Source: Colwellia maritima
Lineage (GTDB): Bacteria; Pseudomonadota; Gammaproteobacteria; Enterobacterales; Alteromonadaceae
Direction: 5' to 3'
NCBI RefSeq assembly: GCF_022669015.1
Contig: NZ_JAKKSL010000001.1
Location: forward strand, 1,222,059 to 1,286,058
DNA length: 64,000 bases
Shown here: piece after piece, positions 1 through 64,000 of the stretch
How the letters are laid out: every line of letters starts with the position of its first letter
Numbering within the stretch: position 1 is the stretch's first letter
Notes under the pieces: model-generated
What the model was told of the DNA's origin: nothing
The model's database searches: none
What the model saw: only the letters and a program-made list of their open reading frames with translations
Translations under genes and position numbers: made by a program

Positions 1-12
1 TACAGACACATT

Positions 13-963
13 ATGGCCGGCGCTAGTTTACTTACCTTACTCGATGATATCGCGATGCTACTTGATGATATAGCGGTATTATCTAAAGTTGCAGCAAAAA
101 AAACAGCGGGTGTGCTCGGTGATGATCTTGCGGTAAATGCAGAGCAGCTTTCGGGTGGTATACGTGCTGATAGAGAGTTACCCGTTGTATGGGCTGTTTT
201 TAAAGGTTCAATGATCAATAAAGCTATATTAGTGCCTATCGCCTTATTGCTTAGCTATTTTCTACCGATTGTTATTATGCCATTACTAATGCTTGGAGGA
301 GCCTATTTGTGTTATGAAGGCTTTGAAAAAGTATGGCATAACTTTACTGATAAGGCGGCGGTTGAGCATCATAAGCAGCAATTGAAAGCTGCGTTGCAAG
401 ATCCTACGGTTGATTTACAGCAATTTGAAAAAGATAAAATAAATGGGGCAATTAGAACTGATTTTATTTTATCGGCAGAAATCATCATTATTGCGCTAGG
501 TACTATTTCAGATAAAGATATTACAACACAAATTCCCGTTTTAGCTTTTATTGCTGTGGTTATGACTGTTGGTGTATACGGTTTAGTTGCAGGTATAGTG
601 AAAATTGATGATGGCGGTTTAGCACTAATTAAAGATAAGTCGTTATCAATCGGGGGGAAGTTCAAGCGTGTCATAGGCCGCTTTATGATAGGGTTTGCCC
701 CAAAACTTATGAAGTTTCTTGCTGTTGCCGGCACCATTGCAATGTGGTTAGTGGGTGGTTCATTAATTACTCATGGTGTGCACAGCCTGCATACTTTTAT
801 TGCAACCGCCTCTGAATTTGCGGCTCAGACCCCTATTATTGGTAATGCACTTTCTGCTATTACCCCACTTTCAATCGATCTGGTTGTTGGTTTTACCTTA
901 GGGGCATTATTAGTGTTTATTGAACTTATCATTAAGAAGTATTCGATTAAATTCTCTAGATAA
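13..963 (+). CDS. DUF808 family inner-membrane protein (YedI-like)
   Basis: Complete 316-residue protein that I recognise as the DUF808/YedI family of inner-membrane proteins of unknown function. It opens with the family-like stretch ASLLTLLDDIAMLLDDIA and continues through an alternation of soluble and hydrophobic parts: membrane segments near residues 65-100, 150-170, 175-200, 235-255 and 285-305. The length is usual for the family. It stands alone: the next gene is convergent and only 14 bases away. Nothing links it to the sugar genes beyond proximity, and I assign no biochemical role. Confidence 0.85.
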   Translation: MAGASLLTLLDDIAMLLDDIAVLSKVAAKKTAGVLGDDLAVNAEQLSGGIRADRELPVVWAVFKGSMINKAILVPIALLLSYFLPIVIMPLLMLGGAYLCYEGFEKVWHNFTDKAAVEHHKQQLKAALQDPTVDLQQFEKDKINGAIRTDFILSAEIIIIALGTISDKDITTQIPVLAFIAVVMTVGVYGLVAGIVKIDDGGLALIKDKSLSIGGKFKRVIGRFMIGFAPKLMKFLAVAGTIAMWLVGGSLITHGVHSLHTFIATASEFAAQTPIIGNALSAITPLSIDLVVGFTLGALLVFIELIIKKYSIKFSR

Positions 964-977
964 TTTATGTATAGAAA

Positions 978-1982
978 TTACTTTCCTAAATAAGCGATAG
1001 AATCTCGTTCAATAAGTGCAGGATCAAAGGAGTGATTAATAATTAAATCTTTATGATGATAAACATTTTTTAATACTAATTTTGCTGCCATTTTCCCCAT
1101 TTCGTCAACTGGATTATTTATCGTGGTGAGTTTGGGGTAGATGTGACGAGAGAAAATAATGTTATCAAAACCTATAATTGATAGATCTTTAGGTAATGAA
1201 AAATCATGTTCACGGGCATAAGTCATTGCTCCTGATGCCATTTCATCATTGGCACAAACTAGCGCAGTAAAAGGTGTTTTGGCATTTAAAAAGTGTTTAA
1301 GACCTTTTTTTCCTCCCGTTTCTTTAAAATCCCCTTCAACATAAAGTGTATCATTGAAAGGTATTTTGTGCTCTGCTAAGGCACGTTTATGCCCAGTTAA
1401 TCGGTTTTGCGAATCAGGTTTGAATTGAGGACCACCAATATAAGCGATATTGGTGTGTCCATGCTCAATAAGGGCTTTTGTTGCAAGGTAGCCACCTAGT
1501 TCATTATCAAGATAAATACAATTTTCTTTTAAGTCTGGAATGATTCGGCTCATAAAGTAAATAGGCGTTTTACCTTTACTTAACTCAATCAAATACTCAT
1601 CCGTTAATCCTTCAACATGTATTATTAAGGCATCACAATTACGAGAGATTAGAAAATCAATTCCTTCTTTTTCTTTATCTTCTTCACTATGCCCAGGGGT
1701 AATAATAACGTGTTTTCCTGCAGCTCTTAACTCAGCTTCAATACCGGCCATCATTTGGCCAAAGAAAGGGCCATGTAATTCAGAAACTAAAATACCAACA
1801 CTATTTGTACAATTTGATGCTAATGACTGTGCAATTGAATTAGGGCGGTAGCCCAATTCACTCATAGCTTTTTCAACTTTTTGGCGTGTTTTATCACTGA
1901 CACGCGCATTGTTATTAATTACGCGTGACACGGTTGCTAGTGAAACACCGGCCAAACTTGATACTTCATATATTGTCGCCAT
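978..1982 (-). CDS. LacI-family transcriptional repressor
   Basis: Intact 334-residue LacI/GalR regulator. Residues 1-55 are the helix-turn-helix and hinge (IYEVSSLAGVSLATVSRVIN, then RPNSIAQSLAS), followed by a periplasmic-binding-protein-like effector domain from about residue 60 (SVGILVSELHGPFFGQMMAGIE to GFDNIIFSRHIYPKLTTI). It lies 134 bases downstream of a GPH sugar transporter on the same strand and ends the GH1-transporter-regulator set. The locus carries five CG-centred palindromes TGWAAGCGCTTWCA, the kind of site LacI members bind, so it is the obvious repressor of the four sugar transcription units. The ligand is probably a beta-gluco-oligosaccharide or glucose derivative; this is inference from neighbours. 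Confidence 0.92.
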   Translation of the reverse strand: MATIYEVSSLAGVSLATVSRVINNNARVSDKTRQKVEKAMSELGYRPNSIAQSLASNCTNSVGILVSELHGPFFGQMMAGIEAELRAAGKHVIITPGHSEEDKEKEGIDFLISRNCDALIIHVEGLTDEYLIELSKGKTPIYFMSRIIPDLKENCIYLDNELGGYLATKALIEHGHTNIAYIGGPQFKPDSQNRLTGHKRALAEHKIPFNDTLYVEGDFKETGGKKGLKHFLNAKTPFTALVCANDEMASGAMTYAREHDFSLPKDLSIIGFDNIIFSRHIYPKLTTINNPVDEMGKMAAKLVLKNVYHHKDLIINHSFDPALIERDSIAYLGK

Positions 1983-2116
1983 GCTAATCCTACAATGTGC
2001 GAGCTGTTACTCCATTATTTTAATAGATAATAACGCTAAACAAACCACTATTTTATCATAATTTAGTTTTGCTAAACTAGCGGATTATCAGTGGGATGAA
2101 AATTAAATAATATTTT

Positions 2117-3700
2117 TCAATATAATGGTTCTTTTACGCTTATTGATGAGCGCCTTTGGTTTAAATCGGCACTGATTTGTTGATTCTTATGGCTTGATAG
2201 TGGATAAAATACCATAAGTGCGGCACCTGCAAAGGCAAAAGCAGCAGGAATCCAACTCATGAGTAATTGCATACCGGGTAATGCACCTTCAATGGTACTT
2301 TTATCCATTCCGTTATAGCCGTAATTGGCTAGTACAACTAAAACAAGCGCACCGACAAAACCACCGCCAGTTTTTTGCACAAAAGTTCCTGCTGAATATA
2401 TCAAGCCGGTAGCTCGTCGACCGTTTTTCCATTCAGAATAATCTGCTGAATCTCCTAACATACTAAAGAATAAAGTAGGCATCATGGCTGCAAAAAATTC
2501 GGCAGAGCATCCTAAGATGAAAATGCCCAAAATATTGCCAGAAGGTATCCAATAGAAAGCGGCCGTCAATAGACCACTACATAATAATGACACGATAAAT
2601 AGCGTTGGTTTTCCCATTTTTTTTGATAAATAACCAGTGCATAATGCTCCCAAAATAGACACTAAAAGTAAGGCGATAAAATACTTACCTGCCATAAGCT
2701 CATCACCTACTTGGTATTTGAAATAATAGGCAATAACGCCATATTTAATGCCGTTAAACATCATGGTTAAAAACCCCATACCCAATAGTATTAACCAAGG
2801 TTTATTGGCGAGTAAATCCAACATATCTTGTTGGGTACCACTAATGGCATTGTTCTTTTGATTACTTTCTTGATTCACTTCTACATTTGTTAATCGTTTG
2901 ATAAGTAGCCACATCAAAAAGACTACAGCAAAGAAAAATATTCCACTATATAAATTGCGATAATAGAAGAATAATGTGGCAGCTAACAGAGGTAAAATAA
3001 TATAGGGCAAATTCTTACTTAAATCGATAAGATCTGATTTTAATGTAGTTGTTTCATCAATAGTTGGAATAACGCGTTCTTTTGTTGTGAAGAAAGTAAT
3101 TAACATGAGTACAGTAAGTAAAGCAGCAAAGAGATACATAGTGTATTGGTAGCCTTGAGCATCATCGCCCTGACCAAAGTAAGCGACTAGATCGGGTAAA
3201 AAGCCCATAACTAACAAACCACCTGCAAATGCCCCGGCAAAACGAAAGCCAGATAAGCTAGTACGCTCAGTATCACAAGGGGTTATCACACCCATTAAAG
3301 CTGAATAAGGCACATTATTAAGCGTATAAGCGAGTGTTAAGCCGATGTAGGTAATATAAGCGTAAATGAGTTTGTTGCTATAACTCAGCTCAGGCGTTGT
3401 AAAGCAAAGTACCATGAATAATGCTAAAAAAGGGGTTGACCATAATATCCAAGGCCGAAATTTACCCCAAGGTGTATTGGTTCTATCAGCTATCATTCCC
3501 ATGATAATATCGGTAACCCCATCGGATAAACGTACCACTAAAAACAGCATGGCCGCTGCTGCCGCAGTTAAACCAAAAGTATCAGTATAAAAAACAGCTA
3601 AATAAGCTAAGGCGCCGCGCCATACTAAATTGGCAGCAGCATCACCCATGGCGTAACCCACTTTTTCATAAAAAGGCAGTTTATTCATCTTGTTTCCCAT
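2117..3700 (-). CDS. GPH-family (MelB-like) glycoside:cation symporter
   Basis: Intact inner-membrane carrier of up to 527 residues, with about 12 hydrophobic segments. It has the glycoside-pentoside-hexuronide signatures: KVGYAMGDAAANLVW near the N-terminus, VVRLSDGVTDIIMGMIADRT with a charged pair in helix 2, and FRPWILWSTPF. An internal insert near residues 235-290 lengthens it beyond the usual 450-480. The open frame starts at 3700, but the ATG at 3688 (MNKLPFYEKVG) has a GGGA-type ribosome site and fits the family better. It lies just downstream of the GH1 beta-glucosidase, so it most likely imports beta-glucosides that the cytoplasmic GH1 then splits. Confidence 0.9.
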   Translation of the reverse strand: MGNKMNKLPFYEKVGYAMGDAAANLVWRGALAYLAVFYTDTFGLTAAAAAMLFLVVRLSDGVTDIIMGMIADRTNTPWGKFRPWILWSTPFLALFMVLCFTTPELSYSNKLIYAYITYIGLTLAYTLNNVPYSALMGVITPCDTERTSLSGFRFAGAFAGGLLVMGFLPDLVAYFGQGDDAQGYQYTMYLFAALLTVLMLITFFTTKERVIPTIDETTTLKSDLIDLSKNLPYIILPLLAATLFFYYRNLYSGIFFFAVVFLMWLLIKRLTNVEVNQESNQKNNAISGTQQDMLDLLANKPWLILLGMGFLTMMFNGIKYGVIAYYFKYQVGDELMAGKYFIALLLVSILGALCTGYLSKKMGKPTLFIVSLLCSGLLTAAFYWIPSGNILGIFILGCSAEFFAAMMPTLFFSMLGDSADYSEWKNGRRATGLIYSAGTFVQKTGGGFVGALVLVVLANYGYNGMDKSTIEGALPGMQLLMSWIPAAFAFAGAALMVFYPLSSHKNQQISADLNQRRSSISVKEPLY

Positions 3701-3752
3701 CTTGAATGTTGATATTAAAGTCTGCGTTATTAACCCGTATTGTCAACTAATG

Positions 3753-5084
3753 TTATCGATTGCTAATTAAAGCTTGATAGGCATAGCCACTACTTTTTAT
3801 TGTTCTAACTTGGCTTTTATAATCAACATAAACAATGCCGAAGCGTTTTAAATAACCTTCAGCCCATTCAAAATTATCCATCAAACTCCATGCAAAATAG
3901 CCTTTTATATTAACGCCTTGCTCTATTGCATCGTTAACAGCATTAAGATGCTGTTGATAGTACTCTACTCGAACAGTGTCATTAACAACACCATCAATAA
4001 TTTTGTCGTCTGTCGCAGCCCCATTTTCTGTAATATATATAGGGGGTAGTGGGTATTTTTCATTGAGTGAAACCAGTAATTCACTGAAAGCTTTAGGGTA
4101 TATTTCCCGGACCAATATCTGTACGTGGTTCAGGGGGGGATTTGAACAAATCGCGCTGCACTATCCGCTTGGTAGATGGCGCGTGTATAAAAATTAATAC
4201 CCAAAAAATCAATGGGGTGGGATATTATTTCCATATCACCCTCTTGTATTTCAGGATGATGATCCGCAGGTAATTGTGCCAATATGTCAGGGTAGGCAGC
4301 ATCAAAAATTGGTTTGATATACCATTGGTTAAAATAATCATCTGCAAAATCGCTAGCAATTTTGTCGTTCGCTGAATTAGACGCGGGGTAGCAAGGGGTA
4401 AAATTTAGTACTATGCCATTTAACGTATTAGGGCTGTTTTTTGCGAGCACTTTCATTGCTAAACCGTGAGCAAGTAATAGGTGATGAGCTGACTTTCTAC
4501 CAAATTCTTCACCAACTATTCCTGGAGCATGAACGCCTACTTCATAACCTAAAAATGAACTGCAAAAGGGTTCGTTTAGTGTTGCATAAGAGTATACACG
4601 ATCACCGAATGCTTGGCTGATTAGGTCGACATAATCCTGGAATTTATAAGCAGTTTCTCTATTTAACTTGACCTCCTTCATCTTCTAAATGCTGAGGTAA
4701 ATCCCAGTGATATAGGGTTACGAAAGCTTTAATGTTTTTACTTTTTAGTTCATCAAGAATATCGATGTAAAAGTTAACGCCTTCTGGGTTTAACGTTCCA
4801 GATTGTGTGATAACTCGTGGCCATGATATAGATAAACGATACGCATCAACACCTAATGACTCGATTAAGGCGATATCTTCTTTCCATAAATTATAGTGAT
4901 CACAGGCAATTAATCCATTAGATCCATCAATAACTTTATTTGGTGTATTACAAAAAGTGTCCCAAATACAGGGCAATCGATTTTTTGCGCCACCTTCTAT
5001 TTGAAATGAGGCAGTTGCGACGCCATAGATGAAATCACCTTTTAGCATAGTAGAATCTAGGGGCAAAGAAATTTTGGCTGTCAT
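3753..5084 (-). CDS. GH1 beta-glucosidase, broken by two indels
   Basis: Cytoplasmic retaining beta-glucosidase of glycoside hydrolase family 1, reconstructed as about 443 residues. The N-terminal part (FIYGVATASFQIEGG, then CIWDTFCNTP) is in one frame. The acid/base motif (ATLNEPFCSS) is in the second frame and the nucleophile motif (YITENGAA) in the third. No signal peptide is visible. The first break, near 4675, replaces an expected Gly-Gly-Trp (GGTTGG) by GGTCAAG. The second is in a run of seven G at 4134-4140, where one more base restores the frame. Both catalytic glutamates survive. It is first in the operon with the GPH symporter and lies behind LacI-type operators. It is probably functional in the organism. 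Confidence 0.88.
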
Positions 5085-5123
5085 TGAATATACCTATTAC
5101 TTAAACTTGTTTTTATGATTTTT

Positions 5124-5137
5124 TGAAAGCGCTTACA
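5124..5137. promoter_or_regulatory. LacI-type operator upstream of GH1
   Basis: TGAAAGCGCTTACA, a near-palindrome centred on CG, 40 bases upstream of the GH1 start. It matches four other sites in the sugar locus. Assigned to the LacI repressor encoded at 978-1982 by proximity. Confidence 0.75.
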
Positions 5138-5174
5138 AAAAATGTTGATTAAACAGTGAAGATAGTTTTTAATG

Positions 5175-5200
5175 TAACAATGTAAGCGCTTACATTGTTA
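5175..5200. promoter_or_regulatory. Perfect 26-bp LacI-type operator
   Basis: A perfect 26-base palindrome whose core is TGTAAGCGCTTACA (5181-5194). It lies between the divergent GH1 and FHS-transporter genes. With the site at 5124 the spacing centre to centre is about 57 bases, suited to cooperative binding or looping. The 285-base gene-free stretch 5085-5369 otherwise shows only AT-rich promoter sequence. Confidence 0.82.
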
Positions 5201-5369
5201 AGGTTAGTGCTTTCTCTAACCGAGGTCAACTAATTTCATCAGTTTTTAATTTGAGCTTTTTTAATTATTTGAAATGAGCGCGTAGAGAGCTAGCAACCTG
5301 TGCTATTTAATCAAGCAAATAGGTATAGCGTATGTAAATTAATAATAAAATAAACGTAAAGAGGCTCAT

Positions 5370-6630
5370 ATGGCAATACATGCAAGCTCAGGTACTGTTG
5401 AACAATTAGCGAATAATCAAGGGCAAGAGAATTACCGTTTTGCATTGACATCGTTAACGTCTTTATTTTTTATGTGGGGTTTTATTACTTGTCTAAACGA
5501 TATATTAATTCCTCACTTAAAAGGGGTGTTTGATTTATCTTATAGTCAAGCCATGTTAGTGCAATTTTGTTTTTTTGGTGCTTACTTTCTCGTATCTTTA
5601 CCTCTTTGGTGCGATTGTAAAAAAACTGGGATATCAAAAGGGTATTGTTATTGGGCTGTCTGTAGCTGCACTTGGCTGTTTATGTTTTTATCCTGCTGCC
5701 GCTTTACATAGTTATCCTGTGTTTTTAATGGCATTGTTTATTTTGGCTAGCGGCATCACTTTACTTCAAGTGTCTGCTAACCCTTATGTCAGTATGTTAG
5801 GTGATGCAAAAACGGCTTCTTCGCGTTTAACTATGACACAAGCATTCAATTCTTTAGGGACAACGGTCGCCCCATTTTTCGGTGCATTTTTAATTTTGAA
5901 TCACGCGGCAGAGTCAATGTCTGATCAGGCTTCTGCAGAGGCGGTACAACTTCCTTATATTTTTTTAGCCATAATGTTACTGATGTTGGCTGCAATTTTT
6001 GCGTGGTTAAAACTACCGGATATAGCGACAACAAATACGAATCATACCGATATCAGTACCGATACAGGTAGTGCTTGGGGCTATAGTCACTTGGTGTTAG
6101 GTGCCATTGGTATTTTTGTATATGTTGGGGCTGAAGTCTCAATTGGTAGTTTTTTAGTCAGTTTTTTTGCTGAACCATCTATTGCAGGATTAGCAGAATC
6201 TGAAGCGGCAAAATATATAGCTTACTACTGGGGAGGCGCTATGATCGGACGATTCATTGGTGCTGCTCTTATGCAGAAGGTTGATGCGGGTAAATTGTTA
6301 TCTTTTAATGCCTCGATAGCTTGTTTACTTATTTTAGTGGCGACGTTTTCATCGGGCAGTGTTGCCATGATAGCCATTTTAGTCGTGGGTTTTTGTAATT
6401 CTATTATGTTCCCAACCATTTTTAGTCTTGCAATTAATGGCTTAGGAAAACATACCGGCCAAGCTTCAGGGATTTTATGTTTAGCCATTGTGGGTGGTGC
6501 AATTATCCCTATTTTTCAAGGGATTCTGGCTGATAATGTTGGTATTCAACACTCATTTATATTACCTATTTTGTGCTATTTATTTATCACTTATTACGGT
6601 CTGATAGGCTGTAAAGTTAGAAATAATTAG
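5370..6630 (+). CDS. FHS-family glucose/galactose:H+ symporter, one indel
   Basis: Major facilitator of the fucose-hexose-H+ symporter family (FucP/GluP group), about 420 residues and 12 membrane helices. Supporting motifs are [19 protein letters not shown] in helix 1, [13 protein letters not shown] in the helix 2-3 loop and the family mark [12 protein letters not shown]. The frame changes near 5610: CCTTTTGGTGCG is expected and CCTCTTTGGTGCG is present, one extra base. The start has an AGAGG ribosome site. It is co-directional with, and nearly adjoins, the GH3 gene, so it probably imports the monosaccharide that the GH3 releases in the periplasm. Confidence 0.88.
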
Positions 6631-6679
6631 CATGTTAGCGAATTCTCCAATTGATAATAAAACCTTAAGAGGTAATATA

Positions 6680-9309
6680 ATGAAATATAATAAGTTAATT
6701 CAATTAAATGCTAAAAATAGCACCAACAAAAAAATCAATACAGGGATATTTTATTGCGTTTTTTCAATGATCGTTTTTGGTTGTAATGATGTGAATCATG
6801 ATGAAAATTCACTTAATACAATTACTAACATAAAGGCACTTGACGATAGCTCAGTAGAGCAATCTACTATTGATGTTTGGCCAAAGCTCGATTTAGCGGT
6901 AAAAAAAGATACAGGTATTGAAAGCAAGATAGCACAGTTACTTGCTACTATGACGTTAGAACAAAAAATAGCCCAAATGATCCAACCTGAAATTCGTGAT
7001 ATTAGCGTTGATGATATGCGCAAGTATGGATTTGGCTCTTATTTAAATGGCGGAGGCTCTTTTCCTAATCACGATAAACATGCAACACCCAATGATTGGA
7101 TCAATCTTGCAGAAGCAATGTATCAAGCTGCAATTGATGACAGTCTTGATGGCGTTAGTATTCCTACCATGTGGGGCACTGATGCTGTTCATGGACACAA
7201 TAATGTTATCGGTGCGACTTTATTTCCGCATAATATTGGTTTAGGTGCGGCAAATAACCCTGCGTTAATTGAACAAATAGCAGCAATCACAGCAACAGAA
7301 GTGATGGTAACAGGTATCGATTGGGTGTTTGCTCCTACCGTGGCCGTTGTACGTGATGACAGATGGGGACGAACGTATGAAGGGTATTCTGAAGATCCGG
7401 AAATAGTAAAATCTTATTCATCAGCTATTGTAAAAGGTTTACAAGGAAGCGCTGATAAAGATTTTCTTGGCGATCAGCGTGTTATTAGCACGGTAAAACA
7501 TTTTGTTGGTGATGGGGGAACTGATGGCGGCGATGATCAAGGTAATAATATTGCATCAGAGCAGGTGTTGGTTAATATTCATGCCCAAGGTTATGTAGGC
7601 GGATTAACAGCAGGGGCGCAATCTGTAATGGCTTCTTTCAATAGTTGGCATGGCAAAAAAAACCATGGCAATAAATATTTACTGACTAATGTATTGAAAG
7701 AACGTATGGGGTTTGATGGATTTGTTGTGGGTGATTGGAATGGCCATGGACAAGTTAAAGGTTGCTCAAATGAAAGCTGTCCACAGGCTGTTAATGCAGG
7801 GCTTGATATCTTTATGGTACCCACTAATGCATGGAAGCCGTTGTATGAGAACACGATTGCCCAGGTGAGAAATGGTGAAATCGCCGAGTCTCGTATTGAT
7901 GATGCAGTAAGCAGAATTTTGAGAGTAAAGTTTAGGGCGGGTCTCTTTGACAAACCTAGCCGGACTAAGCGTGCATTATCAGGAAAAACAGAGTTAATTG
8001 GTGCGATTGAACATAGGCAAGTTGCGAGTCAGGCAGTGCGAGAATCACTTGTTTTACTCAAAAATAAAAATAATATTTTGCCATTGTCTGGTAATCAAAA
8101 AGTTCTTGTTGCGGGCGATGGCGCTGACAATATAGGTAAACAATCAGGTGGTGGACTATTACTTGGCAAGGTACTAATAATAATAATACTGATTTCCCTG
8201 GTGGCAGTTCTATTTATGATGGCATTGTGCAGCAAGTAAAATCTCAAGGCGGCAGTGTTGAATTAAATAGTGATGGAAATTTTAAGGAAAAGCCAGATGT
8301 AGCTATTGTTGTTTTTGGCGAAGAACCTTACGCAGAAGGCGTAGGAGATATTAAAAATTTAGAATATCAACAAGGGGTTAAACAAGACCTTGCGCTATTG
8401 AAGCGATTACAATCTCAAGGAATTCCTGTTGTTTCATTGTTCATCAGTGGTCGCCCTATGTGGGTTAATACAGAGCTTAATGCCTCTGATGCTTTTGTTG
8501 CTGTATGGTTACCCGGCTCTGAAGGTGCTGCTATTGCTGAGGTGCTATTTACCCAAGCCAATGGGGAAATTCAGTATGACTTTGTGGGAAAACTATCATT
8601 TTCATGGCCTAAAAGTGCCAACCAAACGGTGGTTAATCGCTTTGACACTGATTATAAACCGTTATTGCCTTATGGTTTTGGGTTAAGTTACGGTGATAAA
8701 AATGTATTACCCGACTCCTTAGAAGCGACTAGCGTTCAGCATTCTGATAGTTTGCAGGCTATCACGCTTTTTAAAAATTCGATTAAAGCACCATGGAAAA
8801 TGACAATTGCAGATACTGACTCTACTCGTGTGATGACTAGTAGTGTTGTTGAAAATAATGCGCTTTATTTGCGAACTATTGACCGCAATGTTCAAGAAGA
8901 TGCCAGAAGGGTTTTCTTCAAAGGGGAAGAAAGCGGACAGGTTGCGTTTACTAGCCAATATGCAACTGACTTTACCCAATACGTAAAAGCTCACTCAACA
9001 CTTTCATTGACGGTTCGTACTAACCAGAAGCAAAATTTGCTGAAGCAAGGAATCGTTAATATTGCCATGTTATGTGGTGAACAGTGTCAAGGAGTTGTTG
9101 ATATAACGTCTGCGCTGACAGAATTAACAGCGGATGAATGGCAGACGTTGAGTATAGATTTACAGTGTTTTGAAAAAAATGGCGCTGATATCAGTAAGGT
9201 AAAAAGCCCCTTTGTATTGTCGTCAACTGGACCTTTAACTATGGATTTCTCAGAGGTTGTTATAAAACCTAATAGCGTTAACTCTGCAACCCTAAACTGT
9301 CAGCAATAA
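6680..9309 (+). CDS. GH3 exo-beta-glucosidase lipoprotein, one indel
   Basis: Family 3 glycoside hydrolase of about 876 residues, closest in layout to bacterial 1,4-/1,3-beta-glucan exohydrolases of the ExoP type. I chose the ATG at 6680, which has an AAGAGG ribosome site and gives a signal peptide ending in a lipobox (VFGC), so it should be anchored in an envelope membrane. Catalytic-domain motifs are PTMWGTDAVHGHNNV, TVKHFVGDGGTDGGDDQG and the nucleophile region GFVVGDWNGHG. The second domain (RESLVLLKNKNNILPLSG) is interrupted near 8153: GGTGGTTGGACT is expected and one T is missing. The C-terminal 180 residues form a separate ExoP-like beta domain. It should release glucose from the non-reducing end of beta-glucans. 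Confidence 0.88.
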
Positions 9310-9363
9310 TATTGTCAGCTGTAGTACTGTCAGTATCATTGCTTTTGTTTTTGTTGAACGAAG

Positions 9364-9403
9364 CACCATTATTAGCTATCACCTTTGAGAGTTAATAATG
9401 GTG
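9364..9403. terminator. Hairpin between convergent GH3 and halogenase genes
   Basis: Eleven-base perfect stem (CACCATTATTA / TAATAATGGTG) with an 18-base loop, in the 126-base gap between convergent genes. There is no strong T-run on either side, so its role as a terminator is only likely. Confidence 0.4.
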
Positions 9404-9435
9404 TAAATTTCAGATAATAAAAAGCGTGTTGGAAG

Positions 9436-10913
9436 CTATGATTTGCAATATTGTTGTATGAAGTCGGCATGACTCGGTAGCTTTTCTACCGCATTAGCAA
9501 TAGACGCTTTCAAGCTACTCATAAAGTGATTTAATTCTTTCTCGTTCATGATATCTGCGATCTTATGGTATTGCGTTGGCATAACACCTTGACCAAGCAT
9601 GACCTGAGTCCACGAATCAACACGGAAAATATCACCATCATCCAAAAACACCCGCCCAGTATCTTTAAATAATTGTATTTTATGTGCTAGAGAGTTAGGG
9701 ATTTCCATGTTTTGGCAATGTAACCAAAAATTACTGTCTTCATATCCGGGTCGCCTTATAATGCAATATGATAAAATCACGCACAGCGTTCAATTCGGAG
9801 TCGAGCTTATTATTATATTCATCAATGGCTGATTGATAGATGCCCTCAAACGGAAATAAGCGTAATAATCTGATAATGCCAGACATAATTAAATGAATAC
9901 TGGTTGATTCAAGTGGTTCAATAAAGCCGGCTGATAAACCTAAAGCAACACAGTTTTTATTCCAACCTTTGCGGCGTCTACCTGTGTTAAACTTAATCAC
10001 TCGGGGCTCTGTGAGTACTTTACCTTCAATGTTACGGGTTAAGGTCTTTAGTGCTTCTTCATCACTGCAATATTTACTACAAAAAACTAAACCATTACCA
10101 ACACGATTTTGTAGGGGGATTTTCCATTGCCACCATTTTTATGGGCAATGGAGCGAGTATAAGGTAAGGGATCCGATAGTGTTTCAGTTTGTACCGCTAT
10201 TGCACTATCGCAAGGTAGCCAATGTGACCAATCATCGAAGCCTGTATGTAGTGCTTGTTCAATTAAAAGGCCTCTAAAGCCAGTACAATCAATAAAGAAG
10301 TCGCCTTCAACTACTTGTCCTGATGCTAAGGTCAGTGAACTGATTTTACCCGTTTTATTATCCTTATTTACCTGCTTAATCTTTCCTTCAACGCGGGTTA
10401 CGCCAAGATTTTTACTAAATTCTCGTAAATATTTAGCATAGAGAGTGGCATCAAGGTGGTACGCATAATTGATAGGTGTGTTCTTTGTTAAGGCGAACTT
10501 TTGTGCTTTTGCAGCTTGCAGCTCGTAACAATACTCTCCAAAATCACTTTCAATACCGTTGCGTAAACCATGTAACCAAAAGTGATGAAATTCACCACCC
10601 AACATTCTTTGCCTGTTACGCCAAATGAGTGAATATAATCTTTACCTTCTTGTCCCCAGTTTTCAAAACCGACACCCAGTTTAAAGGTGGCATTTGTGGT
10701 GCGCATCAGTTCTTGTTCGTCAATACCGAGTAATTTATGAAATGTTCTTATGGGGGGGATAGTGGCTTCACCTACACCTACCGTGGCAATTTCATCTGAT
10801 TCAACCAAGGTTATGTTCAACTTTTTACCTAGAAGCTTCGAGAAGGCGGCCGCCGCCATCCGGCCAGCTGTTCCACCGCCGCCAATAACAATATTTTGTA
10901 CTTTATTATTCAT
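9436..10913 (-). CDS. Flavin-dependent (tryptophan-type) halogenase, three indels
   Basis: About 492 residues after repair. It has the FAD motif [16 protein letters not shown] and the catalytic lysine in NATFKLG (Lys79 of RebH by my alignment). It also has a canonical WQWKIP halogenase signature, visible once the frame is corrected at about 10125, and EPLESTSI around the second catalytic residues (Glu346/Ser347 of RebH). Breaks are at about 10600 and 10125, each explained by TTGG read as TGG, and at about 9755 (one extra base). No flavin reductase is nearby. It follows halogenase A by 80 bases in the TonB-receptor operon. The substrate is unknown: tryptophan or indoles are known for the family, but a role on a polysaccharide-linked aromatic is equally possible. 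Confidence 0.85.
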
Positions 10914-10993
10914 AATTCGATCCTTATTACTAATTTTTACTGGCTACTTTGTTTTTAGTTTGTTGAGTAATGATCTATTGCTTGGCAAGCCAG

Positions 10994-12487
10994 TCAGATA
11001 TTGATTTTTTTATGTGCAACCACTGCAATTGCTTGTTCAGCCGGTGAGTTAACTTTGATCTTAGTTGGGGTGACGCGTCTGTTTGTCTGAAAGCGCATAC
11101 CATAAAGCACATATTGATAGCTTGCCGATGGGAAGACTTCTTCATTTTGAAAGAAATCATAACGACTAGGCGGTTGGTATTGCCATAGTTTAATAAGAGT
11201 TTTAAGATCTTCACTAATACTTTCGGGCTTTTGGTTATCAAGCCAATACTTTGAGTCTTCACGTTTACTTAAAACATAATGTAATTTTAAAAAGTCGATG
11301 ATGCGATTCCAACGATAAATAAATTTTTCATTGAAACGGTTAGCAATGATGTCCATATGCTGACGAGTAACGGGTAATTCATCCGTTATCATGGTAGATG
11401 CTAACTCGATCATAGCTAAAGCTGAAGCTTCTAGCGGTTCAAGAAAACCTGCAGACATCCCAATAGCGACACAGTTTTTATGCCAAAACTTTTCTCTATG
11501 ACCTGGTTCAAATGTTATTTTTCTAGGTGTGAGTAATGCTGCTTGTGCTTCGCCAATTGACTGAGTAAGGTATTGTTTTAATGCTTGTTCAGCGTCAACA
11601 TCATTTGTATGAGCGCTAGAATAGGTGTATCCCACACCACGTCGGGTTTGTAATCCTATATCCCAAATCCGGCCTGAATCTTGGGCTGTGGATAATGTTG
11701 TTGAATTTATTGGGGCATCTTTAGTTGGGTAGGGTACTTGTACAGCAAGCGCAGAATCATTAAATAAAATATGCTTTTTGTTGATAAAGTTAATTTTATA
11801 ATGCTTTCCTAATAATAGTGAAGCACTCCCAGTACAATCAATAAATAGATCGCCTTCAATATTGCCGTGTGCTTTAGTACTTATGGCAGCTATATCATCA
11901 TTTTCGGCAGAGATAATGTCATCCATATGGTCAACAATGTGTCGAACGTTTAATGTTTTGATACAGTGCTTTTGTAAGAGAGCAGCAAATTTCATTGCGT
12001 CAAGGTGGTATCCATAATTTGTTACGGCGGCGTAATCTGGAGTGGCTTCTTGTTTTGGTGCTAAACCTGCTTGACAAACATGGCTTTGTATATTGACAGT
12101 GTCTGCAAATGATTGTTGAAAGTGATTGGCTTGCCAAGCCGCGTGTAAATCAACTTGACCATAGCCATTTGGTGTCATAAAAGGGTGATAGTAATAATCA
12201 TCAGGGCTGCCGGTTCTCCAACCAACAAATTTTGAGCCTTGTTTAAATGAAACGTCACATTGTTGGATAAACTCTTTTTCGTTTATGCCTATTTTTTCTA
12301 ACGTATTACGCATTGATGGCCAGGTACCTTCGCCAACACCAATACTATTCACTTCAGGGGATTCAATTAGCGTTATCTGAATTTCACTGGCTGAATCAAT
12401 ACAGTGTTCGGCTGCTATACTACCGGCGGTAATCCATCCTGCGGATCCGCCACCAACAATGACAATTTTTTTTATAGGTTTATCCAT
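10994..12487 (-). CDS. Flavin-dependent halogenase-like protein A
   Basis: Intact 497-residue member of the tryptophan halogenase family. It shows the FAD-binding IVGGGSAGWITAG, GVGEGTWPSMR, the catalytic-lysine segment VSFKQGSKF, and SAGFLEPLEASAL. It departs from true halogenases in two places. The WxWxIP signature reads RIWDIG, and the serine after the EPLE glutamate is alanine. Such receptor-linked relatives are common in Alteromonadales and Caulobacterales but their substrates are mostly unproven, so monooxygenase-like or other chemistry cannot be excluded. It sits second in the operon, 166 bases behind the TonB receptor and before halogenase B. Confidence 0.88.
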   Translation of the reverse strand: MDKPIKKIVIVGGGSAGWITAGSIAAEHCIDSASEIQITLIESPEVNSIGVGEGTWPSMRNTLEKIGINEKEFIQQCDVSFKQGSKFVGWRTGSPDDYYYHPFMTPNGYGQVDLHAAWQANHFQQSFADTVNIQSHVCQAGLAPKQEATPDYAAVTNYGYHLDAMKFAALLQKHCIKTLNVRHIVDHMDDIISAENDDIAAISTKAHGNIEGDLFIDCTGSASLLLGKHYKINFINKKHILFNDSALAVQVPYPTKDAPINSTTLSTAQDSGRIWDIGLQTRRGVGYTYSSAHTNDVDAEQALKQYLTQSIGEAQAALLTPRKITFEPGHREKFWHKNCVAIGMSAGFLEPLEASALAMIELASTMITDELPVTRQHMDIIANRFNEKFIYRWNRIIDFLKLHYVLSKREDSKYWLDNQKPESISEDLKTLIKLWQYQPPSRYDFFQNEEVFPSASYQYVLYGMRFQTNRRVTPTKIKVNSPAEQAIAVVAHKKINI

Positions 12488-12585
12488 GTAATCTCCTACC
12501 TACGGGTATTACTAATTCGTTACCTTTATTCTTAGTGCCCGAGCAACAAGTTTATTCATTGGTATAAATTATTATGTGTCAATCG

Positions 12586-12615
12586 ATAAATGCCGTGCAA
12601 GTGCACGGCATTTAT
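12586..12615. promoter_or_regulatory. Strong intra-operon hairpin between TonB receptor and halogenase A
   Basis: Thirteen-base perfect stem (ATAAATGCCGTGC / GCACGGCATTTAT) with a four-base loop, 39 bases past the receptor stop codon. There is no T-run after it on the minus strand, so it is more likely an RNA-stabilising or processing hairpin that raises receptor mRNA over the downstream genes than a full terminator. Confidence 0.6.
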
Positions 12616-12653
12616 AAAGGTAATTATCTAACTAAATATCTAGCTAAATAAAC

Positions 12654-15637
12654 TTAGAAAGTATAACGTGCGCCAAAAGCATAACGTGCTTCTTGTTCAG
12701 CTAAATTCCATAATTGAACACTAGTGCGACCATGGATACGGGTGTCTTCACCTGTAATATTGATGCCTTCTAAAAATACTGATAATTGCTCATTAACTTG
12801 ATAGGCCACATTAAAGTCAATTTGTGCATAAGCTTCAGTATACGCAGGTTCATTGATATATCTAGCTTGTGAGTTTAAAAAGTCATCACGCCAGTTATAG
12901 GCAACACGTGCTTGAAAAGCATCTTTTTCATACATTAAAATCAAGTTAGCTGTGTCACTTAAACCAACAAGGGCAAACTGTGTTACAGATGGATCAGCGT
13001 TGTTATCAAAACCTACATCACCAGAAACGGTTGTATAGTTAGCTTGAATACCAAAGCCACTCTCACCGAAGAAATGTTGTGCTGCAATTTCAAAACCGTT
13101 TATTTTAGCTTCTTTATTGTTTACAAATTTCGTTACAGTAAAGTCCATTAATGGATCATCGCTGTTCGGCAATACATCATAATCTACTTCAAATTGCTCA
13201 GCAGGAATTGAATAGTAATCTACGTTGTTTTCAGTCGCGGCAACCATGGCGAATAAGTTGGTATCGGTTAACTCTTCACCTAACGCTTCTAAAGCTATTG
13301 CAGCAGCTTGAGCACGCGGGCCTGCTGTTGCATCACGCAAACCGTATACATTTTCCACAACAGGTTCACGACCGGCAAAGTTATTAACACGCTTTTCATA
13401 ATAACCAATTGACACATAGCCGGTATCTGCGAAGTACCATTCAGCAGATAAATCAACATTGTCTGATTCTAGCGGCACTAATCCTGGGTTACCACTGGAT
13501 GCTGTACCTAATTGTACGCCTGCCATTGTTGTTGGGCCAGAAGGACCACTAACCCCTGCCGCAGCAGCACTTAATTGATCATATGTGGGGCGAGCAATTG
13601 TTTTACTGTAAGAGAATCGAGTGATAACATTATCAACCACTTCTATGTCAAAATCAAAGTTTGGGTAAAAGATGGTTGTAATCAGCTTTAGCTGAAAAAT
13701 CTTGCATGCCCGTGCCAAAACGTACGTTAAAATCATTATTACCTTCCCACGCCACTGCGTTAGGTAAGGCAACATTTGCTGAAGAGGTAATGTCAGTACT
13801 TTCAAAGCGAAGACCAAAGCAGACATATTATAGGGACGACCGCCTAGTTCACCTGAAAGATCCAATTGGAAGAATGCAGACGTAATATCTTCTTTTATGG
13901 TGCGATCAGTTGCTGCTGCACCATTGGCAACAAAATCAAAACCATATTCACCAAACTCGCCCATTCTCCTATTTGCGATGCGCTCCCCGTGAAACCTTGA
14001 TTAAAAGCATTGCTTTTATCAAAATCATTAATCTCGCTAGTAAAATCAACTAAGGTTAAGTAGTTATCAGGTAATTCACCTGGGTTTTCAATACCCCAGT
14101 TACCCATAGTATGGCGTGTTAAGCTCTGTACTGAATGGCTTTCCATTGAACGAGATTCAATACCGAATTCAATACTTCCTTCTTCGAACTCATACGCACC
14201 AATAACACGAAATTCATCTATTTCAGTTTTCTGAGATGAATAATTCATATCAAGAATTGAAGTACCTACATCATCTTGATCAAGTACACCGTTACAGTTT
14301 AAGCCTCTTCTAGCATCACAGTCGTCAAAATCAACATGCATTATTGGATAACCATTGTTGAATTCAACACTTTGACCTGCAGAAATGTTTGCACCTAAAC
14401 CGGCATTAACCCAGGTTCCATATTGGGCATCAGGTGAGCTTTCAGCAGTGGAACTATGACCGTCAAATGTCAATGTGAAATAATCGTTCACATCATATTT
14501 GATATTTAAACCAATTGAATCATTTTCGTTTACTTGGTTAAGTTCTTGTAGTGCTAAACCTAAATCACGTGGCGCTTGATCACCACGATCTTCATTGTAG
14601 TCAACCGGTGTGGTCACAGTTTCATCATCAAAACCTAGATTTGATTTGTAAGTATCCATCCAGATGGATTGTTCAGCACGGGATTGAAAAGTGTCTTGTT
14701 TTGAATAGGTATAATCTAGCGTTGCAGTTAATGTTTCTACTGGTCTAAATTGTAATGTTAACTGCGCATTTGTACGTTCACGTTCTTGATCCGAAATAAA
14801 ATAACGTAAATCTGAAGGCATTGAATAGATTTGACCGAGTGCAGGCTCATTAGCTATTTGAATGTCACTCGCTGCTTGTGGAATAGTGCCATCGTATAAA
14901 CTTGTACGCCATTCGTTAACAAAAGCGCCAGAAGTTGAGCTATGTCTTGTTTGTGTATTGACGGTTAAAGAAGCACCAAATTTTTCTTCTTCATCAGTCC
15001 AACTCAGTAGTCCAGATAACTCTGGAGTAACATCATCACCAACACGATTACTGGTATCCATTATTGCTTTTGCGCCAACACTCGCGTGCATACCAGGATT
15101 ATCAAGTGGCTTACCGGTTACAATGTTAATAACAGCACCAATACCACCAGTTGCAATGTTTGCTCGACCGGTTTTATAAACAGAAACAGATTTAACAGCA
15201 TCGGAGGCTAGGTTTGAAAATTCGAAGGCACGTGAATTTGACACACCGCCGCCGCCTGGTAGGCTCGAAGCGGGCATAGTACGGCCGTTCAACGTTACCA
15301 TATTATAATCTGGACCAAAACCACGAACGGTTACTTTGCTACCTTCGCCATTGTCTCTGTCAATTGAAACACCGGTTATACGCTGTAAAGATTCGGCTAA
15401 GTTAGTATCAGGGAATTTACCAATGTCTTCTGCTGAAATAGCGTCAACTACACCTGATGCATCACGTTTTAATCTTGTCGACTCTTTAATACTAGAACGC
15501 ATTCCTGTTACGGTAATAACTTCTAAACTTTCTTCTAGGGCTACTTCTTCTGCTGATATCGCAGGAAGAGCTGTAACCCCTAAAATTAATGATAAGCTTG
15601 TTGCCACTTTTGTTTTAATAAATTTATTCTGAATCAT
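12654..15637 (-). CDS. TonB-dependent outer-membrane receptor, three indels
   Basis: Outer-membrane receptor of about 994 residues in the group used for oligosaccharide import. It has a signal peptide (LSLILGVTALPAISA), a TonB-box-like segment EVITVTGMRSS, and a plug domain (DAISAEDIGKFPDTNLAESL, VTVRGFGPDYNMVTLNGR). The long barrel ends in Phe (YAFGARYTF). The frame is lost near 13964 (GAATGGGGCGAG expected). It is lost again at about 13825 (GCTTTGGTC for GCTGGTC) and regained near 13690 (CCCAAAC for CCCAAC). Between the last two, the other frame reads GLRFESTDITSSANVALP, normal receptor sequence, which shows these are compensating errors. It is first in the operon with both halogenases, behind three LacI-type operators. 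Confidence 0.9.
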
Positions 15638-15680
15638 GTTTATCTCCCACCAATTTACATGTTTTATAATTATCTGTTGT

Positions 15681-15694
15681 AGTAAGCGCTTTCA
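15681..15694. promoter_or_regulatory. LacI-type operator near TonB receptor start
   Basis: AGTAAGCGCTTTCA, a degenerate copy of the TGWAAGCGCTTWCA site, 44 bases upstream of the receptor start. Confidence 0.6.
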
Positions 15695-15738
15695 TTAATT
15701 ATTTAGTATCGTGTTTAAGGTGATAAATTACAAACAAA

Positions 15739-15752
15739 TGAAAGCGCTTACA
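15739..15752. promoter_or_regulatory. LacI-type operator in divergent receptor/GPH promoter region
   Basis: TGAAAGCGCTTACA, identical to the site at 5124. It lies 58 bases centre to centre from the 15681 site, nearly the same spacing as the pair upstream of GH1. Confidence 0.75.
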
Positions 15753-15959
15753 TTTAAGTTAGAGTATTAAATGATTAAGGTCAATAACTATTTTTATAAT
15801 TATACAAACCAATGAATAATCTTACGCCAAATAAGTAAGTTTCTTTAAAAGCCAATAAAAATTTATGTAGTAATAAGTCATTTAAAAACAATTGGTTGAT
15901 TGTTTTTAAAAATTGTTTTTGTAAATTTACATTGTGTTTATAAAAAATATGAATTATTT

Positions 15960-15973
15960 TGTAAGCGCTTACA
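15960..15973. promoter_or_regulatory. LacI-type operator upstream of second GPH transporter
   Basis: Perfect palindrome TGTAAGCGCTTACA, identical to the core of the 5175-5200 site and about 120 bases before the transporter start. The 454-base gap 15638-16091 holds these three operators and AT-rich promoter sequence; I see no gene in it. Confidence 0.8.
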
Positions 15974-16091
15974 TTTTATCGTTATAAGGATAAAATATTG
16001 AATTATTCATTATTTTATCCTTATAAGAATGCGTTTTAAATTGAAGCATAAAAATTTTACTATTATCTATGATTCAATAAGGGATTTATTC

Positions 16092-17469
16092 GTGAACAGT
16101 AATCTGCGTTTAAAAGAGAAAGTTGCTTATGCTTGTGGTGACGTTGCATCCAATTTTTATTGGCGTGTGTTTGATGTGTTTTTATTTATTTTCTATACCG
16201 ATGTTTTCGGTATCTCAGCGGCAGCTGTAGGTACCTTAATGTTAGTCACACGGTTAATTGATGCTTTTTCTGATCCGTTAATGGGGGCGTTAGCCGATAG
16301 AACTAAAACCCGTTTTGGCAAATTTAGGCCTTATCTTTTGTGGGGGATTATTCCTATTGTTGCTGCGGGTGTTTTAACTTTTACAGTACCCGATCTTAGT
16401 GAAGATAATAAATTGATTTGGGCTTATGGCACCTACATTTTTATGATGTTGGCCTATACCTTTATTAATGTGCCATACGGCGCATTACTTGGTGTGATAA
16501 CGAGCGATACGCAACAACGTACTACACTCACTAGTTTTCGGTTTATAGGCGCTTTTTCAGGGGGAGCCTGGTTGCTTATTTAACACCGGAATTAGTTCTA
16601 TATTTAGGACAAGGGAATGAAGCATTAGGTCGGCAATTAACCATGGGGCTGTATGGTTGTATTTCAGCGCTGTTATTTACACTGACATTTTATGGTACTA
16701 AAGAACGTATTTCACCACCACCAGATCAAAAAACACCAGTGTTACAAGACATTAAAGATCTAGGGCATAATAAACCTTGGTTAGTGTTATTTGGTTTGGC
16801 GCTCATCATCATGATCACCATTTCGTTACGAGCAAGTTCAGGGACATTTTATTTTAAATATTACACACAACGACCTGACTTGATTGGTAGTTTTGCAATG
16901 GTATACATGATCGCTTTAGCTATAGGGGCGGCATCGACACCCTTGTTAACACGATATGTAGATAAACGTCGTTTGTTGATTATTTTAATGAGTATAGTCG
17001 CTAGCTTATCTACCGCATTCTATTTTGTTCCTAGAGACAATATTGCGTTGATGTTCGGACTGCAAATTATGATTGGATTGGCGTTAGGACCAAAATCACC
17101 CTTGGTTTTTTCAATGTATGCAGATACCGCTGATTTTTCTGAATGGAAAACAGGTAGAAGAGCAACGGCAATGATATTTTCTGCTGCTGCTTTTGCACAA
17201 AAATTAGGAGGAGCACTTGCGGGGGCAACAATAGGTGGTTGCTTGCATCACTGGGTTATGTGGCTAACCAAATACAAACAGGCGCATCAGAGCAAGGCAT
17301 AGTGCTTTTATTGACTATTATTCCCGCGGTTTTTGCTGCATTAGCTATTCCTCTCATAATGCTGTATCCATTAGACAACAAAACCTTAACAGATGTGCAA
17401 AGAGGTTTACATCAAAGAAAAAATACAGTGGTAAAACAGGATGAAAACGAGGTTATGAATAATGGGTAA
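16092..17469 (+). CDS. GPH-family glycoside:cation symporter 2, two indels
   Basis: Second MelB-like carrier, about 459 residues. I prefer the GTG at 16092 (NSNLRLKEKVAYACGDVASN), which has AAGGG eight bases upstream; an in-frame ATG at 16029 would add 21 unusual residues. Family marks are VTRLIDAFSDPLMGALADRT, RFGKFRPYLLWG and YADTADFSEWKTGRRAT. One base is missing at about 16568 (GCCTTGGTT read as GCCTGGTT) and another near 17235 (GGTTGGTTG read as GGTGGTTG). Its stop codon overlaps the GH94 start by eight bases, so transport and phosphorolysis are coupled: it probably brings an intact disaccharide or its aldonic acid into the cytoplasm. Confidence 0.88.
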
Positions 17470-19847
17470 TATGGTTAATACAGAGAATAAATCACGTGTG
17501 AAAGTTGAACTTGATTGCCCGATTAAAATGCCAAAAGCCAGTGGTTTTTTGTGGAATAAAAAGATGGTTGTACAAGTGAATTGTCGTGGCTATGTAAATT
17601 CACAGTATATGCAGCCTGAGCCAAGAAAATACTCTTATGCGCCTAACATGGAAGAAAAAACTTTTATTCAGCCAGAGCATAGCTATTTTACTCACCACCC
17701 GGGACGTTTTTTCTATATTAAAGATGAAGATCTTGAACAGTGCTTTTCAGTACCTTATGAGCCAATGAGAAAAAAACTTGATAAGTTTAGTTTCGTTCAA
17801 ACTGCTAGTGAAATTTACTGGTTGATTGAGCACTTAGAGCTGAGCATAAAAATTTCCATAAGCTTAAGTAAGCAAGATATTGTTGAACGTTGGTCTTTAT
17901 CAGTTAAAAATATGAGAGCTTCGGGTGGACAGCGAAATATCAGTATTTATCCCTATTTCACTATCGGTTATATGTCTTGGATGAATCAATCAGCCTGTTT
18001 TAATGAACAACTAAACGCGATTGTTGCTTCGGCAATAACACCATACCAAAAAGTAGAGCAGTATTTTAAAAACAAAGACTTGAAAGAAAAATCATTTTTC
18101 ATCGCCGACAAAAAACCAACAACTTGGCATACTAATCAAGCAGCCTTCGAAGGGGAAGGAGGCTTACATGCACCAGACGCATTAAAGACACTTACACTAT
18201 CTAATGATGAAGCCAGATATGAAACACCGGTTGCGGTTTTTCAATACCGAGAGTCATTCGGTGAAAATGAAGGTATCGATTATCAATTTTTATTTGGTCC
18301 CGCTAAAGATGAGTTAGAAATAGCGACATTAGCTAAGCGTTATTTTGGTGCTGAAAAAGCAAAACAGGCACAACAAGTTTATGATACGTATATTGCTAAA
18401 GGGCAAGGGTGTTTAGCTGTCAACACAGGTGCCGCTGAATTTGACGATTTTGTTAACCATTGGTTGCCTAGGCAAATGTATTATCATGGCGATGTTAATC
18501 GCCTAAGTACGGATCCTCAAACGCGTAACTATATTCAAGATAATATGGGCATGTGTTATATCAATCCTAATATCGCGCGGGATGCTTTTATTTTAGCATT
18601 ATCACAGCAACAAGTTAGTGGCGCGATGCCCGACGGTATTTTACTTCATGAACAAGCGGAACTTAAATATATTAATCAAATCCCTCATGCGGATCATTGT
18701 GTTTGGTTACCGATATGTTTGGCAGTTTATTTAAATGAGACGGGTGACGTTAGTTTGTTATCAAGCAATATTTCATTTGCCGATTCTAATAAAACCAAAA
18801 CCTTCAGTGAACACATAATGCTTGCGCTAGATTGGTTATTAGCGGCTACAGATCACAGAGACTTAAGCTTGATAGAGCAAGGTGATTGGTGTGACCCTAT
18901 GAACATGGTTGGTTACAGAGGTAAGGGGGTTTCAAGTTGGTTGTCTCTTGCTACGGCATACGCGTTGAATACATGGTGCGATTTGTGTGATGACTATAAT
19001 ATCAATATTGATGTGAAAAAACTCATGGATTACCGACTAGCTGCTACAACCATAAATAAAGCGGTTAATTCATATTTGTGGGCCGACAACTGGTTTGCTC
19101 GAGGCATAACTGATGAAAACCGTGTTTTTGGTACCGTGAAAGATAACGAAGGACAAATATACCTAAATCCACAAAGCTGGGCTATATTAAGTGGTGCCGC
19201 ATCACCAGAACAGCAACAGCGGATGATCAAGGCAATTACTAAACAATTAATGACGCCTTATGGCGTGATGATGTTAGCACCAAGTTATACCCACATGATT
19301 GAAGACATCGGTCGAATTACACAAAAGCATCCTGGTGTTTCAGAAAACGGCTCTGTTTATAATCATGCCGCCATTTTTTATGCTTACAGTTTATACCAAA
19401 TAAATGAAAATGATTTAGCCTTTGATGTATTAAAAAAAATACTACCTGCTATAGACGATGCTGATCAAAGCGGACAGCGGCGGTTTTTGTGCCTAATTAT
19501 TACCGCGGCGCTTATCATCAATATCCAGATCAAGCAGGTCGTTCAAGTCAGTTATTTAATACGGGTACACTGGCTTGGCTGTATCGTTGTTTAGTCGAAG
19601 AGTTGTGTGGTTTAAAAGGGGGAATGGTGTTTTGCATGTTGCCCCTAAATTACCCCGTTGTTTAAACAGTATATCTGGGCAGCGATTATTTCGTGGTGCA
19701 AAACTCATCTATGTTATCGAAAAATCTAACTCAATAGAAAGTATCAAAACCTATTTAGATGGTGAATTGATGCTAAATAATCAATTAGCCAATATTAAAG
19801 CAGATAAAACGTATCAAGTGCGTATTTTGGTGCCTGATAATGACTAG
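17462..19847 (+). CDS. GH94-type disaccharide phosphorylase, two indels
   Basis: About 795 residues, the size of GH94 inverting phosphorylases (cellobiose, cellobionate, chitobiose and related). It has an N-terminal beta-sandwich, then an (alpha/alpha)6 barrel with [15 protein letters not shown] and [15 protein letters not shown], where the catalytic aspartate region normally reads GDWND. C-terminal [18 protein letters not shown] and [20 protein letters not shown] appear after correcting single-base losses near 19483 and 19615. No signal peptide, so it acts in the cytoplasm and would give glucose-1-phosphate. The gene directly downstream, overlapping by eight bases, is gluconokinase. A phosphorylase that also released gluconate (cellobionate phosphorylase) would explain that, but the specificity is inferred from context only. 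Confidence 0.8.
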
Positions 19848-20401
19848 ACTTTCTAATGAAAAACAACAAAACATAGACAAACTTTCCCTATATATTGTGA
19901 TGGGGGTTAGTGGCTCAGGTAAATCAGTTATTGGAGAAAAACTTGCGCAATACCTTAGCAATCAAATTAAGGTTGAATTTATTGATGCAGACGATTTTCA
20001 TTCACCACAAGCCAAACAGCGTATGGCTGCTAACCTTCCACTTGATGACACCATGAGAAAGCCTTGGGTGAATGCGATTATGAATAAACTGATGGAGTTA
20101 GCATCGCAAAATAAAAATGTGGTATTAGCATTTTCTGGCTTAAAGCTTAAGCATAGAAACTGTTTACGTTCATTAAGTTTTAATACGGTTTTTTATTATC
20201 TCCAAGCCGATATGAATATTATACGAACGCGTATGTTAAACCGTAACAATCATTTCTTTAAACCGGAACTATTAACTAGTCAATTTTTAGCAATGGAAGC
20301 CGTGAGTGATGATGAGCAAAACTTAACTACGATAGATGTCAGTGGATCATTAGATGAGGTCTACCAAACAAGTTATCACACATGTTCAGCAAACACTGTA
20401 A
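19840..20401 (+). CDS. gntK: Gluconokinase, indel near the C-terminus
   Basis: GntK-type kinase making 6-phosphogluconate from gluconate with ATP. It has the P-loop VMGVSGSGKSVIGE, the substrate loop DADDFHSPQAKQRMA, the family segment GXPLDDXXRXPW as LPLDDTMRKPW, and FSGLKLKHRN where relatives read CSALKxxYR. The ribosome site is inside the GH94 3' end. Near 20367 an extra A (CCAAACAAG for CCAACAAG) shifts the frame. The corrected end reads VITHVQQTL with a stop at 20399-20401, while the uncorrected frame runs on to 20415. It feeds the pentose-phosphate or Entner-Doudoroff pathway. Its place between a GH94 gene and a carbohydrate-binding protein suggests that gluconate arises from an aldonic-acid disaccharide. 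Confidence 0.88.
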
Positions 20402-20411
20402 AGGTCCTGAT

Positions 20412-21199
20412 ATGAACAAAGTAATCGCGAATTTTTTAATTTTTTCATGCTGTCTTGTGGCCATATTTGGTCATGTGGCTATAGCTCATGATAAGAGCGA
20501 AAATTTACTATTGGCACACAAAGCATCAACTAATATTCTGATTGATGGTAAGGCGGATGAAACCAGTGGGCATTAGCATCATGGCAGCCTCTAGATCATT
20601 TAATGTCAGGCAGCCAACCAACAACAGACGATTTTAGTGGCAGATTTAAAATCTTATGGGATGCAGAACAACTTTATTTGTTGGTTGAAGTTGTTGATAA
20701 CATATTATTTGATCAACATGCCGATCCTTTGCACTTTTATTGGGATGATGATTGCCTAGAGGTTTTTATCGACGAAGATGCATCAGGTGGAAATCACCAA
20801 TTTAATTTTAATGCCTTTGCATATCATATTGCGCTTGATAATCAAGTGGTTGATATAGGTCCTAATAAACAAGATGGTTCAACAAATTTTGTGTTGTTAA
20901 ATGAGCACCTTAATAGTATTTGGCGACGCAGAGAAAGTAAGCCCCACAAAATTATCTGGGAAGTCGCGCTTCGTGTTTATGGTGATGATTTTACATTATA
21001 TTCAAACAATAAAAATCAGCAGCCAGTCACCTTAACTCTAGGTAAAACGCTCGGTTTTATGTTGGCTTATTGTGATAACGATGGTTCAAAAGAAAGAGAA
21101 AGTTTTATGGGGTCAACAGATATTAAGCCTGTTAATGGTGATAAAAATTTAGGTTATATCACCGCAGATGTTTTTCAAAAACTAAAATTAATTGAATAG
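20412..21199 (+). CDS. Secreted family-9-like carbohydrate-binding protein, one indel
   Basis: About 262 residues: signal peptide (FLIFSCCLVAIFGHVAIA), then a single beta-sandwich resembling CBM9-like domains of xylanases and sugar-acid enzymes. Recognisable pieces are NILIDGKADET, a tryptophan-rich WALASWQPLDHLM after frame repair, FKILWDAEQLYLLVEVVDN, and FYWDDDCLEVFIDEDASGGNH with acidic residues like the calcium site. The break near 20573 is a lost A (CCAAGTGGG read as CCAGTGGG). It has no catalytic domain I can name, so it may hold oligosaccharide in the periplasm. It lies 50 bases before the GH3 gene in the same operon. Confidence 0.78.
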
Positions 21200-21249
21200 C
21201 TTAGGTTATTAAACAACAGATTATAATAATTAAAGGTAGATACAGACTT

Positions 21250-23852
21250 ATGACGATAAAAGTAAAGCAGATATTAAAACCGATTAACGTAACCTTTTTA
21301 GCTATGTTAACTTTAGTTATGTTAGTTACGGCGTGTCAAAATGACTCAGTACAAACAGTACAAACAGTACAAACAGTACAAACCAACAATACACAAAGCA
21401 ATCGTCTAGCCTCAGTTGAAACAGATGTTACCCGATTATTGAATGAGATGACTTTAGCCGAGAAAGTATCCCTTACACATGCAAGTGGTAAGTTTCATGT
21501 TAATGCGATAGAGCGTCTTGGTATACCAGAAATGTGGCTTTCTGATGGTCCCCATGGTGTTCGCCATCAAATTCAAAAGCACAGTTGGGCATCGGTGGTT
21601 GGACTGATGACTACTCAACTTATTTGCCACATCTTACTTCAGTTGCCGCAAGTTGGGATGTTGAAATAGCCCGATTACATGGACAAGTATTAGGCGCAGA
21701 AGCACGAGACAGAAAAAAAGATTTTATTTTGGGTCCGGGTGTGAACTTAGCAAGATTACCACTTTATGGTAGAAATTTTGAATATATGGGCGAGGATCCA
21801 ATTTTAGCAGCTAAATTGGTTGTTCCTCAAATTAAAGCGATTCAAGAAAACGATGTAGCAGCAACCGTTAAGCATTATGCACTCAATACACAAGAATTAA
21901 ATCGAACAGGTGTTAACGCAAAACCAACAGAGCGTACTTTAAGAGAGGTGTACTTACCCGCATTTGAAGCAGCCGTTAAAGAGGCGGCGTGTTAGGTATG
22001 ATGGGGTCGTATAACCAATATTTTGGTACTAATGCTAATCAAAGTAAACATTTAGTGAGGGATATTCTGAAAGGGGAGTGGGGATATCAAGGGGTATTAC
22101 TCACCGATTGGAATGTTGACATTAATACCTATGATGCGGCGATGCATGGTCTTGATCTCGAAATGGGAACCGATGTTGAAGATTACCAGGATTATTTCTT
22201 TGCCAAGCCGTTATTAACAATGGTGCAAGCGGGAAAAATACCTGAATCGGTTGTTGATGATAAAGCTCGACGATTATTAAGAGTGCAACATACTATTGGT
22301 ATGTATGATAACAATAGAAAAATTGGCAACAGAAATACTAAGACTCACCAAGCTGCAGCGCGTAAAATAGCCGCTGAAGGTGTTGTGTTACTTAAAAACA
22401 AGGTTGTTGACTCAACACCTGTGTTGCCTTTAAACATAACTAAAATAAAGAATATATTAGTCCTAGGTCCTAACGCAGATAAAAAACATGGTACGGGTGG
22501 TGGTTCTTCTGAAGTTAAATCTTTGTACGAAGTGACACCGTTAGCAGGGTTGAAAGCAGCGTTGGGTGATAACGTCAGCATTAATGTCATGAGAGCGAAA
22601 AGTAGTGAGTTATCTCCTATTGCTAGTGATTACGTTGCCGGCAGACATTGGACAGGTACACCTGCGTGGAATATTTCCTATTATGCTGAGCAAGCACGGA
22701 AAACATTAATTGAAGAATCTTGGATTGTTGACTCACAATTTAAACCAAAGAAACAATTATCACCCCAACATATCACGATGAAGGCTAAAATTAAGCCGTT
22801 AGCCAGTGGTATTCATCATCTACATGCTGAAGTGCAAGGAGATTTTCAATTAAAAATCAATAATGAATTAGTGATTACCTATCAAGAAGGTATAAGCAGT
22901 AAATCAGCACTAAACTATGATATTTCGCTAGAGGAAAGTGAAGAATATGCGTTTGAAATTGAATATGATGGGCAAAAACATTTTATGTTGGGTTGGAACG
23001 CGCCAGGTGAATTGTTTACTAGTGAAACAGACTATTTAACGGCAGCAAAAAAAGCGGATGCAGTTATCTATTTTGGTGGCTTGAGTCATGCCGATGATAG
23101 AGAGTCAATTGACCGCTCAAATATGAAGTTACCCAATTCGCAAGATGAAATTATTGCAAAACTACTTAAGGTTAATAAAAAAACGATTATTTTCTTAGTT
23201 GCCGGCTCTGCTGTTGAAATGCCGTGGGTTGAGCAGGCTAATGCGATTGTTTGGGGATGGTATGGTGGTATGGAAGCGGGTAATGCTTTTGCTGATGTGT
23301 TAACGGGGAAAGTTAATCCTAGCGGTAAAATGCCAATTACGTTACCTGTTCGTCTTGAAGATACTGCGCCTATTGCACTGAACGATTATACTGCAAAAGA
23401 GAGTTTATACACTGAAGGGGTTTTTATTGGTTACCGTTGGTTTGAGCAACAAAAAATAAAGCCATTATTTAGCTTTGGCCATGGGCTATCTTTTACACAA
23501 TTTGATATTAGTAACATTAAACTATCAAAAAATACCGTAGCGCATAATGACGATATTTTTGTCACTGCCACAGTTAAGAATATAGGGACAGTTCGGCGCA
23601 GAAGTGGTACAACTTTACCTACGTGATGTTGAGTCAAGTGTTTCAAGACCGATAAAAGAGTTAAAAGGTTTTGCGAAAGTTATGCTGCAACCCAAAGAAA
23701 CTAAAATTGTCAGGTTTAAGTTAACCACGCGCGATTTATCTTTTTGGGATGAAAAAACAAATGATTGGCTAGCTGAGCCTGGAGAGTTTGAAGTGTTACT
23801 GGGTAATTCATTAGACAATATTAGCCATCGTGAGAAGTTTATTTTGCAATAA
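21250..23852 (+). CDS. GH3 beta-glucosidase lipoprotein with PA14-like insert, three indels
   Basis: About 867 residues. The signal peptide ends in a lipobox (LVMLVTAC), then a VQT-repeat linker, then the GH3 barrel ([39 protein letters not shown], nucleophile region [10 protein letters not shown]). In the second domain an insert at about residues 470-590 ([20 protein letters not shown]) looks like a PA14 domain, which often gates the GH3 active site for oligosaccharides. A C-terminal fibronectin-III-like domain ([11 protein letters not shown]) closes it. Breaks are near 21595 (GGTTGG to GGTGG), 21983 (GGG to GG) and 23592 (GTTGGC to GTTCGGC). The two GH3 enzymes differ in architecture, so they likely take different linkages or chain lengths. 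Confidence 0.88.
21349..21384 (+). repeat. Four 9-bp tandem repeats coding (VQT)4
   Basis: Unit GTACAAACA repeated four times (the last ends in C), in frame in the linker just after the lipobox of the second GH3 enzyme. The copy number may vary by slippage without breaking the frame. Confidence 0.9.
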
Positions 23853-23966
23853 TAATCATAAAATTAGCATTGTATACTGTTTTACAAGCCAAAATAACAT
23901 TATGCTTGTGTACTTTGGGTGAGTACATTAACGTAGCAGGAAATGAATTTTGTTAAGGCGTAGGTC

Positions 23967-26900
23967 GTGTTAGGTAAAATAACAGAGAATACTGTATTTA
24001 GGCGGTACAATACAGCTGTTGTTGTTGCTTTTATTGTCATTGTTTTTATCGCGCTTACGGCGGCGTCACTTCGTTATATTAGTGAATTGTCTGATCATAA
24101 AAAGCGGGGATTAAATCAGTTAACAGCACAAGCTAACCAATTAAATGCAATGTTAGTCCAAAGCGAGCAAGCAATTACTGGTATCCAAGAGTTTGCTCAA
24201 TATAACCTTAAATATCCAGATGAACTACATGCAAAAATACCGCCTTTAAGGCAAGATGGTTCTTTGTTTTTTCTGGATAAACCGATCCGTAGCTCTTTAG
24301 AAGAAAACAAACGTATCAGTGGCAATATTACAGGATTTGGGCAAATTGATGAATTTTCGTTGATAAAACAACAAGAAATCGCCATGGCCAATGCATTAAC
24401 TCCGGCTTTTGTTGCGGCGCAAAAAATAATTGCAGAAGCCAATTGGTTTTACTACGTTTCTGTTGAGCAATTTGTCAACATATTCCCTGGATTGGTCGTG
24501 ATAGGCGGCGATTTAGTGATCGAATGCTCACAAATATCCATGCAAAAAAAATACAAGCACTTGGGTTAGAAAATAATAAAGTTGTATGGTCATCGCCCTA
24601 TATTGATACTGCGGGTACCGGAATAAACTTCTCCTTAGGTATGGGGGTTTACCGTAATAAAGACATGCTAGGCGCAGTTATTATTGATGTTAGTTTAGCT
24701 CGCTTGCAGCAAAGCTTGCCCGAGTTAACATCAGCAGATCAACGTTTAGTATTACTTAATCAAAGCAATGATATTTTAATTTTTAAACAAAAAGGCGAGG
24801 CGCCTTTAAGTTATCGGACATCATGGCAAAAACTTTTACCTGAGGCGTTGCACCAGTTAAATCCAGATAAATTAACGCAGTTACCTGATTCATCACAAAT
24901 TGGTGATTGGTTAGTTGAAAAACATACCTTGCCAATTAATGGTTGGACGCTGTTAAAATACCAACCCTACTCAACGTTTATTTCCCCTTTACGTAGTCAT
25001 TTTATATACATGTTTACTATTTTGTTAATTGGTTTACTTGCGTTTTTAATGCTAGTAAATGCTATGACAAAACGTAGTTTTATTAAACCGACTCATGATT
25101 TTATTAGTCATATTGAGTATTGTGCTCAAGGCGACCCTGGAAAAGTAAAGGCCACGGCTGATTGGTTGCATTGGTTTATCCTAGTTGAAGATATATTCAC
25201 TCAAAATCGAAGTTTACTGCTGCAATTAAAAGAGCAAAATGAAGTACTCGATAGTCGGGTGTTAGAAAAAACCAGAGCACTATTAGAAAGTAGTATAAAA
25301 CATCAGCGTGATTATGTTTTATTACGTTCTGTTATGAACGCAATTCCGGAATTAATTATTTTTAACGACCCTGATGGAAACTTAATGGGCTGTAACCATG
25401 CGTTTGAGCTTTTAAGTGGTCGTTCAGAAAGTCAAATGCTAGGTTTTCAAGCGAAAGCGTTTATACCGAATGAGCTAGCTGCTGAAATTGAGCATTTAAA
25501 CGAACATTTTACTGCTGAATATCCTCAGCAAGCATTACTTAGAACACATGACAAAAGTTATCAAGGTTATCATAATCAATTTACTAATGAGCAAGGAGAA
25601 GTGCTTGGTACTATTACTATTTTACAAGATGTTACGGTACAACAAGCTACACAATCAGCTTTAAAACTTGCTAAAAACCAAGCTGAGAATGCTAACCAGG
25701 TCAAAACACAGTTCTTGGCCAATATGAGCCATGAAATTAGAACCCCTATCAATGCCATACAAGGGATGATGAGTTTATTAACTCGTACGCTGATAGATTC
25801 GCGGCAACAACACTATTTAGAAAATGCACAAACCGCTGCCTTTACTTTGTTGCATCTTATTGATGAATTACTTGATTTATCAAAAATTGAAGCAGGTAAA
25901 ATGCATATAGTTAAGGGGGTAATTGATTTACCGGTTATCGATAAGGCCATTAAACTAAACTCTACCAACCTTCACCTAAAAAAATTAACCATGCGTGTTG
26001 AGTGGGCAGCGAATGTTCCTCGCTTTCTTATGAGTGATGAAATGCGGTTAGTTCAAGTACTTTCTAATTTATTAAATAATTCTATCAAATTTACTGAGCA
26101 AGGCGAAATCGCTCTATACATTGACATTATAGCTTTGAGCCAGAAAGATGCCACAATTCAATTTAAGATGAAAGATACAGGCATTGGCATAGCGAAAGAA
26201 AACCAAACTCACTTGTTTGATGCTTTTTCTCAAGCTGATGTTTCGATGACAAGAAAATATGGAGGTTCAGGGTCACGGGGTTATCTATTTGCCAACAAAT
26301 AGTGAAATTGCCGGGAGGTGAAATTGTACTTAATAGTGAAATTTGGGTGAAGGTTGTGAATTTCACTTTATTTTACCTTTCGTTATCCCTGATAATGACG
26401 ACATCATAAAATTAGACGCTTATCATGATTTCAATGGGAGTGATGCATTAACCCTGAATGTATATGGTGTTCAGCAAACATTGTCTGAGAGTTGTATTGA
26501 TACAATTAAAGCTATGTCTTGGGATTATCATTCATGTCATGATCTCCATGAATTAAAAGTATTGTTGTCAAATAGTACTCACCTAGATAAAACATCGTCT
26601 AATCAAGCATGTTGCGACAGTATCAATGTATTATTAATTAATGAAGATGTGCTGTCTCAAAGCACAATGCATGCTAATTTATTTGCTGAAGTGGATTTAA
26701 TCGCACTTTGTCAGCCGGTCATGCAAGAGTTAAGCGGTAGTATTTGTAAGCAACTTGATCTGATGAACGTACCGTATATTTTGCTTGATACCCCCTTATA
26801 TCGTTACTCTTTAGATAAAATTGGGCAGTCGGTACTGCACCTTTTAAGCGAGGGGTCAAAAGAAAAAGACACGTTAATATCAGCTGAAAACACCCTCTCA

Positions 26901-27358
26901 TCAATGTCACCTTTATTAAGTCATAAAGATGAAGTTCAAAAAAAGAGGCTTAATGAAGAAGATAGTCTCAAAGAAGACTTATCCAATGTACATGTATTAT
27001 TAGTTGAAGACAATTTAGTAAATCAACTGGTTGCTAAAGAATTACTTCTCAGTATGAAAGCAAGTGTAACCATTGCTGATAATGGTCAAAAGGCATTGCA
27101 GGCACTTAAAGAAGAGGTGTTTGATGTGGTTTTAATGGATATTCAAATGCCGATAATGGATGGTTTGACGGCAACAAAAGAAATAAGAAAAAATAAAAAA
27201 TATCAGAGCCTGCCAATTATCGCGATGACCGCACATGCGCGAGCAGAGGATAAACAACTCAGCCTATCTCCGGGATGAACCTACATATTGCCAAGCCTAT
27301 TACCCCGGCATTACTTTTAAAGAGTATATTAGAAGCGATAAAGCGTGATATTGATTAA
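23967..27358 (+). CDS. Hybrid sensor histidine kinase (periplasmic sensor, PAS, HisKA, HATPase, REC), four indels
   Basis: About 1,130 residues from a GTG start. A membrane helix (residues 12-32), a long periplasmic sensor domain of probable dCACHE type (PWIGRDRRRFSDRMLTNI after repair), a second helix near residue 350, a coiled stretch, PAS (IPELIIFNDPDGNLMGCNHA), HisKA with SHEIRTPINAIQG, HATPase (NLLNNSIKFTEQG, DTGIGIA), and a receiver with phospho-acceptor VLMDIQMPIMDG. Breaks are at 24487 (CCTTGG to CCTGG), 26275 and 26338 (both at TTGG) and 27268; the corrected end is AGMNLHIAKPI to a stop at 27358. No Hpt domain or partner regulator is visible here, so its output is unknown. It follows the sugar operon by 114 bases and may sense a related solute. 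Confidence 0.85.
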
Positions 27359-27397
27359 TCGAGTTTAATATACTATCGGGTTTAATATACTACCAAG

Positions 27398-27871
27398 TTA
27401 GCTTAGGGCTTTACTGAAAAGTCGTTCCAGTTTATTAATCGTTTTCTGAATATTATTGACATCGGTGGGCGCAATGAAAATAGTATCATCACCGGCAATA
27501 GTACCGAGAACACCATCACTTTTACTTAAGCTATCTAACAAGCGCGCAATTAATTGTGCAGCCCCAGGGCTTGTTTGAATGATGATCATAATGCCATTAT
27601 GCTCAATCTCTAATACTAACTGTTTTAATGGGCTTTGTGCTGTAGGTACACCGAGTTCAGCAGGTAAGCAGTATACCATTTCTTGACGAGCATTACGGGT
27701 GCGCACCGCACCAAATTTACTCAGCATACGTGATATTTTAGATTGACTGATATTATCGAAACCTTGCGTTTTTAACGCATCAACAATTTCGCCTTGTGAA
27801 CCAAACTGTTCTTGTTTTAATAAGTCTTTAAATGCTTGTATTAGTGCTTCTTGTTTCTGTTGGGGATTCAT
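27398..27871 (-). CDS. argR: Arginine repressor ArgR
   Basis: Intact 157-residue ArgR. The N-terminal winged helix ([41 protein letters not shown]) binds ARG boxes. The C-terminal domain ([13 protein letters not shown], with the GDD loop that contacts arginine) forms the hexamer. Divergent pairing with mdh is the standard gammaproteobacterial arrangement. An ARG-box-like sequence lies in the shared intergenic region and would allow autoregulation. Confidence 0.97.
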
Positions 27872-27984
27872 TGTTTGATATTAAAACCTTTTTAGAGGAC
27901 ACATTATTCCAATTGCTATAATACTAAAGTTGAGTTTTTTCAATTCAGCATTATACGTTATCATATAAACAAATATACGGTATA

Positions 27985-28002
27985 AATGAATATTAATTGT
28001 TT
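27985..28002. promoter_or_regulatory. Possible ARG box
   Basis: AATGAATATTAATTGTTT resembles the ARG-box pattern TGAATwwwwATTCA with a good left half and a weak right half. It lies in the argR/mdh intergenic region. A further TGAAT occurs near 28070. Confidence 0.35.
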
Positions 28003-28127
28003 TTTTGTTGCCTATGCTATATCTTTTGCGCAGCAAATTTTTACGTATTTACTCAAATTTTTTTGTTAAAATGAATCAAAGGTTAATTTGACCTTAGTTT
28101 ACCCCTATTAAATATCGGAGAGAACAC

Positions 28128-29060
28128 ATGAAAGTAGCAGTTTTAGGCGCCGCAGGCGGTATTGGACAAGCATTATCTTTACTATTAAAAACTCAATTAC
28201 CGGCCGGGTCTGAGTTATCACTTTATGATGTTGCCCCGGTTGTTCCTGGTGTAGCAGTGGATTTATCTCACATCCCTACCGATGTAAAAGTTGCCGGTTT
28301 TGGTCGTGATGAGTTAAATGCTGCGTTATCTGGTGCTGATATTGTATTAATTCCGGCAGGTATGCCACGTAAACCAGGTATGGATCGTGCTGATTTATTC
28401 AATGTTAATGCGGGCATTATCAAAGTATTAGCTGAAGGTATCGTTGCTGCTTGTCCTAAAGCATTAGTGGGTATTATCACTAACCCTGTAAATGGCACTG
28501 TACCAATTGTTGCTGAAGTATTCAAAAAAGCAGGTACTTATGATGCTAACCGTGTATTTGGTATTACAACGTTAGATGTTATTCGTTCAGAAGCTTTTGT
28601 TGCAGAATTAAAAGGCTTAGATGTTGCTTCAGTAAAAGTTCCTGTTATTGGTGGTCATTCTGGTACAACGATTCTTCCATTACTTTCTCAAGTAGAAGGC
28701 GTAAGCTTTACAGATGAAGAAGTTGCTGCCTTAACACCACGTATTCAAAATGCAGGTACTGAAGTTGTTGAAGCTAAAGCCGGTGGCGGATCTGCTACTT
28801 TATCTATGGGTGCCGCAGCAGCACGTTTTTGTATGTCTCTAGTTAAAGGTCTGCAAGGCGAAGACGTTGTTGATTACGCTTATGTTGCGGTAGATAACGG
28901 CGATGCACCTTACTTTTCTCACCCAGTACGTTTAGGTGTTAATGGTGTTATTGAAATTTTACCTTACGGTGAGTTAAGTGCATTTGAACAAAAAGCTAAA
29001 GATGATATGTTAGCTACACTGAAAAAAGATATCCAAGAAGGTATCGATTTCATGGCATAA
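28128..29060 (+). CDS. mdh: Malate dehydrogenase
   Basis: Intact 310-residue NAD-dependent malate dehydrogenase of the TCA cycle, cytoplasmic. It has the Rossmann motif [13 protein letters not shown], the substrate-binding segment [16 protein letters not shown] with the mobile-loop arginines, and the catalytic histidine in [15 protein letters not shown]. Strong ribosome site GGAGAG. It is one of the genes without any frame damage. Confidence 0.98.
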
Positions 29061-29176
29061 AGCCAATTGTTGGCGGAATTTTAATCTCACGATTTTAATT
29101 CCGTCTACTATTCACTACTTTTTTTGATATTAGTCATCTCTCTATATCAAGGGAGAAAAGCGGGGTTACCCGTGAT

Positions 29177-29587
29177 TTACTTAACTCCTTTCGAAATCAA
29201 AAATTCGGCATATTCTTTATCCGTTCGCATAATATGATTAGTTAACCATCGCTTAAGAAAATGCAGTAAATCATCATTGATAGTGCCCTGCGGATTTTCC
29301 ACAAACTTATTTTTTAACTCAATCACTTGCGCTATTAATTCGTTGTGCTGTCGTTTATGTTCATCAAAGTGACTATAACCATACTCTGCAAACATATTTT
29401 CTTCGTAAGTGAAATGTTTTTGGGTATAAGCTGTTAAGCCTGTAAATATTTTTCCTAGTAATTCATTTGAACTACCCGTGAGTTTGGCATCATTAAGTGC
29501 ATTAATCATATTGACTAATTTTATGTGCTGCTCATCTATACTTTTTATCCCTATGCTTAACTCATTTGTCCACTCAATTAACGGCAT
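29177..29587 (-). CDS. Bacteriohemerythrin
   Basis: Intact 136-residue hemerythrin, a four-helix bundle that binds O2 at a diiron site. The iron ligands are visible in order: IDEQH, KHFTYEENMF (HxxxE), DEHKRQH (HxxxH) and NHIMRTD (HxxxxD). It carries no attached signalling domain. Likely role is oxygen storage or sensing, or iron/NO handling; the neighbours do not narrow this. Confidence 0.93.
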   Translation of the reverse strand: MPLIEWTNELSIGIKSIDEQHIKLVNMINALNDAKLTGSSNELLGKIFTGLTAYTQKHFTYEENMFAEYGYSHFDEHKRQHNELIAQVIELKNKFVENPQGTINDDLLHFLKRWLTNHIMRTDKEYAEFLISKGVK

Positions 29588-29715
29588 GCTAATTCCTTCA
29601 AAGTTGCATTATTTATCTACGTTAGTTGCAAATAAAATAATACACAACCTAAATGGCAGGTTTTACTGCGCTAAATCAATAAAAGGAAAGATGTCGTATA
29701 ATTTCTATGTAAAGC

Positions 29716-30120
29716 TTATCTTCCCCATGGGTTATCAGGTGTTGATGAGCGTTCTCGCGTTTTTTTAGCTTTCTTTTGACGAAGACGCTCAGCATCTTCA
29801 AAACTTAATTCCGCAGGCTCTCCTGGCTTTTGATCAGCAGGTATAATGCGATCACGTGGAGGCAATTCAAACTGGCTATCATCTGCTCGTGGCAAATTTT
29901 TGTATTGGTACAAATAAAATCCTTCTACTTTATCTTTTGCCCAGTCTGTTTTTTTTAGAAATTTAACACTTGAAATAATACTTGGGTTAGTTTTGAAACA
30001 ATTTAGATTTAAATAAGCATGTAGAATCTCAAAACCATAATGTTCAACTAACTCGGTGAGTACTTGTTCTAAACCTACCCCATGCAAAGGGTTATTTTCG
30101 TATATGTTATCTGAACTCAT
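29716..30120 (-). CDS. VF530-like DNA-binding protein (DUF2132)
   Basis: I start it at 30120 (MSSDNIYENNPLHGV), which has AGAGAG upstream; an in-frame upstream start at 30150 gives ten extra residues with no ribosome site. Residues 10-70 match the VF530/DUF2132 fold: NPLHGVGLEQVLTELVEHYG, CFKTNPSIISSVKFLKKTDW, AKDKVEGFYLYQ. The remaining 60 residues are a charged, low-complexity tail rich in Lys, Arg and Glu. The family is said to bind DNA from a Vibrio fischeri structure; its cellular role is not known to me. Confidence 0.82.
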   Translation of the reverse strand: MSSDNIYENNPLHGVGLEQVLTELVEHYGFEILHAYLNLNCFKTNPSIISSVKFLKKTDWAKDKVEGFYLYQYKNLPRADDSQFELPPRDRIIPADQKPGEPAELSFEDAERLRQKKAKKTRERSSTPDNPWGR

Positions 30121-30189
30121 AATATTGTCTCTCTGGCAATCTGAAGCCAATAAACGTTATTGAAAAAGGGATAGCGCCAATTACGTTAA

Positions 30190-31176
30190 TTAAACACTAC
30201 GATTAGCGGCAATATGCGCTAAGGCTGTTAGTGCTTGTTTGTAATCAGATTCAGGTAAAATAGCTAACGCATTAATAGCTTTGTCTGCTTCTATCTCTGC
30301 TTTTCTTTGTGTGTAATCTAAGGCACCTGTTTGCTTCATCGCCGAAAGGATCTCATCCAAATGCTCCATACCATTTCCATGTTCTATCGCTTCTCTTACA
30401 AGCTGTTTTTGCGCTTCAGATCCATGTTTCATAGTATAAAGTAAGGGTAAAGTTGGCTTACCTTCAGATAAATCATCACCGACATTTTTACCCATTTCTT
30501 TCGCGTCCGCTGTATAGTCCATAATGTCGTCAACTAATTGAAAAGCCGTACCCAAATACTTGCCATAATCTGCCATGGCCTGTTCAGTGGCCTTGTCTTG
30601 TTGAGTAATAACCGCAGCAAGTCGTGTCGCGGCTTCAAATAGTTTCGCTGTTTTGCAATAAATTACCTGCATATAACTTTCTTCAGTGGTATCTGGATCA
30701 TTACAATTCATTAATTGTAATACTTCACCTTCAGCAACAATATTGGTGGCATCAGATAAAATATCCATAATGCGCATATCACCTAACTTTGTCATCATCT
30801 GAAATGAACGTGTATAAAGAAAATCGCCTACTAACACACTGGCGCTATTGCCAAATAGTGCATTTGCCGTTTCACGTCCCCGACGCATGTTTGATTCATC
30901 TACCACATCATCGTGTAATAATGTTGCAGTGTGAATGAATTCAATAATGGCCGCTATTATACAATGCTCATCATTTAAAGGCGTTGAGTTAGCTTGATTT
31001 AACGCTTGTGCTGTCAGTACTGTCAGCATAGGACGCATGCGTTTTCCACCAAGATTAACAATATAAATGCCTAATTGATTTATCAAAGCGACATCTGAAT
31101 GTAATTGTTCATAAATAAGGCCATTTACCTTAGTCATGTCATTTTGAGATAGTGCTTGAATTGCTTTTATATCCAC
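30190..31176 (-). CDS. ispB: Octaprenyl diphosphate synthase
   Basis: Intact 328-residue trans-prenyltransferase making the long isoprenoid tail of ubiquinone and menaquinone. Both aspartate-rich motifs are present: LLHDDVVDESNMRRG (first, chain-length-setting) and QLVDDIMDYTAD (second). Its divergent position next to rplU-rpmA is the usual gammaproteobacterial order. Confidence 0.96.
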   Translation of the reverse strand: MDIKAIQALSQNDMTKVNGLIYEQLHSDVALINQLGIYIVNLGGKRMRPMLTVLTAQALNQANSTPLNDEHCIIAAIIEFIHTATLLHDDVVDESNMRRGRETANALFGNSASVLVGDFLYTRSFQMMTKLGDMRIMDILSDATNIVAEGEVLQLMNCNDPDTTEESYMQVIYCKTAKLFEAATRLAAVITQQDKATEQAMADYGKYLGTAFQLVDDIMDYTADAKEMGKNVGDDLSEGKPTLPLLYTMKHGSEAQKQLVREAIEHGNGMEHLDEILSAMKQTGALDYTQRKAEIEADKAINALAILPESDYKQALTALAHIAANRSV

Positions 31177-31376
31177 AGTACTTAATTTCCACTTGGGCTA
31201 GGAGGTTTCTTTATACCATTTGGTATAACCACCTTTTCGATCGGTTTTATAGGTAAATTCTACACTATATTGGCCGACAATAAAGCCGCAAAGGTGGTTT
31301 CTAATCAGTTTGTTCTGTATTTAGACGTTTATTTTATCTAATGTACGAAAAACTTTAGAAATGATTGCTTTTATAC

Positions 31377-31405
31377 TTGCCCTGTTAGGTTTCTTAGCGT
31401 AGAAT
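31377..31405 (+). promoter_or_regulatory. Sigma-70 promoter of rplU-rpmA
   Basis: TTGCCC, a 17-base spacer and TAGAAT, 80 bases before the rplU start. The 308-base ispB/rplU gap (31177-31484) also holds the ispB promoter region, and I see nothing else in it. Confidence 0.6.
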
Positions 31406-31484
31406 TCGCGCCCTATATTTTTAAATTTAGCGTCATTTAACTTAACTAATACTTAACTAAGAGATGACGCAGTACGGAGTAGCT

Positions 31485-31796
31485 ATGTACGCGGTATTCC
31501 AAAGCGGTGGTAAACAGCATCGTGTAACCGAAGGGCAAACAGTTCGCCTTGAAAAACTAGAACTTGAAGTAGGCGCAGCAGTAGAATTTGATAACGTATT
31601 AATGATCGCCGATGGTGAAAACATCAACGTAGGCGCGCCTTACGTTGCAGGTGGTAAAGTAGTGGCTGAGGTTGTTAACCAAGGTCGTGCTGATAAAGTT
31701 ACTATTGTAAAATTCAAACGTCGTAAGCATTCACGTAAACAAGCGGGCCATCGTCAATGGTTCACTGAAGTGAAAATTACTGGTATTAACGGCTAA
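31485..31796 (+). CDS. rplU: 50S ribosomal protein L21
   Basis: 103 residues from the ATG at 31485 ([14 protein letters not shown]), the normal L21 start and length, with GGAG upstream. An in-frame ATG at 31464 would add seven unneeded residues. The C-terminus [23 protein letters not shown] is the rRNA-binding part. Confidence 0.98.
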
Positions 31797-31811
31797 TTAG
31801 GAGCATTTAAC

Positions 31812-32069
31812 ATGGCACATAAGAAAGCTGCAGGTAGTACACGAAATGGTCGTGATTCAGAAGCTAAGCGTTTAGGTGTTAAACGTTTTGGTGGTGAATC
31901 AGTGTTAGCGGGTAACATCATTGTTCGTCAACGTGGAACACGTTTCCATCTTGGTAGCAATATGGGTATCGGTAAAGATCACACTTTATTCGCATTAGCT
32001 GACGGTAAAGTTCAGTTTGATGTTAAAGGTCCAAAAAATCGTAAATTTGTTAGCATCATCGCTGACTAA
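31812..32069 (+). CDS. rpmA: 50S ribosomal protein L27
   Basis: 85 residues, intact. It begins [16 protein letters not shown], the extended N-terminus that reaches the peptidyl-transferase centre. It follows rplU by 15 bases with an AGGAGC ribosome site. Confidence 0.98.
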
Positions 32070-32085
32070 TTGAGATTCGATTTAT

Positions 32086-32115
32086 AAAAACCTCGCATCA
32101 TGCGAGGTTTTTTTT
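32086..32115 (+). terminator. Rho-independent terminator of rplU-rpmA
   Basis: Stem CCTCGCA / TGCGAGG with loop TCA (32091-32107), followed by eight T; preceded by an A-run. Confidence 0.92.
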
Positions 32116-32248
32116 GGTTACAAAAACATAGCCGAAAATATTTTTACCAATATTCATTTATCAGATTGGTTTAAAGTATTCGCGGAATGTTTATACAAAA
32201 TGGTTTATACTAGAAAACATATAAACCATAAGATTTAGGGTTGTTTAA

Positions 32249-33418
<1,170 letters not shown>

Positions 33419-33440
33419 ATTAATCTAATACTTTGTTATA

Positions 33441-33474
33441 AAAGGCTCATGATTGATTATCATGAGCCTTTTTT
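33441..33474. terminator. Terminator after obgE
   Basis: Twelve-base stem AAAGGCTCATGA / TCATGAGCCTTT followed by a T-run. The A-run on the left makes it usable from both sides, which suits the convergent sugar-porter gene. Its core, ATGATTGATTATCAT, recurs exactly in the terminator before folA. Confidence 0.9.
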
Positions 33475-33490
33475 ATGAGCTGCGTTTTGA

Positions 33491-34957
33491 TTACATTGCT
33501 TCTAAACTGATGCCTCGGGTTTCTTTAATATATTTAATGACAAAAAAGATGCTGAATAGTGCTGAAATTGCGTATAGGGCATAGGCACTAGATAAACCTA
33601 AATTAGCCAATAATATTGGAAAAGTCATGGTGATAGTAAAATTTGCTAACCATTGCGCACTTGCTGCCACAGCTAAGGCGGCTCCTCGAATGCGATTGTT
33701 AAACATTTCACCTAAGAGTACCCAAACAATTGGTCCCCAACTTAGCCCAAAAAACACAACAAACAAGTTTGCCATAACTAAAGCTGAGGTTCCCATGTTT
33801 TCAGTTAATGCGAGTTTACCAAGCTCATTGAAGCCGACCGTTGCAAAAATAAAAGTTAAAATCCCTAAACTAATAAACATACCAATACTACCAATAAGCA
33901 ATAGCGGTTTACGACCTATTTTATCGACCAAAGCAATGGCGATAAAAGTTGATACAATATTCGTAGTGCCAGTGAGGACATTAATTAATAATGATTGAGA
34001 TTCGTCAAAACCGGCTGCTTGCCAAAGTTCTGCACCATAGTAAAAAACCACATTGATACCCACAAACTGCCGGAAGACAGATAGAGCGATACCAACCCAA
34101 ATAATAGGATGAATCGTACTTGTATTTGTTATGAATAAATCACTAATACTCGGTTTTTTATCACCATGTAATGACTTTTTAACCTCGTTCACTTGCTCAC
34201 TAGGGTTAGCGGATGATATTTTTGAAAAGACTTTTTCAGCTTTTTTCAATTGTCCTTGAGCCACTAAGTATCTGGGGGATTCAGGAATAAAGAACACACC
34301 TATTAAAAATAATATTGAGGGAATAAGCTCAACCCAAAACATCCAACGCCAAGCTGCAATGTCATATAAAAAAATAGCCTCAGCACCACCGGCTTCAGAG
34401 GCAATGATGTAATTACTTAAAAAAGCGGCAAATAAGCCAAGTACAATGGCTAGTTGCTGTAAAGTAGCCAATCGACCTCGTAACGCTCTTTGGTGCTATT
34501 TCTGCAATATATCCGGAGCTAATACTGAAGCAGCACCTATACCTAAACCGCCAAATAATCGGTAGATAATAAACTCACCAGACGAAGTAGAGATACCAGA
34601 GCCAAATGCACTAATAGCAAATATTATTGCTGTGATGTTCATAATTGTTTTACGCCCAAAATGATCAGACATAGGTCCGGCAGCCAAAGCACCTAAGGCA
34701 CAGCCCAACAAAACAGAGGCCACATTAAAACCAGTAGACACATCATTAGAATTAAAAGCATTACCTAATGCTGTAACTGTGCCATTAATGACACCTGAGT
34801 CGAAGCCAAAAAGGAAGCCACCAATTGCGGCAACTGAAGCAATGAATAGAACATACATGACGGACGTGGTCGGTTCTTCTGCTACTTGAAAGGTTTTTTT
34901 AAGTCTGTTGACGTATTTGTCTTCACGGGGGATTTCCTTGTTATTGTTTTTAACCAT
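33491..34957 (-). CDS. MFS sugar porter (XylE/GalP-like), compensating indels
   Basis: Twelve-helix sugar:H+ symporter of the SP family, about 488 residues from the ATG at 34957 (start uncertain; no clear ribosome site). Motifs are GGFLFGFDSGVINGT, DHFGRKTIM, IYRLFGGLGIGAASVLAP, PESPRYLVAQG and DKIGRKPLLLIG. An in-frame stop appears at 34496-34498. However, a one-base loss near 34510 and a one-base gain near 34480 would restore YIAEIAPKSV-RGRLATLQQ, the expected family sequence. So the gene is probably whole. It is downstream of the FecR gene on the same strand and may import the sugar taken up by the TonB receptor at 37-40 kb. Confidence 0.85.
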
Positions 34958-35090
34958 AAAGGCTATATGTGGTATTAGCTGTGTAAATTTTTTTATAAAA
35001 AGTTGAATCAATTGCCAATAAAGTCATTGGCAATTGATATTTATCAATCAGTAGAGAAAGAGACTACATTTAAAATGGGAATAGAGCTTT

Positions 35091-36212
35091 TCACTCTAAA
35101 ACACGAAATATTAGTGAAGTGAAAACTCCGATTAACTTGACGTAATTTAAAATAATTTTATTATTACCAACTTTTTTATAGCTAATATTGAAATTGTTGG
35201 TTAATACTTCAAGCAGACCGGTGACATCACCAGTTTTAAACATACCTGCAACTTGAACTTCTTGTAGTTTTTTATCGGAGGATAATTCAAATTCTATATT
35301 AGTGTACCGGCTGATCTCTGCCATGGCATCGGCTAATGACTCACCTCGGAAAATCAGATTACCCTGGCGCCAAGAGAGACTTTCAGCAACTTCTACAGGG
35401 TTTATCTTGATTATAGTTTCAACGGTATTGCCCGTTAAATCTAAGTTGACTTTTTCCCCTTTTGAAATTGCCATAGAGTTAGCAGGCAGTCTTTTACCTA
35501 TTTCATCAGGTTCTAATTTTTCTTTGTCTTTATGCGTTTTAGCGACTAAAACTTTGCCATCAGTCACAATGAGCTCTACTAATTCATTACGTACTTCAAC
35601 GTTAAATGCTGTTCCTACGGCTTGAATCACCTTACCTCCGGCTATTACACTCAATGGGCGTGTTTTATCATGAGCAACATCAATATGAATTTCGCCACGT
35701 TGTAAATCGATGATTCTTGCAGAAGCGGTATAACGCACTTGTACAAAACTATTGGTATTTAAAACAATTTTACTATTATCTGGTAAGCTAATTGTATTAC
35801 TTTCGCCAACACCTGTTTGATAGTTCATTTGCATAGCAACAACTACAGAAGGTTGATTTTTATATAAAAATGAAAGATTGAAGTCGTTTAGGTAAAAGCC
35901 TACACAGATAACTAACATAATAGAAGCAGCCATTGTACTAAGCCAAGTTGAATATTTTTTTGTAAAACTCACTGACGTTTGTGGGAATAGATCAGATAAA
36001 CGGGTTAAATTTTCCATCTTATCCCACAAGTGGGCTACTTCTAATAATACATTTACATTATTAGGGTTTAATGAGAACCATGTCTGTAAAGCTGATTTTT
36101 CTTCTTCAGACAACACTCTATCTATTTTTGCTAACCAATTACAGGCATCATCTAAGCGTTTTTCTTCTTCGCCAAGCGTATCTTGCTTATGAATCTGATG
36201 AACATTACTCAT
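35091..36212 (-). CDS. FecR-type anti-sigma factor
   Basis: 373 residues. The cytoplasmic N-terminal part (DACNWLAKIDRVLSEEEKSALQTWF, DUF4880 type) binds the sigma factor. A single membrane helix lies near residues 105-120 (STMAASIMLVICVGFYL), then the periplasmic FecR domain (TGVGESNTISLPDNSKIVLNTNS, VGTAFNVEV) and a C-terminal secretin-like DUF4974 part (LADAMAEISRYTNIEFEL). The start codon lies inside the sigma gene's end, with a perfect AGGAGGT site just before it. Known FecR proteins relay ligand binding by an STN-bearing TonB receptor to the sigma factor; such a receptor is encoded divergently at 37117. Confidence 0.92.
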   Translation of the reverse strand: MSNVHQIHKQDTLGEEEKRLDDACNWLAKIDRVLSEEEKSALQTWFSLNPNNVNVLLEVAHLWDKMENLTRLSDLFPQTSVSFTKKYSTWLSTMAASIMLVICVGFYLNDFNLSFLYKNQPSVVVAMQMNYQTGVGESNTISLPDNSKIVLNTNSFVQVRYTASARIIDLQRGEIHIDVAHDKTRPLSVIAGGKVIQAVGTAFNVEVRNELVELIVTDGKVLVAKTHKDKEKLEPDEIGKRLPANSMAISKGEKVNLDLTGNTVETIIKINPVEVAESLSWRQGNLIFRGESLADAMAEISRYTNIEFELSSDKKLQEVQVAGMFKTGDVTGLLEVLTNNFNISYKKVGNNKIILNYVKLIGVFTSLIFRVLE

Positions 36213-36789
36213 AAGTACCTCCTACCTTTACAGGCGAGATTTGTACTATTTTAGTGTTTTTACTCGTTAAGGGAGTCTGCATTTTGCGCATGAATAATGT
36301 GCAACGTTTCATGCCAGTTGATATATGTTTTTCCACGGTACTTTCACTAAGATTTAATTGAGCAGCGATTTCGCGCTGCGAATAACCATAAACTTTTTTT
36401 AATACAAATACTTTACGACATTGAATTGGTAATTGTCTAACAGCTTCACAAAAATGAGCAAACTCATTTTGGGTTAAGATATTCTCATACATTTCATCTT
36501 TATGATGATCTGATAGTAATTGCTCTAAGGTTTCTAAATTATCTATACCATCAACAAGTCTAACATTGGCTTGTTTTTGATAATCTAACGCTAAATTTCG
36601 CGCCGTTTTATACATAAAAGATTTAGGAGAGGTTATGTTTTCTTTATTTTCTATTTGGCAAATACGGACATAAGTTTCTTGAACAATATCTTCAATTTCA
36701 TGTGGCGGCACAATGCGAGCAACTAACCTAGATATACTTTTTATCGAGGTTAAATATGCTTTATAAAATAATGTATCGTTCGACATCAA
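36205..36789 (-). CDS. ECF sigma factor (FecI-like)
   Basis: 194 residues with sigma region 2 (IEDIVQETYVRICQIENKE, FMYKTARNLALDYQKQ) and region 4 helix-turn-helix (QLPIQCRKVFVLKKVYGYSQREIAAQLNLSES split over two segments), and no region 3. It overlaps the FecR gene by eight bases, so they are translationally coupled. It presumably drives the divergent receptor operon at 37117-43688, though I could not identify its promoter motif. Confidence 0.92.
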   Translation of the reverse strand: MMSNDTLFYKAYLTSIKSISRLVARIVPPHEIEDIVQETYVRICQIENKENITSPKSFMYKTARNLALDYQKQANVRLVDGIDNLETLEQLLSDHHKDEMYENILTQNEFAHFCEAVRQLPIQCRKVFVLKKVYGYSQREIAAQLNLSESTVEKHISTGMKRCTLFMRKMQTPLTSKNTKIVQISPVKVGGTYE

Positions 36790-37116
36790 ACCCCACTCAA
36801 TTCCTGTAATATTTTTTTAATCGAGTTAACCATTTAACTCGGATACCTTAAAGACGATCGAGCTATATAAAATCCACCAGTTAAAGACAAATTAATTTTA
36901 GCTTAATTTCTCAGGTAATACTGTTTTTCCATTTTTCATGAATTAGGGCTTAGTTCTGAAAAGCTTGTAATCTACCCGTGAAGTGTAATAAGGTTTTTTA
37001 TTGCACTATTATAGCGCGCTTAATTTCTAATAGCCGATCTTTGGTTTTAGTAGATATTTCAATTGTTAAACAATTGCTTATCTTTGTGCAAAGCAATCAA
37101 TTTATACTTAAAATAA
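36790..37116. other. Intergenic region between sigma gene and receptor
   Basis: 327 bases without a gene. A hairpin GTGTAATAA / TTATTGCAC (36983-37006, one G-U pair) is the only structure I see. It is a candidate leader or operator for the receptor operon. No LacI-type site is present, so this locus is controlled separately from the 1-27 kb locus. Confidence 0.4.
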
Positions 37117-40100
37117 ATGTCGAAAAATAAAAATATAAAGGCATCAAAAAAAATAAACATGATTAATCATTTAAAAAAAATACGATTAAAAAATAAAAAA
37201 AAGTTATGGGGGAAAATAAAAGACCAGTCGTCTTTGTTTTGTGCATGGCGAAAATCTGTGCGCTTGGAATATCAAAAATTACATTTACAGTTTGTCTCTT
37301 TTGTTCTTATTTTTTGCCTATGGAGTAGTTGGGCTTTAGCAGAAGAAGAAACAGAAAAAGTAACGTTTAATATTCCCAGACAAAGGGCCGATTTATCACT
37401 AATTAATTTTGCCGAGCAAGCGGATATAACATTGCTTTTCCCATTAGATAAAATGGAAGGAAAGCAAACTAATCCATTATCTGGACAGTATTCAATTATG
37501 AATGCACTTCAATTAATGCTTAAAGATACAGGCTTGAAAAGTGATGTTAGTGAAAGTGGGCAGTTATCTATTTTAATAGATCCCAGTTTTGAGAGAAAAA
37601 ACGACATGGCTAATTATAAAAAGAATAAAGTTTCAAGTGCTGTATTTGCAGTACTAAGTACAGTTGCTACCTTACCGGCAACAGCTGATACCGAAACTAA
37701 AGAAACAGAAATCATTGAAGTTAGGGGGATTAAAGGTGCGTTAGGTCGTGCGATGGATGCCAAAGAGAAGCGGAGGTGTAGTTGACTCTATATCTGCTGA
37801 AGACATTGGTAAATTTCCAGACACTAACTTAGCCGAATCATTACAACGTATTACAGGGGTATCAATCGATCGCTCCGGTGGAGAAGGTCAATTAATCACC
37901 GTGCGTGGTTTTGGTCCTCAGTTCAATACCGTTTTGGTGAATGGTCGCCAAATGGCTTCAGAAAATCAAAGCCGAGCTTTCAGTTTTGATACCGTAGCTT
38001 CAGAACTTGTTAAAAGTTTAGATGTGCACAAAACTTCCTCAGCAACAATGCAGTCCGGTGGTATCGGTTCGACAGTTAATGTAACAACCGCCCGTCCTTT
38101 TGCAATTAGTGGTTTCAAATTCGCGGGTAGTGTTAAGGGGGTATATGATGGAAATAGTGAAGAAACCACCCCGCAAGTATCAGCATTAATTAGTAATACT
38201 TTTAATGATGACACATTAGGTGTGTTATTTGCTATTTCACATCAAAAACGTGAAACCCGTCTAGACCAAGCGCAAATCGACGGTTGGTTAGAAAACGTTG
38301 GTGTGCCTAACCCACAAACCGAAAATGGTGACGCTTATGCGGGCAATATTTTTTCACCTCGTAATTATGATCATAAAGTCACGACAGAAGAACGCACGCG
38401 TACTAATGCTAATTTAGTTATCCAATATGCGCCTTCAGACAATCTCATTGTGACTGCCGATGCTTTATATTCAGATTTTGATGTTGAAACAGATACTACC
38501 TCGTATGGACATTGGTTCACTGCACCTAACCTTGAAGGTTTTGGTGATGCTACAGGTGCTACGGTTGATGCCAACGGAACTGTTATCGACTTATATCAAG
38601 AAGTTGGTCTAGCTACCGATATGCATGCGAAGAAATTTGATCGTTTAACAGAATCAAGCGCTTTAGGCTTAAATTTTGATTGGGATGTTAATGACAATCT
38701 AAATATGCAATTTGATCTTAGCCATTCAAGTGCTGAGCGTGCGGCAAATAATGGCGGAGGCGATCAATTATCACTGATTGGGTATGCTAACCGAGTGCGT
38801 TTCCAAGTAGACAACGCTATTTTACCGTACGCTAGTGAGTTTGCTAGTGCTAATCCAGATATTTATAGTGGTCAACAAGAAATTGATGGGAGTGCTTATG
38901 ATCCAACCGTTACACCTGATGGTGTCTCTGATCTTTTAGATCCGACCAATAGCCGAGCTCACGTTATGCTGCGTCGTGGGCGGGCAGTTGAAGATACAGT
39001 TGATCAACTCCGTTGGGATAGCACTTGGCTTGATGATGCAGATAGTGGTTTAGCTGCCGTTAAATTTGGTGCTATGTACTCTTCTGAAACTAAAAATCTT
39101 GATCGGGATAATGAGGGAGCAGGTATCCATTGTACTTTTTGTGGTTATCCTGATTCGCCAGATATGGATGCTTTTTCACAGTATGTATTTGACGCAGGCA
39201 GTGACTTTTTAGGTAGTGTTAGTGGCAGCGGTCGTATGCCGACATCATGGTTGGCTCATGATGGTGAAGCCAATTTTGCTTTCTTAGAAGGTATTGCTGC
39301 CGCAGATGGTAATAACATCAGCTTTGATGCAGTAAAACGTAACAAATCATTCGAAATTACCGAAGAGACAATGTCTTTGTATGTAGAGTTTGATTTTGAA
39401 ACTGAAGTGGCGGGTATGCCTTTATCTGCAACCACAGGGTTTAGATATGAAGCAAGCAATGTTGACGTATCAGGAACTGATGAGCCTGTTACAGAGCTTG
39501 TTATTCTCGACAAAACAGAAATGTTAGCCGGCTATGGGGCAGCAGAGTCGATCTCTAAAAGTTCAGATTATGAAGCCTTATTACCTAATTTGAGTGTTAA
39601 ATTAGAGATTAGTGATGAGTTAATTGCTCGTTTTGCTGCTTCGCAAACCATTACTCGCCCAACGTTAGATAGTATGTCGCCGGTAACTGTGATCGGTACA
39701 ACTCGCCAAGGGGGAAATTTAACTTCTAGCTCTGGTAACCCAGAGTTACAACCATTTACCTCTGATAATGTTGATTTATCGTTAGAGTGGTATTACGCCG
39801 ATGCTAGTTATTTATCTGCAGGTTACTTTAGAAAAAACGTTGCTAATTTTATAATTAATACTACCGAAGATATCATCTTTTCTTTGGCTGACGGTAACTT
39901 ACTAACTGACCCTTCAACGGGATCGGATGTTGATCACCCAGATAGTACAGATACAACAGCGGTATTTACCAACACTTTACCTAGTAACAGTGAATCAGCG
40001 ATTGTTGACGGGCGGGAAATAGCACTTCAACATACTTTTGATAGTGGTTTTGGTTTGATGGCGAATGCAACATTAGTTGATAGTGACGCACCATTGGATG

Positions 40101-40447
40101 CGGCTGACATTACGCAAGTATTTGCGTTAACGGGTCTAAGTGATTCGTATAACCTTGTTGGTTTTTATGAAAATGGACCATTTCAAATTCGTTTGGCTTA
40201 TAACTGGCGTGATGCATTTGTGCAATCGTTAACGCAATTAAATGGTGACGGTGTCACTATTGTTGAAGAATATGCACAAGTTGATGCAAGTGGTAGTTAT
40301 GATATTAATGACAACATTACGATTTTCTTCGAAGGTATCAATCTAACCGAAGAATATGTTCACAAGCGTGGTCGCTTCGCCAATCAACTATTGTCGGTAG
40401 AAGACAGTGGTCGGCGATTTGCTTTTGGTATTCGTGGCTCATTTTAA
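37117..40447 (+). CDS. STN-domain TonB-dependent receptor (FecA-like transducer), one indel
   Basis: About 1,109 residues if read from 37117. Residues 60-75 are a signal-like helix (FVLIFCLWSSWALA). Residues 80-155 form an STN signalling domain (FNIPRQRADLSLINFAEQAD, LSGQYSIMNALQLMLKD). Then follows a second, complete signal-peptide-like stretch (MANYKKNKVSSAVFAVLSTV, starting at 37606). After it come a TonB-box-like IIEVRGIKG, the plug (SISAEDIGKFPDTNLAESL, LITVRGFGPQFN) and a barrel ending in Phe (FAFGIRGSF). The single break near 37765 is one extra base after CCAAA. The STN domain pairs it with FecR and the sigma factor. It is probably the outer-membrane uptake channel and sensor for the ligand that the halogenase cassette handles. 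Confidence 0.87.
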
Positions 40448-40463
40448 ACACGAGTAAAAAGCT

Positions 40464-40498
40464 AAAAACTTCTACTGAATTTCAGTAGAAGTTTTTTT
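40464..40498 (+). terminator. Strong hairpin with T-run between receptor and halogenase C
   Basis: Sixteen-base inverted repeat (AAAAACTTCTACTGAA / TTCAGTAGAAGTTTTT) followed by more T, 17 bases after the receptor stop. It has full terminator form but lies only 30 bases before the co-directional halogenase gene. It therefore probably acts as a partial terminator that keeps receptor mRNA above the rest of the operon. Confidence 0.8.
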
Positions 40499-40527
40499 CA
40501 TTTATTAAAACTTAAGGCAAGAATGTT

Positions 40528-42108
40528 ATGCATAAATCCTCAGAAAATAAAAGAACGTTTCTTAAACCAACGAAAACGGTTGTTGTGGTGGGTGGAGGTA
40601 TAGCGGGTCGGCTTACTGCAGGGCGAATAGCAGCAAAGCATAAAGCAAATACTAAAACAGGATTGAACGTAGTTTTAGTGGAATCATCCACTATACCGGC
40701 CATAGGGGTTGGTGAAGGTACTTGGCCAACCATGCGTAGCACTTTAATCGCGCTAGGTATTAGTGAAACTGATTTTATTCGTGAATGTGATGCTAGTTTT
40801 AAACAAGGCGCTAAGTTTGCTAAATGGGTTGATGGTAATGACGACGATTTTTATTATCACCCTTTAGTATTGCCACAAGGTTATGGTAAAGGTGAGCTAG
40901 CTGCGCATTGGTTGGCTAAGCAAGATAAAGAAGGAGTTAGCTCATTTTCTAATGAAGTTTGTTTTCAAGAAGCGGTTTGCGAGGAAGGCTTAGCACCTAA
41001 AACCATTAGAACGGCTGAGTTTGCTGATGTCGCAAATTATGCTTACCATTTAGATTCAGGAAAATTCGCTGTGTTTTTACAAAAACATTGCACAAATAAA
41101 CTGGGTGTTAGGCATGTCTTAGACGATGTTATTGCGGTAAATTCAACGGATAATAACGATATATCCTCGGTTTCCACGCAAAACAATGGCGATATTAGTG
41201 GTGAGTTGTTTGTTGATTGCACTGGGTTTTCTTCATTATTATTGGGCAAACACTATGATGTGCCATTTACTAGTTGTAATGATGTGCTCTTTATCGATAC
41301 CGCGTTAGCTGTACAAGTGCCTTATGATGATGAAGATTCAACAATTGCTTCGCATACCATATCAACTGGGCAAGAAGCAGGTTGGATATGGGATATTGGT
41401 TTACAGCATCGTCGTGGTGTTGGTTATGTTTATTCCAGTAAATATTCTTCTGAAGAGGAGGCTAGGACTGTTTTAGCTGAGTATGTTGGTGAAAAAATTG
41501 AGTCACTATCCATTAGAAAAATTCCTATCGTTAGTGGGCATAGAGAAAAGTTTTGGCAAAATAACTGTGTTGCCGTTGGCTTATCAGCAGGATTTTTGGA
41601 GCCTTTGGAATCTTCAGCTCTAGTTATGGTGGAATTAGCAGCACAAATGATCGCCGAGCAGTTACCCCTATCACGTGATGTCATGGATGTCGTCGCCAAA
41701 CGTTTTAATGAAACCGCATTATACCGTTGGCAAAAAATCATCGACTTTCTTAAATTACATTACATTTTAAATAAACGTAGCGAGCCATTTTGGGTAGATA
41801 ACCGAAATCAAAATACGATTCCTCAAAGCTTACAAGAGATGATGTTAGTCTGGAAATATCGTTCGCCGACTGACTGTGATTTTACCAGTAATAACGAAGT
41901 GTTTCCCGCAGCAAGTTATCAATATGTATTATACGGTATGGGCTTTAAAAGTGATTATAGCCATACCCCTTATATTTTAGATGATGTTGATTTTGTTGAA
42001 CAACAATTTGCTAAGACTAAAAAATTAGCGGCGAAGGCAGTGGCAACATTACCAACCAACCGGGAGTTGATTAATAAAGTAAAAGCTTATGGCTTTAACG
42101 TTATTTAA
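40528..42108 (+). CDS. Flavin-dependent halogenase-like protein C
   Basis: Intact, 526 residues, closely resembling halogenase A (for example [20 protein letters not shown] against [20 protein letters not shown]). It has the FAD motif [25 protein letters not shown], the lysine segment ASFKQGAKF, and EPLESSAL with the serine kept. The signature is WIWDIG, so the tryptophans are there but glycine replaces the final proline of WxWxIP. It lies between the receptor and SapC genes. Halogenation is the family's chemistry; the substrate and even halide use are untested for this subgroup. Confidence 0.88.
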   Translation: [526 protein letters not shown]

Positions 42109-42214
42109 ATTTATACATATTAATGTAGTAATACTCACGTTCTCGTTATTATTGCAAGAATAAGGTTGATCTTGCGGGGTTAGTCTTAGTTAGGTATTTA
42201 AAAGAGTAGATTCA

Positions 42215-42946
42215 ATGGCAAATTTAGTTGCAGTAGATAATAAAAGTCACCAAAAAGTACGAATAGATATCAGTAAATTAGCAATGCATGGCGCAAGTCT
42301 ACATATGGTTCCTGTTATTGTGCCTGAATTTTCAAATGCCGCCGGACAGTATCCAATTGTTTTAACTAAAAAGGTTGATACAGGTGAATTTACTTTCATT
42401 GCTTTATTAGGCTTTGAAGCAGGGGAAAATTTATTTTGGAAAAAAGGAGAATGGCAAGGGCTTTATTTACCTTTACAAATTAGACGTCAGCCATTTTTTA
42501 TTGGGAATCCAACGGAGAATAGTCAAACTATCTCAGTAAGCGATGACCATATTGTGTGTATAGACAGTCAAAGCCCTGCGGTTACAACAAACCAAGGTAT
42601 GCCGTTATTTGATGAACGAGGGCTTGATACAGAATATTTTCAAGAAGCTAAAGCTTGCCTTGCACACATACTCATGGGTGAAGAAGAAAATAAAGCCTTG
42701 ATAGAGAATTTGCAAACAATGGACTTGTTGCAACCTATGTCTTTAAAAATCACTTTTATTAATCAAAAATCAACGCAACTAAATGGTTTATATACAATAG
42801 ATAAAGCGAAATTTTCTAAGTTAACTGATGAACAAGTGCTACAACTTCATACCTTGGGGCTATTGGGAGCAATACATTCATTGATGACCTCGTTAGCACA
42901 AATTCAGACGTTGATTGACTTGAAAAACCAACGATTGACGGATTAA
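42215..42946 (+). CDS. SapC-family protein
   Basis: Intact, 243 residues, matching the SapC family named from the Campylobacter S-layer region: HGASLHMVPVIVPEFSNAAGQYPIVLTK, then GFEAGENLFW and GLYLPLQIRRQPFFI. No signal peptide and no membrane helix are visible. In Alteromonadales and Caulobacterales this family recurs beside TonB receptors and tryptophan-halogenase-like genes, as here. The function is unknown. Confidence 0.85.
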   Translation: MANLVAVDNKSHQKVRIDISKLAMHGASLHMVPVIVPEFSNAAGQYPIVLTKKVDTGEFTFIALLGFEAGENLFWKKGEWQGLYLPLQIRRQPFFIGNPTENSQTISVSDDHIVCIDSQSPAVTTNQGMPLFDERGLDTEYFQEAKACLAHILMGEEENKALIENLQTMDLLQPMSLKITFINQKSTQLNGLYTIDKAKFSKLTDEQVLQLHTLGLLGAIHSLMTSLAQIQTLIDLKNQRLTD

Positions 42947-42977
42947 TTACGCAGAATTTATATTGTACGAGGCAATA

Positions 42978-43688
42978 ATGGAGCATTTTATTTTAAATAA
43001 GCGTGCCGATATAACTAAAATCACTGTGGGGCATGAGCGGATTCCGTTGTTGATTATTGATGATTTTTTTGAAAATCACGAAACACTGATTGAGCAAGCA
43101 GGTGATGGCTCGCTATTTATTTCTGATGCAAAAAATTTTTATCCAGGTAAACGGCGAATAGTACATTCCAACTATGCTAACCAGATTTGTGCACACTACT
43201 TTTCATTACTCAATGGTTACTTTGGTATTGAGCAAGCGCGATGTGCTCGAAGTATTGCCTCAGCGTATGCTATTTCAGACATGCAACCAAAGCAACTAAG
43301 ACCTATGCAAATGTTACCGCATTTCGATACTACAGATACTAATCAATTAGCGGTAGTTCATTATTTGTGTCATGTTGAGCATGGCGGCACGTCATTTTAT
43401 CGGCATCGTGCGAGTAATTTTGAAGTGATTACCACGGATCGATTAGTAGGGTATGCCTCGACATTGAAAAAAGAAGCAATGGCAAATCAATTGCATTTAA
43501 ACCCGTGTTATATGAATGGTAGTAATGATATGTTTGAACAAATTGCTACTGTGAAAGCAAAAATGAATAGAGCTATTATTTATCCAAGTAATGCCTTACA
43601 TTCAGGAGATGTTAATTCAGCATTGGGGTTGTCGCTAGACCCACAAAAAGGGCGGTTAACTGTTGGCAGTTTTATCGAATTAGTTTAG
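42978..43688 (+). CDS. DUF6445-like protein with a 2OG/Fe(II)-oxygenase-like motif set
   Basis: 236 residues from the ATG at 42978, which has GAGG six bases before it. I recognise it as the family often listed as DUF6445. The residues MLPHFDTTD (HxD), GGTSFYRHR, and IIYPSNALHSG (distal His) followed by RLTVGSFIELV are spaced as in double-stranded beta-helix Fe(II)/2-oxoglutarate oxygenases. That assignment is my inference from the pattern. It is the last gene of the sigma/FecR-linked receptor operon, 31 bases after sapC, and may modify the same substrate as the halogenase. Confidence 0.7.
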   Translation: MEHFILNKRADITKITVGHERIPLLIIDDFFENHETLIEQAGDGSLFISDAKNFYPGKRRIVHSNYANQICAHYFSLLNGYFGIEQARCARSIASAYAISDMQPKQLRPMQMLPHFDTTDTNQLAVVHYLCHVEHGGTSFYRHRASNFEVITTDRLVGYASTLKKEAMANQLHLNPCYMNGSNDMFEQIATVKAKMNRAIIYPSNALHSGDVNSALGLSLDPQKGRLTVGSFIELV

Positions 43689-43822
43689 CCGTTATTTACT
43701 CTACTGTGATAAAAACATTTTTGTGCGCATAAAAGATAAATTGATAGTAAAATATCTGATTAAATCTGTATGAAGTGAGTCTTTAACACGACGAAAAGTG
43801 ATAGAGAAAATAAGGTAAGAAG

Positions 43823-44410
43823 ATGACGGAAAAAACTAAGTCGGTAGATTCAAATCTTGAATGTATTGAGTTTAGAAAAGATTTATATTTTTTTAACTTA
43901 GTGTCCTGCTTTTCAGTTTCACTTTGTGGTAGCCCGATTATATTCGATAATCGGGTTGAAATGTTTTTACCTCCTGATCACAGCCTTAGCTTTCCCGGTA
44001 GATTTGTATCAAATAAAGTGATGGCTCCACATTCACTGCGTGTAAGAGCTGAACGAGGTGAGATTAATCGTAGTGAACATATGGTATCGTGTTGCATAAT
44101 GCTAGCAAATACAGCGTATGAATCAGTTAAAGAGTTTAATGATGGTTCAGAAACGTTTGAATTTTTTCGTCACATACGTAATGCTTCATCCCATCTCAAT
44201 ACCTTTCAGTTTATCCATAAAGAACCGGTTAAACCGGCGCGTTGGCGCTATGCCGTAATTGCAGATAACTTGAAAGGTGAACGCAATCCATTATACGGAC
44301 AGCGATGTTTTGGAAATTTTCTTGGTGTCGCTGATATTCTTGAGCTGTTAATAGATGTGGAGCAGATTATTATTAAGCAGCTTACATCGACTAAAAATAG
44401 TGATATATGA
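43823..44410 (+). CDS. Small protein of unknown function with an RNxxxH (HEPN-like) motif
   Basis: 195 residues, complete, preceded by a purine-rich ribosome site (AAGGTAAGAAG). I do not recognise the family. It contains FEFFRHIRNASSHLN, where R-N-A-S-S-H fits the Rx4-6H motif with Asn after Arg that marks HEPN RNase folds, in a largely helical context. The rest (RWRYAVIADNLKGERNPLYGQ) is unremarkable. There is no partner antitoxin-like ORF next to it. It could be a HEPN regulatory protein or a domesticated toxin. Confidence 0.55.
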   Translation: MTEKTKSVDSNLECIEFRKDLYFFNLVSCFSVSLCGSPIIFDNRVEMFLPPDHSLSFPGRFVSNKVMAPHSLRVRAERGEINRSEHMVSCCIMLANTAYESVKEFNDGSETFEFFRHIRNASSHLNTFQFIHKEPVKPARWRYAVIADNLKGERNPLYGQRCFGNFLGVADILELLIDVEQIIIKQLTSTKNSDI

Positions 44411-44500
44411 CGTTTTATTTCATCTAATCGCACAATATCGTTTTGACTAATCAAAATATATGAGACAATTCAGGTCGCAATAACATACCAACGGTTTATT

Positions 44501-44737
44501 ATGAAACTTTTAGTTCGCAACCTTTCTCGTACAACAACAGAGCAAGAAATTCGTATCTTATTTTCTGCTTGTGGCACTGTCACTGAATGTAATCTAGTGC
44601 TCGACCAAGAAACAGGTAAATCAAAGGGCTTTGCTTTTGTTGAAATACCTGATGAAGCTGAGGCAAAACTAGCAATGTCTAGCCTGCATGAAACAAGAGT
44701 AGCTAAAAATAAGATCCGAGTAAAAATTGCTCAGTAA
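44501..44737 (+). CDS. RRM-type RNA-binding protein
   Basis: 78 residues, a single RNA recognition motif: RNP2 as KLLVRNL, RNP1 as KGFAFVEI. This is the size and form of the small bacterial RRM proteins, often cold-responsive, which fits a marine organism. Confidence 0.9.
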   Translation: MKLLVRNLSRTTTEQEIRILFSACGTVTECNLVLDQETGKSKGFAFVEIPDEAEAKLAMSSLHETRVAKNKIRVKIAQ

Positions 44738-44827
44738 TTAGATTAAAGTGAATTTTGTATTGAAGTCGTGTTGATGTTTACTCTCACTTATGTCTTTTAT
44801 TGACGCTTTTATCATTGTATCGACACC

Positions 44828-44860
44828 AGAGTAATGATTGATTATCATTACTCTTTTTTT
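44828..44860. terminator. Terminator after the RRM gene
   Basis: Stem AGAGTAATGA / TCATTACTCT with a T-run (44854-44860). It shares the exact 15-base core ATGATTGATTATCAT (44834-44848) with the obgE terminator. Confidence 0.85.
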
Positions 44861-44887
44861 ATAGCTCGATAAACTCCTAGGAACACT

Positions 44888-45433
44888 ATGACCATTCTTT
44901 CTATGATAGTTGCTACCGCTAATAACAATATTATTGGCAAAGACAATGATATGCCATGGCATTTACCTGCGGATTTAGCTTATTTTAAAAAAGTGACTTT
45001 AGGTAAGCCGATTATCATGGGCAGAAAAACTTATGAGTCGATCGGCAGGGCATTACCAGGGCGTCGAAATATAGTTATTTCACGTGATGAAAATTATACC
45101 CCACAAGGTAAAGGTGCTGAAGGTGTGGATGTTGTTACCTCAGTTGAACAGGCCCTCGCCTTTATTGACCGCTTAAATGAAATGAATGTCGATGAGACAA
45201 TAGAAGAAGTGATGGTGATTGGTGGTGGCGCTATTTATCAACACTGTTTACCAAAGGCTGATCGCTTATATGTTACGCATATAAAAGCTGATATTGATGG
45301 TGATACACAATTCCCTGATTATGATGATGGTAGTTGGCAAAAAGTAAGTAGTGAACTACGAGAAAGCGACGATAAAAATAGTTATGATTTATATTTTTGT
45401 GTTTATCAACGAGTGATAACTGGCGAGCATTAA
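44888..45433 (+). CDS. folA: Dihydrofolate reductase
   Basis: Intact, 181 residues. It has ATANNNIIGKDNDMPWHLPAD (active-site loop with the catalytic Asp), GKPIIMGRKTYESIGRALPG (NADPH binding) and VIGGGAIYQHCLPKADRLYV. It is slightly longer than the E. coli enzyme because of an insert near residues 75-100. The nhaC start codon follows its stop codon directly. Confidence 0.96.
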   Translation: MTILSMIVATANNNIIGKDNDMPWHLPADLAYFKKVTLGKPIIMGRKTYESIGRALPGRRNIVISRDENYTPQGKGAEGVDVVTSVEQALAFIDRLNEMNVDETIEEVMVIGGGAIYQHCLPKADRLYVTHIKADIDGDTQFPDYDDGSWQKVSSELRESDDKNSYDLYFCVYQRVITGEH

Positions 45434-46973
45434 ATGCGCTTAAGTTTTTCATTAGCAAACCGTAATTCACAGGCATTAATACTTTTAATATTTGGACTAT
45501 GCTCTGCCTTATATGTAAATTATTATGTTGAAGCGACTATTGTTGGCTCAGCGTATCATTACGGGGTGTGGTCATTACTTCCTGCCTTTATTACCATCTT
45601 ATTGTCTTGGCTTACACGAGAACCCTTAACAGCCCTATTAAGTGGTATTGCCATTGGCGCGTTTATGATGGGGCAATATGATCTCACCGATCAAATATTG
45701 ATTCCTTCAATGGCGCAAGCCGGTACCGCAGGGTTATTACTACTTTACTTGTGGCTATTAGGTGGCTTACTGGGGATTTGGTCAAAAACAGGGGCGGCAC
45801 AAGCTTTTGCTGATTATATGACGCAACACTTTGTTCGTGGTCAGCGCTCAGCAAAGTTAGTGACATGGTTTTTAGGCGTATTGTTTTTTCAAGGCGGCAC
45901 TATGAGCACTGTCCTTGTGGGGACAACGGTACGTCCTTTAGCTGACAAGGCAAAAATTAGTCATGAAGAGATGAGTTATATTGTTGACTCTACAGCCTCT
46001 CCTATAGCCGTTGTTATAGCGTTTAATGCGTGGCCTGCCTATGTTCAAGCCTTGATATATGTGCCAGGTGTTGCCTTTTTAGCGACAGAGGCGGATCGCA
46101 TCGCCTTTTTCTTCTCTGCGATACCTTTCAGTTTTTACGGAATTATTGCTGTCATTGGTACCTTACTACTTAGCTTAAACATCACTACTTTTTCTGGTAA
46201 ACGCATTCGTGATGCTCATCATAGAGCGGCTACAACGGGGGAATTAGATGCACCTAATGCCAAGCCATTAAGTGCGAAAGAGTTACAGGTTTGTAGTGTG
46301 CCGCAAGGATACAAAGCCCATGTACTTGAATTTATCTTACCGCTAATTGCCTTAATTGCTACCGCAGTGCTAACCTTTGTTTTCTATGGTTCTCCTAAAA
46401 TAAATTGGGCATTTGGCGTAGCATTGCTACTCAGTGCATTTATCGCACTAGCGAAAGGCATGTCCCTTAACAATATTATTGACGGCTTTGGTAACGGCTT
46501 AAAAGGCGTCGTACTCGCATCTGTTATTTTAATGTTGGCGGTAACTATAGGGGCTATTAGTAAACAAATTGGTGGTGGTTTGTATTTGGTTTCACTACTT
46601 TCTACTCAAGTGCCTTATTGGCTATTACCAGTTGTTTTGCAGCTGATGGCAATGATTATCGCCTTTTCAACAGGCACAAGTTGGGGAACTTTTGCCATTG
46701 CATTTCCTTTGTCTATGCCACTTGCATGGGCTATAGCGCAAAGTGCGGGTATCGATAACCCTGAATTATTTATGATGGTTTGTTTTGCCGCTGTACTCAA
46801 TGGTAGTGTTTATGGCGACCAATGCTCACCTATATCTGATACCACTATTTTAAGTTCAATGACCACTGGTTGTGACATGATGGATCATGTTAAATCACAA
46901 ATTGTTCCAAACAACATATGCGGCAGTGCTAGCTGCAATCTTGTGGACAGTAACGGTAGTGTTTTTTGTTTAA
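45434..46973 (+). CDS. NhaC-family Na+/H+ antiporter, indel at C-terminus
   Basis: About 513 residues, 11-12 membrane helices, ion-transporter superfamily. It has [56 protein letters not shown] and the NhaC mark [20 protein letters not shown]. Near 46890 an extra A (CCAAACAAC for CCAACAAC) shifts the frame. The corrected end continues as [19 protein letters not shown] and stops at 46973, replacing a non-hydrophobic tail that runs to 46990. It exports Na+ for H+ (or a related exchange) and is suited to marine salt levels. Confidence 0.88.
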
Positions 46974-47000
46974 TAGCCATTAAAACTTAGAGAGTTCTAC

Positions 47001-48281
47001 TTACCTATATAATAATGTAGGTAACCACATGGATAACTCAGGAATAAAGGTCACTAACAACAAAACGATTACTAGCGGTATTACAAAGGGAAAAGTGGCT
47101 TTAGCGCACTCCTCAAAGGGGACTTTAGTTACTCTGGAAAGTACGTAAAGTACCATTCCTACCGGAGGCGTTAATAAGCCAATCATTAAGTTGAGTATCA
47201 TAACCACACCAAAATGTACTGGGTCTATACCTAAGCTAACCGCTATAGGTAACAACACCGGTGTTAAAATGGTAATAGCAGCGATGGTTTCCATAAAGCA
47301 GCCAACAGCAAATAAAATAAAGGTGATCATTAACAAAATAAGTGTTTTGTTATCTGTAATAGTTAACATCCAACGAGTAAAGTCTTCAGTAACATGTTGG
47401 CTAGTAAGCACCCAAGAAAATATAGCCGCACCTGCAATAATCAGTAAAATAATACTGGTGGTTTCTATGGTTTCCATACTGACTTTTATCAGCTTTCTTA
47501 TCGTAAGCGTACGATAAATTACTGACCCTAAAATAAGCGCATAAACCGTGGCGGCAATAGCGGCTTCGGTTGCGGTAAATATGCCAAACAAAATACCACC
47601 AATAATAATTGGTGTCATTAAGGAAAGAAAAGCTGATTTAAATGTAGTGGCTACACGAGGCATACTAAACCCCGCATCTTTAGGGTAATTACGCTTTTTA
47701 GCGTAATAAGCCACCATGATCATCAACGAAATAGCCATAAGTAAACCAGGAATAAAGCCGGCAGCAAACAGTTGCCCTATTGAAGCTGACGCCATGACAC
47801 CATAAATAATCATGGGTAAACTTGGCGGGATAATTGGCCCAATTGTTGATGATGCCGCAGTAATTCCAACTGAAAATCCAAGATCATAACCTTTATTACG
47901 CATTGCTTTTACTTCAATAGCCCCTAAACCTCCGGCATCAGCGACTGCTGCCCCCGACATACCCGCAAACATAATAGATGCACTAATATTGACATGACCT
48001 AATCCACCACGCATCCAAACCCACTAAAGCATTCGCAAATTCAAAAATTCGAGTTGTGATGCCAGACGAATTCATTAACGCGCCCGCTAATACAAAAAAT
48101 GGAATTGAAAGTAACGGAAAGCTGTCCATGCCTCCCACCATTCTATGAAGTACAACCTTGACTCTGGCACTTGGCCATAATAAAGAATGGCGAGTAAAGA
48201 TGAACCTGCAAGAGCAAAAGCCACTGGAAAACCTAAGATAATCATAGCAAACAGTGAAACCAGTAAAATTGTAATAATCAT
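47001..48281 (-). CDS. dctM: TRAP transporter large membrane subunit DctM, compensating indels
   Basis: About 426 residues with 12 or so helices: FPVAFALAGSSLLA, ASIMFAGMSGAAVADAGGLG, GFSVGITAASSTIGPIIPPS, and NLMIGLLTPPVGMVLYV, all standard DctM sequence. Between about 48150 and 48015 the true reading is in another frame (VLHRMVGGMDSFPLLSIPFFVL). One base was lost (TTGGTAC read as TTGTAC) and one gained (GGTTGG read as GGTTTGG), so the gene is very likely intact. It is last in the dctPQM operon and convergent with nhaC, 27 bases away. Confidence 0.88.
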
Positions 48282-48291
48282 TAATTTGCCC

Positions 48292-48869
48292 TTAATCGCA
48301 AGACGTGAGTATATCGTCAGTTTTATCAGGCGCTGAAGTCGATAAAATTTTGATGAGATGTTGAATACTTCGGAAAATCAAAATTAAAAGACTCCCAAAA
48401 ATTACGCTATATAAAACACTAATAGAAATAGGTAACGAAGCCATTTTATGAATGGAAAGTAGTGGAATTATCTGCCATGCAAAATAAGCTAATATTGAAA
48501 GAAAAAGCACATTACACAAAGCGATAATACGATAAATATTGTGTGATAATTTGGCAGAGAACCAACGATGAAATAAACTGACAAAGATATGACTGTTGTT
48601 TCTAACGCCAATGCAGCTACCTAAAAAACCCAAACAAATTAGTTGGTAGCGAGCTATTTCTTCAGTCCAAACCCCAGAGGAGACTCAAAAATATAACGAC
48701 TCATGAATTGAGCAAACACAGTAATGGCTAAAAGCCAAAATAAAATAAACGCTAACCAGTCTTCTACTTTGTAATCAGAAAAAGAAAAGTGATCATCTTC
48801 CTCCATATGAAAATCGCTTACGATGGTTTCAGCTTCACCTGATTTATCGGATTTTTTGTAATCTGTCAT
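48292..48869 (-). CDS. dctQ: TRAP transporter small membrane subunit DctQ, one indel
   Basis: About 192 residues, four helices. The first part is EDWLAFILFWLLAITVFAQFMSRYIFESPLG. After a frame change near 48655 the rest is TEEIARYQLICLGFLGSCIGVR and on to the C-terminus. GGGTTGGACT is expected and GGGGTTTGGACT is present. The N-terminal 35 residues are an unusual acidic extension. It overlaps the dctP end by 26 bases. Confidence 0.83.
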
Positions 48870-49868
48870 AAAAATCAGCTCCTAATTCTTGTTTAATTGC
48901 TTGATGGCTAGGTAACACTTTATCTCTAAATAGCTGTCTATCTACGGTCAAAACTTCTGTTCCTTGTTGTTTAAACCATTCAATTAAATCTTTTTCTGAT
49001 TGACGAGTATCAGCTGAAACATTTGCTGCTGCTTGTTTCAATGTTTCGGCAAATGTTTTTTTGTCGTCGGGTGATAAAGAATCCCAAAGGTGCTTACTTG
49101 TTAGCGTTAAATTGGTACCTTGTAAGTGGCCCGTTAAACTAATGTACTTTTGCACTTCATTGAATTTTTTAGCTTTAATGGTAGGGAGAGGGTTTTCTTG
49201 GGCGTCTACCACACCTTGTTGTAAGGCAAGGTATACCTCTGAAAACGCGATAGGGCTTGGATTAGCGCCAACAGCTAACGGAAACATTTTGTAAATAGAG
49301 GCATTGGGGACGCGTAATTTTAAACCTTTCATATCTTCTGGGGTTAAAATAGGTGTGTTAGAGGTGACATGGCGTTGCCCATAATAGTTATTTCCTACAA
49401 CTTGATTGCCTCGCGAAGCCGCTTTATAACCCTCTGAAAGCTCTTTGAACAAAATACTGTCATTAAACTTTTGCCAATGTTCGTAGTCTCTAAATACATA
49501 GGGCAGCTCAGATAAACCCATCGGAGGATAGTTTTGAGCGGCAAAACTTGTTCCTGTATAAATAATGTCTATGGTTCCTAGACTCAAACTCTGATTAAGT
49601 TCTGCTTCTTTTCCCATAATAGACGCCGGAAATACGTCTATTACATATCTTCCATTGGTTTTTCGGTTAATTTCTTTTGCAGCCCAAACCGACCATATAT
49701 GAAGAGGTTCCGTTAGTTCATATACATGTGCCCAAGTTAAGTGTTTTACTTTATTGTTAGTTTCTGCCTTTAAATTAAAACTGATAAAATAACAAAAGGT
49801 AAAAAAACAAATAAAGTAAGACTGAATAAATACTTATAAAGATTAAGTATAGGAAAGCGTAAAAGCAT
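48844..49868 (-). CDS. dctP: TRAP transporter periplasmic binding subunit DctP, one indel
   Basis: About 341 residues from the ATG at 49868: signal peptide (YLFSLTLFVFLPF), then after a one-base loss in a T-rich run near 49775, LTWAHVYELTEPLHIWSVWAAKEI. Ligand-binding marks are KGLKLRVPNASIYKMFP with the conserved Arg that pairs with the substrate carboxylate, and FSEVYLALQQGVVDAQENPL. The substrate should therefore be an organic acid, but I cannot say which. An inverted repeat in the shared promoter region with iorA suggests joint control. Confidence 0.86.
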
Positions 49869-49924
49869 AATTAAAAGGTTATTATTTATTATTAGTATTC
49901 ACTTTAATATAGTATGATGTTATT

Positions 49925-49941
49925 TGTCAATTGTTGACAAT
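49925..49941. promoter_or_regulatory. Inverted repeat TTGTCAA-N3-TTGACAA, probable operator
   Basis: Perfect seven-base arms, 57 bases upstream of dctP and 127 before iorA. The form recalls operators of GntR-family regulators of organic-acid genes, but no such regulator is encoded in this window. Confidence 0.5.
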
Positions 49942-50067
49942 TTTGGGTGTATTGCTATTATCATCACACTCGGTATTGGCTAATGATCAATGACGGTAAA
50001 CACGATTATTGAAACAGATTTTTTTAGTTGTTTCAAAAAACACAACTAAGTAAGGTAATTACATAAC

Positions 50068-50544
50068 ATGATAAAACTTAATGTGAATAACATAGTGCAT
50101 ACCGTCGATGCGCCTGATGATATGCCAATATTATGGGTGTTACGTGATTTGTTAAAATATAAGGGAACCAAGTTTGGTTGTGGTTTAGGTCAATGTGGCG
50201 CTTGTACGGTACATATTAATGGCCAAGCTGTTCGTTCTTGTATTACACCGGTAGGAGTTGCACATAATGCAAAGATAACCACTATTGAAGGTATTAATGA
50301 CAAAGGTGAGCATCCTATTCAAATTGCCTGGAAAGAAAACAATGTACCGCAGTGTGGCTATTGTCAATCAGGACAGATAATGAGTGCCCTTACTTTACTT
50401 GACAAGAATACAAATCCAACAGATGAAGATATTCAAGAACATATGTCTGGAAATATCTGCCGTTGTGGCACATATCCTAGAATTAAAAAAGCGATAAAAG
50501 AAGCGGCTGCGGTACTTGCAACTCAAGCAGGAGCAAAGTCATGA
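50068..50544 (+). CDS. iorA: 2Fe-2S subunit of a molybdenum hydroxylase (IorA type)
   Basis: Intact, 158 residues, the iron-sulphur subunit of xanthine-oxidase-family enzymes. All eight cysteines are there: [14 protein letters not shown] with a later VRSC (plant-ferredoxin cluster), and QCGYCQSGQ with NICRCGTY (second cluster). It carries electrons from the Mo site in the partner subunit to an external acceptor. It overlaps iorB by four bases (ATGA). Confidence 0.93.
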
Positions 50545-52799
50545 ATACATCAAAATTGTCTCGTCGCGAGTTTTTATCTTATGCCGGTATTACGACAAGT
50601 GGATTATTATTGGGTTGCAGTACAATAACTTCTACACCACCAACATTACCTAAATTTGTAGAGATTATTGATAATACCCCTCAACGTTTGAATATTTTTG
50701 TGGCAATAAAACCTGATAATACGGTTGAAATTGTTAGTCACAGAGCAGAAATGGGGCAAGGATCTAAAACGGGTATACCTCAAATAATTGCTGACGAACT
50801 TGAAGCCAATTGGGCTAATGTAAAAGTTATTCAAGGTTTAGGTGATAAAGGTTATGGCGACCAAAATACTGACGGCTCTACCAGTATTCGAAAATTTTAT
50901 GACAAGTTAAGGGAAATGGGGGCATCAGCTCGGACCATGTTAGAACAGGCCGCAGCGGATTATTGGAATGTCTCGCTTGATACGGTATATGCGAAAGATA
51001 ATTATATTGTTAATAAAAATACAGGTGGCATGTTGTCATTTGGTGATTTAGCTGAACTAGCGAGTAAAAAACCATTACCCGCTGTTGAGTCATTGAAGTA
51101 TAAAACAGCAGCAGATTTTAACTACATAGGTAAACCCATACCTATTGTTGATTTGAATGATATGGTAACGGGAAAAACAATCTACGGAATCGATGTTGAG
51201 TTACCAAATTTATTAATTGCATCAATTGAACGATGTCCCGTGTTGCATGGAACCGTTAAATCATTTGATGCAACCCAAGCATTAAAAATACCGGGTGTTG
51301 TCGATGTTATTGAAATGCCAGTAACACCTGAAACCGTTTTGTATTTTCCGCTATCGGGTGTCGCAGTGCTTGCTATAAATACTTGGGCTGCGTTACAAGG
51401 GAGAAAAGCACTCTCAATTGCATGGGAACTTGGTAAAAATAAAACACACAACTCAAAAGTAACATTTGATCAATTTAAAAGTCGTTTAAAAAATGCTCCA
51501 GAAACAGTTGCTAAAAAAGGGGATGTTGCTAAGGGGTTTTCAGCTTCAGGTAACGTGATTGAGGCTGAATATCTTGTTCCTTATTTAGCTCATACCCCGA
51601 TGGAGCCACCTATGGCAACTGCTTGGTTCCACGATGATCTTTGTGAAGTATGGGCATGTGTGCAAAATCCTCAAGCAGTTATGGAACAAGGTGCCGCGAT
51701 GACGAAGCTAGACGCGGCCAAATTCAAAGTGCATACAACTCTGTTAGGAGGAGGTTTTGGTCGTAAATCTAAAACAGATTTTGCTAACGAAGCAATTTAC
51801 CTAGCAGATAAAACAAAACGTCCTGTAAAAGTGGTTTGGAGTAGAGAAGATGATATTCGCTCAAGCTATTATCATGCGGGCTCTGTTCAACGTATGAAAG
51901 CAGGCATTGATTATTCTGGAAAAATTATATCGTGGCAGCAACAAACCGTTTATCCCAGTATCGCATCAACTTTCAATAGCAAAGCAAATAGCCCTCAAGA
52001 CTTTGAATTAAGCCTAGGTTTTGGTGATTTACCGTATGATATTGACAATGTCTTGATGCAGAAAGCAACTGCTGAAGCACCAGTGCGTATTGGTTGGATG
52101 CGATCTGTTTGTAATATTCAACACGCATTTGCTCTTAATTGTTTTATTGATGAACTTGCACACGTAGCCAATGTACCTACTGCGGATTTTATTATTAATT
52201 CGTTGGGGAAAGATCGTAATATTAATCATAAAGAAACGTACGGGTTTGCTTTTAGTAATTACGGCGAAACATTAGAAAAACATCCTTATTCAGTTGATAG
52301 ATATAAAAATGTACTAAACACCTTAACGGCAAATGCGCCTATAAAGGAAACATTGCCTAAAGGACAAGGATGGGGAGTTGCGGTTCATCGAAGTTTTGTT
52401 AGTTATGTCGCTGTAGCGACTAAAGTTGAGGTGCTTAATAATAAACTTACGGTAAAAGAAATTCATTGTGCAATAGATTGTGGGTTAGGCATTAATCCTG
52501 ATCGTATAAAAGCGCAAATGGAAGGGGCAATGATTTTCGGCACATCCATAGCATTAATGGGGAATATTGATATTAAAGACGGTGTTATTGTTCAATCGAA
52601 CTTTCATGATTACCCTGTTACACGTATGAATCAAGCTCCAGATATTATCGTTCATTTAGCATATGACAAAAATAAAGATCCGGGAGGTGTTGGTGAACCT
52701 GGCGTTCCACCTGTTGCACCCAGTATTGCTAATGCTGTTTTTGCCGCTACAGGTAAGCGTTACCGAGAGTTACCGCTTAATCAATACTTCACTGTATAA
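50541..52799 (+). CDS. iorB: Mo-cofactor subunit of isoquinoline 1-oxidoreductase-type hydroxylase
   Basis: Intact, 752 residues. The N-terminus has a twin-arginine motif ([11 protein letters not shown]) followed by a lipobox (LLLGC), so the folded Mo enzyme is probably exported by Tat and lipid-anchored on the periplasmic side. Cofactor-binding signatures are [28 protein letters not shown] and [20 protein letters not shown], with the likely catalytic Glu in the last. No FAD subunit is next to it, as usual for two-subunit IorAB enzymes, which pass electrons to a cytochrome. The real substrate is an N-heterocycle or aldehyde, unknown; the gene name marks the family only. Confidence 0.9.
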
Positions 52800-52858
52800 G
52801 TATTTAGGATAAGTATTCAAGATAAATACTCAAAAAAAGTAATCTACATAATAACTAA

Positions 52859-52893
52859 AAAGCCAATATTATCGTTAAATAATATTGGCTTTT
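52859..52893. terminator. Bidirectional terminator between iorB and gltD
   Basis: Stem AGCCAATATT / AATATTGGCT (52861-52890, extended by two A-T pairs), flanked by A4 on the left and T3 on the right, in the gap between convergent genes. Confidence 0.85.
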
Positions 52894-52917
52894 ATATTAG
52901 CTTATAACTTAAAAGTG

Positions 52918-54360
<1,443 letters not shown>

Positions 54361-54371
54361 TTATCAATTAT

Positions 54372-57300
54372 TTATTGTGCTTGTACACGTAATTCAGCAC
54401 TTGAGCGACTACGATGACCTAATAAGGTTTTAACATCCGTTGCTGTTGGCTTAATTAATTTGAATAATGGTGCGAACTTATCAAAATCTTGTAAAATTTC
54501 TTGTGCGCGTAGGCTACCCGTTTCTTCAAGATGATGATTGATAATACCTCGTAAATGCTCTTTATGGATACTGAGTTCATCAATCGCTAACATTTCAATA
54601 GACTCAGGATTGATACGTATATCTAAATCGCTTTTTGAATCTAAAACATAGGCAAAACCACCCGTCATACCTGCACCAAAGTTAACGCCAATATCACCTA
54701 AAATAGTGACAATACCACCTGTCATGTATTCGCAGGCATGGTCGCCTGTTCCTTCCACAACGGCACTACAACCTGAGTTACGTACGGCAAATCGTTCTCC
54801 TGCACGGCCACAGGCATATAATTGACCGCCAGTTGCCCCGTATAAACAGGTGTTACCCATAATCATTGTTTTATGGCTTTGGTACTCAACGCCTTTTGGT
54901 GGCATAACTGTTATTATTCCACCTGTCATACCTTTGCCTACGTAGTCGTTAGCATCACCCGTAAGTTTAAGGTGCAATCCACCAAAGCATTCCATACACC
55001 AAAGCTTTGACCTGCAGTGCCAGATAAATGAAAAGTAATTGGTGAAGCCGCCATTCCTTGATCGCCATGTTGTCGAGCAATTTCACCTGATAAAGTTGCC
55101 CCAACAGAACGATCGGTATTTTGTATGGTGAATCTGAATTCCCCACCTTTACAATGTGCAACGGCCTCATGTGCAATAGCGACCATTTTCTGATTTAGCT
55201 GTCCTTGGTCAAACGGCTTGTTTGCTTCTGTTTGATGAAGCGCCGTATCATCTGCAGCGACAACCGGTGCGATAATCGGCGATAAATCTAATTTTTGTTG
55301 CTTGGCACTAATGCCTTCAATTTGTGTTAGCAAGTCTACTCTACCAATAATGTCGGTTAAACTTTTAACGCCTAAATTAGCAAGGATCTCACGTACATCT
55401 TGAGCAATAAATTTAAAATAATTCATCACTTGATCAGGTAAGCCTTTAAAAAATTGCTCGCGTAACACTTCATCTTGCGTAGCTACACCGGTTGCGCAAT
55501 TATTTAAGTGGCATATGCGCAAAAACTTACAACCTAATGCCACCATAGGTGCTGTACCAAAGCCAAAACTTTCTGCACCTAATATGGCAGCTTTAACAAT
55601 ATCGACCCCGGTTTTTAACCCACCGTCTACTTGTAAACGTACTTTATGGCGTAAACCATTAGTTACCAAGGCCTGATGTGCTTCAGCTAAGCCTAATTCC
55701 CAAGGGCAACCTGCGTATTTCACTGATGTTAAGGGGCTAGCGGCAGTACCACCGTCATAACCCGATATAGTAATAAAATCAGCATATGCTTTGGCAACAC
55801 CTGCGGCAATAGTTCCCACACCAGGGCCAGACACTAACTTAACAGAAATAACCGCTTTCGGGTTGACCTGTTTTAAATCAAAAATAAGCTGTGCTAAATC
55901 TTCAATTGAATAAATATCATGATGCGGAGGTGGTGAAATAAGTGTGACACCAGGTACTGAATAGCGTAACTTTGCAATTAATGGTGAGACTTTATCACCG
56001 GGCAATTGGCCACCTTCACCAGGTTTTGCACCTTGCGCTATTTTAATTTGTAACACATCAGCATTGACTAAATAGTGCGGTGTTACCCCGAAGCGTCCTG
56101 AGGCAATTTGTTTGATACGTGAATTTTTAACGGTACCAAAGCGGCGTTCGTCTTCACCACCTTCACCTGAATTTGAACTGCCACCTAAACGATTCATTGC
56201 AATAGCAAGTGCTTCATGGGCTTCTGGGCTTAATGCACCTATTGACATGGCAGCAGAGTCAAACCGTTTAAACATTTCATTGCTACTTTCAACCTGTGAA
56301 ATATCAATCGCCTCACCATCATTTTTTAACACTAATAAATCTCGCAGCATTGCGATAGGACGGTTATTGACTTCGTCGGCAAATTTACGGTAGTCATCGT
56401 AATTACCGTTTTGTACGGCACGTTGTAAGTAGTTCACCACATTTGGGTTAAAGGCATGATATTCTTCGCCGTGAACATATTTCAGTAAACCGCCATGTGA
56501 CATTTTTTGATGGGGTAAGAAAGCTTTACGAGCAAGATTAATATTGTCTTGTTCAATATCAGAAAAATCAGCTCCTTGAATTCGGCTAGGTAAATCGCTA
56601 AAACATAAATTCATTATGTTTTCGTTTAAGCCAATAACTTCAAATAAACCAAAGACAACGGTAACTAGCAATCGTTGAAATACCCATTTTTGAGAGTATT
56701 TTCAATAAGCCTTTGTTGATACCTTCGCGATAGTTAGCGACTGCATCACGAGCACTTAATTTAATTTGCCCTTGCTCCACTAATTGTTCAATAGTTTCAA
56801 AGGCTAAATAAGGATAGATAGCGGTGGCCCCTAATCCTAGTAACACGGCATATTGATGTGAATCGCGTACTGAAGCCGTTTCTACAATAATATTAGAGTC
56901 GCAGCGTAGTTGTTGATCTACCAAACGCTTTTGTACTGCACCCACCGCCATTGCGGCAGGAATGACTAATAATCCTTTGTGAATTTGTCTATCTGAAAGT
57001 ACTAAAATAACCGTACTTTTATCTCTGACTAAATCTTCAGCTTCATCACATAAACGAATAATTGCGGCTTCTAAACCTTCTTCGTCATCGTATGTTAGTG
57101 TTAATGTGTCAGAACGGTAGTGAGCCGGGTCAAGCTCACGCAGTTGTTTTAAACCGGTGTACATTAATACGGGAGTGGAAAAGAGCATACGATCCGCATG
57201 GCCGGATGTTTCGTTAAAGACATTGTGTTCACGACCAATACAGGTACCCGACGACATAACGTAGCGCTCACGCAACGGATCAATAGGTGGATTGGTTACT

Positions 57301-58831
57301 TGGGCAAATTGTTGTCTGAAATAATCATATAGCACACGTGGTTTACTTGAGAGCACAGCCATAGGGGTATCATCACCCATTGAGCCAGTCGCTTCTTGAC
57401 CATTTTCTGCTAGTGTTTTAATAACTTGATGAATTTCTTCATAGCTGTAATTAAACATTTTATGGTATTGATTCATCTCAATATCAGAGAAAACGCGTAC
57501 CCCTATTTGATTTGCTTCTAACTCGTCAAATGGAATTAAACGGCGAACATTTTTGTTAAGCCATTCACGGTAGGGGTGACGACATTTTAATTCATTATTG
57601 ATGTCGTTTGAGTTGAAAAGCTTACCTGTATAGGTGTCAAGGGCGAGCATTTCGCCGGGACCAACACGACCTTTTTCAACCACTTCATCTTCGCCGTAAT
57701 CCCAAATACCTACCTCTGAGGCAAGGGTAATGAAACCATTACGGGTAATAACATAGCGGGTCGGGCGTAAGCCGTTTCTATCTAAATTACAGGCAACATG
57801 GCGACCATTGGTCATAACCACACCTGCCGGGCCGTCCCATGGTTCCATGTGCATAGAGTTAAATTCGTAAAAGGCGCGTAAGTCATCGTCCATTAAGTTA
57901 CTGTTTTGCCATGCCGGCGGCATTAATAAACGCATCGCGCGGTATAAATCCATACCACCGGCAAGAAAAAGTTCAAGCATATTGTCTAACGAAGAAGAAT
58001 CCGAGCCTGTTTGACCAACAAAAGGAGCGGCATCATGTAAATCGGGTAATAGCGGCGATTTAAAACGGTATGTACGTGCCCGTGACCATTGACGATTACC
58101 ATTAATGGTATTGATTTCCCCATTATGTGCTAGGTATCTAAAGGGTTGCGCTAAATACCATTGTGGTGATGTGTTTGTTGAAAAACGGTGAAAAACACAA
58201 ATAGCACTTTGCATACGAATATCGGCAAGGTCTAAATAGAAGTTAGGTAAATCTATTGGCATCATTAAGCCTTTATAGATAGTAACCAAACACGACAAAC
58301 TGGCAACATAAAATACATCGTCAGTAATACGTTTTTCTGCACGGCGACGTGCCATATATAAGCGTCGTTCTAGATCACGATTTCGCCAACCTGGAGGTGC
58401 ATCAACAAATACTTGCTCAATTTTTGGCATGTTGTTGATGGCGGCATCACCTAATACTGAGGTGTCGATAGGTACTGTTCGCCGACCGATAAGGGTCAAA
58501 CTTTCGTTAGCAAACTCTTCTTCTAGTATTTTTTTAGATAATGCAGCAGCAACAGGATCGGGGTTTAAAAAGATCATGCCTACTGCATATTTTTTACCAA
58601 GTTTCGACCATTATCTTCAGCAACAGCCCGGAAGAAAGTATCTGGTTTTTGTAACAATAAACCACAACCATCACCTGTTTTACCATCAGCAGCGATACCA
58701 CCTCGATGTTGCATGCGATCTAAGGCCGAAATAGCGGTTTTAATAAGTTTATGGTTGGTTTCACCATGTTGATGGGCGATTAAGCCAAAACCACAATTTT
58801 CGCGTTGAACGCTATGATCATAAAGCTGCAT
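54372..58831 (-). CDS. gltB: Glutamate synthase large subunit, three indels
   Basis: About 1,486 residues, normal for GOGAT large subunits. A short pro-sequence precedes the catalytic Cys ([11 protein letters not shown]) of the amidotransferase domain. Central and FMN domains follow ([53 protein letters not shown]) and the 3Fe-4S cysteines [18 protein letters not shown]. The C-terminal beta-helix is [13 protein letters not shown]. Breaks are near 58571 (CTTGG for probable CTTTGG), 56655 (TTTGG region) and 54983 (GCTTTGGTGG for GCTGGTGG). Three independent breaks in a central nitrogen gene argue for sequence error. It is transcribed with gltD; the LysR gene lies 226 bases upstream on the same strand. 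Confidence 0.93.
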
Positions 58832-59057
58832 TACTGTCTCCTAATAAAAAGTCCACTTGGTAAACAGAACAAAAAAGGATCAAAGGTAAGAGAAAAGCGA
58901 TTAACTATTCCATTTTTATCCAAGAGGAGGGATGGTTACATTACTCATTTGTCAGGAAAAGGTCAATTGAAAATAGAGCTTTTGCTCATGACTGTTACCA
59001 CGTATTCAAAAGGAGGGAATTTTCCATTTACAGGTTATTAGGTTTAACTATTTGTTT

Positions 59058-59978
59058 TTATTTTGTTTTGGTTTTGTCTTTTAATGTTTCTTCTTTTAGC
59101 CAGTTAATAAAAATATTCAGGCGAGCTTTCTTCGCTGAATTAGGATCATAGACATAGTATCGTTTAAAGGATATTGGGTGCTTAATATTAAATGGAATAA
59201 CCAACTGACCCGTTTCTATATACTGGGAAAATAACGCTTCTGAAGCTAAAGTAAACCCATGACCGCTGAGTACAGCACTTAATGCCATGTCGCCACTACT
59301 CACTTGAGTCCATTTTGTATGGGCTTGATAGTGTATGATCTCTGCTTGTGTAAACCAAGCAGACCAATTAATAAGACCTTCATGTTCTAAGCTTACCAAC
59401 CAACAGTTTAAAATATCTTGGGGATTATTAAAGTGCATTTTATTAGCAAGTTGAGCTGAACAAACTGGATAAACATGATCCTCACTGACAAATTCATAAG
59501 TCATCTCCTCGCTGATATCACTGTCTGCTGTGGTTCTAAAACGAATTGCCAGATCGATATGTCCTTGGCGAAGGTCTTCAAGGCAATTAGAGGCGAGTAC
59601 TTTGATTTTTATATCAGGGTGTTTCACTGAAAATTGATACAACCTTGGCATAAGCCACAATGAAGTGAAGGCCTGAGTAGAGGTGATTGTGAGACTGCCT
59701 GCGATATCTTCGGTTTGAATGCTATTAAAACCTTTTAACAGCGTATTAAAAGCAAGTTGGGTTGCTTGATATAGCTTGTCGCCGCTGTCGGTCAATTGCA
59801 TTTTTCGACCACGTCGAGTAAATAATCGAGCACCTAGCGATGTTTCCAGTTGTCGCATTTGTTGACTTACTGCGGCTTGGGTAACAAATAATTCTGCTGC
59901 CGCTTTACTATAACTTTGATGGCGAGCCGCACTCTCAAAGCTACGTAAATTGTTTAAATGTTTTAACCGTTTGTCCAT
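59058..59978 (-). CDS. LysR-family regulator (GcvA-like)
   Basis: Intact, 306 residues. The N-terminal winged helix is LNNLRSFESAARHQSYSKAAAELFVTQAAVSQQMRQLE, in two segments. The effector domain contains SLTITSTQAFTSLWLMPRL and DLRQGHIDLAIRF, as in GcvA-type regulators. A perfect inverted repeat 104 bases upstream, in front of a divergent promoter, is its likely site, so its main target is probably the small ORF and peptidase at 60178-61945. It could also affect gltB. Confidence 0.9.
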   Translation of the reverse strand: MDKRLKHLNNLRSFESAARHQSYSKAAAELFVTQAAVSQQMRQLETSLGARLFTRRGRKMQLTDSGDKLYQATQLAFNTLLKGFNSIQTEDIAGSLTITSTQAFTSLWLMPRLYQFSVKHPDIKIKVLASNCLEDLRQGHIDLAIRFRTTADSDISEEMTYEFVSEDHVYPVCSAQLANKMHFNNPQDILNCWLVSLEHEGLINWSAWFTQAEIIHYQAHTKWTQVSSGDMALSAVLSGHGFTLASEALFSQYIETGQLVIPFNIKHPISFKRYYVYDPNSAKKARLNIFINWLKEETLKDKTKTK

Positions 59979-60081
59979 TTATCGCCAATCCAATTGAGTT
60001 ATCGCTTATCTCGCTCATGTAAAAAGAGGCTTCAGTTTAATCCTTATTAATTTTACAAGAATAGAAATAGTAATGCAGCAA

Positions 60082-60098
60082 TATAAGCTAAGCTTATA
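60082..60098. promoter_or_regulatory. LysR-type operator
   Basis: Perfect inverted repeat TATAAGCT-A-AGCTTATA, of the T-N11-A form LysR regulators bind. Its centre is about 58 bases before the expected start point of the promoter at 60113-60141, which is the usual place for activation. Confidence 0.6.
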
Positions 60099-60112
60099 GA
60101 TTATGTAAATAA

Positions 60113-60141
60113 TTATTGTTGGTTTACGTATGGAATACAAT
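60113..60141 (+). promoter_or_regulatory. Promoter of the 38-codon ORF
   Basis: TTATTG, 17-base spacer, TACAAT, reading away from lysR toward the small ORF at 60178. Confidence 0.55.
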
Positions 60142-60177
60142 ACAAAATGATCATATTGCCATAAGAAGGAAATATTG

Positions 60178-60294
60178 ATGTATATGACTAAACTAACAGA
60201 AAAATCTATAATGCTTAGCGAAAATGGAGGGAAAGATAAGATTGATAATGAAGAAGTAATAGGCGGAAAAACAACTGAAACGTATGTGCCTTGA
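60178..60294 (+). CDS. Small ORF, 38 residues, unknown function
   Basis: Begins MYMTKLTEKSIMLSENGGKD and ends EEVIGGKTTETYVP. It has a strong ribosome site (AAGAAGGAA, six bases before ATG), a promoter and a LysR-type operator in the right order. It is hydrophilic, with no signal peptide and no cysteine. I recognise no family. Possible roles are a leader peptide for the peptidase gene 142 bases downstream or a precursor of a processed peptide. The 458-base stretch 59979-60436 holds no other gene that I can support. Confidence 0.5.
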   Translation: MYMTKLTEKSIMLSENGGKDKIDNEEVIGGKTTETYVP

Positions 60295-60436
60295 CTCAAT
60301 AGAAAAGTTGTTGACGAACATGTCAAATAAGTTAGGTTTATCCTTGGCTATTTATCAGAAGTAATAAAATTATATTCATCTCTTGCAATTTATTCCCAAA
60401 ATAGGGATAAAATGTCAACAAAAAAGGAGTTACCCA

Positions 60437-61945
60437 GTGATTAGACGTTCAGTTTACTATTTTATATTGTTACTAAGTGCTTTAGCTCAGCCTTTTCAGG
60501 TTCAAGCAAAGGTCAGTGATGTGGCAAATAATACCGCGCAATATGCCGTAGATTCTTACCAACAAAAGATGTTAGATAGCCTTGAAGAATTGATATCATT
60601 CAATACGGTTGCAGTTGAGGGGCTTCCGTCAACAGAAAATCCTGTTCACCAAGCATTTAAAAAATCATTAGCACAACAAGCAAAACAGCTTGGTTTAGAT
60701 TACACCGACCACGGCTATATTGTCATTATTGGCTTAGGGGATAGTAAAGAACGACTTGGTATGATCACCCATGGCGATGTTCAGCCTGCGACGCCGACTA
60801 AATGGGCTAAATCACCCTTTGAACTGGATCTTACCTCCGAGCCTGGAAAATTAGTTGGCAGAGGCACAGAGGATGATAAAGGCTCAATTTCGAATGCCCT
60901 TTATGCAATGAAATCTATTAAAGACATGAAGATAAAACTCAATAAACGTATTGAACTATATGTTTATATGGCTGAAGAATCAGATTGGGCACCGTTAGAA
61001 GCTTACATTAAAGAACACACTTTACCTCAAGTAAACATTACCCTTGACGCTGAATATCCTGTTGTTACGGCGGAAAAAGGTTATGGCACCATCAGCATGA
61101 CTTTTCCAAACAAAGAGATTACGACAGAGCAACGCTATTTAAGTGACTTTATAGGGGGATTTTTTGGTAGTCAAATTCCAGAGGATGCACAAGCAACCAT
61201 TGAAAATGCAGATGAATTTTTATTAGCTAAAGTGCAAAAAATCGCGAAATCTCATCCTCAGATTCATTACAATTACCAATGGCATGGAAATGCATTAACG
61301 ATTAAAGCATTGGGGAAATCAGCGCATTCATCTAAGCCAGAAGATGGTGTCAATGCGATTACCTATTTAGCTGATTTATTATCATTTACCCGTTGGCCTA
61401 ACAACGCCAGTGGTGCGCTCGTTAATTTTATTAATGATAATTTAGGCACCGACTTATATGGTGAAAAGTTTGGCAATGTTGCTTATAGCGATGATTTTAT
61501 GGGGCCAATGTCTTTACAACCAACCGTATTGAAGCAAAAAGAGCAGGGCATAGAGCTTAATATTAACTTACGTCGACCCAAAGGAAAAACCGCAGCACAA
61601 TTAGAAAATGAGATTAATTTAACACTTAATCAGTGGCAGCAAGCGAATAAAGTAACTCTCACCAATTTAAAAAACTATATTGGCGAACCGTTTGTGCAAA
61701 ATAATGCGCCGCAAATTGATACCTTGCTAAATGTATTCTCGTTTTATACAGGTATTACTGAAGCTAAACCTGTCGCCATTGGCGGTGGTACCAATTCAAG
61801 GCTTTTCCCTAATGCTGTTAGTTTTGGTCCTTCCATGCCAGGTAAAGAATACACCGGGCATTCCGAACATGAGTTCATTACCATGGAACAATTTATATTG
61901 AATTTGAAGATGTATACTGCGGTGTTGATTGAATTAGCGCAGTAA
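60437..61945 (+). CDS. Secreted M20-family dipeptidase/carboxypeptidase
   Basis: About 502 residues from the GTG at 60437, which has AAAGGAG seven bases upstream and opens a signal peptide (SVYYFILLLSALAQPFQVQA); an in-frame upstream ATG at 60383 would put 18 charged residues before it. Zinc ligands are in MITHGDVQPA (HxD), VGRGTEDDKG (bridging Asp), YMAEESDW (catalytic Glu pair), and GHSEHEF near the C-terminus. It resembles the PepV-type Xaa-His dipeptidases, but acts in the periplasm. It may follow the small ORF in one transcript. Confidence 0.9.
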   Translation: MIRRSVYYFILLLSALAQPFQVQAKVSDVANNTAQYAVDSYQQKMLDSLEELISFNTVAVEGLPSTENPVHQAFKKSLAQQAKQLGLDYTDHGYIVIIGLGDSKERLGMITHGDVQPATPTKWAKSPFELDLTSEPGKLVGRGTEDDKGSISNALYAMKSIKDMKIKLNKRIELYVYMAEESDWAPLEAYIKEHTLPQVNITLDAEYPVVTAEKGYGTISMTFPNKEITTEQRYLSDFIGGFFGSQIPEDAQATIENADEFLLAKVQKIAKSHPQIHYNYQWHGNALTIKALGKSAHSSKPEDGVNAITYLADLLSFTRWPNNASGALVNFINDNLGTDLYGEKFGNVAYSDDFMGPMSLQPTVLKQKEQGIELNINLRRPKGKTAAQLENEINLTLNQWQQANKVTLTNLKNYIGEPFVQNNAPQIDTLLNVFSFYTGITEAKPVAIGGGTNSRLFPNAVSFGPSMPGKEYTGHSEHEFITMEQFILNLKMYTAVLIELAQ

Positions 61946-62479
61946 AGCGCAGTAAAGAATAAAAGCTTACCCCGTGTAGGGCGTAATTCATTGCGCTGTG
62001 TCAGAATGAATTCTAACCATGGCTATCCGCCTAATATATTAAATACCCCGGAAGATGATGCTATTGCCTATGAATGTAGCTCGCCAATATACTTCACAGA
62101 AAGTTTAACTAAATCATTATTGATCAATGACTAATAGGTAATCTTTTGACTACGTGAAATATCAGTGCTTGCTACCTTTATCATGGCAAACTTTCATTTT
62201 ATTACGCAGTAGTATGAATTATTAGATAAAGAAATATAAAGCACAGTTCTGCCTTCCTATAGCAGCTATTCAGGCCACGTTAATAGTTTTATTTACATTG
62301 TGTTTGTAATTTTGTCCTATAACATTATTACAAGGCGTTTTGGGGCGTAACAACAAAAAGCTATTTTTAAATACATATAATTATCTGTTTACAAAGGTGT
62401 TTTTTAGTGAAATTATTAACACATGTAATATACGCCGTTTTGGGGTGTTATAACCCCCAAAGTGGTGTTCAATAAGCTG
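61946..62479. other. Non-coding junction before the cassette
   Basis: 534 bases with no gene that I can support. It contains the ten-base sequence CGTTTTGGGG at 62337 and again at 62437, exactly 100 bases apart, each followed by a TAAC within 15 bases. It also holds a hairpin (TTGGGGTG / related CCCCCAA, 62441-62461). No integrase gene or clear attI is present. Confidence 0.5.
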
Positions 62480-62480
62480 T

Positions 62481-63920
62481 TAAATTTCTCAAGAGTACGT
62501 GGATGGATTCGAGTGTGAGTGACTTAAAAAATATTGAAAAACTGGTCTTTTCCTTTTTCTGTGACTCTTCAGATTTTAATGGAATTCCTTTGCGACAGGT
62601 TTCACAAGACTTGAACTTAGAATATGAAGAGTCAATTGACCACATAAAAGAGCTTGTAAAATCTGGAATTGTTTCAATTCAATCTAGCACCAATCCTCAC
62701 ATTATTGGTTTTCAGCATCATCCAGTTCAATCTCAATTAGAGATACTAGAACACGCAAAATCAATTAAAGTGGAGAAACAATCATTCGGTAACTTCGAAC
62801 TAGCAGTAGAGACAACCGAATACCCTATTTGCTTATATCCAACTCCGGAATATGCAAAAAAAAATCGAGATATTGATAAGTATGGGTACGCAAAATATAG
62901 TATTGATTTGGCTCTATCTGAACCTCAAATGAGTTTTAGGTTTTTTGAAACAGACATCCTAGAGCGTTACTCGAATGAACCTCGTTTTGATTTCGAGTTT
63001 AAAGATTTTAGTGGTCAAATATCATGTAAATATGATGATGAAGGCAATCCAATACTTAGAGAAGAAGATCAAATATTTTTAAAATCATTTGGCCTAGGGT
63101 TTGATTCGTCAGACGCTAGGGTTGTAGCTGTTATGCTTTGTGATTTGGGCAAGCTTTCTTCTGAACATCAAGTTGCTTGGGGAGCTAAAGAAATACCCAA
63201 GACAGAATGCAAGGTACTAGATGATTATTATAATAACTTAATTTTAGGGCAGTGGATAACATCAAAATCTGTGTTCACTGCATTGATTGATGAAATCAAT
63301 GCTATCTACAAAATTACTGAGTCAATTTTTGGTGTACCGCTCTTTCATAAAGAGCTAGATGGTGAGCACCGCCCTAAGAACTTCACATTTTTCTTTTCGC
63401 CTACGTCCAAAAATTATTACGACTTCATTAACCTTCTTGATAAATATCTATCAGAGAATATTAACAAGTCATTTTTTGAGAGTTCGCTAGAGCTAGAAGA
63501 GCTAAAACCCATTGGCGACAATATGGTGGAAAGAGTCCAAAAAGGAACGCTAAGACTCCTAGAGGAATGGGTGAATCAGTCTTTTAGATTTCCAGATGAC
63601 TCTTTCCCCAAAAAAATGTTGAAGCCTTTAAAGAATGTGAGAAGAGAGCGACAAAAACCGGCTCATAAAGTCATTGAAAATGATTATGATCCTAAGTTTA
63701 TTGATAAACAAAAGAAAATTGTTGAAGCGTGTTACATATCAATAGGTAGCTTAAGAAAAAATCTTCAAACTCACCCTAAAGCAAAAGACGTAGAGTTAGA
63801 CGATAGGCCGGAACGAGATAATGTTAAGTACTTCTAGTCAGGAGCAGCCAAAATTTAACAAGCGCATGTTATCGGACTGGTTTTCCGCTGCGCTCCAACC
63901 CGACCGCAAATGCGGGCGTT
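62481..63920 (+). mobile_element. Putative integron gene cassette
   Basis: It starts at a core site GTTAAAT (62480-62486) and ends with GTT at 63918-63920. It holds one ORF with a 22-base leader and a 15-base gap to the attC-like site, the compact form of gene cassettes. The inverse core at its 3' end, ATTTAAC (63853-63859), is the exact complement of GTTAAAT. This is what is expected if the cassette once closed as a circle. No integrase is within the window. Confidence 0.6.
62503..63837 (+). CDS. Cassette-encoded protein of unknown function, 444 residues
   Basis: Complete and undamaged. Residues 1-70 look like a winged helix (FFCDSSDFNGIPLRQVSQDL, YEESIDHIKELVKSGIVSIQ). The middle (100-330) is mixed alpha/beta with no motif I recognise. 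The last 80 residues are helical and charged, with RRERQKPAHKVIENDYD followed by FIDKQKKIVEACYISIGSLR. The R-x4-H in RQKPAH recalls HEPN-type RNase motifs. No membrane segments or signal peptide. Being in a cassette, it was likely acquired by transfer. A phage-defence or stress role is possible but not shown. Confidence 0.75.
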   Translation: MDSSVSDLKNIEKLVFSFFCDSSDFNGIPLRQVSQDLNLEYEESIDHIKELVKSGIVSIQSSTNPHIIGFQHHPVQSQLEILEHAKSIKVEKQSFGNFELAVETTEYPICLYPTPEYAKKNRDIDKYGYAKYSIDLALSEPQMSFRFFETDILERYSNEPRFDFEFKDFSGQISCKYDDEGNPILREEDQIFLKSFGLGFDSSDARVVAVMLCDLGKLSSEHQVAWGAKEIPKTECKVLDDYYNNLILGQWITSKSVFTALIDEINAIYKITESIFGVPLFHKELDGEHRPKNFTFFFSPTSKNYYDFINLLDKYLSENINKSFFESSLELEELKPIGDNMVERVQKGTLRLLEEWVNQSFRFPDDSFPKKMLKPLKNVRRERQKPAHKVIENDYDPKFIDKQKKIVEACYISIGSLRKNLQTHPKAKDVELDDRPERDNVKYF

Positions 63921-63924
63921 TCAT
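63853..63924 (+). mobile_element. attC-like recombination site
   Basis: 72 bases of imperfect dyad symmetry. It begins with the inverse core ATTTAAC, then AAGCGCATG, TCGGACTGG on the left arm and CCAACCCGA, ATGCGGGC, GTT on the right. CGCAT/ATGCG, TCGG/CCGA and TGG/CCA pair, leaving unpaired spacers and a GC-rich terminal loop (CCGCTGCGC). The final core reads GTTTCAT, so the four bases after GTT do not fit RRRY. That is expected if a non-consensus target or neighbour follows. Confidence 0.62.
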
Positions 63925-63955
63925 TTCACGAATAATCCGGAGACGTTGGTTCTAA

Positions 63956-64000
63956 ATGAATATTACTGAGCACTTAGAGAAACTAAACAGCGATACACAA
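63956..64000 (+). CDS. Start of a further ORF, cut by the window end
   Basis: Fifteen codons (MNITEHLEKLNSDTQ), with CCGGAG upstream, beginning 36 bases after the attC-like site in the same orientation. It is compatible with a second cassette. Too short to identify. Confidence 0.4.
   Translation, partial: MNITEHLEKLNSDTQ

What the first reader, a model, noticed from the sequence alone, without database searches (positions are those of the whole stretch)
4130..58600. Frame breaks cluster on TTGG/CCAA: a motif-specific indel signature
Repairing broken genes by protein continuity gave me about 34 indels. Some 20 fall on or beside TTGG. Loss of a T: 8153, 10125, 10600, 16568, 17235, 20573, 21595, 24487. 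Gain of a base: 5610, 13690, 20367, 23592, 37765, 46890, 48015. Multi-base changes: 4675, 26275, 26338, 48655. At 13825 and 54983 GCTGG appears as GCTTTGG. TTGG or CCAA occurs by chance about once per 128 bases, so this is far from random. Compensating pairs inside dctM, the sugar porter and a TonB receptor rule out simple gene decay. The pattern looks like systematic mis-calling at a motif, as happens with modified bases in nanopore reads. It may thus betray an undescribed DNA modification. Some GGTTGG copies (in obgE, iorB) are untouched, so context or partial modification matters.
Basis: partly seen in the sequence, partly recalled or inferred. Interest (0 to 1): 0.8.

Follow-up and report, generated by a model that had tools for sequence, protein, structure and literature searches.

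The report
GCTGG miscalled across a Colwellia genome

Summary
The frame breaks are real features of the assembly and are motif-driven, but the motif is GCTGG/CCAGC; TTGG is one of its misread products. GCTGG occurs 6 times in 464 kb against 571 expected from relative G010. TGCTGG occurs 23 times genome-wide against 2,188 in G010. Of 206 aligned G010 sites 1 is kept, the lowest of 485 pentamers. Breaks favour Ala-Gly, Pro-Ala and Gly-Trp, which GCTGG/CCAGC encodes. In the 5 copies each of 16S and 23S rRNA, 49 of 50 site-copies are altered (one 23S site left out as natural), and copies disagree with each other at 9 of 10 sites. So this is systematic miscalling, very probably of modified DNA in nanopore reads. 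[quoted passage not shown] The best candidate writer is a LlaJI-like cassette elsewhere in the genome with two adjacent 5mC methyltransferases; that link is inferred.

The parts
10864..10868 (.). one of only two GCTGG/CCAGC copies left in the window
   Evidence: position; 2 in 64 kb; the G010 density predicts about 79
19176..19180 (.). the other remaining GCTGG/CCAGC copy in the window
   Evidence: three references, shift +1; none of the three reads GCTGG itself
   Evidence: three references, shift +2, none with GCTGG itself
17234..17234 (+). frame break at Gly-Trp; two of three references have GCTGG/CCAGC
21595..21595 (+). frame break at Ala-Gly-Trp; two of three references have GCTGG/CCAGC
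23594..23594 (+). frame break at Ala-Gly; two of three references have GCTGG/CCAGC
   Evidence: three references, shift +2, none with GCTGG itself

Best explanation
The breaks are consensus sequencing errors. In the living cell the asymmetric pentamer GCTGG/CCAGC is modified at nearly every copy, probably on both strands. The basecaller was not trained on that mark and turns the site into GCCGG, GTCGG, GTTGG, GGCGG, CTTTGG or forms shorter or longer by one to three bases; whatever polishing was done did not repair it. By estimate some 6,000 sites per genome are wrong, about 30% of them with a length change, which gives the false frame breaks. Shown here: the genome-wide loss of the word, its presence at breaks, and the rRNA evidence. 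Inferred: that the reads were nanopore, that the cause is a base modification, and that both strands carry it. Inferred with about 0.6 probability: the writers are the two adjacent 5mC methyltransferases M1 and M2 of a LlaJI-like cassette at G000:C1 about 766.0-772.6 kb.
For: GCTGG 6 against 571 expected in 464 kb, every hexamer listed that contains it 0-3 copies; TGCTGG 23 genome-wide against 1,786-3,354 in 7 other genomes, while the backward control (1,280 in G000, 1,125 in G010) is ordinary. Retention 1 of 206 sites, lowest of 485 pentamers (median 0.35, next lowest 0.11); gap rate 24 of 206, highest of 485 (median 1.2%). Dipeptides AG 37 against 2.7, PA 21 against 1.3, GW 11 against 0.4 lead an open ranking at 129 breaks. 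16S: 20 of 20 site-copies altered; 23S: 29 of 30; copies disagree at 3 of 4 and 6 of 6 sites. The altered 515F-site pattern was found in G000 only, among 394 genomes of the order. Same motif with amplification proof in Listeria. Enzyme: the 3 PF00145 places in G000 are this one tandem pair, none in G010; G280 holds M1-M2-R1-R2 in line with unsplit genes and G309 holds the M1-M2 pair; LlaJI uses two 5mC enzymes on an asymmetric pentamer (PMC1459862, parts 1-2 of 6 read).
Against: No reads, platform or record name are available, so nanopore and modification are not shown directly. G280 (M1 80% identical) and G309 carry the methyltransferase pair yet have normal GCTGG counts; this fits if they were sequenced otherwise, but gives the enzyme link no support. 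G309 shows no match to G280's R1 or R2 in the 20 kb taken, so the pair does not always travel with them. The target of M1/M2 is unknown. 39 of 129 breaks were not GCTGG-compatible under my loose test; some look like homopolymer or alignment effects. rRNA copies also differ at some columns away from the motif. The Listeria errors were mainly mismatches, with few indels, unlike here. By recall, ordinary 5mC is usually handled well by basecallers, which would favour another mark.
Confidence: 0.88

Rival explanations
1. The mark is real but written by another enzyme, for example an adenine methyltransferase acting on CCAGC like Neisseria ModD1, the BREX PglXI on contig C4, or the N4/N6-type methyltransferase in a Tn7-like element on contig C1.
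For: CCAGC is given as ModD1's motif. G000 has a split PglXI in a BREX set and a 448-aa type II methyltransferase beside TnsD and TnsE. The commonest 16S change reads A to G on the CCAGC strand, as a misread adenine might.
Against: None of the 4 PF01555 hits looks like a type III Mod; the best has 41.5 bits and is a PglXI piece. A one-strand mark should leave about half the reads correct, hard to square with 49 of 50 rRNA site-copies altered (inference). BREX motifs are usually six bases (recall). PF02086 and PF07669 were not searched, so other adenine enzymes may exist.
Confidence: 0.3
2. The genome truly lost GCTGG and its genes are truly broken (restriction avoidance or gene decay).
For: Restriction avoidance can lower a motif's count (recall).
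Against: About 95- to 110-fold loss; changes at conserved 16S sites in all 5 copies, with a net loss of 3 bases at one site in 3 of 5; rRNA copies disagree with each other at 9 of 10 sites; avoidance would not make frameshifts.
Confidence: 0.02
3. An assembly, polishing or file-handling fault without any base modification.
For: It could also be motif-exact.
Against: Products vary between copies of the same rRNA site, unlike a text or software substitution; the same motif behaved so in Listeria and was cured by amplification.
Confidence: 0.04
4. A TTGG-specific modification, as first proposed.
For: TTGG is about two-fold enriched at breaks.
Against: TTGG/CCAA is more frequent in G000 than G010 predicts (4,569 against 3,981), not depleted; GTTGG retention, 141 of 286, is above the median.
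Confidence: 0.01

Closest known systems
Modification-mediated nanopore errors at GCTGG in Listeria monocytogenes R20-0026 (Chiou et al. 2023, PMC10687267)
   Same: Identical pentamer; thousands of sites; errors remained after polishing; lineage-specific.
   Different: There the errors were mainly mismatches with few indels and were proved by whole-genome amplification; here about 30% of rRNA site-copies change length, another phylum, no reads. No enzyme is named there for GCTGG in the parts read; here a candidate is.
LlaJI restriction-modification system (Lactococcus; PMC1459862)
   Same: Two 5mC methyltransferase genes followed by an R1 and an R2 gene, the latter McrC-like with a PD-D/EXK centre; LlaJI reads an asymmetric pentamer.
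   Different: LlaJI reads GACGC/GCGTC; the target of the present cassette is not known; its McrC-like protein is longer (832 aa).
Neisseria ModD1 (CCAGC)
   Same: Same pentamer.
   Different: ModD1 is an N6-adenine enzyme (title of a reference cited in PMC13248682); no type III Mod was seen among the PF01555 hits here.
Purine/pyrimidine ambiguity errors in Klebsiella (PMC11610573, passages seen)
   Same: Motif-linked native-DNA nanopore errors, mostly towards C or G.
   Different: Other motif (RACG/CGTY); sites ambiguous between two bases; the word deletion does not occur in the main text.

Membership tests
Modification-mediated nanopore consensus errors | errors confined to one motif genome-wide | tested here: met
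   (one outlier pentamer); 39 of 129 breaks remain unassigned
Modification-mediated nanopore consensus errors | true sequence at the site is the intact motif | tested here: met
   rRNA sites identical in all 7 copies of G010; coding contexts. Inferred from relatives, not from reads
Modification-mediated nanopore consensus errors | reads are native nanopore reads and errors vanish after amplification | not testable with these tools
   no reads held; genome unnamed
LlaJI-like restriction-modification system | two adjacent 5mC methyltransferases | tested here: met
   M2 appears split in the assembly
LlaJI-like restriction-modification system | McrB-like R1 with its own N-terminal domain | tested here: inconclusive
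   two pieces in G000 match the 579-aa R1 of G280 at 32% and 60%, but the AAA_5 match of that R1 is just below its cut-off (21.8 against 22 bits) and the G000 pieces have no Pfam match
LlaJI-like restriction-modification system | McrC-like PD-D/EXK R2 | tested here: met
   DUF2357 + PDDEXK_7 in L204:2005-4503
LlaJI-like restriction-modification system | asymmetric pentamer target methylated on both strands | not testable with these tools
   target of this cassette unknown; GCTGG is inferred
Type III Mod (ModD1-like) CCAGC methyltransferase | strong PF01555 match in one Mod-type protein | tested here: not met
   4 PF01555 hits; the best is 41.5 bits, a PglXI piece
BREX type 3 | BrxF, BrxC, PglXI, BrxHII, PglZ, BrxA together (set recalled) | tested here: inconclusive
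   L193: BrxF, BrxC, PglXI, PglZ, BrxA matched; the helicase matches a BrxHI model best and a BrxHII model less well. No tie to GCTGG

The most novel reading that the evidence does not exclude
The mark on GCTGG is not plain 5mC or 6mA but an unusual modification on both strands, placed at nearly every copy, which makes nanopore consensus fail with multi-base changes; the same or a related system explains the unsolved Listeria GCTGG case, and the cassette named here writes it.
Probability: 0.15. Interest if true: 0.8.

Novelty: new member of a known kind. Interest (0 to 1): 0.5.

Why it matters
A species-representative genome by estimate carries some 6,000 systematic errors at one word, including its 16S and 23S genes, so its gene models, its 'pseudogenes' and perhaps its contamination score mislead. 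The effect also works as a detector: a pentamer missing from an assembly points to a fully modified motif without raw data. It gives a published but unexplained motif (GCTGG in Listeria) a second host and a testable enzyme pair.

Tried and rejected
Rejected: TTGG as the motif; gene decay or true motif avoidance; a second miscalled motif: apart from GCTGG no pentamer stands out in retention. Tried without result: whether the mark matters as part of the E. coli Chi octamer (recalled); GCTGGTGG is near its expected count in relatives (12 against 15.0; 16 against 12.0; 21 against 18.3). A search of solved structures with the R1 N-terminal piece gave one insignificant hit; with M1 it gave 49 sequences, cytosine methyltransferases or relatives by name, none informative on the target. 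Relatives carrying the M1-M2 pair (G280, G309) show no GCTGG loss. Among loci from other genomes of 15 kb or more the ratio to expectation was 0.6-1.15; the 0.6 is G254 (9 against 15.0), which has a more distant pair. Phage search with M1 found 9 of 50,697 records, plasmid search 63 of 72,556, none informative on specificity. Paper searches made: GCTGG + methyltransferase + recognition; CCAGC + methylation + motif + restriction-modification; LlaJI; GCTGG + nanopore; Listeria + ST1081 + methyltransferase; statements on novelty rest on these alone.
Full report
Setting. The window is G000:C1:1222059-1286058 of a 5,232,771-base genome in 9 contigs, 97.86% complete, 5.71% contaminated. So the genus is inferred; the genome itself is unnamed and its sequencing platform is not given.

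Checking the breaks. I aligned relatives' proteins to the DNA with a frameshift-aware dynamic programme: 243 alignments, 220,314 covered bases of 464 kb, of which 40,501 in the window. Of 189 break events, 186 were kept after an identity filter and merged into 132 clusters, 30 of them in the window.

TTGG is not the cause. TTGG/CCAA lies near 45% of 186 break events against 21.7% of control codons, so it is enriched about two-fold. But TTGG is not missing from the genome: 4,569 copies against 3,981 expected from relative G010.

GCTGG is. Pentamer counts in 464 kb of G000 against 460 kb of G010 show one extreme outlier: GCTGG/CCAGC, 6 against 571, and 726 scaled from other relatives; its listed hexamers have 0-3 copies. 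In one search, loci of at least 8 kb from other genomes had 0.7-1.3 of a Markov expectation, the two own loci 0 and 0.08. Genome-wide, TGCTGG occurs 23 times in G000 against 2,188 (G010), 2,467, 2,950, 3,095, 1,786, 3,354 and 2,755 in seven other genomes, while the backward control is ordinary. In DNA alignments 1 of 206 G010 sites is kept in G000; among 485 pentamers with at least 60 sites the median is 35% and the next lowest 11%; GCTGG also has the highest gap rate, 24 of 206 against a median of 1.2%. Part of the 206 changes are ordinary synonymous divergence.

The breaks follow GCTGG. In an open ranking of dipeptides at 129 breaks (3 clusters near reference ends dropped), Ala-Gly (37 against 2.7 expected), Pro-Ala (21 against 1.3) and Gly-Trp (11 against 0.4) lead: these are what GCTGG and CCAGC encode. 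67 of 129 breaks are strictly compatible against 3.8% of control codons; 90 of 129 loosely, against 19%; 39 are not compatible. One of the six contexts of the loose test, [SPTA]-Ser, was not enriched (5 of 129 against 6.2%). Some of the 39 look like homopolymer indels or poor alignment.

Ribosomal RNA. The 5 G000 16S copies differ from the 7 G010 copies at all four GCTGG/CCAGC sites (20 of 20 site-copies), including the primer 515F site, which by recall is conserved across life; at the fourth site three copies are 3 bases shorter. In 23S, 6 sites by 5 copies give 29 of 30 altered; a seventh site reads ACTGG in all five copies and was left out as natural. Counted by script, 34 of 50 site-copies change without a length change, 15 with one, and 1 is intact. 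Copies disagree with each other at 3 of 4 sites in 16S and 6 of 6 in 23S. They also disagree elsewhere: 2 reference-invariant columns in 16S, and in 23S a block where one copy (L180) carries an inserted stretch plus columns 1096, 1424 and 1619 (the printed list was cut at 80 columns). The altered 515F-site pattern matched in G000 only, among 394 genomes of the order; genomes without an assembled 16S gene could not match.

Scale. 571 per 464 kb gives about 6,400 sites per genome, and with the rRNA share of 15 in 50 about 1,900 length-changing errors (estimates).

Why modification. Products vary between copies of the same site, and the word is altered in both orientations of the consensus. Chiou et al. 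2023 (PMC10687267; [quoted passage not shown] In that set indels were few, unlike here. A Klebsiella study (PMC11610573; passages) reports the same class of errors at another motif. CCAGC is also given as ModD1's motif in Neisseria (PMC13248682, passages).

Candidate writer. An asymmetric pentamer needs two recognition events if both strands are to carry cytosine marks (inference). G000's only PF00145 places are one tandem pair on the minus strand of C1 (M1 355 aa; M2 split); G010 has none. Next to them lie an R1-like protein in two pieces and an 832-aa McrC-like DUF2357 + PDDEXK_7 protein. G280 has M1-M2-R1-R2 with each gene in one frame; identities to G000 are 79% for M1, 68-69% for M2, 32% and 60% for the R1 pieces and 38% for R2. 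G309 has M1 and M2 at 92% and 89% to G280 but no R1 or R2 match in the 20 kb taken, even at E 10. The layout of G000 and G280 is that of LlaJI, which has two 5mC enzymes and reads GACGC/GCGTC (PMC1459862, parts 1-2 of 6 read). The M2 break in G000 lies beside an Ala-Gly of G280's M2; by eye the first R1 piece ends in a stretch where G280 has an Ala-Gly. So the cassette seems to be misread at its own mark. M1 homologues at E 1e-40 or better occur in 9 of 394 genomes of the order, own included. Against the link: G280 and G309 do not lack GCTGG, and no target is known for this pair.

Other methyltransferases: a BREX set with a split PglXI on C4, an N4/N6-type enzyme in a Tn7-like element, and PF02384 (type I-like) genes. 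PF02086 and PF07669 were not searched. They remain rivals.

Verdict. The kind is known and the motif was reported once; the host and the proposed enzyme pair are new as far as the searches named under Tried and rejected go.

Noticed in passing
L193 (G000:C4:148001-168000), 4163-16815: A BREX defence set, probably type 3 (BrxF, BrxC, PglXI, a BrxH helicase, PglZ, BrxA matched) in which BrxC and PglXI, and by ORF layout the helicase, appear split, plausibly by the same miscalls.
   Followed up: partly
L194 (G000:C1:358000-374000), 5249-15893: A Tn7-like element (TnsD, TnsE) with a 448-aa type II methyltransferase, a GHKL-type ATPase and a protein weakly like BbrUII/HgiDII restriction enzymes.
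   Followed up: partly
L234 (plasmid p275D of Lactococcus lactis) 5548-9181; L223 (G309) 10004-17348: The closest plasmid relatives of M1 and M2 (59% to G000's M1, 56% to G280's M2) sit side by side next to an NgoFVII-type nuclease, and G309 has the pair without R1/R2, so the same methyltransferase pair seems to travel with different nucleases.
   Followed up: partly
L204:8829-10425: A HipA-like kinase and a helix-turn-helix gene directly upstream of the M1-M2 cassette.
   Followed up: no
L180 (G000:C1:1011800-1017200): One of the five 23S copies carries an inserted stretch that the other four lack.
   Followed up: no
G000 whole genome: The 5.71% contamination may be inflated by genes split through false frame breaks.
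   Followed up: no
window 978-42108: An apparent sugar-use region: LacI regulator, MFS sugar transporter, GH3 and GH94 enzymes, TonB receptors, and a tryptophan-halogenase-like protein.
   Followed up: no
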